Assembly: GCA_963920705.1 (NCBI GenBank)
Contig: OY987239.1
Coordinates: 12,139,004 to 12,203,003, forward strand
Length of the DNA stretch: 64,000 nucleotides
Direction: 5' to 3'
From: Odiellus spinosus
Taxonomy: Eukaryota > Arthropoda > Arachnida > Opiliones > Phalangiidae
In this document: one piece after another, positions 1 through 64,000 of the stretch
Layout of the letters: every line of letters starts with the position of its first letter
Position numbering within the stretch: the first letter of the stretch is position 1
Position numbers and translations under genes: made by a program
Notes under the pieces: generated by a model
Databases searched by the model: none
Seen by the model: the letters and a program-made list of their open reading frames with translations, nothing else
What the model was told of the DNA's origin: nothing

Positions 1-2125
1 TAAAATTTTTTAAGTCTTCAACTTCACGAACGCAGTCTGATGTCTCTTTCATTGACATGTCCAAGAGTGATCTCATGTTGTTGACAATTACCTGGCAATG
101 AGAAAGGTCATATCCCATCTGCATTGTTTCGTGTCGTAACAATGGCAAGGTTAGATCCCTGGCCGTTTTTTCATTCCTCAATCGAGTTACTTCGCGCGAG
201 TAATCCAACTTTTCGGTATTGGCGATTTGCAATTGCGTATTCAGTTGAACTATTGTGTTGTCCAAATTTTTGAAGGTGGCGTTTGTAGAATTTTGTAACT
301 CAGTGAACTTGGCTTCTTTGTCTTGAAAAGCTTTTTCCCAACGTATTTTGGATCGCGAAATCAGAGCTTCCATTTTTTCCAATTCTTTTTGTTTATTCGC
401 GAGTACTTTTTCCAAATACTCGGGTTGCGGTTGCAATTCTTCTTCTTGTCGCTTATGCATTTCATAAGATCCTTGCAAGGCCATCGACAGTTGTTCAACA
501 GCTCGTTTGTAATTAAGTATATCGTATTGCAAGGATTGGCGACGCGAAAGTAATTGGAACATTTCATTCGGGGAACCTTCGTAATGATACGAGAATTGAA
601 CTACTGGATCGACACCCGAAGGTTCTGTGACAGACTGGTTTTCACGAACCCAGTCTTGATCGTGGCTCATATCCCGATTTTGGTTCCTCATCACATCATC
701 GCGGCCCACGCTTTCATTTGCTTGGTTCATTACCCCAGCTTCTGGACTCAAAACCCTAATTTTAGGGCTCATGAACGCGGGTCCTTGGCTCAAAGTCGCA
801 ATGTCATAGCTCATGATCCTAGAGGATGGCCTCTTGACCTCGGCGTCTTGACTCAAGACCGCGGTGGCTTGGCTCAAGATATCGATTGCTTGGCTGATGT
901 TCCCGGTTTCTTGGTGCATTATTCCGAGATCTTGGCTCATAGCCTCGGTGGATTCGCTCATTACCTCGGTTTCTTGGCTCATTACCCGATCGGTTTCTTG
1001 GCTCATCAAGGCCAATGTTCCTTGTGTTATCGTAGAAGCTGTACCTTGGTTCATTCTGAAAGCAGCTTCTTGGGTCATTATACCAGCTGTTTCTTGAGTC
1101 ATCGTGGATGTATAGACTTCTTGACTTATCACGCTCGAAGCACCTAATTCTTGACTCATCACACTCGCAGCATCTTGATTCATCACGCTCGAAGCCTCTT
1201 GATTCATCACGCTAGTAGGGGCTTCTTGATTCATCACACTCGAAGCCTCTTGACTCATCACACTCGAAGCACCTAATTCTTGATTCATCACACTCGCAGC
1301 ACCTAATTCTTGACTCATCACACTCGCAGCACCTAATTCTTGACTCATCACACTCGCAGCACCTAATTCTTGACTCATCACACTCGCAGCACCTAATTCT
1401 TGACTCATCACACTCGCAGCACCTAATTCTTGACTCATCACACTCGAAGCATCTTCATTCATCACGCTAGTAAGGGCTTCTTGATTCATCACGCTCGAAG
1501 CCTCTTGATTCATCACGCTAATAGGGGCTTCTTGATTCATCACACTCGAAGCCTCTTGACTCATCACACTCGCAGCACCTAATTCTTGACTCATCACGCT
1601 CGAAGCCTCTTGATTCATCACGCTCGAAGCCTCTTGATTCATCACGCTCGAAGCCTCTTGATTCATCACGCTAATAGGGGCTTCTTGATTCATCACACTC
1701 GAAGCCTCTTGATACATCACGCTAATAGGGGCTTCTTGATTCATCACACTCGAAGCCTCTTGACTCATCACACTCGAAGCCTCTTGACTCATCACGCTAG
1801 TAGGGGCTTCTTGATTCATCACGCTCGAAACGGTATCTTGACTCATAGCGTTTGAAGGGGTTTCTTGACTGATCACGTTTGAATTAGGGGCTTCCTGACT
1901 CATCACGCTAGTAGGGGCTTCTTGATTCATCACGTTTGAAGCTTCTTGATTAATCAACCTCGAAATAGGTTCACCTTTTCGATTCAAACCCTTCGAATAA
2001 GAACCTCGATTCATCACGTTCCAAGACGTTTCTTGTCCAATAACTTTAGAAATTTCTCGATTCATATTGCTCGAAGCTGCTTCTCGACTTATCACGCTCA
2101 AGGCAGCTAATGGATTTCTATCCAT
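1..2125 (-). CDS. Partial coiled-coil protein with long tandem-repeat N-terminus (runs off left edge)
   Basis: An open minus-strand frame runs without a stop from an ATG at 2125 to the window edge (708 codons, 3' end missing). The first ~50 residues start MDRNPLAALSVISREAASS. About 400 residues of short repeats follow, built on SVMNQEAS and SVMSQELGAA (8-10 residues per unit). From about residue 470 the repeats fade. The rest (roughly positions 1-560) is a charged, heptad-like coiled coil rich in K, E, Q and L. Repeat units are 24, 27 or 30 nt, all multiples of three, so the frame is kept through copy-number change, which argues for real coding. The segment LRHETMQMGYDLSHCQ resembles LRSEQMRIGYQRSHLDSQ in the divergent gene at 5407-7819, so the two are probably paralogues. 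No signal peptide or catalytic motif is seen. Function is not recognised; a structural or filament role is only a guess. Confidence 0.72.
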   Translation of the reverse strand, partial: MDRNPLAALSVISREAASSNMNREISKVIGQETSWNVMNRGSYSKGLNRKGEPISRLINQEASNVMNQEAPTSVMSQEAPNSNVISQETPSNAMSQDTVSSVMNQEAPTSVMSQEASSVMSQEASSVMNQEAPISVMYQEASSVMNQEAPISVMNQEASSVMNQEASSVMNQEASSVMSQELGAASVMSQEASSVMNQEAPISVMNQEASSVMNQEALTSVMNEDASSVMSQELGAASVMSQELGAASVMSQELGAASVMSQELGAASVMSQELGAASVMNQELGASSVMSQEASSVMNQEAPTSVMNQEASSVMNQDAASVMSQELGASSVISQEVYTSTMTQETAGIMTQEAAFRMNQGTASTITQGTLALMSQETDRVMSQETEVMSESTEAMSQDLGIMHQETGNISQAIDILSQATAVLSQDAEVKRPSSRIMSYDIATLSQGPAFMSPKIRVLSPEAGVMNQANESVGRDDVMRNQNRDMSHDQDWVRENQSVTEPSGVDPVVQFSYHYEGSPNEMFQLLSRRQSLQYDILNYKRAVEQLSMALQGSYEMHKRQEEELQPQPEYLEKVLANKQKELEKMEALISRSKIRWEKAFQDKEAKFTELQNSTNATFKNLDNTIVQLNTQLQIANTEKLDYSREVTRLRNEKTARDLTLPLLRHETMQMGYDLSHCQVIVNNMRSLLDMSMKETSDCVREVEDLKNF
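1140..1960 (-). repeat. In-frame coding minisatellite (24/27/30-nt units)
   Basis: About 30 units alternate between three related types and translate on the minus strand to (S)VMNQEAS, SVMNQEAPT and SVMSQELGAA. A block of identical 30-nt units lies at about 1290-1440, a sign of recent homogenisation. The plus-strand open frames across this array are shadows. Confidence 0.85.
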
Positions 2126-2284
2126 AGAATGTGGAATCACGAACACACTAGTTCGTGTTGTAATTAAAGATGTAAACCGAGTGTGTGTTCAAAATCATGA
2201 ACACCCGCCCTATAAATACAAAGTAGAGTTTTTACCAAGGAATATTTAACAACAATTACGAAATCGTTTAAATATAGGCCTAGT

Positions 2285-2576
2285 CAAGGAGGATCAGACA
2301 AGGAGAGGAAAAGTGGGGCTGCGTTGAGTTAGAGAGGGAAGAGCCAACCTCCCACTCGGGTGGAAAGGGGGGATAGGAAATTCTCGATGTAAACTGTTGT
2401 CACGTGGTCACTAGCGTCGTGGACTACTACGAAGCTGATAAAGGATCCGTTTTACCCACGTGACAAAAATTTACCACGAAACGTCTCTACCCCCGTTCTC
2501 CCAGAGTGGGAGTTTAGGCCGACGCAGTAGGAACCGCGCCGTCCCCACTTTTCCTCTCCTTGTCTGATCCTTCTTG
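2285..2576. mobile_element. M3 element copy 1
   Basis: A 292-bp element with terminal inverted repeats (CAAGGAGGATCAGA... and its inverse ending CCTTCTTG). It is flanked on both sides by the 7-bp duplication GCCTAGT. There is no coding capacity. It lies about 160 bp upstream of the start codon of the minus-strand coiled-coil gene. Confidence 0.88.
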
Positions 2577-3365
2577 GCCTAGTTCTGGTTCAGGTAAAAA
2601 TCATGATTTGTGGAAACTAATAGACGAAATCTGGAATTTTCAAAAGAATTATTCGATTTGATTGCCAAGGTCTTAGGCATTAAACGCTGACCTAGTGACC
2701 CATTCTTTTAATGTTGAGACAAGACATTACAAGCGCTCTTCAAGGCTTGAAATAATATGATTGGCCAGAATTTATATCTACTTTAATAGATACTTTGTTT
2801 GAAAATCCTCGAATACGTTTTTTAGCTCTAAGTTTCCAATTAAGGGAAACGGAAGAACTAAAAATTTCGAGATAAACTTAAAAATGAGGTGTACATTTTT
2901 TTGAGGAAGTGGTTAGCCCCTCGGAAATAAACGTACTTAAAGATAACAGCGTAAAAAATACTTACCAAATTTTGTAGATATCTTTAGTGAACTTGAAATA
3001 TTATCTATCCAAGAATGTAGAGACGAATCAGGAAATCACATGACGATTTAAACCGAGTGAAATATTATCAATACTTTCCAGAACGAAATTTGCTAAAATT
3101 GCAGCCTTCCTAAGTTCCTAACACCAAACTGACTGGGCTAGAAACTAGAATGACCTTCTTTTCCCCCAAAACGAGGGGTTTATGCCCAGACCCCCTCCCA
3201 ACTATAGAGAGGAAACCATCCCTTGGACTGGAGAGAAAAGTTAACTGGGGGTCTAGGTTAGTAGGGTTTCAACATGTGACCTTGAATAAAAATCGCAACT
3301 AGTAGAGCGGTGAGAGAAAGTTATAATCTTAGACCAATTATTTCCTTAGATGAAGATTCTCAATG
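2577..3365. other. Non-coding spacer with an M6 fragment
   Basis: No gene is seen. Around 2716-2790 lies a half of the M6 palindrome (AAGCGCT...AATAATATGATTGGCC), which recurs at 8.4, 20.3 and 51.3 kb. The rest is AT-rich and unexplained. Confidence 0.5.
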
Positions 3366-3545
3366 CTATTATTGGTATAGTCCCAATTGATCGACTTTTA
3401 AGTGATCGAAACCAGTTTTTTTTTGGATTAAATGATCGAAATATTTAGGTTAGGTTAGGTTAGTTTTTTAACTCAATCGATCATATGAAATTCGACCATT
3501 TCGACCCAAATCGCTATTATTTGCTAAAACACGAGTTAGAATCAA
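3366..3545. repeat. Degenerate fold-back relic with TTAGG telomere-type repeats
   Basis: Scattered GATCGA motifs (CCAATTGATCGAC, AAGTGATCGAAACC, ATCGATCATATG) surround a run of TTAGG repeats at about 3445-3463. The same combination occurs in a clearer form at 27.8-28.3 kb, so this looks like an older relative of that fold-back. Confidence 0.5.
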
Positions 3546-3654
3546 CTATTGGGGCTTTATAAACATTGCAATGACGTATGTAGTCGTGGATTTTTAATCT
3601 AAATAAGAATTAAACGATTTTTAGACGGATTTTGAGTATTTAAAAATTATTTTA

Positions 3655-3880
3655 AGATTTTTCAAACTGTTTGAATGATTTTTCAAACTGTTTCAAAGAT
3701 TTTTCAAACTGTTTCAAAGATTTTTCAAACTGTTTCAAAGATTTTCAAAGATTTTCAAACTGTTTCAAAGATTTTCAAAGATTTTCAAACTGTTTGAATG
3801 ATTTTCAAACTATTTCAAAGATTTTTCAAACAGTTTCAAAGGTTTTAAAACCATTTGAAAGATTATCAAACGGCTTTTAA
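3655..3880. repeat. 21-bp minisatellite
   Basis: About ten units of TTTTCAAACTGTTTCAAAGA with some length variants. The open plus frame here (repeats of FSNCFKDFQ) is a by-product of the repeat. Confidence 0.85.
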
Positions 3881-4849
3881 GATTATTAAACATTTTTAAA
3901 ATAAATTTATAATCCTCGTTTATAATTTGCAAAACGAATTTCAGATTTACAAAAGAATTTTCAGAGCTATGAAAACTTCCCTAATTTGTCTATGCTTCTA
4001 AAGTTTGTCAAGAAAAAAAAAATAATAAAAAAAAAAAAAAAGGTTTGTTGGGATGGCAATAATTTGAAAGGAAAGGGAGGGGCTCCATTGTGGAAACAAA
4101 ATTTAGGAATCCAAGTGCCTGACAAGCTTTTTCCTTTATTATAATTTTTTGGCACGAAAACCCTACTCTACGTGTACCAGTAACCTTTGTTCGAGTTTCA
4201 ACTAAATTTTACAAGTCCTCAAAGATTCCAAGCCTGATGGCTCTATTTCCTAAAAAATATACCACCCCCCATAGAGTCTTTCAAATGTCCTGCTGGTCAA
4301 AGTAACGCTAGACTAAGAAGAAGGACTTAGAAAGAGTCTCTAAGCCTTTGCTTCCAATGATCTTAAGTGTGAGATTCATAACATTAATAAATAGCAGGTG
4401 CGGGAGCAGGTGTTTTTGCTTTCTCACGGAATCTGATTAACCAGTTAAAGGTAGCTTCCAAAAAGATTAACTATGGCTTTGGTAAGATTAGGGTTAGGTT
4501 AGTTTAACTCGATCAGTTTCCCTTTATATCAGTGGGCAATCTATGGTTCCCCGTTTTTCTCTACTCCTAATTGCATTTTTTCCCCCCAATATATTATCTT
4601 GTAAGAAAGCAGTAGGCATCTCCTCCAAGATATTATAAAAGGCTTCTTAGAATTCACGAAGGACGAAACCAAAATAGTCACACGTGTAAGGGATGGTCAA
4701 ATGCAGGGTATCATTATTGGGGTAGGAGATAGGGTTTTTAAAGTAATGGGCTGTGACGTAAAACCGTAAGGGGACCCTTACTGATATTATTAAGATACTT
4801 GGCGTTGTTTAGTGTGATGGACTTATGGTTGTAAATTATGCTCTAATAA
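3881..4849. other. Spacer without recognisable gene
   Basis: AT-rich sequence with an A-tract at 4010-4040, a short TTAGG-like run near 4487 and, around 4735-4830, a copy of the dispersed M8 repeat (about GACCTTTACTGATATTATTA...GGCGTTGTTTA). No supported coding region. Confidence 0.5.
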
Positions 4850-5160
4850 GCGGCGATACTAAATTTCACTTCAAAAAATATTTAACAGTTTTCTCGTAAA
4901 GACGATTTGAAATTAGAAATTATACTTTTTTATGCACTGTCTGCCGTTAGACGAGGAATATGAATACACGCCACGTTTTGTTATTCTTCAATTAATGCGG
5001 ATACTAAATATCACTACAAAATATTCAACAGTTTTCTCGTAAAGACGATTACAAATTATAAACTAACAGTTAAACTTTTTTATGAACTGTTTGCCGATAG
5101 AGGAAGCTTATGAATACACACCAGGTTTGATTATTCATCAAGAAACAACTGATGATACTG
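4850..5160 (+). repeat. Direct duplication of about 147 bp upstream of the coiled-coil gene
   Basis: Two adjacent diverged units begin GCGGCGATACTAAATTTCAC and GCGGATACTAAATATCAC. Each keeps a short frame, MHCLPLDEEYEYTP in the first and MNCLPIEEAYEYTP in the second. Both frames are short and end in stops. They could be a degraded exon or chance. Confidence 0.6.
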
Positions 5161-5198
5161 ATTAAGATCCCCAGAGCCCCTGAGTTTGATAAATACCC

Positions 5199-5206
5199 TA
5201 TAAAAT
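5199..5206 (+). promoter_or_regulatory. Candidate TATA box
   Basis: TATAAAAT lies in a plausible position to start a 5' leader holding the small upstream frame at 5297 and the main start at 5407. Position and sequence are the only support. Confidence 0.35.
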
Positions 5207-5296
5207 ATACCCTGAGAAGTAACCCCTTTTTTTAGCTTGTGTTTTTTCCCCCTATCGTCATTTTCGAAATGTGTACACAATTTACCAACAACAAAC

Positions 5297-5386
5297 ATGA
5301 TTCGAGGCGCCTTAGGACGATGGAAGATTAGTTCTAATGCTTTGAGAGCTAGTGTTAGGACTGTTTCGTGTCTTGTGCGTCTTTAA
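5297..5386 (+). CDS. Upstream small ORF, 29 residues, presequence-like
   Basis: ATG to TAA, encoding MIRGALGRWKISSNALRAS followed by VRTVSCLVRL. It is rich in Arg, Ser and Leu and has no acidic residue, like a mitochondrial presequence. It lies 20 bp upstream of the start codon of the coiled-coil gene and in another frame. It may be a regulatory upstream ORF, an alternative first exon or chance. AAACATGATT is a fair start context. Confidence 0.3.
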   Translation: MIRGALGRWKISSNALRASVRTVSCLVRL

Positions 5387-5406
5387 AACTTCAGTGATTC
5401 AAAATC

Positions 5407-7819
5407 ATGAACCAAGGTTATGTAATGAATTTATCAACTGAAAAAGAATTATCAGATAATCTCCGTTTTGAAGATAACTTGATAGCACAATCACAGCAAA
5501 TAGGTCTTCAATATGTTGAAGACAATGAAGATTCGGAGTTATTAAACAACTCAAATAACGCAACCTACTTAACTGAATTAAACAAATTAAAAATGGAAAT
5601 AGCCGAGTTGGAAAACGAAACTCAGAATCATGTTTTACTTCAAGAACAAATTAGCCAATGGATTCAGGAAACTCAAAATAAATCAGCCCATGTTACAAAC
5701 CGGATAAAATCAACAATAGAAGTTTTAACCAACAAGATAATGGCAATTGACACGATTCTAATCGAAAAAGAAACTCATTTAAAGGTAAGTTTAAATTTAA
5801 TTTAAAAAGCTGTTACTTTAAATTGAAATTAAGTCATATTTTTGAGGTTGATCGTTAAAAAACGATTCGAAATATATATACATACAGAAGCCGATGAAAC
5901 CCTCCTTTGAAGTCTATTACTCCCTGGTCTTGTCTACCCCTCTCTGTATGGGTTATTCTCAAAAGGCGCGATTCGTACGCCTCCTAACGGTAGATGTTTT
6001 CGGAGCGGGAGCTCGTCGAGCGAATATCTCTAGCAGTCTTGGAGTTCGTCCAAAAAACGTCGTCGTTTGTGGAGAGAGAGAATTTCCAATTTTCCGTAGA
6101 CAGGGGGGTATGAAGTAGGACCCCTTCTAACTCGTAAAATTGGGAATTTTACCCATACAGAGAGGAGCGCTATATGGAACATTGGAGTAGTAGACTTCAA
6201 AGGAGGGTTTCATCGGCTTCTGATACATATCAAATAGAAACAAAATTACAGGGACTGTAAGATTACATATTTTATAATCGCCAGTTTTCGAAAAAAATTA
6301 ACTACGTCACGTGATTTCGATATTGTAATTCTGGCACCAGGAGTTATAAGCTCGCTTTCGCGCGGTTGTTTTCGTAAAAGTACTTGCAAGCAGAAAGTTG
6401 TACTAATTATCGTTAATTAAGTTGCAATAATGGCGATTATAAAAAATATATTTTTACTGTCGTGGTAATTTTTTTTTCTAGGATATATGGAGTATCCAAA
6501 AGTCTATTTTACTATAAACAGAAGTAGATGAAACCCTCCTTCGAAGTCCATATAGCACTCCTCTCTGTATGGGTGAAATTCACAATTTTATGAGATCGGA
6601 GGGGTCCTACTTCATACCCCCCCTGTCTACGCAAAATTGGAAATTCTCTCTCTCCACAAACGACGACGTTTTGGTAGGATTATAGTTTATCTAACTAACC
6701 CAACAAACACTTTTTTCTGACTAATTAGACCATGGGGAGTTCAAAAAAAATAGTTAAAAAAATATTGGCCCGCCGCAAATATTTTTAATTTTTTTTTGAA
6801 AATTTGAAATTCCCATGCTAAAATCCCATAGAATGCGCCATAGGTTAGGTTAGGTTAGGTTAGGTTAGGTTGGGTTAGAATCTATGGGATTTAACACGCA
6901 AACTTCAAATTTTGCGTGCTAAATCCCATAGATTCTAACCCAACCTAACCTTACCTAACCTTACCTAACCTAACCTAAAATAACCTAACCCAACCTATGG
7001 CGCATTCTATGGGATTTTAGCATGGGAATTTCATATTTTAAAAAAAAATTAAAAATATTTGCGGCGGGCCAATATTTTTTTAACTATTTTTTTTGAACTC
7101 CCCATGGTCTAATTAGTCAGAAAAAGGTGTTTGTTGGGTTAGTTAGATAAACTATAATCCTACCGACGTTTTTTTGACGAACTCCGAGGCTGCTAGAGAT
7201 ATTCGGTGGACGAACTCCCCCTCCGAAAATATCTACCGTTAGGAGGCGTACGAATCGCGCCTTTTTGAAACTAACCCATACAGAGAGGGGTAGACAAGAC
7301 CCAGGGAGTCATAGACTTCGAAGGAGGGTTTCCAAGGCTTCTGCTATAAATAATTAACATAAAATTAACATTTATTTTCTTATGAACAAGAACTCTGAAA
7401 AATACTGGTCAAGTTTGAAACGTCGAAAAGACAAAGAATACGCAGATTTTAACAAACGTTCCAAAGAAAATATCAAAAAAAGAGAGGCGGAGATTACGAT
7501 TTTGAAGACAAGTTTGTCTAACACCATTCGACAAAAGCTAGAAGCGGAAAAGGAAATAAACAATTTACAGGAAATTGAAGCTAATTCAGAAACGACATTC
7601 CTTAGAAGCGAACAAATGAGAATAGGATATCAAAGAAGTCATTTGGATTCGCAAGGTGCCTTTATTAAAATTCAAATGGATGCCACAACCCTAGAGCGAC
7701 AAGAAAAGCAACAAGAGATACAGGACTTAAAAATGCAATTGCGAAATATGCCACGGTATCAAGAACTTCAATATGGTTGGTATCCCTTTAAAGGGAGGAT
7801 GCAACCTAACAACAAGTGA
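5407..7819 (+). CDS. Two-exon coiled-coil protein, divergent partner of the left-edge gene
   Basis: Predicted exons are 5407-5784 (126 codons, donor AAG/GTAAGT) and 7391-7819 (142 codons plus stop, acceptor after TTTCTTATGAACAAG), joined in phase 0 to give 268 residues. The first ~50 residues are polar (MNQGYVMNLSTEKELS...). Most of the rest is a Lys/Glu-rich coiled coil, with LRSEQMRIGYQRSHLDSQ matching a block of the divergent minus-strand gene. The single intron holds two M1 copies, one of them split by a fold-back. The last eight residues, GRMQPNNK, and the TGA come from the end of an M4 element inserted at 7792, so the original C-terminus has been replaced. No signal peptide or enzymatic motif is seen. 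Function unknown. The exon structure is inferred from splice signals, not transcripts. Confidence 0.68.
5885..6222. mobile_element. M1 element copy 1 (intron of coiled-coil gene)
   Basis: About 338 bp with termini CAGAAGCCGATGAAACCC and the inverse, flanked by the 7-bp duplication ATACATA. No coding capacity. Confidence 0.93.
6300..6410 (+). repeat. M9 dispersed repeat
   Basis: The block CACGTGATTTCGAT...GGCACCAG...CTCGCTTTCGCGCGGTT...AAAAGTACTTG recurs inverted at 9731-9840 and in part at 16067-16110. Its full ends are not defined. Confidence 0.55.
6519..7343. mobile_element. M1 element copy 2, split by a fold-back insertion
   Basis: M1 termini are present at both ends with the 7-bp duplication CTATAAA. 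The element is interrupted at its central GACGTTTT by FB1 (6673-7164). Without FB1 and its duplication it returns to normal M1 length. Confidence 0.9.
6673..7164. mobile_element. FB1: 492-bp near-perfect palindrome carrying TTAGG repeats
   Basis: It begins GGTAGGATTATAGTTTATC and ends with the inverse. The two ~240-bp arms are symmetrical about 6918 with a loop of only a few bases. Each arm holds several TTAGG-type telomere repeats (about 6843-6878 and the mirror). The flanking 8-bp duplication is GACGTTTT. It has no coding capacity. Confidence 0.92.
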
Positions 7820-8229
7820 TTTTTTTTATCGATTCCTTATTGTTTAAATAGGCCTAATCCATTGATAAAAAGTTTACAATACAAATATTAAACTAGAAAT
7901 AAATTTAAAACTTACCCTGAAAATAGGCTTAGCGGGATTAATGGAAATCCTGTTTTCCTCGCGTGTAAGGTCTAGCGACCAATCGAACGCGATTGTAAGT
8001 CTCGTGGAGATCTCGCGTGAACGACGGGCCTTCGCTCATTGGTCGCTAGACCTGACACGGACGCGATTCAGGATCTCCATGAATCCCGCTAAGCCTATTT
8101 TCAGGGTAAGTTTTAAATTTATTTCTAGTTTAATATTTGTATTGTAAACTTTTTATCGATGGATTAGGCCTATTTAAACGATAAGGAATCGATAAAAAAA
8201 ATCACTTGTAATTAGGATGCATTCTCCCT
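7792..8229. mobile_element. M4 element copy 1 (TTAA target)
   Basis: It runs from AGGGAGGATGCAACCTAAC to the inverse ending CTCCCT and is flanked by TTAA on both sides. The interior is itself an inverted repeat (GGCTTAGCGGGATT... and mirror). Its left end contributes the last codons and stop of the coiled-coil gene. Confidence 0.9.
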
Positions 8230-8296
8230 TTAATAAACTTATTTTTCACTTGAAGCTAAAAATGGAAAAGCTTTTTAATTAATCACGGGATGGTAT

Positions 8297-8509
8297 TTAA
8301 ATTAATTTCGTGGTAAAATTTGAATTTTAATAAATATAAAATCCGACCAATCATATTATTTTAGCCTTTAACCTTGCTTGTACATTAGAAGCGCTGTTGA
8401 AGGCTGAAATAATATGATTGGTCGAAATCGATTAATATTAACTTACATTTACATTTTACCAAACTTAAATTAATTTCAACACTTAAAATGTATCTAAAAA
8501 TTGTGACAT
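8297..8509. mobile_element. M6 palindromic element copy
   Basis: Inverted arms meet at CCAATCATATTATTTTAGCC...GAAGGCTGAAATAATATGAT. The outer arms match (GGTAAAATTTG versus TTTACCAAAC). Ends are approximate. Confidence 0.65.
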
Positions 8510-8785
8510 CCAATGATTCTGAAAAATAAAATCAAAAGAGATTCCATTATTAGCTCCTAGTTGACCTTTAATTTTATACCCGTTGCTAATGATATAATTA
8601 AAAAATATTAATTTATTTCAACAGGTAATAATTAAAACGAAAATTATAAGAAGACGGCAAGTTTTTGTGTAATTTTTACACAATAAAAAACTATTTCTAA
8701 TTTTCGTGTATTTTGGGTGATTTTGCTATCATAAGTTTATAATATTTTACACAAAAGTAAGCAACACCCCGTATCTTAATACAAT

Positions 8786-9116
8786 CAGAAGCCGATGAAA
8801 TTTGAAGTCTACTACTCTTATGTTCCAGATAGCGCTCCTCTCTGTATGGGTAAAATTCACAATTTTCCGAGATCGGAGGGGTCCTACTTCATCCCCCCTG
8901 TCTACGGAAAATTGGAAATTCTCTCTCTCCACAAACGACGACATTTTTTGGACGAACTCCGAGGCTGCTAGAGATATTCGCTCGAAGAACTCCCGCTCCG
9001 AAAATATCTACCGTTAGGAGGCGTACGAATCGCGCCTTTTGAGAATAACCCATACAGAGAGGGGTAGACAAGACCCGGGAGTAATAGACTTCAAAGGAGG
9101 GTTTCATCGGCTTCTG
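8786..9116. mobile_element. M1 element copy 3
   Basis: Complete M1 with both termini. The flanking 7-mers ATACAAT and ATACCAT differ at one base. Confidence 0.9.
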
Positions 9117-9730
9117 ATACCATCAGATTCTACAGGAAGACACTCGCTAGGGTAAAAAGTGAACGGAGGATGCGACACTCTACGGAGAAATTCATCCCGG
9201 AGTTGGGAGGGAAAACGATATAGGCAAGCGTGGCCCGCCTATATTACATCCCTCTCTCGAACCCGACTCGAAAATATCAAGCTGAAGAGTCCAAATCACT
9301 TGAGCAGGACAGGGGTGATGACTTTTTGATCTATTTTTAAGTGATCTGCTATGAAACAAAATTGTAGGGGGACCTTTACTGATAATTAAGATAAGGGGTG
9401 TTGTTTACTTTTATATAAGAATATACTTATGGTGAAACTAATATCACTGTCTATTGGAAGACATCAACGATCAAAAAGGGACTTAGGAAACTTTTGAGCA
9501 ACTCCAAAACTAGCGTGATACGTCAATTACACTAATAGTGATACAATCTTTGAAAAAGCACGTTCATCTAAGAAAAAATATAAAAAATATTTTCTTTTCC
9601 AAAAGAGGTTTTTTGTTTCAAAGGCAAGTCTTAAGCTAGTTTATTTACTGAGAGAATTTAAGCCAAGGCTTATCGCATTTTGTTTATTACTGGTACGTAA
9701 ATAATAATTTTAATTTAGATCTGTATTAAG
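9117..9730. other. Intergenic stretch with an M8 dispersed repeat
   Basis: No gene is seen. At about 9305-9420 it carries M8 (CAGGACAGGGGTGATGACTT ... GGTGTTGTTTACTTTTAT), which recurs at about 24.05, 36.45 and 60.45 kb and inverted at about 27.7 kb. Confidence 0.5.
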
Positions 9731-9840
9731 TACTTTTACGAGAAAGACGGCGCGAAAGCGACTTTATCACTCTGGTGCCATAATTACGGACGAAAATTAA
9801 TTATACTCTCTAACCAAATCGAAACACGTGACCATAATTT
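9731..9840 (-). repeat. M9 dispersed repeat (inverted copy)
   Basis: Inverse of the 6300-6410 block: AAGTACTTTTACGAGAAAG, GGCGCGAAAGCGACTTTATC and CTCTGGTGCC, with CACGTGA beyond. Confidence 0.55.
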
Positions 9841-10145
9841 CTATTTAGACTTCATGAAAGTGAGAGCTTTACTTTAATATTAATAATAATGGGAATTCTT
9901 CGAATTTTAAATCCCTAGATAATCCGATCTTTTCGTTCATAATTAATCTCGTGGGATTATCTTCAATAATAGATAAGATGTTTCTTCAATCGTCTACGGT
10001 TATTGAAGAAGGAAATTTAATATTAATATAATATAAAGTTTCATTTAAAGGAGCAACGGAACTTATTTTACAAAATAATTGCTCTAAAATTGTTCTCCAA
10101 ATACAGTTTGACCTTTTCTAAAAGGTCAAAATCTATCTCTAGCAT

Positions 10146-10483
10146 CAGAAGCCGATGAAACCCTCCTTTGAAGTCTATTACTCCCGGGTCTTGTCTACCC
10201 CTCTCTGTATGGGTTAGTTTCAAAAGGCGCGATTCGTACGCCTCCTAACGGTAGATATTTTCGGAGCGGGAGTTCGTCCACCGAATATCTCTAGCAGCCT
10301 CGGAGTTCGTCCAAAAAACGTCGTCGTTTGTGAAGAGAGAGAATTTCCAATTTTCCCTAGACAGGGGGGTATGAAGTAGGACCCCTCCGATCTCGTAAAA
10401 TTGGGAATTTTACCCATACAGAGAGGAACGCTATATCGAACATTGGAGTAGTAGACTTCAAAGGAGGGTATCATCGGCTTCTG
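10146..10483. mobile_element. M1 element copy 4
   Basis: Complete M1 flanked by the 7-bp duplication CTAGCAT. It lies ~240 bp upstream of the first visible GPCR exon and may be in an upstream intron or the promoter. Confidence 0.93.
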
Positions 10484-10727
10484 CTAGCATGAACGCGTCT
10501 TTACATTTGCGACAAACTAAATAAATATGAATAATTTTTAAAAGATAAAAGCCGGTATGGTATGTTGCATTTATATTACAATATTAATTTTAAATTTAAA
10601 CTCACGATCGAAATGAAAACATCATACAAAATTTTAGCAGCCTAGATTTGTTACAAAGACAAACAAAATTAAATAGAGGCTGAAAGAGTTGTCCCCGACT
10701 TTTCCAGGTCGTGTACGAACCTGACCT

Positions 10728-11825
10728 ATGACCTATTTAATTCATTTCAGATCACTACTAACAGTATTGTACACTGTGGACAATTCTTCCGCTTTCAAAA
10801 CAACGCAGGAAGGCAATTACACGGGATCTTTTCCACGAGGTGGAGGCAAAAGCGTAGAAGACGTTGATAGAACCGATTTAGAATCGGATTGGACCGAAGT
10901 CGTTGAAGAATTTCGAAGTCGACTAAATCGAACAACGGATACAGCCGTATTGTGGCTGGTGTCACTCTACGCTTTAGTTTTTGCGTTAGGGGTGGCGGGA
11001 AATGGCGTCCTACTAAGACTGGCTTGTTGTAGCAAACCCACAAACGCTCCAGTACAAAAGAAACCACGGACCAACAATAAAGGTATGTCTCACCAGAAGT
11101 ATATGAAACCCTCCTTTGAAGTCTACTACTCTAATGCTCGATATAGGGCTCCTCTCTGTATGGGTAAAATTCCCAATTTTACGAGATCGGAAGGGGTCCT
11201 ACTTCATACCCCCCTGTCTACGGAAAATTGGAAATTCTCTCTCTCCACAAACGACGACGTTTTTTTGACGAACTCCGAGGTTGCTAGAGATATTCGGTGG
11301 ACGAACTCCCGCTCCCAAAATATCTACCGTTAGGAGGCGTACTAATCGCGCTTTTTGAAACTAACCCATACAGAGAGGGGTAGACAAGACCCGGGAGTAA
11401 TAGACTTCAAAGGAGGGTTTCATCGGCTTCTGCTAGTAATATTAAGTTGATTAATTCCATGTTTAACTTTAAGATTAGGTTCTTAAAAGGGTTATTATTA
11501 TTAGAATAACCTCGAGCATAAATTAAAAAAGGGCTTGTATTTCTATTCAATTTGGGCGAAGAATAAAAGGAAATGACAATTTAATTGAAACTTAAGGTTA
11601 ATTTAATTATTTTAAATATATTATAAAAACAAATTCTTCCTCTGTCGGTTGACGCCCTTAGAAATAAATAAACAGATATCCGATTCCGAGCTTGTTAGGG
11701 GGGGGGGGTCAAAATAAACGTCTTTTTCGTGTAATTAACATTAATCTTGGCGCGAGATCGATTTGACAAGGTACAAATCGATTCAGATTGCTTTTCTACT
11801 TTAAACCTCGTTTAAAATTCGGGGG

Positions 11826-11858
<33 letters not shown>

Positions 11859-14800
11859 CTTTTGCAATAATTATATTTTTAATAAAAGAAATCCCGCTGA
11901 GAAACAATTTTGACTTGTAATTATTAGGCAATTACGGAAAAGATGTTAATTAATTTTCGTGTCAAAATCAGTCTTATTAAAGCCTACGTATACTATTATT
12001 ATTTTACAGCCTAATTCCCTATCATTTAAATAGGTATAATCCAAAATATAAAACTTAACATCAAAAAAGGCTTAGCAGGATTCATGGAGATCAGGTAGAT
12101 TTCTTGGCATTGAAGGGTCATCGACCAATAATCAAAGGTCCTTTGTTAAGACAAGATCTCAATAAGACTTCCAATAGCATTAAATTGACCTCTGACCCTT
12201 CAATGAGAAGAAATCAGCTAATCTCCATGAATCCAGCTAAGCCTATTTTGTTGTTTTTAAATTTAATTCTAATTTAATATTTGTTTTGTGGTGGATTATG
12301 CCTATATAAACGATAAGCAATCAAACAATTAATTAAAACTAATAGTTTATTAATTAACTACCTCTCTGAAAGTTAAACAATGCAATTTTTTTCTTTGCCT
12401 TTAAAGATGAAGAAACTCAAACATGGAGACATTTTACTGCAGCGCATTTTCTTAATAGAAATAATAAAGGGACTGCATCACCAAAAAATAATTTTTATAG
12501 TAAGTATGTAACAATATAATTGTTTTTTAACGATCAACCCGAAAATATGACTTAATTTTAATTTGGAGTTCATTAAAACACACTGACAGCCTAACTTTCT
12601 TCATTGCAATTTCTTGCTCTCTATATCTATAGATGTGTCATATTAATAATCTTTGTTCTACTTATTGTGGAACGTGTCTGTAGGCGCACCAAAAAGAAGA
12701 AAAAGGAATAATCCGGTTTTGGTGAATCTATGCGTGGCTGACCTCTTAGTTCTACTAGTTTGTTGCCCAATGGCGGCCTACACTAGCGCCACTAAAGTAT
12801 GGGTTCTAGGCAAAGGAATGTGCAAAGCCTTAGCGTATTTTCAAGGTATAAATATATCCAAAAGCCGATGAAACCCTCCTTTGAAGTCTACTACTCCAAT
12901 GTTCGATATAGCGCTCCTCTCTGTATGGGTAAAATTCCCGATTTTACGAGATCAGAGGGGTCCTACTTCATCCCCCCTGTCTACGGAAAATTGGAAATTC
13001 TCTCTCTCAACAAACGACGACGTTTTTTGGACGAACTCCTAGGCTGCTAGAGATATTCGCTCGACGAACTCCCGCTCCGAAAATATCTACCGTTAGGAGG
13101 CGTACGAATCGCGCCTTTTGAGAATAACCCATACAGAGAGGGGTAGACAAGACCCGGGAGTAATAGACTTCAAAGGAGGGTTTCATCGGCTTCTGATAAA
13201 AGTATACACGTGTTCATTTCCCAACAGGTGTAGCAGTTACATCGGGTACTTTATCACTAACAGCCTTAAGCCTAGATCGGTACCTCTTCACGAGACATCC
13301 GGGAGTTTTTGAGAAAGTTAGACGTCGACGGCTCTCAGCCGGAATGGTTATTGGAGTGTGGACATTGTCTGCCTTACTATCTGCCCCAGTTATACTCGTT
13401 AGAACAACGCAAGTAAGAATAGAATACAAAAATACTATTACACTAATTTCACTAAAGTAATATGATTGGTTAAGTCGAATTTCTATAACATATAATTTAA
13501 AATTCCCCTGCACAGGGGGCCTTCCAGACGCTTCTTGGCATCATTAATAAACAACAGCCTATCAAAATGTACGTTTATTTCATTGCAGGACTTAAGACTT
13601 GGCCCATTTACTTTTGATTTTTGCGTGGAACTATGGCAACATCAAATGGCAAGAAGGGCATTCACGTTAGTCACGTTAACTATCGTGTACGCCTTGCCAT
13701 GTGCCGTCCTTATTGCTTGTCACGCGTCGGTCAGTTGGACTCTAAGACTAGCTACTGGCGCTGCCACACTTGCCACCAAAGACAAGAGCAAAATAACAGC
13801 GCATAAGACTGGTACGTTGGTACAGTATACAAATCTATCCCTCCTCTACTGAATGTGTATATTTATTTTTCGTGGACATCATTGGACCACAAGTTTGTCG
13901 TGGAATCAGTGGTGAAGATAAAACTATAAGTGTCCAGGGTATTTTCTTATTGGACAATTATCAAGTTTTCTTAGGTTCAAAGTTATCGGACGTTTACGTG
14001 TCATTTGGACACACTTATGTAGTATTTGCATATGAATTATTCATTTATAGCCAAGGCTTAACGGAATTTTAAATAAATTCCTAGAAATTTTGCATATTTC
14101 TCTCAAACCAATTAGTTAATTATGTTTTTAAAGCTAACCTTCATTATTTTTGACATAAACATGAATGTTCAATTGTCAAAAGCAAGAAGGATCAGATAAG
14201 GAGAGGAAAAGTGGGAACGGCGCGGCTCCTACTGCGTCGGCCTAAACTCCCGCTCTGGGAGAACGGGGGACAGACGGGGGTAGAGATGCTTCGTGGTAAA
14301 TTGTTGTCACGGGGGTAAAACGAATCATTTATGAGACGCGCTAGCTAGCGACCACGTGACAACAGTTTACCTCAAGAATTTCCTATCCCCCCTTTCCACC
14401 CGAGTGGGAGGTTGGCTCTTCTCTCTCTAACTCAACGCAGCCCCACTTTTCCTCTCCTTATCTGATCCTTCTTGTCAAAAGCAATCCCTAATACCTCAAT
14501 GAAAAACAAATTGATGTCCAACCCTTAATTAAAAGGGTATTTTTGGTCTGATATTGATGGACCAAAATTTAGAATATGCCTACCACTTCATTCATCAAAC
14601 ACACTTTTAGAATCGAAAATGAAATCAATTAAAGATATACTTACAGGTTTGAAGCTCTTGTAGTAATCCAATTTGCACTTAAACGCGATAAAAAAACACG
14701 GCACTACACGCGAACTTTCACTTAACGCGTTCGGGAACCATTATTTGGTACTTTGTGAGGTAATTAAGTGTCAGGTGGTTTCCCTCGACCCTCTCTTATC

Positions 14801-16713
14801 AGGACCGCCAAATATACTTGATCCAGACGTAGGTTGGCCTCTCGCAGCTCCAGTGGCCAAACGTGACCCTTCAGAGACGATCTAGATGACCTCTGTCACT
14901 TAGCACTTCAAAATGGAAAATTTCATGAACATTAAGTTTTCCAGATAATTATTTTTGAAATTATTGTAAATGTTCTAAGCCTAAACCATACTTGGCCCAA
15001 ATTCAATTATATTATTATCTTCCGGAGAGTGTGTTGGAATTTAGGCGGGCCACGTTTCGATCAATTGGTCAAAACCCTTGTAGATCAATTGAGAAAACAA
15101 ACCCCCTTGTGAATCATTTAAAAGCCATTCACTTGGATAATAATTTATTTTTCCCAGGTTCAAGTTACGCGGAAGAAAAACTTTTAAGTAGAAATCGTAT
15201 TCGTCAACGAGCTTTCCGAGTGAAAGACAGGTGCGAGCACTCGTCCGGTTGTTTCTCGTCAGAAAACTCTCACTCCCAAGTATATCCGAACAGCAGTTAC
15301 TGTTCGTCCGGTTCCAACTCGGCCAGGGGTACTCTAACAAATTATAGCGGCGTGGACTCTCCTTCAGCCCCACCCAACAGTCAAGCCGAAACCGCATGCG
15401 GAAGTAGAGCCCACCACAAACGACACGTACACCACGCGAACAGACATTATAGAACCAGAACTGGTGTCGTGGTCAACATGTCATCCGAGGCAGGCGACAC
15501 AGTCTTCTCGGACGGTTCTTGTTGTAGACATAGTTCAACTGGAACTGACGCGACTAGTAATCTTCAGGTAACTTTTTTTCTAAGACCTCCTAGACCTAAA
15601 CACAACTTTATAACCTCATAAAATCGTAAGGCGATGGTCGAGAAATCAATTAACCATTAATTAATTAACGTTCTTAATTAGGGTAACTCCGGTGGCGACT
15701 GGGGATCAAATTCGGGCGGCACTGGATACAAGAACCGTAACTCCTACAAAAACAAGAGAACTATACAAAGAAGTCAACGAGCGAGAAGACACTTGGCCAA
15801 TGTTCTAATGGGGATGACGCTCTGTTTCGTCGCTTGTTGGTTACCTTATAACGCGGCGTCATTTTACGTCGACTTATATCCTAGTCCTTCTTTGGCATCG
15901 ACCCTACCATTCGTACTACTTCTTGGACACGCTCATTCAGCGGTCAATCCATTCGTTTATTGGCTACTCAACGAAAGCGCGAGAAGGAGGCAAACATCAG
16001 CCGCTCCCGAAGAAGTTCTACGATCAAGGTATTGTTATAATTGAACTTGCAAAGCCTACACAAGTGATAAAGTCGCTTTCGCGCGGTGTTTTTCGTAGAA
16101 GTACTTGATTTAAATCAAGTCAAATAGCTTTCGTTAACTATGTGACCAGAAGCCGATGAAACCCTCCTTTGAAGTCTATTACTCCCGGGTCTTGTCTACC
16201 CCTCTCTGTATGGGTTATTCTCAAAAGGCGCGATTCGTACGCCTCCTAACGGTAGATATTTTCGGAGCGGGAGTTCGTCCACCGAATATATCTAGCAGCC
16301 TCGGAGTTCGTCAAAATAACGTCGTCGTTTGTGGAGAGAGAGAATTTCCAATTTTCCGTAGACAGGGGGGTATGAAGTAGGACCCCTCCGATCTCGGAAA
16401 ATTGTGAATTTTACCCATACAGAGAGGAGCGCTATATCGAACATTGGAGTAGTAGACTTCAAAGGAGGGTTTCATCGGCTTCTGATGTGACTAACCAATC
16501 ATATCTATTTTACATGCCAGGTCTTCACTGTTAAGAATGCACACGCCAGTATACAAACTACAAGCGGCTTTGGACGCGTTAACTCGCAAAACTGAGCAGT
16601 CATCCCATCAAATGTCCGTCTGCGATTCGCCATCTACGACAGAAAACGCTTTGGGTGTTTTCCACCCAAGATTTACACCGAACAGACCTTTGCCACCGAA
16701 CATAAGACTTTAA
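10728..16713 (+). CDS. Class A (rhodopsin-like) G-protein-coupled receptor, seven exons
   Basis: Exons are 10728 (or 10751)-11082, 12684-12845, 13228-13412, 13589-13811, 15158-15567, 15682-16028 and 16521-16713. All phases agree and give 624 residues if translation starts at 10728. An AG at 10749-10750 means 10751 could be an internal acceptor with the true start upstream. Hallmarks in order: N-terminal N-glycosylation sites (NSS, NYT); TM1 GVAGNGVLL; TM2 NLCVADLLVLL; ECL1 KVWVLG; the TM3 Cys in GKGMCKALAYFQG; SLDRYLFTRHP (DRY box); TM4 Trp and Pro; the ECL2 Cys in FDFCVELW; TM5 YALPC; TM6 CFVACWLPYN; TM7 HAHSAVNPFVYWLLN (NPxxY). ICL3 is over 170 residues, Ser/Gly-rich, with its own exon. The pattern suits a peptide or orphan receptor at the plasma membrane. 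I cannot name the ligand. Introns hold M1, M3 and M4 insertions. Confidence 0.9.
11094..11432. mobile_element. M1 element copy 5 (GPCR intron 1)
   Basis: Complete termini (CAGAAGTATATGAAACCC left). It begins 11 bp after the exon donor. The flanks GTCTCAC and CTAGTAA do not match, so the duplication is lost or the ends have recombined. Confidence 0.88.
11433..12012. other. GPCR intron 1 interior
   Basis: AT-rich intron sequence with a G-run near 11700 and a ~32-nt A-tract at about 11826-11857. Nothing else recognised. Confidence 0.5.
12013..12335. mobile_element. Degenerate M4-related element (GPCR intron 1)
   Basis: It keeps the M4 layout: CATTTAAATAGG, AGGCTTAGCAGGATTCATGG and the mirrored CCATGAATCCAGCTAAGCC, and a terminal TATAAACGATAAG. 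The outer AGGGAGG termini have decayed. Confidence 0.65.
12859..13195. mobile_element. M1 element copy 6 (GPCR intron 2)
   Basis: Complete M1 whose left end has mutated to CAAAAGCC. It lies 13 bp after the exon 2 donor. The 7-bp flanks no longer match clearly. Confidence 0.88.
13812..14182. other. GPCR intron 4, first part
   Basis: A 66-codon open frame at 13872-14072 lacks any recognisable motif and lies within the intron. No feature assigned. Confidence 0.4.
14183..14474. mobile_element. M3 element copy 2 (GPCR intron 4)
   Basis: Termini CAAGAAGGATCAGATAAGG and the inverse. Flanked by the 7-bp duplication TCAAAAG. Confidence 0.9.
14475..15157. other. GPCR intron 4, second part
   Basis: Nothing firm is seen. 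A more GC-rich stretch at 14690-14890 is open in one frame (70 codons) but has no recognised motif or splice context. TTTAGGCGGGCCACGTTT near 15041 recurs inverted near 9.2 and 58.3 kb as a short dispersed repeat. Confidence 0.4.
16147..16484. mobile_element. M1 element copy 7 (GPCR last intron)
   Basis: Complete M1 with the perfect 7-bp duplication ATGTGAC. It ends 36 bp before the final-exon acceptor. An M9 fragment (16067-16110) lies just upstream. Confidence 0.93.
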
Positions 16714-16827
16714 AAATGAAGAGCTTAATATATATAGTTTTATATTGATCAATTATATTTCGAGATTTTAATTTTAAAGAACATCATCACGTGATGATAA
16801 AATTCAAGAATAACTTGTATCATAAAC

Positions 16828-17068
16828 CATGGGCCATGAAACGATAAATCCAGGACATGACTCTATCGTCTACTAAAAGAAACAGGGTACGTCATCACCG
16901 TACCGTGATGACGCGATTTTTTGGGGTCAAGTTTGTACAGTCAAAGCTATGTCGTTTTGGGAGGAAAGTGACGTCATATGACGTCACACGCTGTACGAAG
17001 GCTGTCTGTTTGGCCGACCCTCAAACAGGAAAGAGTCACGTCCTGAATTTATCGTTTTTTGGCCCACG
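16828..17068. mobile_element. M15 element just after the GPCR
   Basis: A 241-bp element with ~37-bp imperfect inverted termini (CATGGGCCATGAAACGATAA and the inverse ending GGCCCACG), flanked by the exact 7-bp duplication CATAAAC. Its 76-codon open frame is incidental. Confidence 0.85.
16968..16987. promoter_or_regulatory. Perfect 20-bp palindrome with two CRE-type sites
   Basis: GTGACGTCATATGACGTCAC is its own reverse complement and holds two TGACGTCA motifs, the consensus site of CREB/ATF bZIP factors. It lies inside M15. Regulatory use is only inferred. Confidence 0.5.
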
Positions 17069-17360
17069 CATAAACGAGGGACCATGAATGTATTTAACTG
17101 TATAATGATACCTTGAAAAGGTATTTTCTTATGAAATTTTCAATTGTAACCACATATCAGTATTTCCAGAATGTAATTATAATTATTATTTATAATCATT
17201 TCAACTAACTTTGTATGTTGTTTAAAAAAAAACAATGAATTAACTAATAAAGCTACAGCGGAGGGATATTTTAATGTATCTGTTCTACAATTTAGGATGT
17301 TTAGGAAAGCTAGGAGAAGGAATGGTAACGGAAAGGTACTGGGTATTCAGTATGTCTTAG

Positions 17361-17776
17361 CAGAGGTATATAATAACCCCCTTCGGGGGGAAGTATGAAA
17401 GCCCCTATACTACCAATGCTAAAAATCACGAACAACGAGAGCCCGCTGCTGACAATCTAGGCCACTAGCTCGCGCTGGACTTCTCAGTGTCGCTACTCTA
17501 GTAAATGGTCTTTGTATAAACAAGACGGCTCGATTTGCGTTTAGAACTTCCTGTCTCGGGAGTCAAGCTGTCTGTTAAAATGGAGTCGAAGGTTGACTTC
17601 GGCTCGCGAGTTCCGGAAGCGCGTACGGAAAATTTAGTCAGGTTCAAAATGGTGGAACTATTTTTTGGGAGTAAAGCGGTGTGTCGATCCGCCGCGATTT
17701 ACGCCGGGTACTCGTTGTTCGTCGATTTTGCCTACCTTTCATACTTCCCCCCGAAAGGGCTTATTATATACCTCTG
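17361..17776. mobile_element. M2 element copy 1
   Basis: Termini CAGAGGTATATAATAACCCC and the inverse, with a subterminal hairpin (CCCCTTCGGGGGG). Flanked by the 7-bp duplication GTCTTAG. About 416 bp, non-coding. Confidence 0.93.
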
Positions 17777-17920
17777 GTCTTAGCTTCTTTTCTAGCTAAG
17801 TAGACGACGTTGACCATAAAGAAGACAGAAAACTAGGAGTAACAACTCCGTTATTTCCTTCTCCTCGAAGGAAGTAGATAAATTCTAATGAAGAGCAGAT
17901 TTGTAGCTCATCAGTACGTT

Positions 17921-18259
17921 CAGAAGTAGATGAAACCCTCCTTTGAAGTCTACTACTCTAATTTTCGATATAGCGCTCCTCTCTGTATGGGTAAAATTCC
18001 CAATTTTACGAGATCGGAGGGGTCCTACTTCATACCCCCCCTGTCTACGCAAAATTGGAAATTCTCTCTCTCCACAAACGACGACGTTATTTTGACGAAC
18101 TCCGAGGCTGCTAGAGATATTCGCTGTACGAACTCCCGCTCCGAAAATATCTACCGTTAGGAGGCGTACGAATCGCGCTTTTTGAAACTAACCCATACAG
18201 AGAGGGGTAGACGAGACCCGGGAGTAATAGACTTCAATGGAGGGTTTTATCGGCTTCTG
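17921..18259. mobile_element. M1 element copy 8
   Basis: Complete M1 (left end CAGAAGTAGATGAAACCC) with the 7-bp duplication GTACGTT. Confidence 0.93.
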
Positions 18260-18475
18260 GTACGTTGCATAATAAATAAATAATTTTAAATAGATTTTTA
18301 CGTTTCGAAGGGATTAAGATATGCTAGTGTGACAAGCTTATTTCAAATCCATTTTTTCCGTTTAATCCGTCTCTTTACTAACTAAAGCAGTTTTGTTATG
18401 GACTGATTACTTTTTATTTAAATTTGTTATGATATAGCTTAAGAAATCCATACTCTTATTTAACTGTACACTTAA

Positions 18476-18791
18476 AGGCAGGGTGAAAAGGAAAATCAAT
18501 TGTTTTTTTTTTTATTTATTCTTATACTAATTCTAAGAAATTCGCGTAGTTAATCATTCTGTTCTTTAAAATTAATCCCTCCAACCAATCGCGTAACGCC
18601 CTGCCTTTCAGCGAACAAAATACTCGTAGCACGCGCTATTTCGAGCGCGATTATAGGCCGAAGTGATTAACGTGGAGCACGCGACGTAGCCACGAGTATT
18701 TTGTTCCCTGGAAGGCAGGGAGTTACGCGATTGGTTGGAGGGCTACAAATCGATTGAAAATAACCACTTGATTTTCCTCTTCACCCTCACT
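18476..18791. mobile_element. M13 palindromic element (TTAA target)
   Basis: Outer inverted ends (AGGCAGGGTGAAAAGGAAAA and a mirrored CCTCTTCACCCTCACT) flanked by TTAA. Inner arms are CCCTCCAACCAATCGCGTAA and the mirror. Non-coding. Confidence 0.8.
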
Positions 18792-19042
18792 TTAAGAAGT
18801 AATCAAGTGTACGTATAATTACTACTTAGAGAGAAAAAACAGTAAAGGAATCGGTGTCTGGGGGTTTTCAAATATAAACGCCCGGCCACTTTGTCAGCCC
18901 ATAGCGACAAACTTTCAAGGTACCAGTTGAGTACTTCTACTCCAATTTTGGAAAAATTTCGACGGTAATTTGGGTGAAAACGGACAAAAATCAAGACTGC
19001 ATCAAATTAAAGGTGAGGCTTGAATCACGATTTCAAATTTAT
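18792..19042. other. Upstream flank of IR A, paralogous to the flank of IR B
   Basis: CAGCCCATAGCGACAAAC...CAAGGTACCAGTTGAGTA resembles TAGCCCATTTAGCATCAAAC...AAGGTTGCAAGTTGGGTA at about 24.30-24.35 kb. The duplication that made A and B therefore included at least ~2 kb of upstream DNA. Confidence 0.55.
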
Positions 19043-19365
19043 TTATTAAAATTAATGCACTTAACTTTGGCAATTTATTAATTTATTTAAATTAATGAAA
19101 TTAGCCTTGGTTATTTAATTTATTTAAATTAATGCAATTAGCCTTGGTAATTTATTTGTTTATTTAAATTAATTGCAATTAACCCTAGTAATTTAATTAT
19201 TTGTTTATTTATTTATTTAAATTAATTGCAATTAACCCTAGTAATTTAATTATTCGTTTGTTTATTTATTTATTTAAATTAATTGCAATTAACCCTAGTA
19301 ATTTAATTATTCGTTTATTTATTTATTTATTTAAATTAATTGCAATTAACCTTGGTAATGAATAT
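19043..19365. repeat. Short AT-rich tandem array upstream of IR A
   Basis: About six irregular units built on TTTATTTAAATTAATTGCAA plus TTAACCCTAGTAATTTAAT. It sits where IR B has its large 37-bp array and looks like the less-expanded homologue. Confidence 0.7.
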
Positions 19366-19563
19366 TTAAAAGAATGAACCTATAATTTTATTTTCTTTGA
19401 ATAGTAAAAGAATTTTAATAACTTGTTTATAGATAAGCTTGGGAAAAAGCATCCATATTTATCTATTACCAGAAGCCGATAAAACTCTTCATTCATCGAA
19501 GTATATCAATTTCTGAACAAGTCTATGATCCAAATTATTTAACTCCCCTAAGCTATATTCTCC

Positions 19564-20114
19564 CTTGAAGTAGAAAAGTTGTATTCTGGAGTGGAATTGT
19601 GGGGTTCCATCAGGAGCTTCCTAAAATTCCCATCGTGCTTTTCTTGCTCAGACGTCACGAAGTGGAGCCATCTCTTGGTTTTAAAAGTAGTTTAAATTCT
19701 CCTCACGGGGGGGGGGAGAGAATTATTAGAATTATTGCGTCGTCTGAACTTGAGGTCTGAAGCTCAATCAAGGCTCAATGAAATAGAAAAGTAATGGCAC
19801 GATGGCTCTTGCCATAATATTATTTAGTTTAATTTTTATAGGGATTTCAATTAGTATTAATCATGATCATACCTATAGTAGGCTTTCAAAGAGAACTTGT
19901 AAAGGTAATTTAAAGGTTAGTGACGTCAAAACACGTGATCAACAGGCGAGAGAGAGAAAAAACTTCTTAAGTCTAAAACCAGGTGGCAGTTTGAGCTTGC
20001 GTCTGACCAAATCCATAGGCATCTCGGGTAATTCTAGCTTCCATAGACGGGAAAGGCCCCCCATGTTAAAGCTATAGGGTTTTCCACTCCAGAATACAAC
20101 TTTTCTACTTCAAG
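19564..20114. mobile_element. M7 element
   Basis: About 551 bp with ~33-bp inverted termini (CTTGAAGTAGAAAAGTTGTA and the inverse), flanked by the 7-bp duplication ATTCTCC. A 91-codon frame at 19802 has no recognised motif. At 19470 a short CAGAAGCCGATAAAAC resembles an M1 terminus. Confidence 0.85.
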
Positions 20115-20208
20115 ATTCTCCTAGGCATTAATATTCCAAGTCACGCGATCAAGTCCTAATTACTTTCAAAAAAGTAATCCAAATAATATTAATATTAAAG
20201 GAACACAG

Positions 20209-20383
20209 TCAATTTTTAGATGCACGTTTTTGATGCTTAAATTAATTTGAATTTTAGTCAATATAAAATCGGGCCAATCATATTATTTCAGCCTTCAACA
20301 GCGCTGTTAAAGTCTGATATGATTGGTTGGATTTTATATTTACTAAAATTCAAACTTTACCAAACATAAAAAAGTGTCTAAAA
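20209..20383. mobile_element. M6 palindromic element copy
   Basis: Arms run from CAATTTTTAGATGCACG to the mirrored GTGTCTAAAAATTG and meet at CAATCATATTATTTCAGCC and TGATATGATTGG. Confidence 0.7.
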
Positions 20384-20504
20384 ATTGGAAAAAAATTCTG
20401 GAAAATGCTCCAAGTTTCCATTTAATATTCATTATTAAAAAGCCCGAAGCCAGCCAAATTAGATTTCGTCTAATATTCATTTATATTGATTTATATAAAG
20501 AAGA

Positions 20505-20570
20505 AATTCTAAAATTTGGTCTATTTTTGGTCTAATTTAGAACCAATTGTCAAATTTTAAATTTACCCGG
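20505..20570. repeat. Single-copy seed of the 40-bp minisatellite
   Basis: One to one-and-a-half units (GGTCTATTTTTGGTCTAATT, TAGAACCAATTGTC) lie upstream of IR A. The same unit is repeated nearly 30 times upstream of IR B (26.33-27.50 kb). Confidence 0.7.
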
Positions 20571-20639
20571 ATAAGCTGGATTTTAAAATAATAAAATTAA
20601 ATTTTTACTGTCAAGCTAGAGTGACGTCACAGCCCGAAA

Positions 20640-23509
20640 ATGTCTTCATTACCATTGGCAAACCGAAAAATGTATATTGGAATTATTGAGGTAATTATAG
20701 TTAGATTAGCACTACCATATTTAAATCGATTTCAAACCAATGCCTTGGAATCGATTTGAATTTAAGGTTTTTATTGTAGCAGAAGCCGATGAAACCCTCC
20801 TTTGAAGTCTACTACTCCAATGTTCGATATAGCGCGCCTCTCTGTATGGGTAAAATTTACAATTTTAGGAGATCGGAGGGGTCCTACTTCATACCCCCCT
20901 GTCTACGGAAAATTGGAAATTCTCTCTCTCCACAAACGACGACGTTTTTTTGACGAACTCCGAGGCTGCTAGAGATATTCGGTGGACGAACTCCCGCTCC
21001 GAAAATATCTACCGTTAGGAGGCGTACGAATCGCGCTTTTTGAAACTAACCCATACAGAGAGGGGTAGACAAGACCCGGGAGTAATAGACTTCAAAGGAG
21101 GGTTTCATCGGCTTCTGATTGTAGAGATATTTGGTAAAAATAATAAGCCATTATGTTTTTAAACAACAATCAAAGAAATATTAAATTTAAATTTAAAATA
21201 TATTTATAATTAAATATTCAGGAATCTTTAGTCATGGATGCGATGAGAGACTTGTACCAAGCTATTAAAGAATTTTATTTCAAATACGGCAACGTTAGGT
21301 AAGTCAGGCAATCCTGTTTACTACCATAAGTTCATTTTTTCGTCTTCACTTTTCAGTGTAGTGTACATTGAAATTTCAAGGTACGACCTTAACCCCGAAG
21401 TAATCTTGGATAATAAGGAACTTCCAATGGTAAGTGATAATTAACCTTTAATTTCTCAAGTCGTTAATTTCTTTCAACTTAAACCTTCCAGGAAATGGAT
21501 CTACTGTTGTTTCCTTTTGATTATTCTCTATTGGCTACAATTAAGAACTTAAATATCACGAGGCTTTCGACTCCTTTCCTGCCGAGCTGGACGTTCTTCT
21601 TGTCACCAGCACCCAAGCCTAGTACTAACGCGAGTTTAGCGTTCATAGCTGTTGAACCAATTGTAATTTTTTTAATGGCCTATTTAAACGTTAAGAAATA
21701 GATACAATCAGAGGTATATAATAACCCCCTTCGGGGGGAAGTATGAAAGGTAGGCAAAATCGACGAACAACGAGTGCCCGGCGTAAATCGCGGCGGATCG
21801 ACACGCCGCTTTACTCCCAAAAAATAGTTACACCATTTTGAACCTGACTAAATTTTCCCTACGGACACTTCCGGAACTCGCGAGCCGAAGTCAACCTTCG
21901 ACTCCATTTTAACGGACAGCCTGACTCCCGAGACAGGAAGTTCTAAACACAAATCGAGCCGTCTCGTTTATACAAAGACCATTTACTAGAGTAGCGACAT
22001 TGAGAAGTCCAGCGCGAGCTAGTGGCCTAGATAGTCAGCAGCGGGCTCTCGTTGTTCGTGATTTTTAGCATTGGTAGTATAGGGGCTTTCATACTTCCCC
22101 CGAAGGGGGTTATTATATACCTCTGATACAATCTATGACAGCCTTATGTCTAATTGCGTTATTTTTCCAGGTATTAGGTCTATTTGTATTTTTCTTGGTC
22201 TTAATATCGGCCATCATGTCAATAGCCATAATAAGAAATAAAACAAGTGGATTTTGGTTGCGTTTAAATACCTTCTTGGTAAAGTTCAAGTCTTACATGT
22301 GGCATAATACCAATCTATTATTTGGAGAGGGTAAGTACCAGGTTTCTTTAAAACTTATCTTAAAGGTCGAATTTCTAGTTAATTGAATTAATTTTAATAT
22401 AGCTCCTAGAAACATTCCACTGTCTATTCCATGGAGGATCGCTTTCATTGGCTGGTTATTAGGAATCATGTTCATCAATTTTCAAATCTCGACATGCTTG
22501 AAGTCGGAATTCTCAGAGACCGAATACGACAAAGTGGAAACCATCGATGATTTAATGAAAAAAGTCGGCAAAATCAAAATTGGAGTCGTGGAAGGTGGAG
22601 TCGAAGATGAACTCATTACCAAAAAGGTACTATTTCAAGTAGACTATAATGTGTTTTTTAATAAACCCAAAACCTTTCCCACCACAAAGGGTTTAACTGA
22701 ACATAAATACCGAAGACTAGCTTCGATATTGAAAGGAGATTCGAAAATGGGTGAAAAGATGACTGTAGAGGATTTGATCATAGGAGATATATTTGATCAA
22801 GTGGCTGATCGGAAATTGATCTTCATTTCCGGCATGGTTACGCTTTTGACCGCCATGACCTATCAATTTAGCAATAAGGGAAATCTTTACGACTTCAGGG
22901 AAATCTACTATTATTCCTCACCTATTGACGAAAGCTACTGCGTTTGGATTTATTCTTCTAGTTTCGCTGGAACACCCCTATCGAAAATTGTCGACGAAAT
23001 GTAAGTGGTCAGTCCTCCTAAATCTGAACGCTTCTATTTGTGAACACTTTCATTTAAAAATTTATAACTTAACTTTGGTTGGGTCGATTTAAAGATGGAA
23101 GAGCTCATTTTGTAGATTAAGAATGGGGCTATTCGAGGAATAATCTTCAACACTATAGGAAATGATCCGGAGAAGATATGACCCTAATTAGCCAACCCCG
23201 ATAATTAACCTATCTAATTTCGCTACTGCCGTCTTTAAAACCACGTCTAATTTTCGCTTTTTTTTCTCGTAACCATGTAGGTGCTTGCTTAATTCTGAGG
23301 GTCAACTGGGTCATGCAATTCAATCGCGAACTAATTTGATAACCGACATGCTTCGATGGTCAGAACCACCGCAGTTGGAATCAACTAAATTGACCCTGAA
23401 GGGCATGGAAAGTGTCGCCATTCTCTACACATTTGGAAATGCAATTGCAATCGCTTTCTTTATAATACACATGATTATCAAATTGTCCTACTATCTGTGC
23501 AAAAACTAA
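20640..23509 (+). CDS. IR A: divergent ionotropic receptor, intact
   Basis: Exons are 20640-20690, 21222-21298, 21357-21429, 21492-21662, 22171-22330, 22403-22626, 22690-23000 and 23281-23509, with intron phases 0,2,0,0,1,0,2. They encode 431 residues. There is no amino-terminal domain. Residues ~12-124 form a short S1-like half (KMYIGIIE..., SWTFFLSPAPKP). M1 is VLGLFVFFLVLISAIMS (~125-145). A pore-like stretch YMWHNTNLLFGEG follows. The next membrane helix runs from SIPWRIAFIGWLLGI into STCLKSEFSETEYDKVETID, the W...L.SE...Y..v.TidDL layout of IRs. S2 ends in DILRWSEPPQLES-type sequence and a last helix ending FLCKN/YYLCKN. Family assignment is by pattern only; the role in chemosensation is inferred. 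The 63-nt intron 6 (22627-22689) is a multiple of three without stops, so retention would add 21 residues. M1 copies lie in intron 1 and after the stop; M2 lies in intron 4. Confidence 0.82.
20780..21117. mobile_element. M1 element copy 9 (IR A intron 1)
   Basis: Complete M1 with the exact 7-bp duplication ATTGTAG. Confidence 0.93.
21709..22125. mobile_element. M2 element copy 2 (IR A intron 4)
   Basis: Complete M2 with the 7-bp duplication ATACAAT. It interrupts an M4 remnant (GGCCTATTTAAACGTTAAG at about 21678-21696) that is fuller in the same intron of IR B. Confidence 0.93.
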
Positions 23510-23526
23510 GTTATCAAAGATGACAC

Positions 23527-23851
23527 CAGAAGCCGATGAAACCCTCCTTTGAAGTCTACTACTCCAATGTTCGATATAGCGCTCCTCTCTGTATGGGTAA
23601 AATTCACAATTTTCCGAGATCGGAGAGGTCCTACTTCATACCCCCCTGTCTACGGAAAATTGGAAATTCTCTCTCTCCACAAACGACGACGTTTTTTTGA
23701 CGAACTCTGAGGCTGCTTGACGAACTCCCGCTCCGAAAATATCTACCGTTAGGAGGCGTACGGATCGCGCCTTTTGAGAATAACCCATACAGAGAGGGGT
23801 AGACAAGACCAGGGAGTAATAGACTTCAAAGGAGGGTTTCATCGGCTTCTG
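23527..23851. mobile_element. M1 element copy 10 (just after IR A stop)
   Basis: M1 with a small internal deletion relative to other copies and the 7-bp duplication ATGACAC. It begins 18 bp after the stop, so it probably lies in the 3' UTR. Confidence 0.93.
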
Positions 23852-24394
23852 ATGACACCCAAGTGATTAAAAAAACTGCTATTATGACATATGTATATAT
23901 ATATTGAATCGTTTTTTAACGATCAACCCGAAAATATCATTCAATTTCCATTTGGAGTTCGTGTTAAATTCGTAACAGTATCACTTTAATCTACTCTTGA
24001 CGAAGCCTGCAGAATCTGTTGGTTCATTTACCCTGACCTTTGCTGATACTATTAAGCTACTGGGCGTTGTTTACTTTTATGGAAGAATTAAAGTCATAAA
24101 CTTTTGATATTTGATATGATATTTTATAAGAAAATCCATACCTTCATTTACTGGCACGCATTAAAAGCAATCAATTACTAATTAGTCTTAAGTCTGGTAT
24201 TTAAACAGAATATACGTAGAATTTCGACTTGGGAAATTGGTGAAATTTAAAAGGTCACCTGTTTTTAAATAGAAATTAACGCCGGTGCATTTTGTTAGCC
24301 CATTTAGCATCAAACATTGAAGGTTGCAAGTTGGGTAGCGCGACTCCAATTTGGGCAGAGTTTGGGTACGTAATGAATTAATTTTATTACTTAA
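23852..24394. other. Spacer between IR A and IR B
   Basis: No gene. It carries AACGATCAACCCGAAAATAT (also at 12.5 kb and inverted near 5.85 kb), an M8 fragment near 24.03-24.09 kb, and the flank paralogous to that upstream of IR A. Confidence 0.5.
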
Positions 24395-25700
24395 ATTAAC
24401 TTTCGTAATTAATTTAATTATTATTTTTTATTTATTTTATTGAAATTAATTTAATTATTATTTTTTGTTTATTTTATTGAAATTAATTTAATTATTATTT
24501 TTTATTTATTTTATTGAAATTAATTTAATTATTATTTTTTATTTATTTTATTGAAATTAATTTAATTATTATTTTTTATTTATTTTATTGAAATTAATTT
24601 AATTATTATTTTTTATTTATTTTATTGAAATTAATTTAATTATTATTTTTTATTTATTTTATTGAAATTAATTTAATTATTATTTTTTATTTATTTTATT
24701 GAAATTAATTTAATTATTATTTTTTATTTATTTTATTGAAATTAATTTAATTATTATTTTTTATTTATTTTATTGAAATTAATTTAATTATTATTTTTTA
24801 TTTATTTTATTGAAATTAATTTAATTATTATTTTTTATTTATTTTATTGAAATTAATTTAATTATTATTTTTTATTTATTTTATTGAAATTAATTTAATT
24901 ATTATTTTTATTTATTTTATTGAAATTTATTAAATTATTATTTTTTATTTATTTTATTGAAATTAATTTAATTATTATTTTTTATTTATTTTATTGAAAT
25001 TAATTTAATTATTATTTTTTATTTATTTTATTGGAATTTATTTAATTATTATTTTTTATTTATTTTATTGAAATTAATTTAATTATTATTTTTTATTTAT
25101 TTTATTGAAATTTATTTAATTATTATTTTTTATTTATTTTATTGAAATTTATTTAATTATTATTTTTTATTTATTTTATTGAAATTTATTTAATTATTAT
25201 TTTTTATTTATTTTATTGAAATTAATTTAATTATTATTTTTTGTTTATTTTATTGAAATTAATTTAATTATTATTTTTTATTTATTTTATTGAAATTAAT
25301 TTAATTATTATTTTTTATTTATTTTATTGAAATTAATTTAATTATTATTTTTTGTTTATTTTATTGAAATTAATTTAATTATTATTTTTTGTTTATTTTA
25401 TTGAAATTAATTTAATTATTATTTTTTATTTATTTTATTGAAATTAATTTAATTATTATTTTTTATTTATTTTATTGAAATTTATTTAATTATTATTTTT
25501 TATTTATTTTATTGAAATTTATTTAATTATTATTTTTTATTTATTTTATTGAAATTTATTTAATTATTATTTTTTATTTATTTTATTGAAATTAATTTAA
25601 TTATTATTTTTTATTTATTTTATTGAAATTAATTTAATTATTATTTTTTATTTATTTTATTGAAATTTATTTAATTATTATTTTTATTTATTTTATTGAA
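24395..25700. repeat. 37-bp AT-only minisatellite upstream of IR B
   Basis: About 35 units of AATTAATTTAATTATTATTT plus TTTATTTATTTTATTGA, with a few variants (ATTTATTTAATT, TTTGTTT). Units are almost entirely A/T and nearly identical. Confidence 0.95.
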
Positions 25701-26329
25701 ATTAACTTAATTTTAATTAATGCAATTAACTTTCGTAATCATTTTTTATTTATTTAAATTAATTCAATTAATTTTTGTAATTTTTCTATTTATTTTAATT
25801 ACGGCAATTAATTTTCTTAATTATAAGAAGCTTTAATTAATTTTTTTTATTTATTTTCTTTGAATTGTAAGTGAATTTGACTTAATTTTAATTTTATTAA
25901 TAATCTAGAAGCAGTAAGTTGTTTTTAGATAAAAAAGCAATATCCAAATTATTTAAATTTAAATATTTAAAATTGGTTTTATCCGAACTGTAATTTTGAA
26001 TTAATTAATTTAAGTCCTAAAAATTAATCTAAAAATTAAATATCTGATATGAATAACAGATAATAATGGTAAATGATTATCTGATTCCAAGCTCACTAAT
26101 TGCTTGCCAACAATGAATATTTGACCTTTTGGGCTGAGTTTCTCTAAAACTTTCAGTCTTTGAAGATATAAATTTAATCCCCCCCATGACATTAATACTT
26201 CCGCATCACGTGAGCGAACCCTAATTACTTTCTTAGAAGTCTAATTATGATATTAATATTAATTATAAAAGTCATTATGATTTTACAAAAGTTTCAAGCG
26301 AGATTAATTTATATTGACTCTTGAACTTC

Positions 26330-27500
26330 AAAAATAATTCTCCAATTTGGTCTATTATTCGTCTAAATTTGAACCAATTCTCCAATTTGGTCTATTTTTC
26401 GTCTAAATTAGAATTGATTTCTCAAATTTGTTTATTTTTGGTCTAATTTAGAGCCAATTCTCAATTTTGGTCTATTTTTGGTCTAATTTAGAACCAATTA
26501 TCAAATTTGGTCTATTTTTGGTCTAATTTAGAACCAATTCTCAAATTTGGTCCATTTTTGGTCTAATTTAGAACCAATTCTCAAATTTGGTCTATTTTTG
26601 GTCTAATTTAGAACCAATTCTCAAATTTGGTCCATTTTTGGTCTAATTTAGAACCAATTCTCAAATTTGGCCCATTTTTGGTCTAATTTAGAGCCAATTC
26701 TCAAATTTGGTCCATTTTTGGTCTAATTTAGAGCCAATTCTCAAATTTGATCTATTTTTGGTCTAATTTAGAGCCAATTCTCAAATTTGGTCTATTTTTG
26801 GTCTAAATTAGAACCAATTCTCAAATTTGGTCTATTTTTGGTCTAATTTAGAACCAATTCTCAAATTTGGTCCATTTTTGGTCTAATTTAGAACCAATTC
26901 TCAAATTTGGTCTATTTTTGGTCTAATTTAGAATTAATTATCAAATTTGGTCTATTTTTGGTCTAATTTAGAACCAATTCTCAAATTTGGTCTATTTTTG
27001 GTCTAATTTAGAATTAATTATCAAATTTGGTCTATTTTTGGTCTAATTTAGAACCAATTCTCAAATTTGGTCCATTTTTGGTCTAATTTAGAACCAATTC
27101 TCAAATTTGGTCCATTTTTGGTCTAATTTAGAACCAATTCTCAAATTTGGTCCATTTTTGGTCTAATTTAGAACTAGTTCTCAAATTTGGTCTATTTTTG
27201 GTCTAATTTAGAACTAGTTCTCAAATTTGGTCCATTTTTGGTCTAATTTAGAACCAATTCTCAAATTTGATCTATTTTTTGTCTAATTTAGAGTCAATTC
27301 TCAAATTTGGTCTATTTTTGGTCTAATTTAGAACCAATTCTCAAATTTGGTCTATTTTTGGTCTAATTTAGAACTAGTTCACAAATTTGGTCTATTTTTG
27401 GTCTAATTTCGAACCCGTTTGGTCCATGTTCCTCTAATTTACAACCAGCTCTCAAATTTGGTATTTTTTTGGTCTAATTTAGAACAAATTGACAAATTTT
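26330..27500. repeat. 40-bp minisatellite upstream of IR B
   Basis: Nearly 30 units of TCAAATTTGGTCTATTTTTG plus GTCTAATTTAGAACCAATTC. The last units decay near 27400-27500. The array ends ~70 bp before the IR B start codon. Confidence 0.95.
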
Positions 27501-27826
27501 AGTCCATTCTTAGAGACTCCAAATTAAATTTTTACCGACAAGCTAGAGTGACGTCACAGCCCGAAGATGCCTTCATTACCATTGACAAACCGAAAAATGT
27601 ACATAGGAATTATTGAGGTAATTAAAGCTACAGTCGCACTATCATATCCAAATAGATTTCAAACGGTAAATTCAAACCAAAAGTCTATTCACGACCCTTA
27701 GCTTAATATTATCAGCAAAGGGCCAGGTAAACGTCAAAGCCCATCACTTAAAAATAGTCAAAAAAGTCATCACCCCTGTCTGGCTCGAGTCATTTGGACT
27801 CTTCAGCGCGTGCTTTAAATGATTTG

Positions 27827-28328
27827 GGTCCACTTGATCGACTCCCAAATGATCGACAAGAGGTCCACTTGATCGACACCCAAATGATCGACTCCCAAAT
27901 GATCGACAAGAGGTCCACTTGATCGACTCCCAAATGATCGACAAAGGGTCCACTTGATCGACTCCCAAACGATCGACAAAGGGATCAAATGATTGATGCC
28001 TAATCCCAAATTACCGACAACAAAGGGTGCATTTGATCGTTTCCCAATTGGTCAACTTCGTAATAACGGTTATAAATAGATTAACCAACCTAACCCAAAC
28101 CTAACCTAACCTAACGGAATAATTATTATTTGAATTAGTTCTTATTTATATACCATAATTTAACCTTTAATAGTTTCTTGCAAAAAAACTTTGACCTATA
28201 CTCGTTACTCGCTAAAAAACTGGGCTGTCGATCAATTGGAATGGCTTGTCGATCAAATGGGAGTCGATCAAACGGTAGTCGATCAAACGGACTCCTTGTC
28301 GATCAATTGGAAGTCGAGCAAATGAACC
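27827..28328. mobile_element. FB2: fold-back with tandem arms and a telomere-like centre (IR B intron 1)
   Basis: The left arm is a short tandem array of GGTCCACTTGATCGACTCCC-type units. The right arm carries the inverse (GTCGATCAATTGGAAGTCGA). AACCTAACCTAACC lies near the centre (about 28085-28115). It begins GGT and ends ACC. No clear duplication is seen. Confidence 0.7.
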
Positions 28329-28803
28329 TAAGCCGCTTTGATTAAACCAGCTAAATAATATAAGCGTATTTTAAGGGGTCATCCATACATGATTCATTTC
28401 GTAACTCTTAAACGGTGCCCCGTACGACAAAACGTCATAGAACATTTTCGTCTTAAAATGGCCCATAGAACCCATTGGTCCTACCACCATTTTCGAAACC
28501 CCATGTATATATTTTTCAGGAATCTTTAATTATCGACGAAATGAGATACTTGTACAAAACTATTAAAGAGGTTTACATGAAACTCAACAATGTCAGGTAA
28601 AAATGAATCTCAAGTTAATGGTCTTTACTGGGCCATAGGAGGTGTACCTAAAAATTATTCTTTTCACGTTTTCAGTGTAGTGTACATTGAAATATCAAAG
28701 GATGACCTTAACCCCGAATTAATCTTGGATAATAAGGAACTACCAATGGTAAGTGATGATTAACCTTTAATTTCTCAAGTCGTTAATTTCTTTCAATTTA
28801 AAC

Positions 28804-29141
28804 CAGAAGCCGATGAAACCCTCCTTTGAAGTCTATTACTTCCGGGTCTTGTCTACCCCTCTCTGTATGGGTTAGTTTCAAAAATCGCGATTCGTACGCC
28901 TCCTAACGGTAGATATTTTCGAAGCGGGAGTTCGTCCACCGAATATCTCTAGCAGCCTTAGAGTTCGTCAAAAAAACGTCGTCGTTTGTAGAGAGAGAGA
29001 ATTTCCAATTTTCCGTAGACAGGGGGGTATGAAGTAGGACCCCTCCGATCTCGGAAAATTGGGAATTTTACCCATACAGAGAGGAGCGCTATATGGAACA
29101 TTGGAGTAGTAGACTTCAAAGGAGGGTTTCATCGACTTCTG
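28804..29141. mobile_element. M1 element copy 11 (IR B intron 3)
   Basis: Complete M1 with the 7-bp duplication TTTAAAC. It ends 14 bp before exon 4, and the duplicated TTTAAACCTTCCAG forms the splice acceptor. Confidence 0.93.
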
Positions 29142-29329
29142 TTTAAACCTTCCAGGAGATGGACCTACTGTTGTTTCCTTTTGATTATTCTCTATTGGCT
29201 ACAATGAAGAACTTAAACATCACGAGGCTTTCGTCTCCTTTCCTGCCGAGCTGGACGTTCTTCTTGTCACCAGCACCCAAGCCTAGTACTAACGCGAGTT
29301 TAGCGATTATAGCTGTTGAACCAATTGTA

Positions 29330-29700
29330 AGATGCAACCTATCGACTCGTTTAAATTGGCCTAATCCAACTGTTAAACAATTTACAGACAATATTAAAAC
29401 TAGAAATAAATTTAAAACTTACACGAAAAATAGGCTTAGCGGGATTCATTCAGGTAGATTTCTTCGTATTGAAGGGTCAAAGAGCAATCGAATGATACTA
29501 ATAGTCTCATGGAAATCTCGCCTTATCAACGGACCTTGCTCATTGGTCGATGAACCCTCAATATGAAGATAATCAGCTAATCTCCATGAATACAGCTAAG
29601 CCTATTTTTCAGTTAAGTTTTAAATTTATTTCTAATTTAATATTTGTTTGTAAATTTTATTTACTGTTAGATTAGGCCTATTTAAACGGTAACGAATAAT
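29330..29700. mobile_element. Degenerate M4 element (IR B intron 4)
   Basis: GATGCAACCTATC at the left, AGGCTTAGCGGGATTCATTC in the middle and TAGGCCTATTTAAACGGTAA at the right match M4. A deleted remnant in the same intron of IR A shows it predates the A/B duplication. Confidence 0.75.
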
Positions 29701-31153
29701 TAAAATCTATGACAGCTTTCTAAATAATTGCGTTATTTTTCCAGGTATTAGGTCTATTTGTATTTTTCTTGGCCTTAATATCGGCCATCATGTCAATAGC
29801 CATAATAAGAAATAAAACAAGTTGGGAAACCAAAATATAACCTCCCCGACCCCGACGTTAAGGTAATTTAACCTAACCTAACCCTACCTAAAATAAAAGA
29901 TGAAAAGAAATGTAGAGTATTGGATGAGTAGAGGAAACAGCGTGCATTTCAATCATTATTCTCTATTTTGCGGAGTATAAGTATTTTCCCTTAACCTCAA
30001 GGATACAGAGAATGCAAAAGATTGTCATGCGTTAGCCATAATTATATGCGGCAGGTCGTAGACTCTAATATACACACCAAATGAAATGTCCTGCGATACC
30101 CATAATTATATACGGCATGGCGTAGAGTTCATAATTGACACACCAAATGAAATTTATTTTCTAAATAAATATGTAAAATACATGTTCTTATAATATAAAT
30201 TATCATTAGAGCATAGGCTGTACTGTGTGATTATCTTTGAGATAATCCACTGATTTGATGAAGACGAAGGATTTAGTCTGGGATGGCAATGAAGACAAGG
30301 AATTAAGACGACGAAGATTTTATAGCAAGTTCCTCTTAGACAAACCAAGAAATATTGTAGACTGAATGTTCCATTTACAACCCATTTTCGGTAGATGATC
30401 GGCAATTACTTCCGGTACAATTTTCGTCTAAAATTCTTGTTTTGACGTGCTAATAGAGGACCATTACTGATATTTTCATCATGCAAGTGATCCCAGTCAT
30501 TGGAAGAATCAAAGGATTGAGCTGGTCGAGAGGTTATTTTCCAAACCGGCTGACAAGACGTTAGCTTCCACTCCTATGATAAAAAAAAATATCTTGAATA
30601 CTGAAATAGACTAATTTCCATACCGTTAATATTTATACTTGAATAGCTCCTTTTATGTTTAGAATAACGAGGCCGTATGAAGAACTGTTGAGCTTTTACT
30701 GACTGTAAGAATCTCATATGTCGAGTCCGAAAACACTCTCTGCTTGCGTGTTTCAATTCTTCGTAGCCAGGCCGTCTCTTTCTGGTGATAAATGAAAGCC
30801 GTGTCGCTGCTCTGTTGACTTCAAATGGTGATGACATTCTGCGCTGGTTGATTTTCTCACTTAAGTCACTATAGCTCTCTTTCGTCTGGTCTCACTCTAC
30901 ACGGCTTCTTTTGATTATGAAAATAATCGGAAATGTTTCTTGGTTTTATAGTGGAGAAATCTGAAGCCTATTTTTTTCCAACATCAGATAACCATTTTTT
31001 ATTCAAAACTGATGTTTTTTTAAACATGGGAAACCTACTGTACTTCTGTCCAAGGGGAGTTTTCACGACTATAATTTTTCTTAAGAGGTTTAACATTTTG
31101 TATCAATCCGCCTCAGCTTTAAATCTTATGTCGTTTCTATCTTGGATGCCCGT

Positions 31154-31818
31154 GTAAACGTACCTTTATTTAGATTCTTCAATCCACCCCAAGTTTGCAG
31201 CAAGCCTTAGCCTATACTGCCCGTTATACCTTTGCTTTTTGGACTAAATGATATATGGAAAACAGCTTAGCGCGTGTTGCCAACTCGAGCTGGTATTAAA
31301 CGGTCACATTTCATTAAATCTTTGTTTAACTAAGAGAAGCACTCGTAAACAATAAATTATACTTTCTCTCTATTAGCTCGAATTCAATGGATATTCCTTA
31401 TCATTCTACTGTTTAAGAAATAAAATTTTTGTTTATCATTTTGAAGCAATTAATAAAAATAGGCTAAGCTTATGATTTCACCCTTTTGTAACCAATTCAG
31501 GCACCTTACTCTCTATTACTTCATATAATTTATCAATATTTCATTATTTAAATCTGTGTTTAACTAGAGAAACTCTCGTACCGAAAGAAGTCTTATCAAA
31601 TTTTGTCAAAGTACCTTTGTCTGTATTAATTCGAATTCAGTGGACGGTGTAAACGCACTTTTATTTAGATTCTTCAATCCACCCCAAGTTTGCAGCAAGA
31701 CTAAGCCTATGCTGCCCGTTATACCTTTGCTTTTTGGACTAAATGATATATGGAAAACAGCTAAGCGCGTGTTGCCAACTCAAGCTGGTATTAAACGGTC
31801 ACATTTCATTAAATTTTT
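31154..31818 (+). repeat. Pair of ~170-bp direct repeats inside the 2.8-kb insertion
   Basis: Copies lie at about 31154-31324 and 31650-31818 and share TTAGATTCTTCAATCCACCC and TTTTTGGACTAAATGATATA. They are ~496 bp apart and over 90% alike by eye. Confidence 0.85.
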
Positions 31819-32550
31819 GGGAAATTTCTTAAATATCTTCTAAACTATCTTGAATTTTTAATTGATTTTTCAGCTTCTTTATTAATTAGATTCAGTTTAA
31901 CAATATTATTATATTAAATTAAAATTTAAATGAATTATACGCTTCAATTCACTAAAAGATATCGCGGCATAAGGCAAAAATAGTTAGGGCATGGAAAAGG
32001 GGTATATATAGCTTTCGCTAACCTTTATTCACCGAGCGAGTAACCGAGAAGAGTTGGGGAAAACCCCCCCTTCTCAACGTCTAGACGTTTATCGTAACCC
32101 TAGGCATTCGGTAACTGCACCACAAAGACCCGTAGAGGGAGGAGATGACTGGAGTGGAAGGTTGATGTGGACTATATTAGTGAGGGACGCCTCGCTAATA
32201 TGGCCCGCTGAGATCGGACACTAGAGGTTGGACCTTGGTGTGAGGATGGTCGGAGGTGATTATAACAGTGGGAGACGTCCCATTGCGTATAATCGCCTTC
32301 AACTGTCCAGCATCGAGGTTTGACCGTAAAGTGGATGGTGGCATGCGATAATATACAATTGGAGACGTCCTGTTGTATATAGTTGCACGACACCTGAAAC
32401 TCATTGTGGCAGCCACGCTTAAAGGAGGTAATTCCCGTTAAACGGAATTGAACGATAAGCTGGTATGATAATGTCTCTAGACTTTTAGCTCCACGAGCTA
32501 GGTCACGTGATTTCCGGTTACACAGGATATCCGCTTACACAGGAAGTGAC

Positions 32551-32600
32551 ACACACACAGACACACAGACACACAGACACACACACAGACACACAGACAC
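32551..32600. repeat. CA/CAGA microsatellite
   Basis: Repeated ACACAGACACAC near the 3' end of the 2.8-kb insertion. Confidence 0.85.
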
Positions 32601-33474
32601 GACCAGTGTAAAACCTCCCCCTGAACTAAAGTTCAGTCGGGGAGGTAACAAGTGGATTTTGGTTGCGTTTAAATACCTTCTTGGTAAAGTTCAAGTCTTA
32701 CATGTGGCATAATACCAATCTATTATTTGGAGAGGGTAAGTACCAGGTTTCTTTAAAACTTATCTTAAAGGTAGAATTTCTAATTAATTAAATTAATTTT
32801 AATATAGCTCCTAGAAACATTCCACTGTCTATTCCATGGAGGATCGCTTTTATTGGCTGGTTATTAGGAATCATGTTCATCAATTTTCAAATCTCGACAT
32901 GTTTGAAGTCGGAATTCTCAGAAACCGAATACGACAAAGTGGAAACCATCGATGATTTAATGAAACAAGTCGGCAAAATCAAAATTGGAGTCGTGGAAGG
33001 TGGAGTCGAAGACGAGCTCATTACCAAAAAGGTACTATTTCAAGTAGACTATAATGTGTTTTTTAATAAACCCGAAACCTTTCCCACCACAAAGGGTTTA
33101 ACTGAAAATAAATACCGAAGACTAGCTGCGATATTGAAAGGAGATTCGAAAATGGGTGAAAAAATGACGGTAGAGGATTTGATCGTTGGAGATATATTTG
33201 ATCAAGTGGCTGATCGGAAATTGATCTTCATTTCCGGCATGGTTACCGTTTTGACTGCCTTGACCTATCAATATACTAATAAGGGGAACCTTTTCGACTT
33301 CAGGGAACTCTACTATTATTCCTCGCCTATTGACGAAAGCTACTGCGTTTGGATTTATACTACTAGTTTCGCTGGAACACCCCTATCGAAAATTGTCGAC
33401 GAAATGTAAGTGAGACTATTCATCTTGGAGTGTTTAACAACTCAGTTAACTTAATAGAGTTCGGAATTCGTATC

Positions 33475-33730
33475 ATTTTTATTAATTGGATAAAAGCTAC
33501 TAAATTCTGATGTTATATTATCCGTTTGATTAAAAGTATAGACTATTTTTCATTCGAGTTAACTTATTCCAAGATTAAGTAAAAATATTTTATCCAAAAA
33601 TGGCGTTATACGTTCGGATAAAAACACTCGAAATTTATTTTCCATGAAAAATAACGAATAAAAAGATGATTTAAAATCTTATCGTTTTATTTCTATCCTT
33701 CGAATTAAAAGTCAATTTGAAATATTTTCT
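33475..33730 (+). repeat. Segment shared with IR D intron 1
   Basis: CTACTAAATTCTGATGTTAT, ATTCCAAGAT, TTATACGTTCGGATAAAA and ATAACGAATAAAAAGATGAT occur in order here (IR B intron 6) and at about 45067-45300 plus 45653-45690 (IR D intron 1). The introns do not correspond, so this is a dispersed repeat or transferred segment. Confidence 0.65.
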
Positions 33731-34378
33731 TATATTTTAGACTCTGGAAACGCGAATTATCCATCGTTATACGTGTTGAAAAGGAGTTAATTTGTAGGTA
33801 GATAAAGCGGCGAAGGCTTATCTTCGGGTAAACCATATAACAATTATACGAATATAGAAATTTCATTGTTTTAGTTACGAACAATTTATCCAAAAATATC
33901 TGAAAATATCCGAATAACGGAAGATAATGGATCGATCCCATTCCGAGCTCTAACTAGTTTTTGTTTTTATTCGTATCGTGTAGGTGTACTCTTAACTCTG
34001 AATGTAAATTGGGTCAACCAATTCAAACTCGAACTAATTTGATAACTGACATGCTTCGATGGTCAGAACCACCTCAATTGGAATCAACTAAATTGACCCT
34101 GAAGGGCATGGAAAGTGTCGCCATTCTCTACACATTTGGAAATGCAATTGCAATCGCTTTCTTTATAATACACATGATTATCAAATTGTCCTACTATCTG
34201 TGCAAAAACTAAAGCACGGATTCTTGTTAATTTTCAATCTCTCTTTCAATTTTCTTCGAGTTTTAAAAGTAAAAATCGATGTTAAATGAGTTTTAACTTG
34301 TTTTTAAAGGTTAGAACTTTAAATTATACTTAAATGCGTTTTCATAAACGCGAGGTGAAATTAACGCGAAGTGTTTAA

Positions 34379-34813
34379 ATGGAGGATGCAACCTAACAAC
34401 AAGTGATTTTTTATCGATTCCTTATTGTTTAAACAGGCCTAATCCACTACTGAAAAAATTTACAAACAAATATTAAACTAGAAATAAATTTAAAACTTAC
34501 CCTGAAAATAGGCTTAGTGAGATTCATGGAGGTCCTGTTTTCCTCGCGTGTCAGGTCTAGCGACCAATCGCGCGCGACTGTAAGTCTCGTGGAGATCTCG
34601 CGTGAACGACGGGCCTTCGCTCATTGGTCGCTAGACCTAACACGGACGCGATTCAGGATCTCCACGAATCCCGCTAAGCCTATTTTCTGGGTAAGTTTTA
34701 AATTTATTTCTAGTTTAATATTTGTTTTGTAAACTTTTTATCGATGGATTAGGCCTATTTAAACAATAAGGAATCGATAAAAAAATCACTTGTAATTAGG
34801 TTGCATACTCCCT
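34379..34813. mobile_element. M4 element copy 2
   Basis: Full M4 between TTAA duplications, with the left terminus mutated to ATGGAGGATGC. It lies 167 bp after the IR B stop. Confidence 0.9.
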
Positions 34814-35220
34814 TTAATAAACACCATAATATTTGAAATGTCTAAGAAGTTGTAAAATAATTATTTATGAATAAAAATCACATTAAAATCAAATGTCAAT
34901 TATTTCAAATTTTGGTTCACTCGAATTTTGCTTGCCAATATTTCTTGATTGGATAAGCCTATTTCTTTCGCTATTCTATGAAAACGCCTCTTACACGAAA
35001 TCTTAGCATTTAAAATAATTGCTAGAAAAATCGTGAAAACTTAAATATTTAAATGCAATTATTATGCGGATGTGGTTGCGGTATTCGATTGATGAAGATC
35101 GGTTGGCATAAAAGGGTAAAGCTAACGCGGATTGATACGTTATGTTAAACTTAATAAGAAAAAAGTAGTTTAAGTCAACTCTTCTTGAGATTAAGTATAC
35201 TTAACGCTATTGAATGTTTC
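34814..35220. other. Spacer after IR B
   Basis: AT-rich sequence. No gene or repeat recognised. Confidence 0.45.
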
Positions 35221-35250
35221 ACGCGCATGCGTCGTGATATTTTAAAATTA
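35221..35250 (+). promoter_or_regulatory. Conserved upstream element of IR genes (relic copy)
   Basis: ACGCGCATGCGTCGTGATAT followed by TTTAAAATTA lies ~75 bp before the orphan exon 1. Near-identical blocks precede IR C and IR D. Confidence 0.55.
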
Positions 35251-35295
35251 CGATTTCTTCTGGACGCTGACAGTATAGACGTCACCACCCGAAGC

Positions 35296-35346
35296 TAGAG
35301 TCAACACGTCCAACAAACTGAAGAGAGTTTTATTGGAATTATAAAG
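35296..35346 (+). pseudogene. Orphan exon 1 of a fifth IR copy, start codon replaced by TAG
   Basis: A 51-nt stretch, the exact length of exon 1 in A-D, ends in ATTGGAATTATAAAG/GTAATA. Read in the homologous frame it gives SQHVQQTEESFIGIIK, like KMYIGIIE of IR A. Codon 1 is TAG. Upstream GACGTCACCACCCGAAG matches GACGTCACAGCCCGAA of A and B. No exons 2-8 follow. Confidence 0.7.
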
Positions 35347-35542
35347 GTAATAAATATATTAAATTTATTGGATATAGCCAATAATATCTATAAGAGCATT
35401 TTGGTCACACTGTCATTTCTTAAATCGATTTGAAACGGTAAAAATCAAACCGATCGATTCAAATCGCAAGCCAGGAATTGTTTTAAGCCTCACGTGTTAT
35501 ATTTATAAATCGATTTATCGTAGCTTTATGTAGCGGTTGTTG

Positions 35543-36240
35543 AAACTTTCGAATCGGTTGTTGAAACTGGTTCCCGAAGCAGTTTCGAGAAATCGAATCA
35601 AATCGTTTCGATAAAAGACGATTTCCCGTTCACACGACTGAAGGGAAACGATTTGAAACGATCTAAATCGATTTCAAGGCCTAGTATGAACGCGGCTGGT
35701 ATGAAACTGGTTCCCGAAGCAGTTTCGAGAAATCGAATCAAATCGTTTCGATAAAAGACGATTTCCCGTTCACACGACTGAAGGGAAACGATTTGAAACG
35801 ATTTAAATCGATTTCAAGGCCTAGTATGAACGCGGCTGGTATGAAACTGGTTCCCGAAGCAGTTTCGAGAAATCGAATCAAATCGATTCGATATAAGACG
35901 ATTTCCCGTTCACACGACTGAAGGGAAACGGTTTAAATCGATGTAAATCGATTCCAAGGCCTAGTATGAACGTGGCTGGTATGAAACTGGTTCCCGAAGC
36001 AGTTTCGAGAAATCGAATCAAATCGTTTCGATAAAAGACGATTTCCCGTTCACACGACTGAAGGGAAACGATTTGAAACGATCTAAATCGATTTCAAGGC
36101 CTAGTATGAACGTGGCTGGTATGAAACTAGTTCCCGAAGCAGTTTCGAGAAATCGAATCAAATCGATTTGAGAAAAGCCGATTTCCCGTTCACACGACTG
36201 AAACGGTTCAAATCAATTCCAAGCTGCCTAGTATGAACGC
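35543..36240. repeat. 140-bp tandem repeat, five units
   Basis: TTCCCGAAGCAGTTTCGAGA recurs every 140 bp (starts near 35571, 35711, 35851, 35991, 36131). Units include CCCGTTCACACGACTGAAG and CCTAGTATGAACGCGGCTGG. Single relatives lie near 57.9 and 59.0 kb. The array fills the place where the fifth IR copy should continue. Confidence 0.92.
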
Positions 36241-36267
36241 AAATTAAATAATGTTTTCGGACGATCT

Positions 36268-36297
36268 ACGCGCATGCGCCATGATATTTTAAATTAT
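36268..36297 (+). promoter_or_regulatory. Conserved upstream element of IR C
   Basis: ACGCGCATGCGCCATGATAT followed by TTTAAATTA lies 61 bp before the start codon. It matches the blocks at 35221 and 44894. Confidence 0.6.
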
Positions 36298-36328
36298 TGC
36301 GTAAGTGCACACGGGACACAGCCTGATC

Positions 36329-39300
36329 ATGACCTTCAGAAGTATCTCGGGTCAAAAAATTCAAACTGGAGTCATAGAGGTAATTATTGATTCCATTCGT
36401 ATTTTCAATCTAAGTGTTATGGGTTTCGTCAAAAGTCTATGACTTTATTCCATGATTTAAAAGTAAACAACGCCCCCTAGCTAAGGTTCAGGTAGACGTT
36501 ATAGGTCTATTTAAATTGGATTTATATTTGGCCAAGAAGGATCAGATAAGGAGAGGAAAAGTGGGGCTGCGTTGAGTTAGAGAGAGAAGAGCCAACCTCC
36601 CACTCGGGTGGAAAGGGGGGATAGGAAATTCTCGAGGTAAACTGTTGTCACGTGGTCGCTAGCTAGCGCGTCTCGTAAAGGATTCGTTTTACCCACGTGA
36701 CAACAATTTACCACGAAACGTCTCTACCCCCGTCTGTCCCCCGTTCTCCCAGAGTGGGAGTTTAGGCCGACGCAGTAGGAGCCGCGCCGTTCCCACTTTT
36801 CCTCTCCTTATCTGATCCTTCTTGATTTGGCAGGAAACTTTAGAGATAGAGTTCCTTCGAGACGTTTACCGATATATTCAAGACATTGCTACAACATACG
36901 CCAACGTAAGGTAAAATTAAAACTAATAAAACCACCCCCTTCTCAGCGAGCATGCGCACCTTAAAATTGATATTAATGGTTAATTTTCATTTTATCTTAG
37001 TTTTGAGTTTATTTTAATTTCGAAAGATGAACTAAACGAAAACACTGTTGTGTTAAATGATGAACTGCCAATGGTAAATATTAAGAATAATGACTTAATT
37101 ATTTAGATAATTGTATTTAAAGATAAATAAAATGATTGAAAATGAAATTTTACCAAATTAGGGGATAGACCTGCTTTTCATGCCTTTCGACTTTTCTCTC
37201 GTGGCGGCATTGAAGAATTATACCGTCACGAAGCTTTCAAACACTTTTATGCCTAGCTGGACATTTTTTTTGTCTCCCGCTCCTAAACCAAGTGTCAACG
37301 CAAACTTACAGTTTCTACCCGTCGAGCCAATAGTAAGTTAGTGGAAAAATAGGCCTAAGAAACTCAGATTTTAAATGTTTTCAACGAGGATCTGTAAATC
37401 AGGGTGGCCACATTTTTTTCAGATTGAAATTCCCAGACCTTTTCCAACGATTTTCACTGACCGTTTAGGCTAATACTACCCAACTTGGGTAGCTCATAAA
37501 AGATCTTGTCCCGTAAGCGCTACAAATTTTGCAATCGCGTTCGCCAACCTTTGTTGCAGGCGTATCTTTGTTCTAATCTATACAACTGACACGCCGTCAG
37601 CTGAGAATATTTTCCGCGGATAATGATTGAAATTTCCTGGCTTCTTGAAAGATCTTTATTAATTCCCTGACTTTTTTGGTTCATTTTCTAATTCTTTGAC
37701 TGTTTTCCCTGACCTGCGGCAACCACGCTGCTGATTTTTCAGAATAATATAGAGCATATACATAAGTCTGAGTAAATATTTACATACAGTGCTGGCTCAA
37801 TTTATTTCTCTGAAATATCACATTTTTTGGGAGGGGGGCGTTAATCCAAGATATAACGCGCAAAAGGTAACTCTGAAAAAGGTTATAGCATTTTGGTTTT
37901 AACTTTGTACAATGTAAAACGGTGCGAATTAATGGAACCTTACAGAGTAGATAGGATCCATGTATTCACCAAAAATATAGACAAATCGGTTCTTGATGAC
38001 GGTGGGAGAAATTTTTCTCGTGTCGACGTGTTTTAATAAAATATTATTATTCAGGTATTAGGGCTATTTACGTTCTTCTTGGTCTTGGTGTCCGGTCTTA
38101 TGTCGTTAGCCATTTTGGACAATAAGAGATCAAAAATTAAACAGTCTACGATGAGTAGATATTGGCAAGCCATAAAAACGTTCTACGTGACATTCAAAGA
38201 TCACTTGTGGCAAAATATTAACCTACTGTTTTGCGAGGGTAAGTATATTTCACGTATATGCACATAAGCCGCTGATATAACTTCAATATGGCTATAGATT
38301 ATTACGTTCCGGTATCTATCCCGTGGAGATTGGCTTTCATGGGTTGGTTATTGGGTATCACGATTATCAGTTTCGAAATCTCCAGTTATTTGAAGTCGGA
38401 ATTCTCAGAGACCAAATACGACAAAGTGGAAACCATCGACGATTTAATGAAACAAGTGGGCAAAATCAAAATCGGAGTCATGGAAGGTGGAGTCGAAGAC
38501 ATGCTTATCACCAATAACGTGCGCCTTATGTTTAATCTTAAATTGATAATGTAATCTAACAATAAGCGTTTAACTTTCTCGATGGTATGTACCCATTTCG
38601 CCCAAAATATTTCGCCCAAAATGATCTATTCCCATTTCGCCCAAGGCATTTTTTGCCCAAAATTATCTATTCCCATTTCGCCCAAGGCATTTTTTGCCCA
38701 AAATGATCTATTCCCATTTCGCCCAATCCTACTTTGCCCAATCGCTTTATCATTTGGCCCTAAATTATCTCTTCCCATTTTGCCCAAACTAAAAATTCCT
38801 TTTCTCAATTCGCCCAATCCCAATTTGCCCAATCGTTTTATCAGTTAGCCTAGAATTATCTATTCCCATTTCGCCCAACCCACAAATTTCTCTTCCCTTT
38901 TCGACTAAAACGATTAAAGCTTAAATCTTTTAAAATTTAAAGTCTTAGTAGGCCAAAAAAGTGACTTTTATTAAATTTAGGTTAGGTTAGGTTAGGTTAG
39001 GTTGGGGGGAAAAAAGTGGAAAAATGTGACTTGGGCAAAATGAGATTGGTCCAAATCACAATTGGGCGAAACGAGATTGGGCGAGAAGACATTAGGCCAA
39101 ATGGGAATTGGGCCAAATGGGAATTGGGCCAACGGGAATTGGGCGAAAAGAAATTGGGCCAAATGGGATTTGGGCGAAAAGAAATTGGGCGAAATGAAAT
39201 TGTGCGAAAAGAAACTGGGCGAAATGGGAATTGGGCGAAATGAAATTGGGCGAAAATAAATTGGGCGAAATGGGGGTAGACCTTATCGATTCCTTATTGT

Positions 39301-40954
39301 TTAAATCAAGAAGGATTAGATAAGGAGAGGAAATGTGGGGCTGCGTTGAGTTAGAGAGAGAAGAGCCAGCCTCCCACTCGGGTGGAAAGGGGGGGATAGG
39401 AAATTCTCGAGGTAAACTGTTGTCACGTGGTCGCTAGCGTCGTTGGCTACTACGCGTCTCATAAAGGATCCGTTTTCCCCACATGACAACAATTTACCAC
39501 GAAACGTCTCTACCCCCGTTCTCCCAGAGTGGGAGTTTAGGCCGACGCGGTACGAGCCGCGCCGTTCCCACATTTCCTCTCCTTATCTAATCCTTCTTGT
39601 TTAAATATAAATATAAATTAAAACAAGGAGATCAGCTGAATTTCTTAGCATTTATTGGTCAACGAGCAATCGAATGTTATTGAAAGTCTCACTGAGATGT
39701 CGCAATGACCTCTAATTCAGCTGACATCCATGAATCCAGCTAAGCCTATTTTGGTGGTAAGTTTTAAATTTAATTCTATAGTTTAATATTTCTTTGTAAT
39801 TTTTGTTTTACTGTTGGATATGTTTATTTAAACGATAAGGAATCGATAAAAAAAAAATCACTTAGGTTGCATTCTCCCTTTAAACAAAATTATTAAATTT
39901 AATTCAAACTGATCAAAAATAAATTAAAATTAATTGGAAATAAATTCCATTCAAAATTGATAAATTGTCGCGAATTGACGTTAAGAAAGTTTAATTTTAC
40001 AAATTAGGCATTAACGGAGAAGAAATTTCAAATACTGGATACAATATTGAGTGGTGATTCAGAAATGGGAGCAAAGATAAGTTTGGAGGATTTGTTCTTT
40101 GGCGACGTTTACGAACAATTGATCATAGGAAAACTCATTTTCATTTCGGGCTTCTTTACGGTTTATACTACCATGACTCATCATTTTAACAACAAGGGTA
40201 CGAGCTTGTTAGACTTCCAGGAGATTTACTATTTTTCGCAGCCCTTAGACGAAAGCTACTCCGCCCTGGTTTTTTCCAACAGTTTCGTCGGAACACCATT
40301 ATCAAAATTTGTTAACCACGCGTAAGTACCCAAGTTTAACTTCGTTCGTGGTGAAAGGGAGTTGGACTGCCTGTTTTAGCAATGAAACGCGCTACTACCA
40401 ACTATATATAGTTTGACGCGGGTTCTAACTCGTCATTGGGGTACACTTTTTACGCGCCGATCTGCTAAGAGATGTCGCTATCGTAGTTCCCATTCTGATC
40501 CTGATTGGCTAAGCTACGACGAGAGAGAGAGAGAGACAAACTAGGCGGTAACCCCTCCCCTCGCGCTTCGAGACTCGACAAGTTTCCCATAGAAACGGAT
40601 GTAACACGCGGAGAGATAGAGTGATATTTGTACCCCAATGGAAGTATCCCCAGCAGCAGTTGGTTAAGGGAAATTTCGAATTGGCCCATTCCCAAATACT
40701 AAGTCAAATTTTCGTTACTTCAAAGCTTAAGGACTACCACAGAATGCGGATTTGATAAACCGATTACGAAGCGCATTTATTTCACGGTTGACATTCTTCG
40801 ATGGTCCGAGCCACCTCAATTGGAATCTACTAAATTGACAGTAAAAGGAATGGAAAGCGTCGCCATGATCTATCTTATCGGAAACGCCATCGCCATCCTC
40901 TACTTTATAATATATTTAGTGGCCATTCTGACCAAATTTCTGTGCAAAAACTAA
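36329..40954 (+). CDS. IR C: divergent ionotropic receptor, intact
   Basis: Exons are 36329-36379, 36834-36910, 37001-37073, 37162-37332, 38055-38238, 38298-38518, 40008-40321 and 40726-40954, encoding 439 residues. Phases equal those of IR A. Same layout: a short S1 half (IDLLFMPFDFSL, PSWTFFLSPAPKP), M1 VLGLFTFFLVLVSGLMS, pore region LWQNINLLFCEG, helix WRLAFMGWLLGITIISFEIS leading to SEFSETKYDKVETIDDL, S2, and a last helix VAMIYLIGNAIAILYFII ending FLCKN. Compared with A it has eight more residues after M1. It forms a close pair with D (C/D clade). Intron 1 has M3 abutting the exon 2 acceptor, intron 4 has M5, and intron 6 (1.5 kb) has three nested elements. The intron 6 donor is the non-ideal AAC/GTGCGC, shared in part with D. 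Ligand unknown. Confidence 0.82.
36533..36824. mobile_element. M3 element copy 3, abutting the IR C exon 2 acceptor
   Basis: Complete M3 with the 7-bp duplication ATTTGGC. Its right end TTTCCTCTCCTTATCTGATC plus CTTCTTG is immediately followed by ATTTGGCAG/GAAACT, so element and duplication form the pyrimidine tract and splice acceptor. Confidence 0.92.
37400..37730. mobile_element. M5 element copy 1 (IR C intron 4)
   Basis: It begins CAGGGTGGCCACATTTTTTT and ends CCTGCGGCAACCACGCTG, diverged from the CAGGGTTGCCACA termini seen elsewhere. Termini of this type are common in hAT-derived elements. It carries a single CCTTTTCCAACGATTTTC unit. Confidence 0.7.
38584..39282. mobile_element. FB3: fold-back with tandem arms and TTAGG centre
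   Basis: The left arm (to ~38880) is a tandem array of CCCATTTCGCCCAA and the right arm (from ~39015) is its inverse, TTGGGCGAAATGGG. A TTAGG-type run lies between them at about 38978-39003. It begins GGTATG and ends TAGACC. Flanks TTCTCGAT and TTATCGAT suggest an 8-bp duplication inside M4. Confidence 0.85.
39307..39599. mobile_element. M3 element copy 4 (nested in M4)
   Basis: Complete M3 with the 7-bp duplication TTTAAAT, inserted in the GTTTAAAT of the M4 terminus. Confidence 0.92.
40432..40640. mobile_element. Possible small element in IR C intron 7
   Basis: This intron is ~290 bp longer than in IR D. The extra sequence contains inverted ends CATTGGGGTACA and TGTACCCCAATG. No target duplication was found. 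Confidence 0.4.
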
Positions 40955-40965
40955 TCTAAAATGTT

Positions 40966-41652
40966 TAATGTTTGTTAGGGATATGAAAGATTTCTAAGGG
41001 ATTTGAAAGATTTCTAAGGGATTTGAAAGATTTCTAAGGGATTTGAAAGATTTCTAAGGGATTTGAAAGATTTCTAAGGGATTTGAAAGATTTCTAAGGG
41101 ATTTGAAAGATTTCTAAGGGATTTGAAAGATTTCTAAGGGATTTGAAAGATTTCTAAGGGATTTGAAAGATTTCTAAGGGATTTGAAAGATTTCTAAGGG
41201 ATATGAAAGATTTCTAAGGGATTTGAAAGATTTCTAAGGGATTTGAAAGATTTCTAAGGGATTTGAAAGATTTCTAAGGGATTTGAAAGATTTCTAAGGG
41301 ATTTGAAAGATTTCTAAGGGATTTGAAAGATTTCTAAGGGATTTGAAAGATTTCTAAGGGATTTGAAAGATTTCTAAGGGATATGAAAGATTTCTAAGGG
41401 ATTTGAAAGATTTCTAAGGGATATGAAAGATTTCTAAGGGATTTGAAAGATTTCTAAGGGATTTGAAAGATTTCTAAGGGATTTGAAAGATTTCTAAGGG
41501 ATTTGAAAGATTTCTAAGGGATTTGAAAGATTTCTAAGGGATTTGAAAGATTTCTAAGGGATTTGAAAGATTTCTAAGGGATTTGAAAGATTTCTAAGGG
41601 ATTTGAAAGATTTCTAAGGGATTTGAAAGATTTCTAAGGGATTTGAAAGATT
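40966..41652. repeat. 20-bp minisatellite directly after IR C
   Basis: About 34 units of GATTTGAAAGATTTCTAAGG, starting 12 bp after the stop codon and therefore probably within the 3' UTR. Units are nearly identical (occasional GATATGAAAG). Confidence 0.95.
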
Positions 41653-41859
41653 TTTTAGATTTATTCGGAATTTAAAAGATTTGTTTGGGAATTTAAAGAT
41701 TCGTGAAGAGTTCTAAATTGGGGAAAACCAAACATTACCGTCCCAAATAGCACGTGCAACCAATACACAAATGTTTATAAAATAATGTTATTTGAATTCG
41801 CGCTCCGACTAAGTCGCCTGCAATCAATATAGTCGCTTGTAATGTAGCTCAAGTGTTAT

Positions 41860-42197
41860 CAGAAGCCGATGAAACCCTCCTTTGAAGTCTATTACTCCCG
41901 GGTCTTGTCTACCCCTCTCTGTATGGGTTAGTTTCAAAAAGCGAGATTCGTACGCCTCCTAACGGTAGATATTTTCGGAGCGGGAGTTCGTCCACCGAAT
42001 ATCTCTAGCAGCCTCGGAGTTCGTCAAAAAAACGTCGTCGTTTGTGGAGAGAGAGAATTTCCAATTTTCCGTAGACAGGGGGATATGAAGTAGGACCCCT
42101 CCGATATGGTAAAATTGTGAATTTTACCCATACAGAGAGGAGCGCTATATGGAACATTAGAGTAGTAGACTTCAAAGGAGGGTTTCATCGGCTTCTG
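41860..42197. mobile_element. M1 element copy 12
   Basis: Complete M1 with the 7-bp duplication GTGTTAT. Confidence 0.93.
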
Positions 42198-42344
42198 GTG
42201 TTATTAATTGTAACTATCATGTAGATGTACGCGGCTATATATTTAATTAAAGTTTTAATTAAACAGCATTAAAACAAGTTCGGTTATTTTGACACAATAT
42301 TTAGTCCGCAGTTACTGTTAGGGTGTTGAATTTTCTGCCTATCA

Positions 42345-42520
42345 TGGCAATACCACTTAGATTCAAAATCTCATGGGGATCTCGTCTTAACGACTAGCCA
42401 TCGCTTATTGGTCTCCGTCCCTTCAACGCTAAAAATTCACCTAATCTCCCTGAATACAGCTAAGCCTATTTTCCTGGTAATTTTGGATTAAGCCTATATT
42501 GTTAGGTTGCATTTTCCCTT
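42345..42520. mobile_element. M4-related fragment
   Basis: Right half of an M4-like element: TCATGGGGATCTCGTCTTAA, CTGAATACAGCTAAGCCTAT and a terminal GTTAGGTTGCATTTTCCCTT. Confidence 0.65.
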
Positions 42521-43011
42521 GAAAATAATTTTTGGTCAAAGTTAAATTTTATCATTAACTTGGCTAAATTTCAATGAGCCGTGTGCAAATATTGCTTCAA
42601 TAATTAGTCAAGTTTAGCCGTTTATTCTAACATAACTAATTTATTCAAACTTATTTATTTTCGGAGTATTCTTTAATGTCAAGGGTAAAATATAATATAA
42701 TATAATATAATAATTACGACAGTTGAGATATTAATTTTTTAACTGGGTTGTGGAGAGTATGGCATGGTACCGATATTCCAAACGTTACCTCATTATAACT
42801 CTGCGTTTTCGCTAAATAAAATTTAATTTGTTGAGTTTTAATGTTTTTCTTGTATTTTTAAAACGAAAGTGGGTTAAATAGAACTCGTTTTCATTGTCTG
42901 GAATTTAACATAACAGAGAAATATTACAAGAAGATACCAAAACGCAGTGCGCCACAAAATTAATTATATAATTAATATTCCAATTAAAATATTACTAGAT
43001 TAGGGTGATAA
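42521..43011. other. Spacer between IR C and IR D
   Basis: AT-rich. A short (TATAA)n run lies near 42692-42710. No gene seen. Confidence 0.45.
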
Positions 43012-44456
43012 CAGGGTTGGCACAGCTTTTTCAGATTCAAATTCTATGACCTTCCCAGGTTTTTCCCTGACCTTTTCCAACGATTTACCCTGACCTTTTC
43101 CAACGATTTACCCTGACCTTTTCCAACGATTTTCCCTGACCTTTTCCAACGATTTTCCCTGACCTTTTCCAACGATTTTCCCTGACCTTTTCCAACGATT
43201 TACCCTGACCTTTTCCAACGATTTACCCTGACCTTTTCCAACGATTTACCCTGACCTTTTCCAACGATTTTCCCTGACCTTTTCCAACGATTTTCCCTGA
43301 CCTTTTCCAACGATTTTCCCTGACCTTTTCCAACGATTTTCCCTGACCTTTTCCAACGATTTTCCCTGACCTTTTCCAACGATTTTCCCTGACCTTTTCC
43401 AACGATTTTCCCTGACCTTTTCCAACGATTTTCCCTGACCTTTTCCAACGATTTACCCTGACCTTTTCCAACGATTTACCCTGACCTTTTCCAACGATTT
43501 ACCCTGACCTTTTCCAACGATTTTCCCTGACCTTTTCCAACGATTTTCCCTGACCTTTTCCAACGATTTTCCCTGACCTTTTCCAACGATTTTCCCTGAC
43601 CTTTTCCAACGATTTACCCTGACCTTTTCCAACGATTTACCCTGACCTTTTCCAACGATTTACCCTGACCTTTTCCAACGATTTTCCCTGACCTTTTCCA
43701 ACGATTTTCCCTGACCTTTTCCAACGATTTACCCTGACCTTTTCCAACGATTTACCCTGACCTTTTCCAACGATTTACCCTGACCTTTTCCAACGATTTT
43801 CCCTGACCTTTTCCAACGATTTTCCCTGACCTTTTCCAACGATTTTCCCTGACCTTTTCCAACGATTTTCCCTGACCTTTTCCAACGATTTTCCCTGACC
43901 TTTTCCAACGATTTTCCCTGACCTTTTCCAACGATTTTCCCTGACCTTTTCCAACGATTTTCCCTGACCTTTTCCAACGATTTTCCCTGACCTTTTCCAA
44001 CGATTTACCCTGACCTTTTCCAACGATTTTCCCTGACCTTTTCCAACGATTTTCCCTGACCTTTTCCAACGATTTTCCCTGACCTTTTCCAACGATTTTC
44101 CCTGACCTTTTCCAACGATTTTCCCTGACCTTTTCCAACGATTTTCCCTGACCTTTTCCAACGATTTTCCCTGACCTTTTCCAACGATTTACCCTGACCG
44201 TTTCGGCTAATACTACCCAATTTTTAACCTTTTATTTTTTATATAATCGCGTTCGCCAAACTGCAGGCGTATCTTTGTTCTAATCTATACAACTGACACA
44301 GTCAGCTGATAATCTTTTCCGCGGATAATGATTGTAATTTCCTGGCTTCTCGAAAGATCTTTAAATTCCCCGACTTTTTAAAATATCTTTAAATTCCCTG
44401 ACCTTTTTGGTTCATTTTCAAATTCCCTGACTTTTCCCTGACCTGTGGCAACCCTG
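43012..44456. mobile_element. M5 element copy 2, swollen by an internal minisatellite
   Basis: It begins CAGGGTTGGCACAGCTTTTT and ends CCTGACCTGTGGCAACCCTG. Its non-repeat parts match M5 at 37.4 and 46.4 kb (GGCGTATCTTTGTTCTAATC, TTTTCCGCGGATAATGATTG). It is ~1.4 kb rather than ~0.3 kb because of the 23-bp array. Confidence 0.82.
43060..44197. repeat. 23-bp minisatellite inside M5
   Basis: About 49 units of CCCTGACCTTTTCCAACGAT plus TT(T/A), A/T variants alternating in runs. The long minus-strand frames of MEKVRENRWKRSGKIVGKG type are by-products of a period not divisible by three. Confidence 0.95.
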
Positions 44457-44554
44457 GATGATGAAAACCCACCTTAAGTTAGATAGAGATAGCTCCGAAA
44501 GCTCTGGCAACTAAAAATTAATTGAATCACTACTCGGCTCAAGTTTTGTTCAAT

Positions 44555-44826
44555 TAGAACTTTTGCTTCAAAGGGTTAGAGACTAAATTTTCTAACAACA
44601 TTCTTGGGAGAGAAAATACGGTTTGGCGTGTTTGCGCGTGCTAAAAATCAGCCAATCAGGCGTTCCCTTCATCAGATATTTCCCGCCAAACTGGACTGAG
44701 GCCGTTAGAATATTTCAAAACGGGAACCCCATACCTCTCGCCTCTATTAACGCTTCGAAAATAAATTTAGGCTTAGATAGTAACATTCGTAAAAGAAGTC
44801 CCTAACCCTTTAAAGGGAAAAACTCT
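44555..44826. mobile_element. M14 small inverted-repeat element
   Basis: AAAGGGTTAGAGACT at the left mirrors AGTCCCTAACCCTTT at the right. Ends beyond that are uncertain. Its 60-codon frame is not supported as a gene. Confidence 0.5.
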
Positions 44827-44893
44827 AAAATAATTTTCTCTTCAACACTAATAGTATATCAATAATAATGGCCCACAATTTTAGACCCTCTTT

Positions 44894-44920
44894 ACGCGTG
44901 CGTCGTGATATTTCAAATTA
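44894..44920 (+). promoter_or_regulatory. Conserved upstream element of IR D
   Basis: ACGCGTGCGTCGTGATATTT followed by CAAATTA matches the blocks upstream of IR C and the orphan exon. A (TA)n run follows before the start codon at 44992. Confidence 0.6.
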
Positions 44921-44991
44921 AAGGTAGGTATATATATATATATATATAGTTTTGGACACCATCTTATTATTTTACTGGTCACAGCCTGAAC

Positions 44992-47900
44992 ATGAAATTC
45001 GCGTATCTGAGAGGACAAAAAATTCAGACTGGAGTCATAGAGGTAATTAATAGATTAAAATAATCAACTACTACTAAATTCTGATGTTATATTATCCTTT
45101 TGATTAAAACATAGACTTCATTCGAGTTAATTTATTCCAAGATAAAGTAAAACAACCTAATCCATATCCGTTTTTATTATCCAACAAAAATTGCAACTTG
45201 TCTTAGAATATTATCCGATGCGTTATACGTTCGGATAAAAAACATTCAAAATTTATTTTCCGTGAAAAATAACGAATAAAAAGATGATTTAAAATCTTAG
45301 TTTCGTCGTTTTATCAGAAGCCGATGAAACCCATCTTTGAAGTCTACTACTCTAATGTTACATGTAGCGCTCCTCTCTGTATGGGTAAAATTCCCAATTT
45401 TAGGAGATCGGAGGGGTCCTACTTCATCCCCCCCTGTCTACGGAAAATTGGAAATTCTCTCTCTCCACAAACGACGACGTTTTTTTGACGAACTCCGAGG
45501 CTGCTAGAGATATTCGCTGGACGAACTCCCGCTCCGAAAACATCTACCGTTAGGAGGCGTACGAATCGCGCTTTTTGAAACTAACCTATACAGAGAGGGG
45601 TAGACAAGACCCGGGAGTAATAGACTTCAAAGGAGGGTTTCATCGGCTTCTGGTTTTATTTATATCCTTCGAATTAAAAGTTAATTTGAAATATTTAATT
45701 TGCAGGAAACTTTAGAGATAGATGCGCTACGAAATCTCTATCGATATATGCAAGACATATTTGTATCATACATCAACGTAAGGTAAAAATAAAAACTTGT
45801 ATTTTGAGGAATGACTGTAGAATTGTCATTAATTTATTTTTTCTTAGTTTTGAGTATATTTTCATGTCTAAATATGATATTAACGAAGAATCTGTAATAT
45901 TAAATGCCGAACTACCAAAGGTGAGTGTGAAATCACGATCCCCTTAATTATCGAGGTTAAATTATTTTATCTGGTTACGAAGTAATTTCCCTATATTTAG
46001 TCATATCAGAAGTAGATGAAACCCTCCTTTGAAGTCTACTACTCCAATGTTCGATATAGCGCTCCTCTCTATATGGTAAAATTCCCAATTTTACGAGTTA
46101 GAAGGGGTCCTACTTCATCCCCCCTGTCTACGGAAAATTGGAAATTCTCTCTCTCCACAAACGACGACGTTTTTTTTTTGACGAACTCCGAGGCTGCTAG
46201 AGATATTCGGTGGACGAACTCCCGCTCCGAAAATATCTACCGTTAGGAGACGTACGAATCGCGCCTTTTGAGAATAACCCATACAGAGAGGGGTAGACAA
46301 GACCACGGAGTAATAGACTTCAAAGGAGGGTTTCATCGGCTTCTGGTCAGAGTAAACAAACTAAAACGAACTAAACTTTGAAATATGGTGGCGAATTGTG
46401 AATTAGGAGCTTCCGGGTTGCCACAGTTTTTTCAGATTCAAATTCCCTGACCGTTTCAGCCAAAACTACCCAATTTTTAACCTTTTGTTTTTTATGTTAT
46501 TTTGAAATTGCGTTCGTCAAACTGCATGCGTATCTTTGTTCTAATCTATACAACTGACACGCCGTCAGCTGAGAATCTTTTCCGCGGATAATGATTGGAA
46601 TTTCCTGGCTTCTTGAAAGATCTTTAAATTCCCTGTCTTTTTTTTGGTTCATTTTCAAATTCCCCGACTGTTTTCCCTGACTTGTGGCAACCCTGAGCTT
46701 GATCGTAATTACATAAATTGTTCAATTGGCGCTCATTAATCCGGTTTCTGATAAAATCTTTCAGGGGATGAATTTGCTTTTTTTGCCTTTCGATTTTTCT
46801 CTGATCGCTGCGTTGAATAATTTCAATATCACGAAGCTCTCTAACACTTTCGTGCCTAGCTGGACGTTCTTGTTATCTCCAGCACCCGAGCCAAGCACCA
46901 CCGCCAACTTAACGTTTATAGCCGTCGAGCCAACAGTAAGTTAACAGCGAATTAGGCCTAAAGAAATACGCGCTAATAGAATTATTTCTCCAGGTATTAG
47001 GGTTATTTATATTCTTCTTGGTCTTGGTGTCCGGTCTTATGTCGTTAGCCATTTTGGACAATAAGAAATCAAAAACAAAACAGTCTACGATGAGTAGATA
47101 TTGGCAAGCCATAAAAACGTTCTTCGTGACATTCAAAGATCACTTGTGGCAAAATATTAACCTACTGTTTTTCGAAGGTAAGTATATTTAAGGGATGGAT
47201 AAATTCGTAAGAGGCTGATATATCTTTAATATGGCTATAGACTATTACGTGCCCGCGTCTATTCCGTGGAGATTGGCTTTCATGGGTTGGTTATTGGGTA
47301 TCACGATTATCAGTTTCGAGATCTCCAGTTATTTGAAATCGGAATTCTCGGAGACCAAATACGACAAAGTGGAAACCATTGACGATTTAATGACACACGC
47401 GGGCAAAATCAAAATCGGAGTCATGGAAGGTGGAGTCGAAGACATGCTTATCAAAAATAAGGTGCGCCTTATGTTTTATCTTAAATATTTTCTTAAAATT
47501 GATCCACAGGCACACCAATACGTTTAGGGGCAATAAGGATTTGCTCTCTACCAGAAGCCGATGAAACCCTCCTTTGAAGTCTACTACTCTAATGTTCGAT
47601 ATAGCGCTCCTCTCTGTATGGGTTAAATTCACAATTTTACGAGTTATGGGGGTCCTACTTCATACCCCCTGTCTACGGAAAATTGGAAATTCTCTCTCTC
47701 CACAAACGACGACGTTTTTTGGACGAACTCTAAGGTTGCTAGAGATATTCAATCGACGAACTCCCGCACCGAAAATATCTACCGTTAGGAGGCGTACGAA
47801 TCGCGCTTTTTGAAACTAACCCATACAGAGAGGGGTAGACAAGACCCGGGAGTAATAGACTTCAAAGGAGGGTTTAATCGGCTTCTGTCTCTACTTATAA

Positions 47901-48665
47901 AACGATGTCGAGGTACCATAAATGTGGCTACTACAATTTCCGTGGCTTTGTTATCGGCGAAGCGCTAATTGAATGCTTTAACAGAAGCGTACCACTCTTT
48001 TCTCACCAAGGCTAAAACGGACGAGAAATTTCAAATACTGGATACAATATTGAGTGGTGATTCAGAAATGGGAGCAAAGATGAGCTTGGAGGATTTGTTC
48101 CTTGGCGGCGTTTACGAACAATTGATCATAGGAAAACTCATTTTCATTTCGGGCTATTTCACGGTTTATACTACCATGACTCATCATTTTAACAACAAGG
48201 GTACGAGCTTGTTAGACTTCCAGGAGATCTACTATTTTTCGCAGCCCTTAGACGAAAGCTACTCCGCCCTGGTTTTTTCCAACAGTTTCGTCGGAACACC
48301 ATTATCAAAATTTGTCAACCACGCGTAAGTACCCAAGTTTAACTTCGTTCTTGGTCACGATATAACTAAGTAGGTCACGTGACCCCGAGTCTATCCCTAA
48401 GCCCAAATACTAAGTGAAATTTTCGTTACTTCAAAGCTTAAGGATGGCTACGGAATTTGGATTTGATAAACCGATTACGAAGCGCATTTATTTCACGGTT
48501 GACATTCTTCAATGGTCCGAGCCACCTCAATTGGAATCGACTGAATTGACAGTGAAAGGAATGGAAAGCGTCGCCATGATCTATCTTATCGGAAACGCCA
48601 TCGCCATCCTCTACTTTATAATATATTTAGTGGCCATTCTGACCAAATTTCTGTGCAAAAACTAA
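44992..48665 (+). CDS. IR D: divergent ionotropic receptor, intact
   Basis: Exons are 44992-45042, 45706-45782, 45848-45920, 46765-46935, 46994-47177, 47241-47461, 48011-48324 and 48437-48665, encoding 439 residues. Every exon is exactly as long as in IR C, with the same phases. Features: S1 half (MNLLFLPFDFSL, PSWTFLLSPAPEP), M1 VLGLFIFFLVLVSGLMS, pore region LWQNINLLFFEG, helix WRLAFMGWLLGITIISFEIS, SEFSETKYDKVETIDDLMTH, S2 (SFVGTPLSKFVNHA), and a last helix GNAIAILYFIIYLVAILTKF. Differences from C cluster in exons 1-3 and around the ligand-binding half, while exons 5-8 are nearly identical, which hints at gene conversion or recent duplication. M1 lies in introns 1, 3 and 6, M5 in intron 3. 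Ligand unknown; membrane cation channel subunit by family. Confidence 0.82.
45315..45652. mobile_element. M1 element copy 13 (IR D intron 1)
   Basis: Complete M1 with the 7-bp duplication GTTTTAT. Confidence 0.93.
46007..46345. mobile_element. M1 element copy 14 (IR D intron 3)
   Basis: Complete M1. Flanking 7-mers GTCATAT and GTCAGAG match only in part. Confidence 0.9.
46413..46695. mobile_element. M5 element copy 3 (IR D intron 3)
   Basis: It begins CCGGGTTGCCACAGTTTTTT and ends CTTGTGGCAACCCTG. It is the short form, lacking the 23-bp repeat. Confidence 0.78.
47552..47887. mobile_element. M1 element copy 15 (IR D intron 6)
   Basis: Complete M1 with the 7-bp duplication TCTCTAC. Confidence 0.93.
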
Positions 48666-48675
48666 TCTAAAATGT

Positions 48676-49934
48676 TTAGCGATTTGAAAGATTTCTTAGC
48701 GATTTGAAAGATTTCTCAGCGATTTGAAAGATTTCTCAGCGATTTGAAAGATTTCTCAGCGATTTGAAAGATTTCTCAGCGATTTGAAAGATTTCTCAGC
48801 GATTTGAAAGATTTCTTAGCGATTTGAAAGATTTCTCAGCGATTTGAAAGATTTCTCAGCGATTTGAAAGATTTCTCAGCGATTTGAAAGATTTCTCAGC
48901 GATTTGAAAGATTTCTCAGCGATTTGAAAGATTTCTCATCGATTTGAAAGATTTCTCATCGATTTGAAAGATTTCTCATCGATTTGAAAGATTTCTCAGC
49001 GATTTGAAAGATTTCTCAGCGATTTGAAAGATTTCTCAGCGATTTGAAAGATTTCTCAGCGATTTGAAAGATTTCTCAGCGATTTGAAAGATTTCTCAGC
49101 GATTTGAAAGATTTCTCAGCGATTTGAAAGATTTCTCAGCGATTTGAAAGATTTCTCAGCGATTTGAAAGATTTCTCAGCGATTTGAAAGATTTCTCAGC
49201 GATTTGAAAGATTTCTCAGCGATTTGAAAGATTTCTTAGCGATTTGAAAGATTTCTTAGCGATTTGAAAGATTTCTTAGCGATTTGAAAGATTTCTTAGC
49301 GATTTGAAAGATTTCTTAGCGATTTGAAAGATTTCTCAGCGATTTGAAAGATTTCTCAGCGATTTGAAAGATTTCTCAGCGATTTGAAAGATTTCTCAGC
49401 GATTTGAAAGATTTCTCAGCGATTTGAAAGATTTCTTAGCGATTTCAAAGATTTCTTAGCGATTTGAAAGATTTCTTAGCGATTTGAAAGATTTCTTAGC
49501 GATTTGAAAGATTTCTTAGCGATTTGAAAGATTTCTTAGCGATTTGAAAGATTTCTCAGCGATTTGAAAGATTTCTCAGCGATTTGAAAGATTTCTCAGC
49601 GATTTGAAAGATTTCTCAGCGATTTGAAAGATTTCTCAGCGATTTGAAAGATTTCTCAGCGATTTGAAAGATTTCTCAGCGATTTGAAAGATTTCTCAGC
49701 GATTTGAAAGATTTCTCAGCGATTTGAAAGATTTCTCAGCGATTTGAAAGATTTCTCAGCGATTTGAAAGATTTCTCAGCGATTTGAAAGATTTCTCAGC
49801 GATTTGAAAGATTTCTCAGCGATTTGAAAGATTTCTCAGCGATTTGAAAGATTTCTCAGCGATTTGAAAGATTTCTCAGCGATTTGAAAGATTTCTTAGC
49901 GATTTGAAAGATTTCTCAGCGATTTGAAAGATTT
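48676..49934. repeat. 20-bp minisatellite directly after IR D
   Basis: About 63 units of GATTTGAAAGATTTCTCAGC with CTTAGC and CTCATC variants in blocks, starting 11 bp after the stop. It has the same period and core as the array after IR C but a different last five bases. An AATAAA lies about 70 bp past the array. Confidence 0.95.
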
Positions 49935-50117
49935 AAAGCTTTAATGCATTGCTTGTTTAAATCTAATAACCCCACATTGTAATTGTATAATTAAGAAAAA
50001 ATAAATAACATTTAATCTCCATGTTGGAAAATCCTAAAGAATCACATTTCAAGCGGAGTTTGCAATATTATATTGTATCTAACTTTGCATATACCTTTCT
50101 ACGAACCTTGGGTTTGT

Positions 50118-50345
50118 GCTAAAGGGAAAATAAGCTAGGATTCATGGAGATTCTGACCAATCAAATGTTATTGAAAGTTTCGTGGAGATCTCGCCTTAAC
50201 GAAGAGCCTTTGCTGATTGGTCGCGAGATAATCAGCTGATCTCCGTGAATCCAGCTAAGCCTATTTTCCTGGTAAGCTGTAAATTTATTTCTAGTTTAAT
50301 ATTTGTTTGTAATTTTGTTTACTGAACCTAACTTCTTTTAAATGT
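50118..50345. mobile_element. M4-related fragment
   Basis: AAGGGAAAATAAGCTAGGAT, TCATGGAGATTCTGACCAAT and the mirrored TCTCCGTGAATCCAGCTAAG match the M4 interior. Termini are lost. Confidence 0.65.
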
Positions 50346-51170
50346 GTCTGTCTGTCTGTCAGGAACGTTACACTTAAATCGCGTCGTTAACAAAATAAGA
50401 AAAGCTTATAAAATTTTTTAAATTTGTTTGAGAAAATTAAAAATGCTGACAGCCTCACTTTAGAAATTAAATTAGTGATTGATCGCGTCGCTCTTGTAAA
50501 AAAGGCAGCGGGCGTATTTTTCTCATTTATATTGACATAGTTACTTTACTTTCCCCCTTAGCCTAACATCTGCTCGCATCTGTTCTCATTCATAAATCAA
50601 AGATATTTTTTTATCAGTGGGTGTTAACTAAAAAAAGGGTTAAAGTGGCGTGTTACTAAAAAAACCTTTTTAACGCTAGTTATAGGTCGAAATATCTTCC
50701 ACGCAGTTTAGGTTTGGTCCAATAAGGTTTCATTCCTAACACAGAAGGCTTTAACAATTTCTCCGTCGTCATATTATTGGTTGTAATAAAAAAAAGGCGC
50801 GCCTTACAAAAAAACTCCCATTTTAAATCTTGCCGCGATTACAGCGACATCTATTAGGTTATATGGTTTTAAATGTTGATATTACATTTAAAATTAAGCC
50901 TAAAATTATTTACTGGAATGATTAATTTTTTTAAGGACAAATTTTGAAGATTTAAATTAATTAATTTTCAGATATTTTCAAAAAAATTTGGATTAACTTC
51001 CGGTTTGAGTTCTTTGTTAGAAAAACTACAGTGCAACCATTCCAAAATATGATTGGTTATGATTTTAAAAGATTAATAAAATATCTATCCTACTAATTGA
51101 AATTAAATTTGATCTTAATTTTTAATTTTTCGGAATCACCATTCCAAGAGATATTCTATAATTTATTTTT
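50346..51170. other. Spacer right of the IR array
   Basis: No gene recognised. AT-rich with a short CTGT run near 50350. Confidence 0.45.
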
Positions 51171-51870
51171 AGAATTTTTAGACACGATTTTAGTGTATAA
51201 ATTAATTTCTAAAATTAAAATTTTAATTTTAGTAAATATAAAATCCGACCAATCATATTATTTCAACCTTAAACAGCGCTTGTAATGTATTAATAATAAC
51301 AGAATGGGCTGGTATTTGATGCCTAAGACCAGAGGTATATAATAACCCCCTTCGGGGGGGGGGGAAGTATGAAAGGTAGGCAAAATCGACGAACAACGAG
51401 TGCCCGGCGTAAATCGCGGCGGATCGACACGCCGCTTTACTCCCAAAAAATAGTTACACCATTTTGAACCTGACTAAATTTACCCTACGCGCGCTTCCGG
51501 AACTCGCGAGCTGAAGTCAACCTTCGACTCCGTTTTAACGGACAGCCTGACTCCCGAGACAGGAAGTTCTAAACGCAAATCGAGCCGTCTTGTTTATACA
51601 AAGACCATTTACTAGAGTAGCGACATTGAGAAGTCCAGCGGGATCTAGTGGCCTAGATAGTCAGCAGAGGGCTCTCGTTGTTCGTGATTTTTAGCATTGG
51701 TAGTATAGGGGGCTTTCATACTTCCCCCCGAAGGGGGTTATTATATACCTCTGCTAAGACTTTGGTCATCAAATATTATGACGTTATAAGCAATATTAAA
51801 GGCTGAAGCAATATGATTGGCTGGATTTTACATTCACTTTTTGTTTTAAAAAAATTTACCAAAATAATTA
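51171..51870. mobile_element. M6 palindromic element copy split by M2
   Basis: The left arm (ATTTTTAGACACG...CCGACCAATCATATTATTTC) and right arm (AAAGGCTGAAGCAATATGAT...TTTACCAAAA) flank an inserted M2. Ends are approximate. Confidence 0.7.
51330..51753. mobile_element. M2 element copy 3 (nested in M6)
   Basis: Complete M2 with the exact 7-bp duplication CTAAGAC. Confidence 0.93.
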
Positions 51871-52407
51871 ATATTAATTTGGGAATGGTTGGTCTGTGAA
51901 AAAAAACACGTTTGGCAGGATTTACAAGTATGTAAGCTAACAACACGTGCTAACTATACTAACCTAATCACGACTGAAAAAATAAACCCTAGAAATATAA
52001 TCAAAAATTAAGATTTAAATTAATTATAAATAATTTTGTTTCATAATTTAACTGGAAATAAAAACTACGGAAAGACTTGTACCTAAGAGTTCTCCAAACT
52101 AGTTAAAATGAAAGTTAAAAAGGTCCATTGGAAACCGGATATCAAGCCGCTTTCATTTTTTGATGGTGTTTAATATTTCATTCATGATACTCTAGGCCCC
52201 CTTGAGTTTCGGGAAAAAGTTTGGTGTTTTCACACGAACGAGTAGCAACGATTGTCGCCCATGAGGCATGTTGCGTGTTTTTTTAATCTCGGCTTAATTT
52301 TGATATTTGGCCACTTCATTGTTTTTGTAATTAATCAAATATTAGTACAATAACGTCTCTATAGAGGGAGCTCATTGACATCACCATAAAAACAATTTAA
52401 ACAGGGT
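51871..52407. other. Spacer
   Basis: No gene or repeat recognised. Confidence 0.4.
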
Positions 52408-52540
52408 AAGATTAATTTTATTTGGTTTTATTGTAATTTAAAGGGTTAGTTAAATATTTTTTAAATATAGATTAATTTTATTTGGTTTTATTGTAATTTA
52501 AAGGGTTAGTTAAATATTTTTTTAAATATAGATTAATTTT
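52408..52540. repeat. ~62-bp tandem duplication
   Basis: GATTAATTTTATTTGGTTTT...AAAGGGTTAGTTAAATATTT is present twice and begins a third time. Confidence 0.85.
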
Positions 52541-53333
52541 ATTTTGTTAATTTAAAATTATATTTCTTTTGGGTTAAGTGTGAGCAGTTATTTATGATGT
52601 TTTTGTGTTTTGTGTTCACAATAAATTATGTGCAACTAACCATTTTATATTTTAAGGCGTATGAAAATATGGTTTAAATGTCAAGAAGTAGATCAGATCA
52701 GTCCTTTAAAATGTATCTAGCGTTAGTAACCTTTTCGGGGTAGATATTTGAAAGGGTACCGACCCTCTAACTAGTTTTGGTAATAACCTAAATTAGCATA
52801 AAAACCTTACGGGAAAATACCCTTGTTTTAATTGGAGTTTTTTGCTTAAACATTACCATTAATTAATAATATTAAAAATATATTTTTTTCTTCAAAAATT
52901 TAACTAGGGAAACTTTTTCATTAAAAGTTAATATTTATTTAACTAATTTTTAAATAGACATAATGACGTCATTATCTTATTCTAAACTGGTTTCATTCTA
53001 TTATATCTAAACCGGAAACTATTCTAATATTTTAAATCTTTGAAAACACATTCATAAATTCGTAATTTCAAAGATATGATTATGATTTCTTGAACATCAA
53101 CTAAAAAATTCGTAATAGCGCATGCGTCAGATACTGATCTCAAAAATTCCGACGCGTATTCATAGCATGACTCGATTTTAAAATGACCAAGACTCGTGAA
53201 TCATTTTGATGATGTTTTTTCAAGTGAATATGAAGTCATAAATTTCTAAATTTTAATTATATATTTTTAAAATTATTTCCCACAAATCTATTTAATAATA
53301 TTACAAGGATAATGATGTCCAACAACAAGCTAT
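52541..53333. other. Spacer
   Basis: AT-rich, no gene seen. GCGCATGCGTCAGATACTG near 53120 recalls the core of the IR upstream element but lacks the rest. Confidence 0.4.
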
Positions 53334-53344
53334 TTGCTATTGAT

Positions 53345-54300
53345 AAGGCTTAACCCGCGTTTGAAATTAAGGCTTAATCAGCGTTTGAAATTAAGGCTTA
53401 ATCAGCGTTTGAAATTAAGGCTTAATCATCGTTTGAAATTAAGGCTTAATCATCGTTTGAAATTAAGGTTTAATCAGCGTTTGAAATTAAGGCTTAATCG
53501 ACGTTTGAAATTAAGGCTTAATCGACGTTTGAAATTAGGCTTAATCGACGTTTGAAATTAGGCTTAATCAGCGTTTGAAATTAGGCTTAATCGACGTTTG
53601 AAATTAGGCTTAATCGACGTTTGAAATTAAGGCTTAACCGGCGTTTGAAATTAAGGCTTAATCGACGTTTGAAATTAGGCTTAATCGGCGTTTGAAATTA
53701 AGGCTTAATCGGCGTTTGAAATTAAGGTTTAATCGACGTTTGAAATTAAGGCTTAATCGACGTTTGAAATTAAGGCTTAATCAGCGTTTGAAATTAGGCT
53801 TAATCGGCGTTTGAAATTAGGCTTAATCGACGTTTGAAATTAAGGCTTAATCGACGTTTGAAATTAAGGCTTAATCGGCGTTTGAAATTAGGCTTAATCG
53901 ACGTTTGAAATTAGGCTTAATCGACGTTTGAAATTAGGCTTAATCGGCGTTTAAAATTAAGGCTTAATCGGCGTTTGAAATTAAGCTTAATCGACGTTTG
54001 AAATTAGGCTTAATCGACGTTTGAAATTAGGCTTAATCAGCGTTTGAAATTAGGCTTAATCGACGTTTGAAATTAGGCTTAATCAGCGTTTGAAATTAGG
54101 CTTAATCGACGTTTGAAATTAGGCTTAATCGACGTTTGAAATTAGGCTTAATCGACGTTTGAAATTAGGCTTAATCGACGTTTGAAATTAGGCTTAATCG
54201 ACGTTTGAAATTAGGCTTAATCGACGTTTGAAATTAGGCTTAATCGACGTTTGAAATTAGGCTTAATCGACGTTTGAAATTAGGCTTAATCGACGTTTGA
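53345..54300. repeat. 23/24-bp minisatellite
   Basis: About 40 units of CGTTTGAAATTAGGCTTAAT plus CGA or CAG. Units at the left mostly have AAGG (24 bp), those at the right AGG (23 bp). The short plus frame of KLRLNQRL type is a shadow. Confidence 0.95.
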
Positions 54301-55055
54301 ACTACATGCTCCCTTCAAATTTTACTTCGAAATTTATGAGTAACTTTTTATAAGATTTGTCATTTAATTTTACGATCAGAAGCGTCATCAAAAACACCTG
54401 GAATTTACCGGAAATGGTGGGGTTAAAACGAAGCTAAAATTTATAATAATTATAGGACCCCTCGAGCCCTTTTTTTTTTTTGCCAAAAATAATAGATAAA
54501 AGAATCAAACCTATTTAATTCCGTTTTTTGGCTCGGTGTTATGATGCTTTTCAAATATTAAAATGTAGCCATAACTAGTAATATAAGTTGTTAAGTATAT
54601 TAGTATTAGCATAAAAAATGATAAATATATGTTGATGTGGGAACTGGTACAGGAAAGCTATAAGTCGCCCTACTCGGACGCAAAGCCCCGACCCAAGCTA
54701 GCCAGGCACATTAATTGTTGTTTATTTACTAGATTAATAAATTTTCTACCACGGGTTGTCAAAGAGATGCGAACAAACCGTCTTAAGACTTTGATTTAAT
54801 TTAATCAATGGCATGGAAGGAAAGCATCGCGAGTAATGACGTCATTACGCTTTTATCTATCATTGTAAGGTCTATTAATAAGTGAACAGAATAATAATAG
54901 TAAAAGGTGCGTCGAAATACCGATCACCTGGGAAATTGATAAAGAACCCTAAGAATGTCAAAAGACGTACTTAATTTTTAAGAAACTGGCTATCGCGCAC
55001 CTTTTTAGGCTTAATTGATAAGATAAGCCTCTCCAAGCATTACATACAGTGTATT
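54301..55055. other. Spacer
   Basis: No gene recognised. Confidence 0.4.
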
Positions 55056-55372
55056 CAAGAATCCATTCAGGTTCCATAAGAATATGGAAGCGTAGCTGTA
55101 GCCTCTGGTACCATCCTCCCAAACTTTGTAACAAAAGTTCGTCCGCAATTTTCGCGACATTTGTACGCTTAGATCTTTTTTCGGTCGGCTCCATTATTAT
55201 TACCCAAAATATTACGTCAAGGTCGTTAGTGGCGCGGGTTAATAATATAATGTCAGGAGCGATTTACTTGAAAAATCGATTCGAAGCGGACGAACTTTCG
55301 CTACAAAGTTTGGGAGGATGGTTATTGAATCGCGGCCCTCCCATATTCTTATGGAACCTGAATGGATTCTTG
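55056..55372. mobile_element. M11 element copy 1
   Basis: Inverted ends CAAGAATCCATTCAGGTTCC and mirror, flanked by the exact 7-bp duplication GTGTATT. The 117-codon frame across it is incidental. Confidence 0.88.
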
Positions 55373-55488
55373 GTGTATTATACAGAAACAAGACAAGAGT
55401 AATTAATAATACCAGGACACCCTCGAGGTCACCTGGACACGCAACAAATTCTTTAAAATCAGTACTGTAATTACGCGTTTGCGTTAAC

Positions 55489-55805
55489 CAAGAATCCATT
55501 CAGGTTCCATAAGAATATGGGAGGGCCGCGATTCAATAACCATCCTCCCAAACTTTGTAGCGAAAGTTCGTCCGCTTCCAATCGATTTTTCAAGTAAATC
55601 GCTCCTGAAATCTATTATTAACCCGCCCCACTAACGACCTTGACATAATATTTTGGGTAATAAAAATGGAGCCGACCGAAAAAAGATCTAAGCGTACAAA
55701 TGTGGCGAAAATTAGCAGACGAACTTTTGTTACAAAGTTTGGGAGGATGGTACCAGAGGCTAAAGCTATGCTGCCATATTCTTATGGAACCTGAATGGAT
55801 TCTTG
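55489..55805. mobile_element. M11 element copy 2 (opposite orientation)
   Basis: Same ends as the previous copy and the interior inverted relative to it, so the two could pair as a large hairpin. Flanks CGTTAAC and GTTAAAA match only with a one-base shift. Confidence 0.85.
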
Positions 55806-55965
55806 GTTAAAAAGAAGTCAACATTGGTGGTGGAGTAGAAATTAGCGCGATTTACCAGCGACACGATCCCCTAGCGATTCTGAGACTGGTTGAGGGCATG
55901 GGACATAGTTCTGGTACAAATCTCTGAAAGGCAACTTTGAGACAGCTCTGGGGCAATTATCTTAA

Positions 55966-56992
55966 AGCCTCGTTCATACATAGACCTAAATGAGCTTCGA
56001 TTTCTATAACTGGTTATCAAACCAACGTGAGAAATCAGTTCGTGTTGGTTCGGGCAGCAATTTGGTCAAGTCGCTTTGAAAATAACGAGGCGGGGAGACA
56101 AATTTGCTGATAAATCTTAAAATAACGCGATTAAAATTATATTTTCTGTCAAAATCGAGTTACAAACACTATTTACTAATTAGTTTGAGATAATTATTTA
56201 AAAATTTAAAATTCTGGGCATTTTTTAAAACGACGCTAAGCCTTGGCTCAGGTTAAACCGAACCGTCTTGTCAGTGTCTGAACCAGGGAAGCCTCGTTCA
56301 CACTTGAAGGCAAAATCGGTTCCAAAACCAGTTCGAAGCGTTTTCCGTTTTCCCTGGTTCACACGCTGACAAGACGGTTCGCGGCCGTTCGCCCCGGTTC
56401 GACCTAAGCCAAGGCTTAGCGTCATTTTAAAAAAATGCCCAGAATTTAAAAATTTTAAATAGTTATCTCAAACTAATTAGTAAATCGTGTTTGTAACTCG
56501 TTGGTTAATAATTTTTGACATAAACTTTAATTTTAATCGCGTTATTTTAAGATTTATCAGCGAATTTGTCTCCCCGCCTCGTTATTTTCTTGGCGGATTG
56601 AACCGAAGCGACTTGGCCAAGCTGCTTCCCGAACCAACACGAACTGATTTCTCACGTTGGTTATAGAAATCGAAGCGCATTTAGGTCTATGTATGAACAA
56701 GGAGGATCAGAGAAGGAGAGGAAATGTGGGGCTGCGTTGAGTTAGAGAGAGAAGAGCCAACCTCCCACTCGGGTGGAAAGGGGGGATAGGAAATTCTCGA
56801 GGTAAACTGTTGTCACGTGGTCGCTAGCTAGCGCGTCTCATAAAGGATTCGTTTTACCCACGCGACAACATTTTACCACGAAACGTCTCTACCCCCGTTC
56901 TCCCAGAGTGGGAGTTTAGGCCGACGCAGTAGGAACCGCGCCGTCCCCACATTTCCTCTCCTTCTCTGATCCTCCTTGGTATGAACGAGGCT
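55966..56992. mobile_element. M12: ~740-bp palindrome with a nested M3
   Basis: The outer AGCCTCGTTCATACATAGAC mirrors TCTATGTATGAA...CGAGGCT. Inner arms meet at GACGCTAAGCCTTGGCTCAG and its mirror near 56.3 kb. The minus-strand frame at 56225-56425 lies in the centre and has no recognised motif. Confidence 0.82.
56698..56978. mobile_element. M3 element copy 5 (nested in M12)
   Basis: Complete M3 (CAAGGAGGATCAGAGAAGG ends) with the exact 7-bp duplication GTATGAA. Confidence 0.92.
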
Positions 56993-57548
56993 CTAGAGGC
57001 AACTTTGAGACATAACTCTTGGAAGTTGGAAGGCAACTTCGAGACATCTGTTGTCTCGAAAATTGCTGACTTCAAGATAAAGGAAACGCTATCAACACGA
57101 GGTGAAAACAATTTGTGTGTAACTGAAGATGAAAATATCGAACCTTAACTTAATTCATAAGGGTTGTAGGGGATTTTTTTCCCCCCTCATAGTCATTTTT
57201 TTTTTTCTAGCTTCTATTGGAATTTTTTCTTGGAAATGTATAGCTCTTAAAAAAGCGTTCGTGGGTCTTTATTTATAGTTAGGGTGGTTAGAGTGTCTGA
57301 CCCCTGGCGCCCCTCCGCTATCACCCCTACAGTTTCCCAATTCCAATCCGCTCCCCGTCCTGCTGGGGGCCTTCTTACTTTTCACGTTTCTTCTTTGTAA
57401 ATAGCGATCCTCCGAACCGACATTAAAGTGATTGTAACACCGAAATGGGCTTCAATTTAAGCTACGTTCGCACTGACGAATTCCAATCGATTTTAAAATC
57501 GACGAAATCAAAACAATATTTAAATTGCATAGTTTTTATTAGCGATAT
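56993..57548. other. Spacer
   Basis: GGCAACTTTGAGACA-type motifs occur on both sides of M12 (about 55930 and 56998-57045), so a small local repeat was split by it. No gene seen. Confidence 0.45.
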
Positions 57549-57869
57549 CAGAAGCCGATGAAACCCTCCTTTGAAGTCTACTACTCCAATGTTCGATATA
57601 GCACTCCTCTCTGTATGGGTAAAATTCACAATTTTACGAGTTAGAAGGGGTCCTACTTCATCCCCCCTGTCTACGGAAAATTGGAAATTCTCTCTCTCCA
57701 CAAACGACGACGTTTTTTTGACGAACTCCGAGGCTGCTAGAGATATTCGCTCGAAAACATCTACCGTTAGGAGGCGTACGAATCGCGCCTTTTGAGAATA
57801 ACCCATACAGAGAGGGGTAGACAAGACCCGGGAGTAATAGACTTCAAAGGAGGGTTTCATCGGCTTCTG
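57549..57869. mobile_element. M1 element copy 16
   Basis: M1 with a small internal deletion and the exact 7-bp duplication GCGATAT. Confidence 0.93.
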
Positions 57870-57970
57870 GCGATATCTGTTCATAAATCGATTTGAAATT
57901 GGTTCCCGAAGCAATCAATTCAAGATAAACGGTTTCCCGCGTTCACACGACTCCCGCGTTCACACTAGGA
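57870..57970. repeat. Single relative of the 140-bp repeat
   Basis: TTGGTTCCCGAAGCAATCAA and CGGTTTCCCGCGTTCACACG match parts of the 35.5-36.2 kb unit. Confidence 0.55.
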
Positions 57971-58658
57971 ACTTTTTTTAAAGTTTTTCAAACCTTATAA
58001 AATAATATTTTGAGGTCAAACACAGAGGTCAATTACCAAAATAATATTAACGTTAACTTGAAATCAACATCCAAATCATTTTTAAAGTCTCTAGCGTGAA
58101 GGTAGCTTTATCGTTTGCAATCGCGTCTGATTTCATGTTAAAGATATAACTGGGCCAATATTGAGCGTTACTAGCCCTTAAGGGTCGCGGCCAAATTTCC
58201 TGGAATTGGCCCGGGTGAGTCCCAAATTCGGGGGTGATTCGTAGGGAATAAAGAAACGAATTTTTTGTACTTCGTACAGTGTCTGACGTATGTGAAACTA
58301 GTATTATTTATAATAGTACATTCTGTACTCAAAGCGTGGCCCGCCTAAATTTCAACACTCTCCTCCAATTAAAAAATACCTCGACAGAAAATAAATCCCA
58401 AAGCTGTAGCTGTTCCATTTACAAGGTCCAAGTTTCCCTTTGACCCATCATGGGTGAAGTAATTTTAAGGGTGTGTCTAGCTTGTTATTTTTATCCCAAA
58501 TTCCAAGAATCAAACTGGTCCATTTGAGCCTGAGTTCTTTCTCTCGGGGTAGCTATTTCTTTCAACGCAATGTCCAGGGTGGGTTATTTTTCATTTTATG
58601 ATTTTCAGTAACAAAAAATTCTGTAGAAAATTCACGGAAGAAGATTTTTTGTTAGGCC

Positions 58659-58690
<32 letters not shown>

Positions 58691-59000
58691 GGTAAATTCG
58701 AAGTCTTATGCAGCAACGCGCGCGGGCTTTCGCTCGCTTTTTGCTGGGCCCCAAAATTGAGCTTCGAATGTGGCAGACAGAGAACCGTATTGGGTGAGAA
58801 ATGAATTTATTTTATAGCACGATTCCTATTTCGTAATCGTGGTTTAAACCCCTTTTTTTTTAACAACCACCAAATTCTTACAAGATCACTAGATTTAACC
58901 AACTAACATTCCTAATGTAACACCAAGAAAGCATTGATTTTATTTAGTATACAGAGTAGGATTTTTAATATATTATTTTAAATTGAGAAATATCTAACAT
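57971..59000. other. Spacer
   Basis: No supported gene. AAGCGTGGCCCGCCTAAATT at about 58335 is a dispersed short repeat (also 9.2 and inverted at 15.0 kb). A T-tract lies at 58671-58690. Confidence 0.4.
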
Positions 59001-59002
59001 AG

Positions 59003-59190
59003 CCGCGTTCACATTAGGCCTGTTTCTCTGGAGTCGATTTCTAGATAGGTTTCAACAACCGATAGATGTAGCTTCAATAAATCGATTTATAAAGATATAC
59101 AAAGCCTTGAATAGGAACTAGTCTTTTCTCGAAACTGCTTCGGGAACCAGTTTCGAAGCTACGATAAATCGATTCATATCGATTTGATTT
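59003..59190. repeat. Second single relative of the 140-bp repeat
   Basis: AGCCGCGTTCACATTAGGCC at the left, and GAAACTGCTTCGGGAACCAG (inverse of the repeat core) further right. Confidence 0.55.
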
Positions 59191-59218
59191 TGTTAACTGT
59201 TAGTATAGGTCTATTTAA

Positions 59219-59654
59219 AGGGAGGATGCAACCTAACAACAAGTGATTTTTTTATCGATTCCTTATTGTTTAAATAGGCCTAATCCACTATTTAAAAAAT
59301 TTACAAACAAATATTAAACTAGAAATAAATTTAAAACTTACCCCGAAAATAGGCTTAGTGGGATTCATGGAGATCCTGATTTCCTCGCGTGTCAGGTCTA
59401 GCGACCAATCGCGCGCGACTGTAAGTCTCGCGGAGATCTCGCGTGAACGACGGGCCTTCGCTCATTGGTCGCTAGACCTGACACGGACGCGATTCAGGAT
59501 CTCCACGAATCCCGCTAAGCCTATTTTCAGGGTAAGTTTTAAATTTATTTCTAGTTTAATATTTGTATTGTAAACTTTTTATCGATGGATTAGGCCTATT
59601 TAAACGATAAGGAATCGCTAAAAAAATCACTTGTAATTAGGTTGCATTCTCCCT
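59219..59654. mobile_element. M4 element copy 4
   Basis: Full M4 from AGGGAGGATGCAACCTAAC to CTCCCT between TTAA duplications. Confidence 0.92.
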
Positions 59655-59996
59655 TTAACACCCAAAATGATTTTTTTTTTATTATTTTGGCACCCTGTTG
59701 GTTTCAAGAAACAATCGAATTGTTTATTCGATGGTCTATGTATTATTTAATTTTACGCACCATTTATCACGGATGGTCTGGTACCAGAGACCACGCGTCT
59801 ATTTACCGCCGGTACTGATGTATTTGATTAGTAACAGATGTTTTTATTTTTAGGGGAACGTAATAGACCCCCCCCCCAACCCCCCATATAATTTCGAAAA
59901 TACCTAATAAATCATTAGAAAATGCATCAGATAAAAATAAAGGTGTTGCATTGTAATACCTCGAATTGTCAACAAACACACACATATGGATACTAA
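59655..59996. other. Spacer
   Basis: C-run near 59868 and a short CA run near 59976. No gene. Confidence 0.4.
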
Positions 59997-60333
59997 CAGA
60001 AGCCGATGAAACCCTCCTTTGAAGTCTATTACTCCCTGGTCTTGTCTACCCCTCTGTGTATGGGTTAGTTTCAAAAAGCGCGATTCGTACGCCTCCTAAC
60101 GGTAGATATTATCATAGCGGGAGTTCGTTGAGCGAATATCTCTAGCAGCCTCGGAGTTCGTCCAAAAACGTCGTCGTTTGTGGAGAGAGAGAATTTCCAA
60201 TTTTCCGTAGACAGGGGGGTATGAAGTAGGACCCCTCCGATCTCGGAAAATTGGAAATTTTACCCATACAGAGAGGCGCGCTATATCGAACATTAGAGTA
60301 GTAGACTTCAAAGGAGGGTTTCATCGGCTTCTG
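59997..60333. mobile_element. M1 element copy 17
   Basis: Complete M1 with the exact 7-bp duplication ATACTAA. Confidence 0.93.
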
Positions 60334-60419
60334 ATACTAATCAAATTAGTGAAGAAGAGAACAAAGGTGTTGATAATATTCCTCTAACGGCAAAAATAGT
60401 AGTATATATCGAGCGGAAG

Positions 60420-60545
60420 AATCCAAATAACAGGAGCAAGACAGGGGTGATGACTTTTTTGTTTATTTTTAAGTAATCTGCTATGACGTTTACCTAAGCC
60501 TTTGCTGTTAGTATTAATCTATGGGGCGTTGTTTACTTTTTAAGG
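60420..60545 (+). repeat. M8 dispersed repeat
   Basis: AAGACAGGGGTGATGACTTT, TTTAAGTAATCTGCTATGAC and GGGGCGTTGTTTACTTTTTA match copies at about 9.3, 24.05 and 36.45 kb. Confidence 0.6.
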
Positions 60546-61249
60546 ATTAAGCACCTAAAAATCGAACAAAAGTATGTTTTTCGAAACCACGTTAAAGACT
60601 GTGGCGCCATCTAACTTAACAAATAAGATTTTTCCTAAATATAATTCTTGATAGGCTGGTATGCCCTTTTCTACAAGATGGTGGGATAACAAAATTGGGG
60701 CTTTTAAGGTTGTAAACGTGTGTTTATCCACAGATTATCCATTCCACACCCACTTAGGGAGTGCATGCTTAGTTTACTCTGATTACAGGTATTTTGTAGC
60801 CGAAATTGTGGCCATAATGGCGCGCCGAACTGGCGGTTATCTACTTAGTGTTATTATAAATTTTTTTTTTAAGCTAAGGCATTGCTTGATTTATCAACCA
60901 TGGAGTTATCATCGTGTTTAAAATCATTTCCTAGACGTCCGTTTAGAATATTTTAAAAGGAATTGAAATATGTTTTTTATTTGGAAGGGGGTGGTTTGAA
61001 ATTAATTGAAATAAACCCATAGAATGACTACTTGACCTTATATGAAAATGACTAAAAGATTCTAATGCGAACGCGGCTCTTCAGTGACTGCTATTTAAAA
61101 GGTTATAATTATTTAGGCCCACAATTTTTGGAGTTAAATATCTTTAAACCTAACAAAGTATTGGTCCGATGATCTAGTTTGTCTTACATTATTAACACAA
61201 ACTTAAATTTAAATAAAACTTAAATTCGGTATATTTTCTATTTAGGCTT
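60546..61249. other. Spacer before the satellites
   Basis: An 86-codon open frame at 60661-60921 (MPFSTRWWDNKIGAFKVVN...) is unrecognised. It has no partner exon and no motif, so it is not called as a gene. Confidence 0.4.
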
Positions 61250-62880
61250 ATTTCTGATTTTTCGGAAAATTGCCGATTTGGTGAATTTTGAAAATTAATA
61301 ACTATCTTACTATTGGTCCGATTTTGACCGGGTTTGTCTTATTTTGAAGCTAAAATTGACCTCTACTTATATATACTGGTAACACTAACTTAAGTTTGCA
61401 ATTTTTCTATTTATGAGCAAGTTACATATTTTCGGATAATTGCCGATTTAGTGAACTTTAAAAATTAATAACTATCTTACTATTGGTCCGATTTTGACCG
61501 GGTTTGTCTTATTTTGAAGCTAAAATTGACCTCTACTTATATATACTGGTAACACCAACTTAAGTTTGCAATTTTTCTATTTATGAGCAAGTTACAAATT
61601 TTCGGATAATTACCGATTAGGTGAATTTTGAAAATTAATAACTATCTTACTATTGGTCCGATTTTGACCGGGTTTGTCTTATTTTGAAGCTAAAATTGAC
61701 CTCTACTTATATATACTGGTAACACTAACTTAAGTTTGCAATTTTTCTATTTATGAGCAAGTTACATATTTTCGGATAATTGCCGATTTAGTGAACTTTA
61801 AAAATTAATAACTATCTTACTATTGGTCCGATTTTGACCGGGTTTGTCTTATTTTGAAGCTAAAATTGACCTCTACTTATATATACTGGTAACACCAACT
61901 TAAGTTTGCAATTTTTCTATTTATGAGCAAGTTACATATTTTCGGATAATTGCCGATTTAGTTGACTTTAAAAATTAATAACTATCTTACTATTGGTCCG
62001 ATTTTGACCGGGTTTGTCTTATTTTGAAGCTAAAATTGACCTCTACTTATATATACTGGTAACACCAACTTAAGTTTGCAATTTTTCTATTTATGAGCAA
62101 GTTACATATTTTCGGATAATTGCCGATTTAGTTGACTTTAAAAATTAATAACTATCTTACTATTGGTCCGATTTTGACCGGGTTTGTCTTATTTTGAAGC
62201 TAAAATTGACCTCTACTTATATATACTGGTAACACCAACTTAAGTTTGCAATTTTTCTATTTATGAGCAAGTTACATATTTTCGGATAATTGCCGATTTA
62301 GTTGACTTTAAAAATTAATAACTATCTTACTATTGGTCCGATTTTGACCGGGTTTGTCTTATTTTGAAGCTAAAATTGACCTCTACTTATATATACTGGT
62401 AACACCAACTTAAGTTTGCAATTTTTCTATTTATGAGCAAGTTACATATTTTCGGATAATTGCCGATTTAGTTGACTTTAAAAATTAATAACTATCTTAC
62501 TATTGGTCCGATTTTGACCGGGTTTGTCTTATTTTGAAGCTAAAATTGACCTCTACTTATATATACTGGTAACACCAACTTAAGTTTGCAATTTTTCTAT
62601 TTATGAGCAAGTTACATATTTTCGGATAATTGCCGATTTAGTTGACTTTAAAAATTAATAACTATCTTACTATTGGTCCGATTTTGACCGGGTTTGTCTT
62701 ATTTTGAAGCTAAAATTGACCTATACTTATATATACTGGTAACATCAACTTAAGTTTGCAATTTTTCTATTTATGAGCAAGTTACATATTTTCGGATAAT
62801 TGCCGATTTAGTTGACTTTAAAAATTAATAACTATCTAACTATTGGTCCGATTTTGACCGGGTTTGTCTTATTTTGAAGC
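61250..62880. repeat. 170-bp satellite, about ten units
   Basis: TATTGGTCCGATTTTGACCG recurs every 170 bp (61311, 61481, ... 62841). Inner units are almost identical. The outer units diverge, as expected at array edges. Confidence 0.96.
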
Positions 62881-63518
62881 TTACATTGATTTCTACCATA
62901 ATATAACGATATCAGAAATATAAACATAACTAAAACGTAAGTTAACGAGTTTTTTGTCAATGCAAATAAGTTGAATTCCTACATGAAAGTACCAACTTAA
63001 TTATCTTCATATTTTGACTATTACTACAACAAAACACTAATTACTATTTTAAAATGTGATGGTATATGTTCGGAGTAATCTAAATTAATTATAAAACTAG
63101 TTAATGTTAATGAGTAATTAACTGATAAATTAATTTTAACTTAAAAAGTTTCGAAAAATCAATTTTATAATGAGATTTGTCGACGGTCTGTTTCTAAGCA
63201 CCAAAATTTATTAATTATGGTTTTCAATTTATTATAACTATTATAAACGTGTAGATTAAGTCTGTCCGATTCTATAAATACATAATTTAATTACTTCATT
63301 TGATTTAATTCTGAATTAATTTCAATTAAATTAAAAAATAAAATTGTTAGAATTGTATTTAGGAATATGAAAGTGTTTAATATGAATTTTAAATGATTAA
63401 CTAATATAATTAACTAATACGTTTAAATTAAGTTATTTACTTTAATTACGAGTTAATTAGTATCGTAAAGTAATTAAATTTATATTTTATTTGAATGAAA
63501 CTGACTCTATTGGTAAAA
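62881..63518. other. AT-rich spacer between satellites
   Basis: No gene. It contains diverged TAATTAA-rich sequence resembling the following array. Confidence 0.5.
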
Positions 63519-64000
63519 TATTGTTATTACGTTAAAATTAAAGTAAATTACACTTAATTTAGAGTTAATTACAGTCTTTAAGTAATTAAATTCGACATTA
63601 ACTCTAACGTAACTAATTTAATTACGAAATTAAATTTAAATCTAAGTCAAAATCTGTTTCAGAAAAATGTATTGATAATATGATAGATTTCCTTAACATT
63701 ACGTTAGAATTAAGTGTAATTAACTTTAATGTAGAGTTAATTACAGTCTTTAAGTAATTAAATTCGACATTAACTCTAACGTAACTAATTTAATTACGAA
63801 ATTAAATCTAAATCTAAGTCAAAATCAGTTTCAGAAAAATGTATTGATAATATGTTAGATTTCCTTAACATTACGTTAGAATTAAGTGTAATTAACTTTA
63901 ATGTAGAGTTAATTACAGTCTTTAAGTAATTAAATTCGACATTAACTCTAACGTAACTAATTTAATTACGAAATTAAAGTTAAATCTAAGTCAAAATCAG
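63519..64000. repeat. 172-bp satellite running off the right edge
   Basis: ACGTTA-A-ATTAA blocks lie at 63529, 63701 and 63873, giving a 172-bp period. Units share GAGTTAATTACAGTCTTTAA and AATTCGACATTAACTCTAAC. It is unrelated by eye to the 170-bp array. Confidence 0.9.

Follow-up and report, generated by a model that had tools for sequence, protein, structure and literature searches.

Six MITE families of Odiellus spinosus as probable P-superfamily derivatives with 7-bp target-site duplications, and a candidate split P transposase

The MITE families M1, M2, M3, M7, M11 and M15, found in the window (the whole 64-kb stretch of Odiellus spinosus DNA analysed here), are very probably non-autonomous members of the P superfamily moved in trans, and the largest P clade read here probably has a split transposase. 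The evidence comes from target-site duplication (TSD) lengths, empty sites, a shared target-site preference, the derivation of M3 and M7, and the 7-bp TSDs that flank P elements with a transposase gene. As we infer, the six families would have been moved, now or formerly, by P transposases encoded elsewhere in the 443-Mb genome. The steps would be those of the known P mechanism, described as a GTP-dependent reaction with a 17-nt staggered donor cleavage (PMC7776569): a P transposase would bind the end repeats and excise the element, its ends would be joined to the two target strands with a 7-bp stagger, at RTNNNAY-like sites, and gap repair would leave the 7-bp duplication. Different families would be served by different P subfamilies, which would account for unrelated termini and interiors combined with the same stagger and target preference.

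Seven-base-pair duplications and target sites

Exact 7-bp TSDs flank 24 TIR copies of the six families in the 64-kb window, in keeping with the more than 20 reported in the earlier note, and 6- or 8-bp TSDs are absent from these families there. Thirteen of the copies belong to M1: 5885-6222 (TSD ATACATA), 6519-7343 (CTATAAA), 10146-10483 (CTAGCAT), 16147-16484 (ATGTGAC), 17921-18259 (GTACGTT), 20780-21117 (ATTGTAG), 23527-23851 (ATGACAC), 28804-29141 (TTTAAAC), 41860-42197 (GTGTTAT), 45315-45652 (GTTTTAT), 47552-47887 (TCTCTAC), 57549-57869 (GCGATAT) and 59997-60333 (ATACTAA). Five are M3 copies, at 2285-2576 (GCCTAGT), 14183-14474 (TCAAAAG), 36533-36824 (ATTTGGC), 39307-39599 (TTTAAAT) and, for a subfamily with CAAGGAGG termini, 56698-56978 (GTATGAA). 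M2 contributes three, at 17361-17776 (GTCTTAG), 21709-22125 (ATACAAT) and 51330-51753 (CTAAGAC). M7 (19564-20114, ATTCTCC), M11 (55056-55372, GTGTATT) and M15 (16828-17068, CATAAAC) have one each. The TIRs of this M15 copy are imperfect (CATGGGCC/CGTGGGCC), and a copy with cleaner ends lies at 1406-1659 of locus L041. A second M11 copy, at 55489-55805, has no matching TSD (four mismatches in seven), and four further M1 copies have mismatched 7-bp flanks, at 8786 (1/7), 46007 (2/7), 12859 (3/7) and 11094 (5/7).

A first scan of the window for 16-nt TIRs with at most three mismatches and exact flanking repeats of length k returned 31 pairs at k=7. Named-family elements made up 23 of these; the other eight were low-complexity, tandem-array or internal-repeat pairs, two of them in array regions. 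Non-palindromic pairs numbered eight at k=6, three at k=8 and five at k=9, among which we judged only 6673-7164 (8 bp), inserted inside the M1 copy at 6519-7343, to be a real element. Palindromic rows (81 at k=6 and 12 at k=8) were left out as inverted-repeat interiors, a filter that would also discard any real palindromic 6- or 8-bp TSD. The second scan, of 1512 TIR pairs with non-palindromic flanks, gave 20 pairs at k=7, two at k=5, one at k=8, three at k=9 and none at k=4, k=6 or k=10. In the control, with one flank displaced, the mean was 0.445 for k=7, and for k=4, 5 and 6 it was 8.9, 3.2 and 0.97. The excess of 7-bp TSDs is confirmed as real, with fewer than one expected by chance against the copies observed. 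One of the 20 k=7 pairs, 56212-56444, is possibly an internal-repeat artefact.

When duplication lengths were tabulated over the window and the genomic loci together, 32 of 55 end pairings had an exact repeat of at least 4 bp, and all 32 repeats were 7 bp long; the remaining 23 pairings are degraded copies or neighbouring ends falsely paired. Per pairing, exact TSDs were found for M1 in 18/30, M2 in 4/9, M11 in 1/3 and M15 in 2/2, and none of the 55 pairings, which cover all six families, had the 8-bp TSD of hAT elements. Empty sites were also identified for three copies. M1 28804 has a paralogous empty site at 21385-21584. M1 45315 sits in a repeat and has empty counterparts in L003 (two places), in L002 and at 33603-33727 of the window. 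For M2 21709 the empty counterpart is at 29675-29806, where the target bases have diverged (TTAAAAT vs ATACAAT).

Target sites were scored for their fit to RT...AY on a scale from 0 to 4, against a background mean of 1.64. This score was chosen after the MITE TSDs had been seen, the independent test being eight sites of transposase-bearing P elements, two of them from one family; their mean was 3.00 (n=8, z 4.2). M1 scored 2.94 (n=18, z 6.0) and the other families 2.80 (n=15, including the L056 element described below, z 4.8), with M2, M11 and M15, each too few to judge singly, entering only in this pool with M3 and M7. By this post hoc score, M1 has the GT...AC-type preference of the P-superfamily elements 1360 and Galileo, and the outer motif bases here are those given for 1360 (GTTNAAC; PMC3276498) and Galileo (GTATTAC/GTANTAC; PMC4168063). 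These observations support one stagger and one site preference common to the TIR families.

P elements in the genome and the derivation of M3 and M7

Matches to PF21788, the GTP-binding domain of P transposase, number at least 144 genome-wide (150 scored of 164 candidates). Seventeen P loci were read at 9.9 kb, wide enough for both ends, while 30 short loci (L009-L038, ~1.5 kb each side) contribute little. Of the short loci, L015, L019, L029, L035 and L036 coincide with five of the wide ones. TIRs with a TSD were present in 9 of the 17 wide loci: 7 bp in L039, L040, L041, L043, L045, L051, L052 and L054 (L040 and L041 belonging to a single family), and 8 bp in L055. L048 has TIRs without a TSD, and seven wide loci have no convincing ends. 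The perfect TIR arms of the P elements read span ~17-40 bp, in contrast to the long, Foldback-like TIRs of Galileo.

A 7-bp stagger is already published for this superfamily. For 1360 (Hoppel, ProtoP) of Drosophila, the modal TSD length is reported as 7 bp, seen at 98.21% of 279 insertion sites, with a palindromic target motif, and that of the P element as 8 bp (PMC3276498). Galileo of Drosophila, described with a THAP and DDE transposase like the elements here, has mostly 7-bp TSDs and three copies with 8 (PMC4168063). P elements of Drosophila and Anopheles are described with 8-bp TSDs (PMC1562414, PMC7776569), a length seen here on L055 only. Among four elements compared with Drosophila P, L055 scored highest (106.5 bits), ahead of L051 (78.4), L045 (49.5) and L048 (34).

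Two families could be connected to longer elements. The ends of the L048 P element align at 85% and 82% with bases 7-131 and 154-292, respectively, of the M3 copy at 36533-36824. Between its M3-type ends, L048 carries a 786-aa ORF with PF21787 (2.9e-24) and PF21788 (1.6e-14), which matches the solved P transposase PDB 6p5a (9.8e-8), and upstream a further, separate ORF with a THAP domain (PF05485, 1.6e-10); it has the RNase H with GTP-binding insertion domain and the THAP domain of the P superfamily. As a partner, L048 has a rearranged left end, no matching TSD and only 82-85% likeness to M3, whose copies have 7-bp TSDs. The two ends of the 3001-bp element in L056 correspond to bases 1-350 and 353-551 of the M7 copy at 19564-20114; this element has 33-bp TIRs and the TSD AAGGAAC, a combination of TIRs and TSD length proper to the P superfamily. 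L056 contains a THAP ORF (2.4e-9) and a C-terminal-like ORF; no RNase H or GTP-binding part was found in that copy. Long copies of both families carry P or THAP parts, and M3 and M7 are likely deletion derivatives of P-type elements that share one gene arrangement. Both families retain the two ends much as do Anopheles P MITEs, described as having an unrelated centre between two conserved P ends (PMC1562414), and the P elements of Drosophila and Anopheles have a P transposase in common with those read here. Six P domains have M7-like sequence ~480 bp upstream, which was rejected as a linkage; its terminus faces the domains, and we read it as a nested insertion.

The earlier note had proposed, as a candidate for an undescribed system, that one transposase lineage whose 7-bp stagger is fixed may mobilise all families and the 2.8-kb insert at 29823-32646 as well. 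We regard this as highly improbable. The common TSD length speaks for it, as do CA...TG ends, which hold for most families (M7 begins with CT). Against it, P cores from elements that have 7-bp TSDs and differ in their TIRs share as little as 24% identity, and M3 and M7 having separate partners contradicts a single transposase. The stagger is not absolute either, with L055 duplicating 8 bp, and the 7-bp P stagger was in print for 1360 and Galileo, which the list of superfamily TSDs behind the proposal had omitted. The 2.8-kb insert itself is real, with AACAAGT at both flanks and one AACAAGT in its paralogue. We kept it out of the P-type group because it has no TIR and its second copy, in L013, is likewise preceded by AACAAGT; it is probably unrelated to the TIR families. 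An origin as a P derivative was rejected, as the match to L013 starts at the first base of the insert, beyond the L013 transposase.

M1, M2, M11 and M15

The genome search for long transposase-bearing relatives that found L048 for M3 and L056, with its THAP gene, for M7 gave none for M1, M2, M11 or M15 among the P loci read. With a longer M11 interior (L058 225-655) as query, the 40 matches scored of 106 candidates were all further long non-autonomous copies; with M15, the 40 scored of 299 were copies of MITE length, with one extra fragment. Terminal 16-mers of the six families, sought with at most three mismatches near L009-L055, bounded no P element there, and complete M1, M2 and M15 copies lay beside P elements or around them; single weak matches at L009, L020, L025 and L037 were taken as chance, as was a 50-base L058-L009 match (79%, E 4e-4). 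When the first 100 matches listed for each of M11, M2 and M1 on contig 1 were compared by eye with P-domain places, one M1 end was found ~1.9 kb beyond the P domain at C1:510314, oriented the wrong way to bound an element, and no other P domain lay within a few kb.

On another reading, which we find quite improbable, P-type origin is limited to M3, M7 and their kin, while M1, M2, M11 and M15 come from another superfamily with 7-bp TSDs, such as Dada or an unusual hAT, and share the length by coincidence. Besides the missing P element with their termini, it can point to the M2 start, CAGAGG, which hAT ends resemble. By eye, the four families also fail against the P termini read here under the Repbase rule for shared termini (first 11 bases, one mismatch allowed; PMC4455052). 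Yet every exact TSD of these families is 7 bp long, and M1 and the pooled other families show the RT...AY preference of the transposase-bearing P elements. We infer a P origin for M1, M2, M11 and M15.

An opposite-strand ORF for the transposase tail

Judged from sequence, many P elements of this genome appear, unexpectedly, to carry the transposase tail as an opposite-strand gene, which is new here. In the main P clade, the largest read (support 97/98), the C-terminal (THAP9_C-like) domain of the transposase has an ORF of its own, which lies downstream in antisense orientation. C-terminal-like places number 42 genome-wide; 30 have a core within 4 kb, all of them downstream and antisense, and 12 have none within that distance. 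The independent cases are fewer than 30 because the 30 places include near-identical copies. Where its orientation is known, the ORF is antisense in 12/12 clade rows and sense in 8/8 rows outside, and the clade members L042, L046 and L047 have it on neither strand. L051 has a 7-bp TSD yet a sense C-terminal domain; stagger and split are therefore not tied together. Between L039 and L054, dN and dS were 0.228 and 2.20 for the C-terminal ORF and 0.155 and 1.52 for the core, with dN/dS about 0.10.

The antisense ORF could instead be an unrelated accessory or captured gene merely resembling THAP9_C, which we consider unlikely. Pfam THAP9_C was not matched by four such ORFs (E up to 1), nor by those of L056 and L039, and across 135 columns the ORF is 16% identical to the conventional domain. 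However, the profile-profile match has a probability of 95.7 (E 1.1e-8), single-profile searches cross-match both ways, and the pattern Y.xGx...GGL is common to both. Moreover, on the sense strand of 11 wide clade loci, in pieces of at least 50 aa, only profile positions 13-82 (RNase H C-part) were matched and none of the C-terminal part. An AlphaFold model of the C-terminal-like ORF (mean pLDDT 58.9) is too weak to decide the fold.

Returning to the split transposase, we see an even chance that these elements form a P lineage with a two-gene, tail-to-tail transposase whose subunits are separate and whose members with readable ends give 7-bp duplications. The catalytic chain (THAP, RNase H, GTP-binding) would be encoded on one strand and the C-terminal domain on the opposite one, presumably as a second polypeptide joining the first. 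The known element 1360 has one sense transposase ORF. Galileo is described with THAP and DDE residues within one protein (PMC4168063), unlike the arrangement here, and the literature searched gave no description of a separate antisense transposase C-terminal ORF in P elements.

The results name a likely mobiliser for MITEs that have 7-bp TSDs and are both unclassified and very abundant. The terminal 16-mers of M1 have 10,068 exact occurrences forward and 10,144 in reverse, and those of M2 and M11 about 2,000 in each direction; if these three families belong to the split lineage, the MITE families that it produced would range from two thousand to ten thousand copies. One genome with many diverged P transposases and both 7- and 8-bp staggers also makes the basis of stagger length open to comparison. 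If the split is true, the element could control transposition through the ratio of two proteins, and a confirmed split gene would mean that the C-terminal domain of P transposase can act as a separate polypeptide.

Seven-base duplications of MITEs and P elements

Using scans for terminal inverted repeat (TIR) pairs flanked by exact repeats, with each length examined separately, we confirmed that the MITE families of the window have a 7-bp target-site duplication (TSD) in common, as the earlier note had claimed. The window spans C17:12139004-12203003 of the genome. The signal is specific to seven bases and is carried by 24 TIR copies (13 of M1, five of M3, three of M2 and one each of M7, M11 and M15). 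In one scan, exact non-palindromic 7-mers flanked 20 TIR pairs, compared with 0.445 when the flank was displaced; both TIR scans excluded palindromic flanks at even lengths. Across the window and the loci read elsewhere in the genome, 32 of 55 end pairings had an exact repeat of at least 4 bp, which was 7 bp long in all 32, the other pairings being decayed copies or false joins of adjacent ends.

The comparison with empty sites, also proposed in that note, bears out where two M1 copies and one M2 copy begin and end. Two empty sites come from a duplicated receptor-like gene region; paralogous copies of this gene, which we take to be ionotropic-receptor-like, lie at 22387-23004, 32792-33409 and 47969-48328. 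Long tandem arrays occur in the window as well, their units being 20 to 170 bp long with 94-98% matches (24407-25712, 43061-44204, 48678-49934, 53346-54301 and 61259-62896). At 6673-7164, a 492-bp TIR element (GGTAGGATTATA...) with the 8-bp TSD GACGTTTT is nested in the M1 copy at 6519-7343; it is of another element type than the 7-bp families.

The 2.8-kb insert at 29823-32646, formerly grouped with these families, is left out here, since it has no TIR and AACAAGT precedes both of its copies. The paralogue has a single AACAAGT, and the second copy, in the short P locus L013 from position 2489, is preceded by AACAAGTT. The right end of the insert has a potential hairpin (ACCTCCCC...GGGGAGGT). 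The insert could belong to a different type of element, one with a site preference.

The genome (443,074,358 bases in 286 contigs) is eukaryotic, and a TTAGG run together with fragments resembling receptors suggests an arthropod. Searching it with PF21788, the GTP-binding domain of P transposases, we obtained 144 matches, 17 of which were read at 9.9 kb. TIRs together with a TSD were present in nine of these 17 wide loci. The TSD is 7 bp long in L039 (ACTACAC), L040 (ATAAAGG), L041 (ATAGAGC), L043 (ATATTAT), L045 (GTAGAAT), L051 (TTTGAAG), L052 (GTTAAAC) and L054 (CTAGACC), and 8 bp long in L055 (CGCCAACC), so that P elements with readable ends mostly produce 7-bp duplications. L040 and L041 belong to one family, their cores (the RNase H and GTP-binding part) being 99% identical. 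L048 has TIRs, but its left end is rearranged and it lacks a TSD, and convincing ends were not found in the 9.9-kb reads of L042, L044, L046, L047, L049, L050 and L053. As L039 is inserted within an M1 copy, uninterrupted M1 relatives represent its empty site.

The Drosophila P element makes 8-bp duplications, and L055 scored highest of the four loci compared with its transposase (106.5 bits, E 1.2e-29), followed by L051 (78.4; 7 bp), L045 (49.5; 7 bp) and L048 (34; no TSD). A tree was built from 26 cores, several of which are incomplete; one clade, with support 97/98, comprises 18 of them, and all seven clade members with a known TSD have 7 bp. L051 is placed outside this clade, albeit weakly, and also has a 7-bp TSD.

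Two further insertions were seen in these loci. A TAGGGGTGTGCGAGT element with the 8-bp TSD ATTATCAC (L040 5214-5883, L041 5248-5918) occupies corresponding places in one P family (L015, L016, L018, L019, L021, L022, L040 and L041); it is an old nested insertion, now carried along by the P element. In L050, whose P core branches deeply, a long inverted repeat with a 131-bp perfect arm (754-3432) is found close to this core. The same locus has a 730-bp element (1288-2017) that is bounded by CACGGACCGTG ends, has the 7-bp TSD GTTCATG and is located inside a tandem repeat.

The duplications also share a base preference, for RT as their first two bases and AY as their last two. Scored without strand pooling, the mean (of 4) is 2.94 for M1, 2.80 for the other families pooled and 3.00 for P elements, against a background of 1.64. 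Because this score was picked after viewing the MITE sites, the eight P sites provide the fair test (z 4.2). Profiles pooled over both strands, and thus symmetric by construction, also have a T three bases before the TSD and an A three bases after it, a feature that is clearest in M1.

Links between MITE families and P transposons

The search for long relatives with a transposase, suggested in the earlier note, succeeded for M3 and, as far as a THAP ORF, for M7; no link to a transposase-bearing element was found for M1, M2, M11 or M15 in the loci read. L048 carries M3 termini, its two ends matching M3 bases 7-131 (85%) and 154-292 (82%), and these ends enclose a THAP ORF together with an ORF of 786 aa that has the RNase H N-part and GTP-binding domain. 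For M7, the genome search gave copies with bases 1-350 and 353-551 about 3 kb apart. One of these, L056 (3001 bp, TSD AAGGAAC), has perfect TIRs of 33 bp and contains a THAP ORF; RNase H and GTP-binding parts were looked for in it and not found.

Exact terminal 16-mers occur genome-wide 10068 times forward and 10144 times reverse for M1 (reversed-pattern control 0/0), 2071 and 2055 times for M2 (0/1), and 2023 and 2015 times for M11 (0/0). Such high copy numbers make autonomous relatives of these families hard to detect by similarity. Two longer M11 copies, L057 and L058 (707 and 735 bp), share a unique interior, and no transposase was seen in either. Used as a genome query, this interior gave 106 candidates; the 40 scored contained only further copies of that length.

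A C-terminal ORF on the opposite strand

In the P clade, one strand encodes the RNase H N-part, the GTP-binding domain and a short RNase H C-part; in the loci checked for THAP, it lies upstream of the core. The C-terminal domain forms a separate ORF on the strand opposite to the core. In the conventional P loci L010 and L012, the C-terminal domain THAP9_C (PF22824) follows the core in sense. Among the 26 tree rows, the domain is antisense in all 12 clade rows where it was detected and sense in the eight rows outside. A profile of the antisense ORFs matched the conventional C-terminal profile (probability 95.7, E 1.1e-8, 135 columns, 16% identity), and single profiles of the two matched each other both ways; Pfam THAP9_C itself gave no match to the antisense ORFs scanned.

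One antisense-ORF protein had 52 matches in the genome, merging into 42 places. A P core lay within 4 kb in 30 of them, near-identical copies included, and in all 30 the C-terminal ORF was downstream and on the opposite strand; the other 12 had no P core within 4 kb. PF22824 gave 40 genome matches, 34 with no P core within 4 kb and six with one, all six in sense (coordinates compared by eye); five of these six (L009-L012 and L014) are a partial source of the conventional profile. Dispersed THAP9_C (PF22824) matches, 28 in number and spanning positions from about 67-71 to 175 (e.g. C17:12924002-12924316), with 26 lying within open frames of 190 aa, had by coordinates no P core within 4 kb, and possibly represent a separate family with the C-terminal domain alone.

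For the antisense ORF, the comparison of L039 with L054 gave dN 0.228 and dS 2.20 over 207 codons, a ratio of about 0.10 that is rough because dS is near saturation; the core gives a similar ratio (dN 0.155, dS 1.52). No C-terminal ORF was found on either strand in the wide clade loci L042, L046 and L047, nor in many short loci, but there the sequence stops about 1.5 kb from the core.

Known and new features

The earlier note had seen here a candidate for an undescribed system. Excerpts of the reports on 1360 (PMC3276498) and Galileo (PMC4168063) show that a 7-bp P stagger is already known, and give the target motifs GTTNAAC and GTATTAC/GTANTAC, respectively, whose outer bases match the RT...AY preference seen here. 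Likewise, P-type MITEs with 8-bp TSDs are known from Anopheles, according to an excerpt of PMC1562414. Searches of open-licence papers for a second or opposite-strand P gene turned up none whose title or abstract reports one. In our view, the 7-bp families add new members to a known type of element, of which the antisense arrangement of genes is a new variant. The P transposase of each subfamily would probably act on its own ends and on those of its MITEs, and the C-terminal protein encoded on the opposite strand probably joins the transposase complex.
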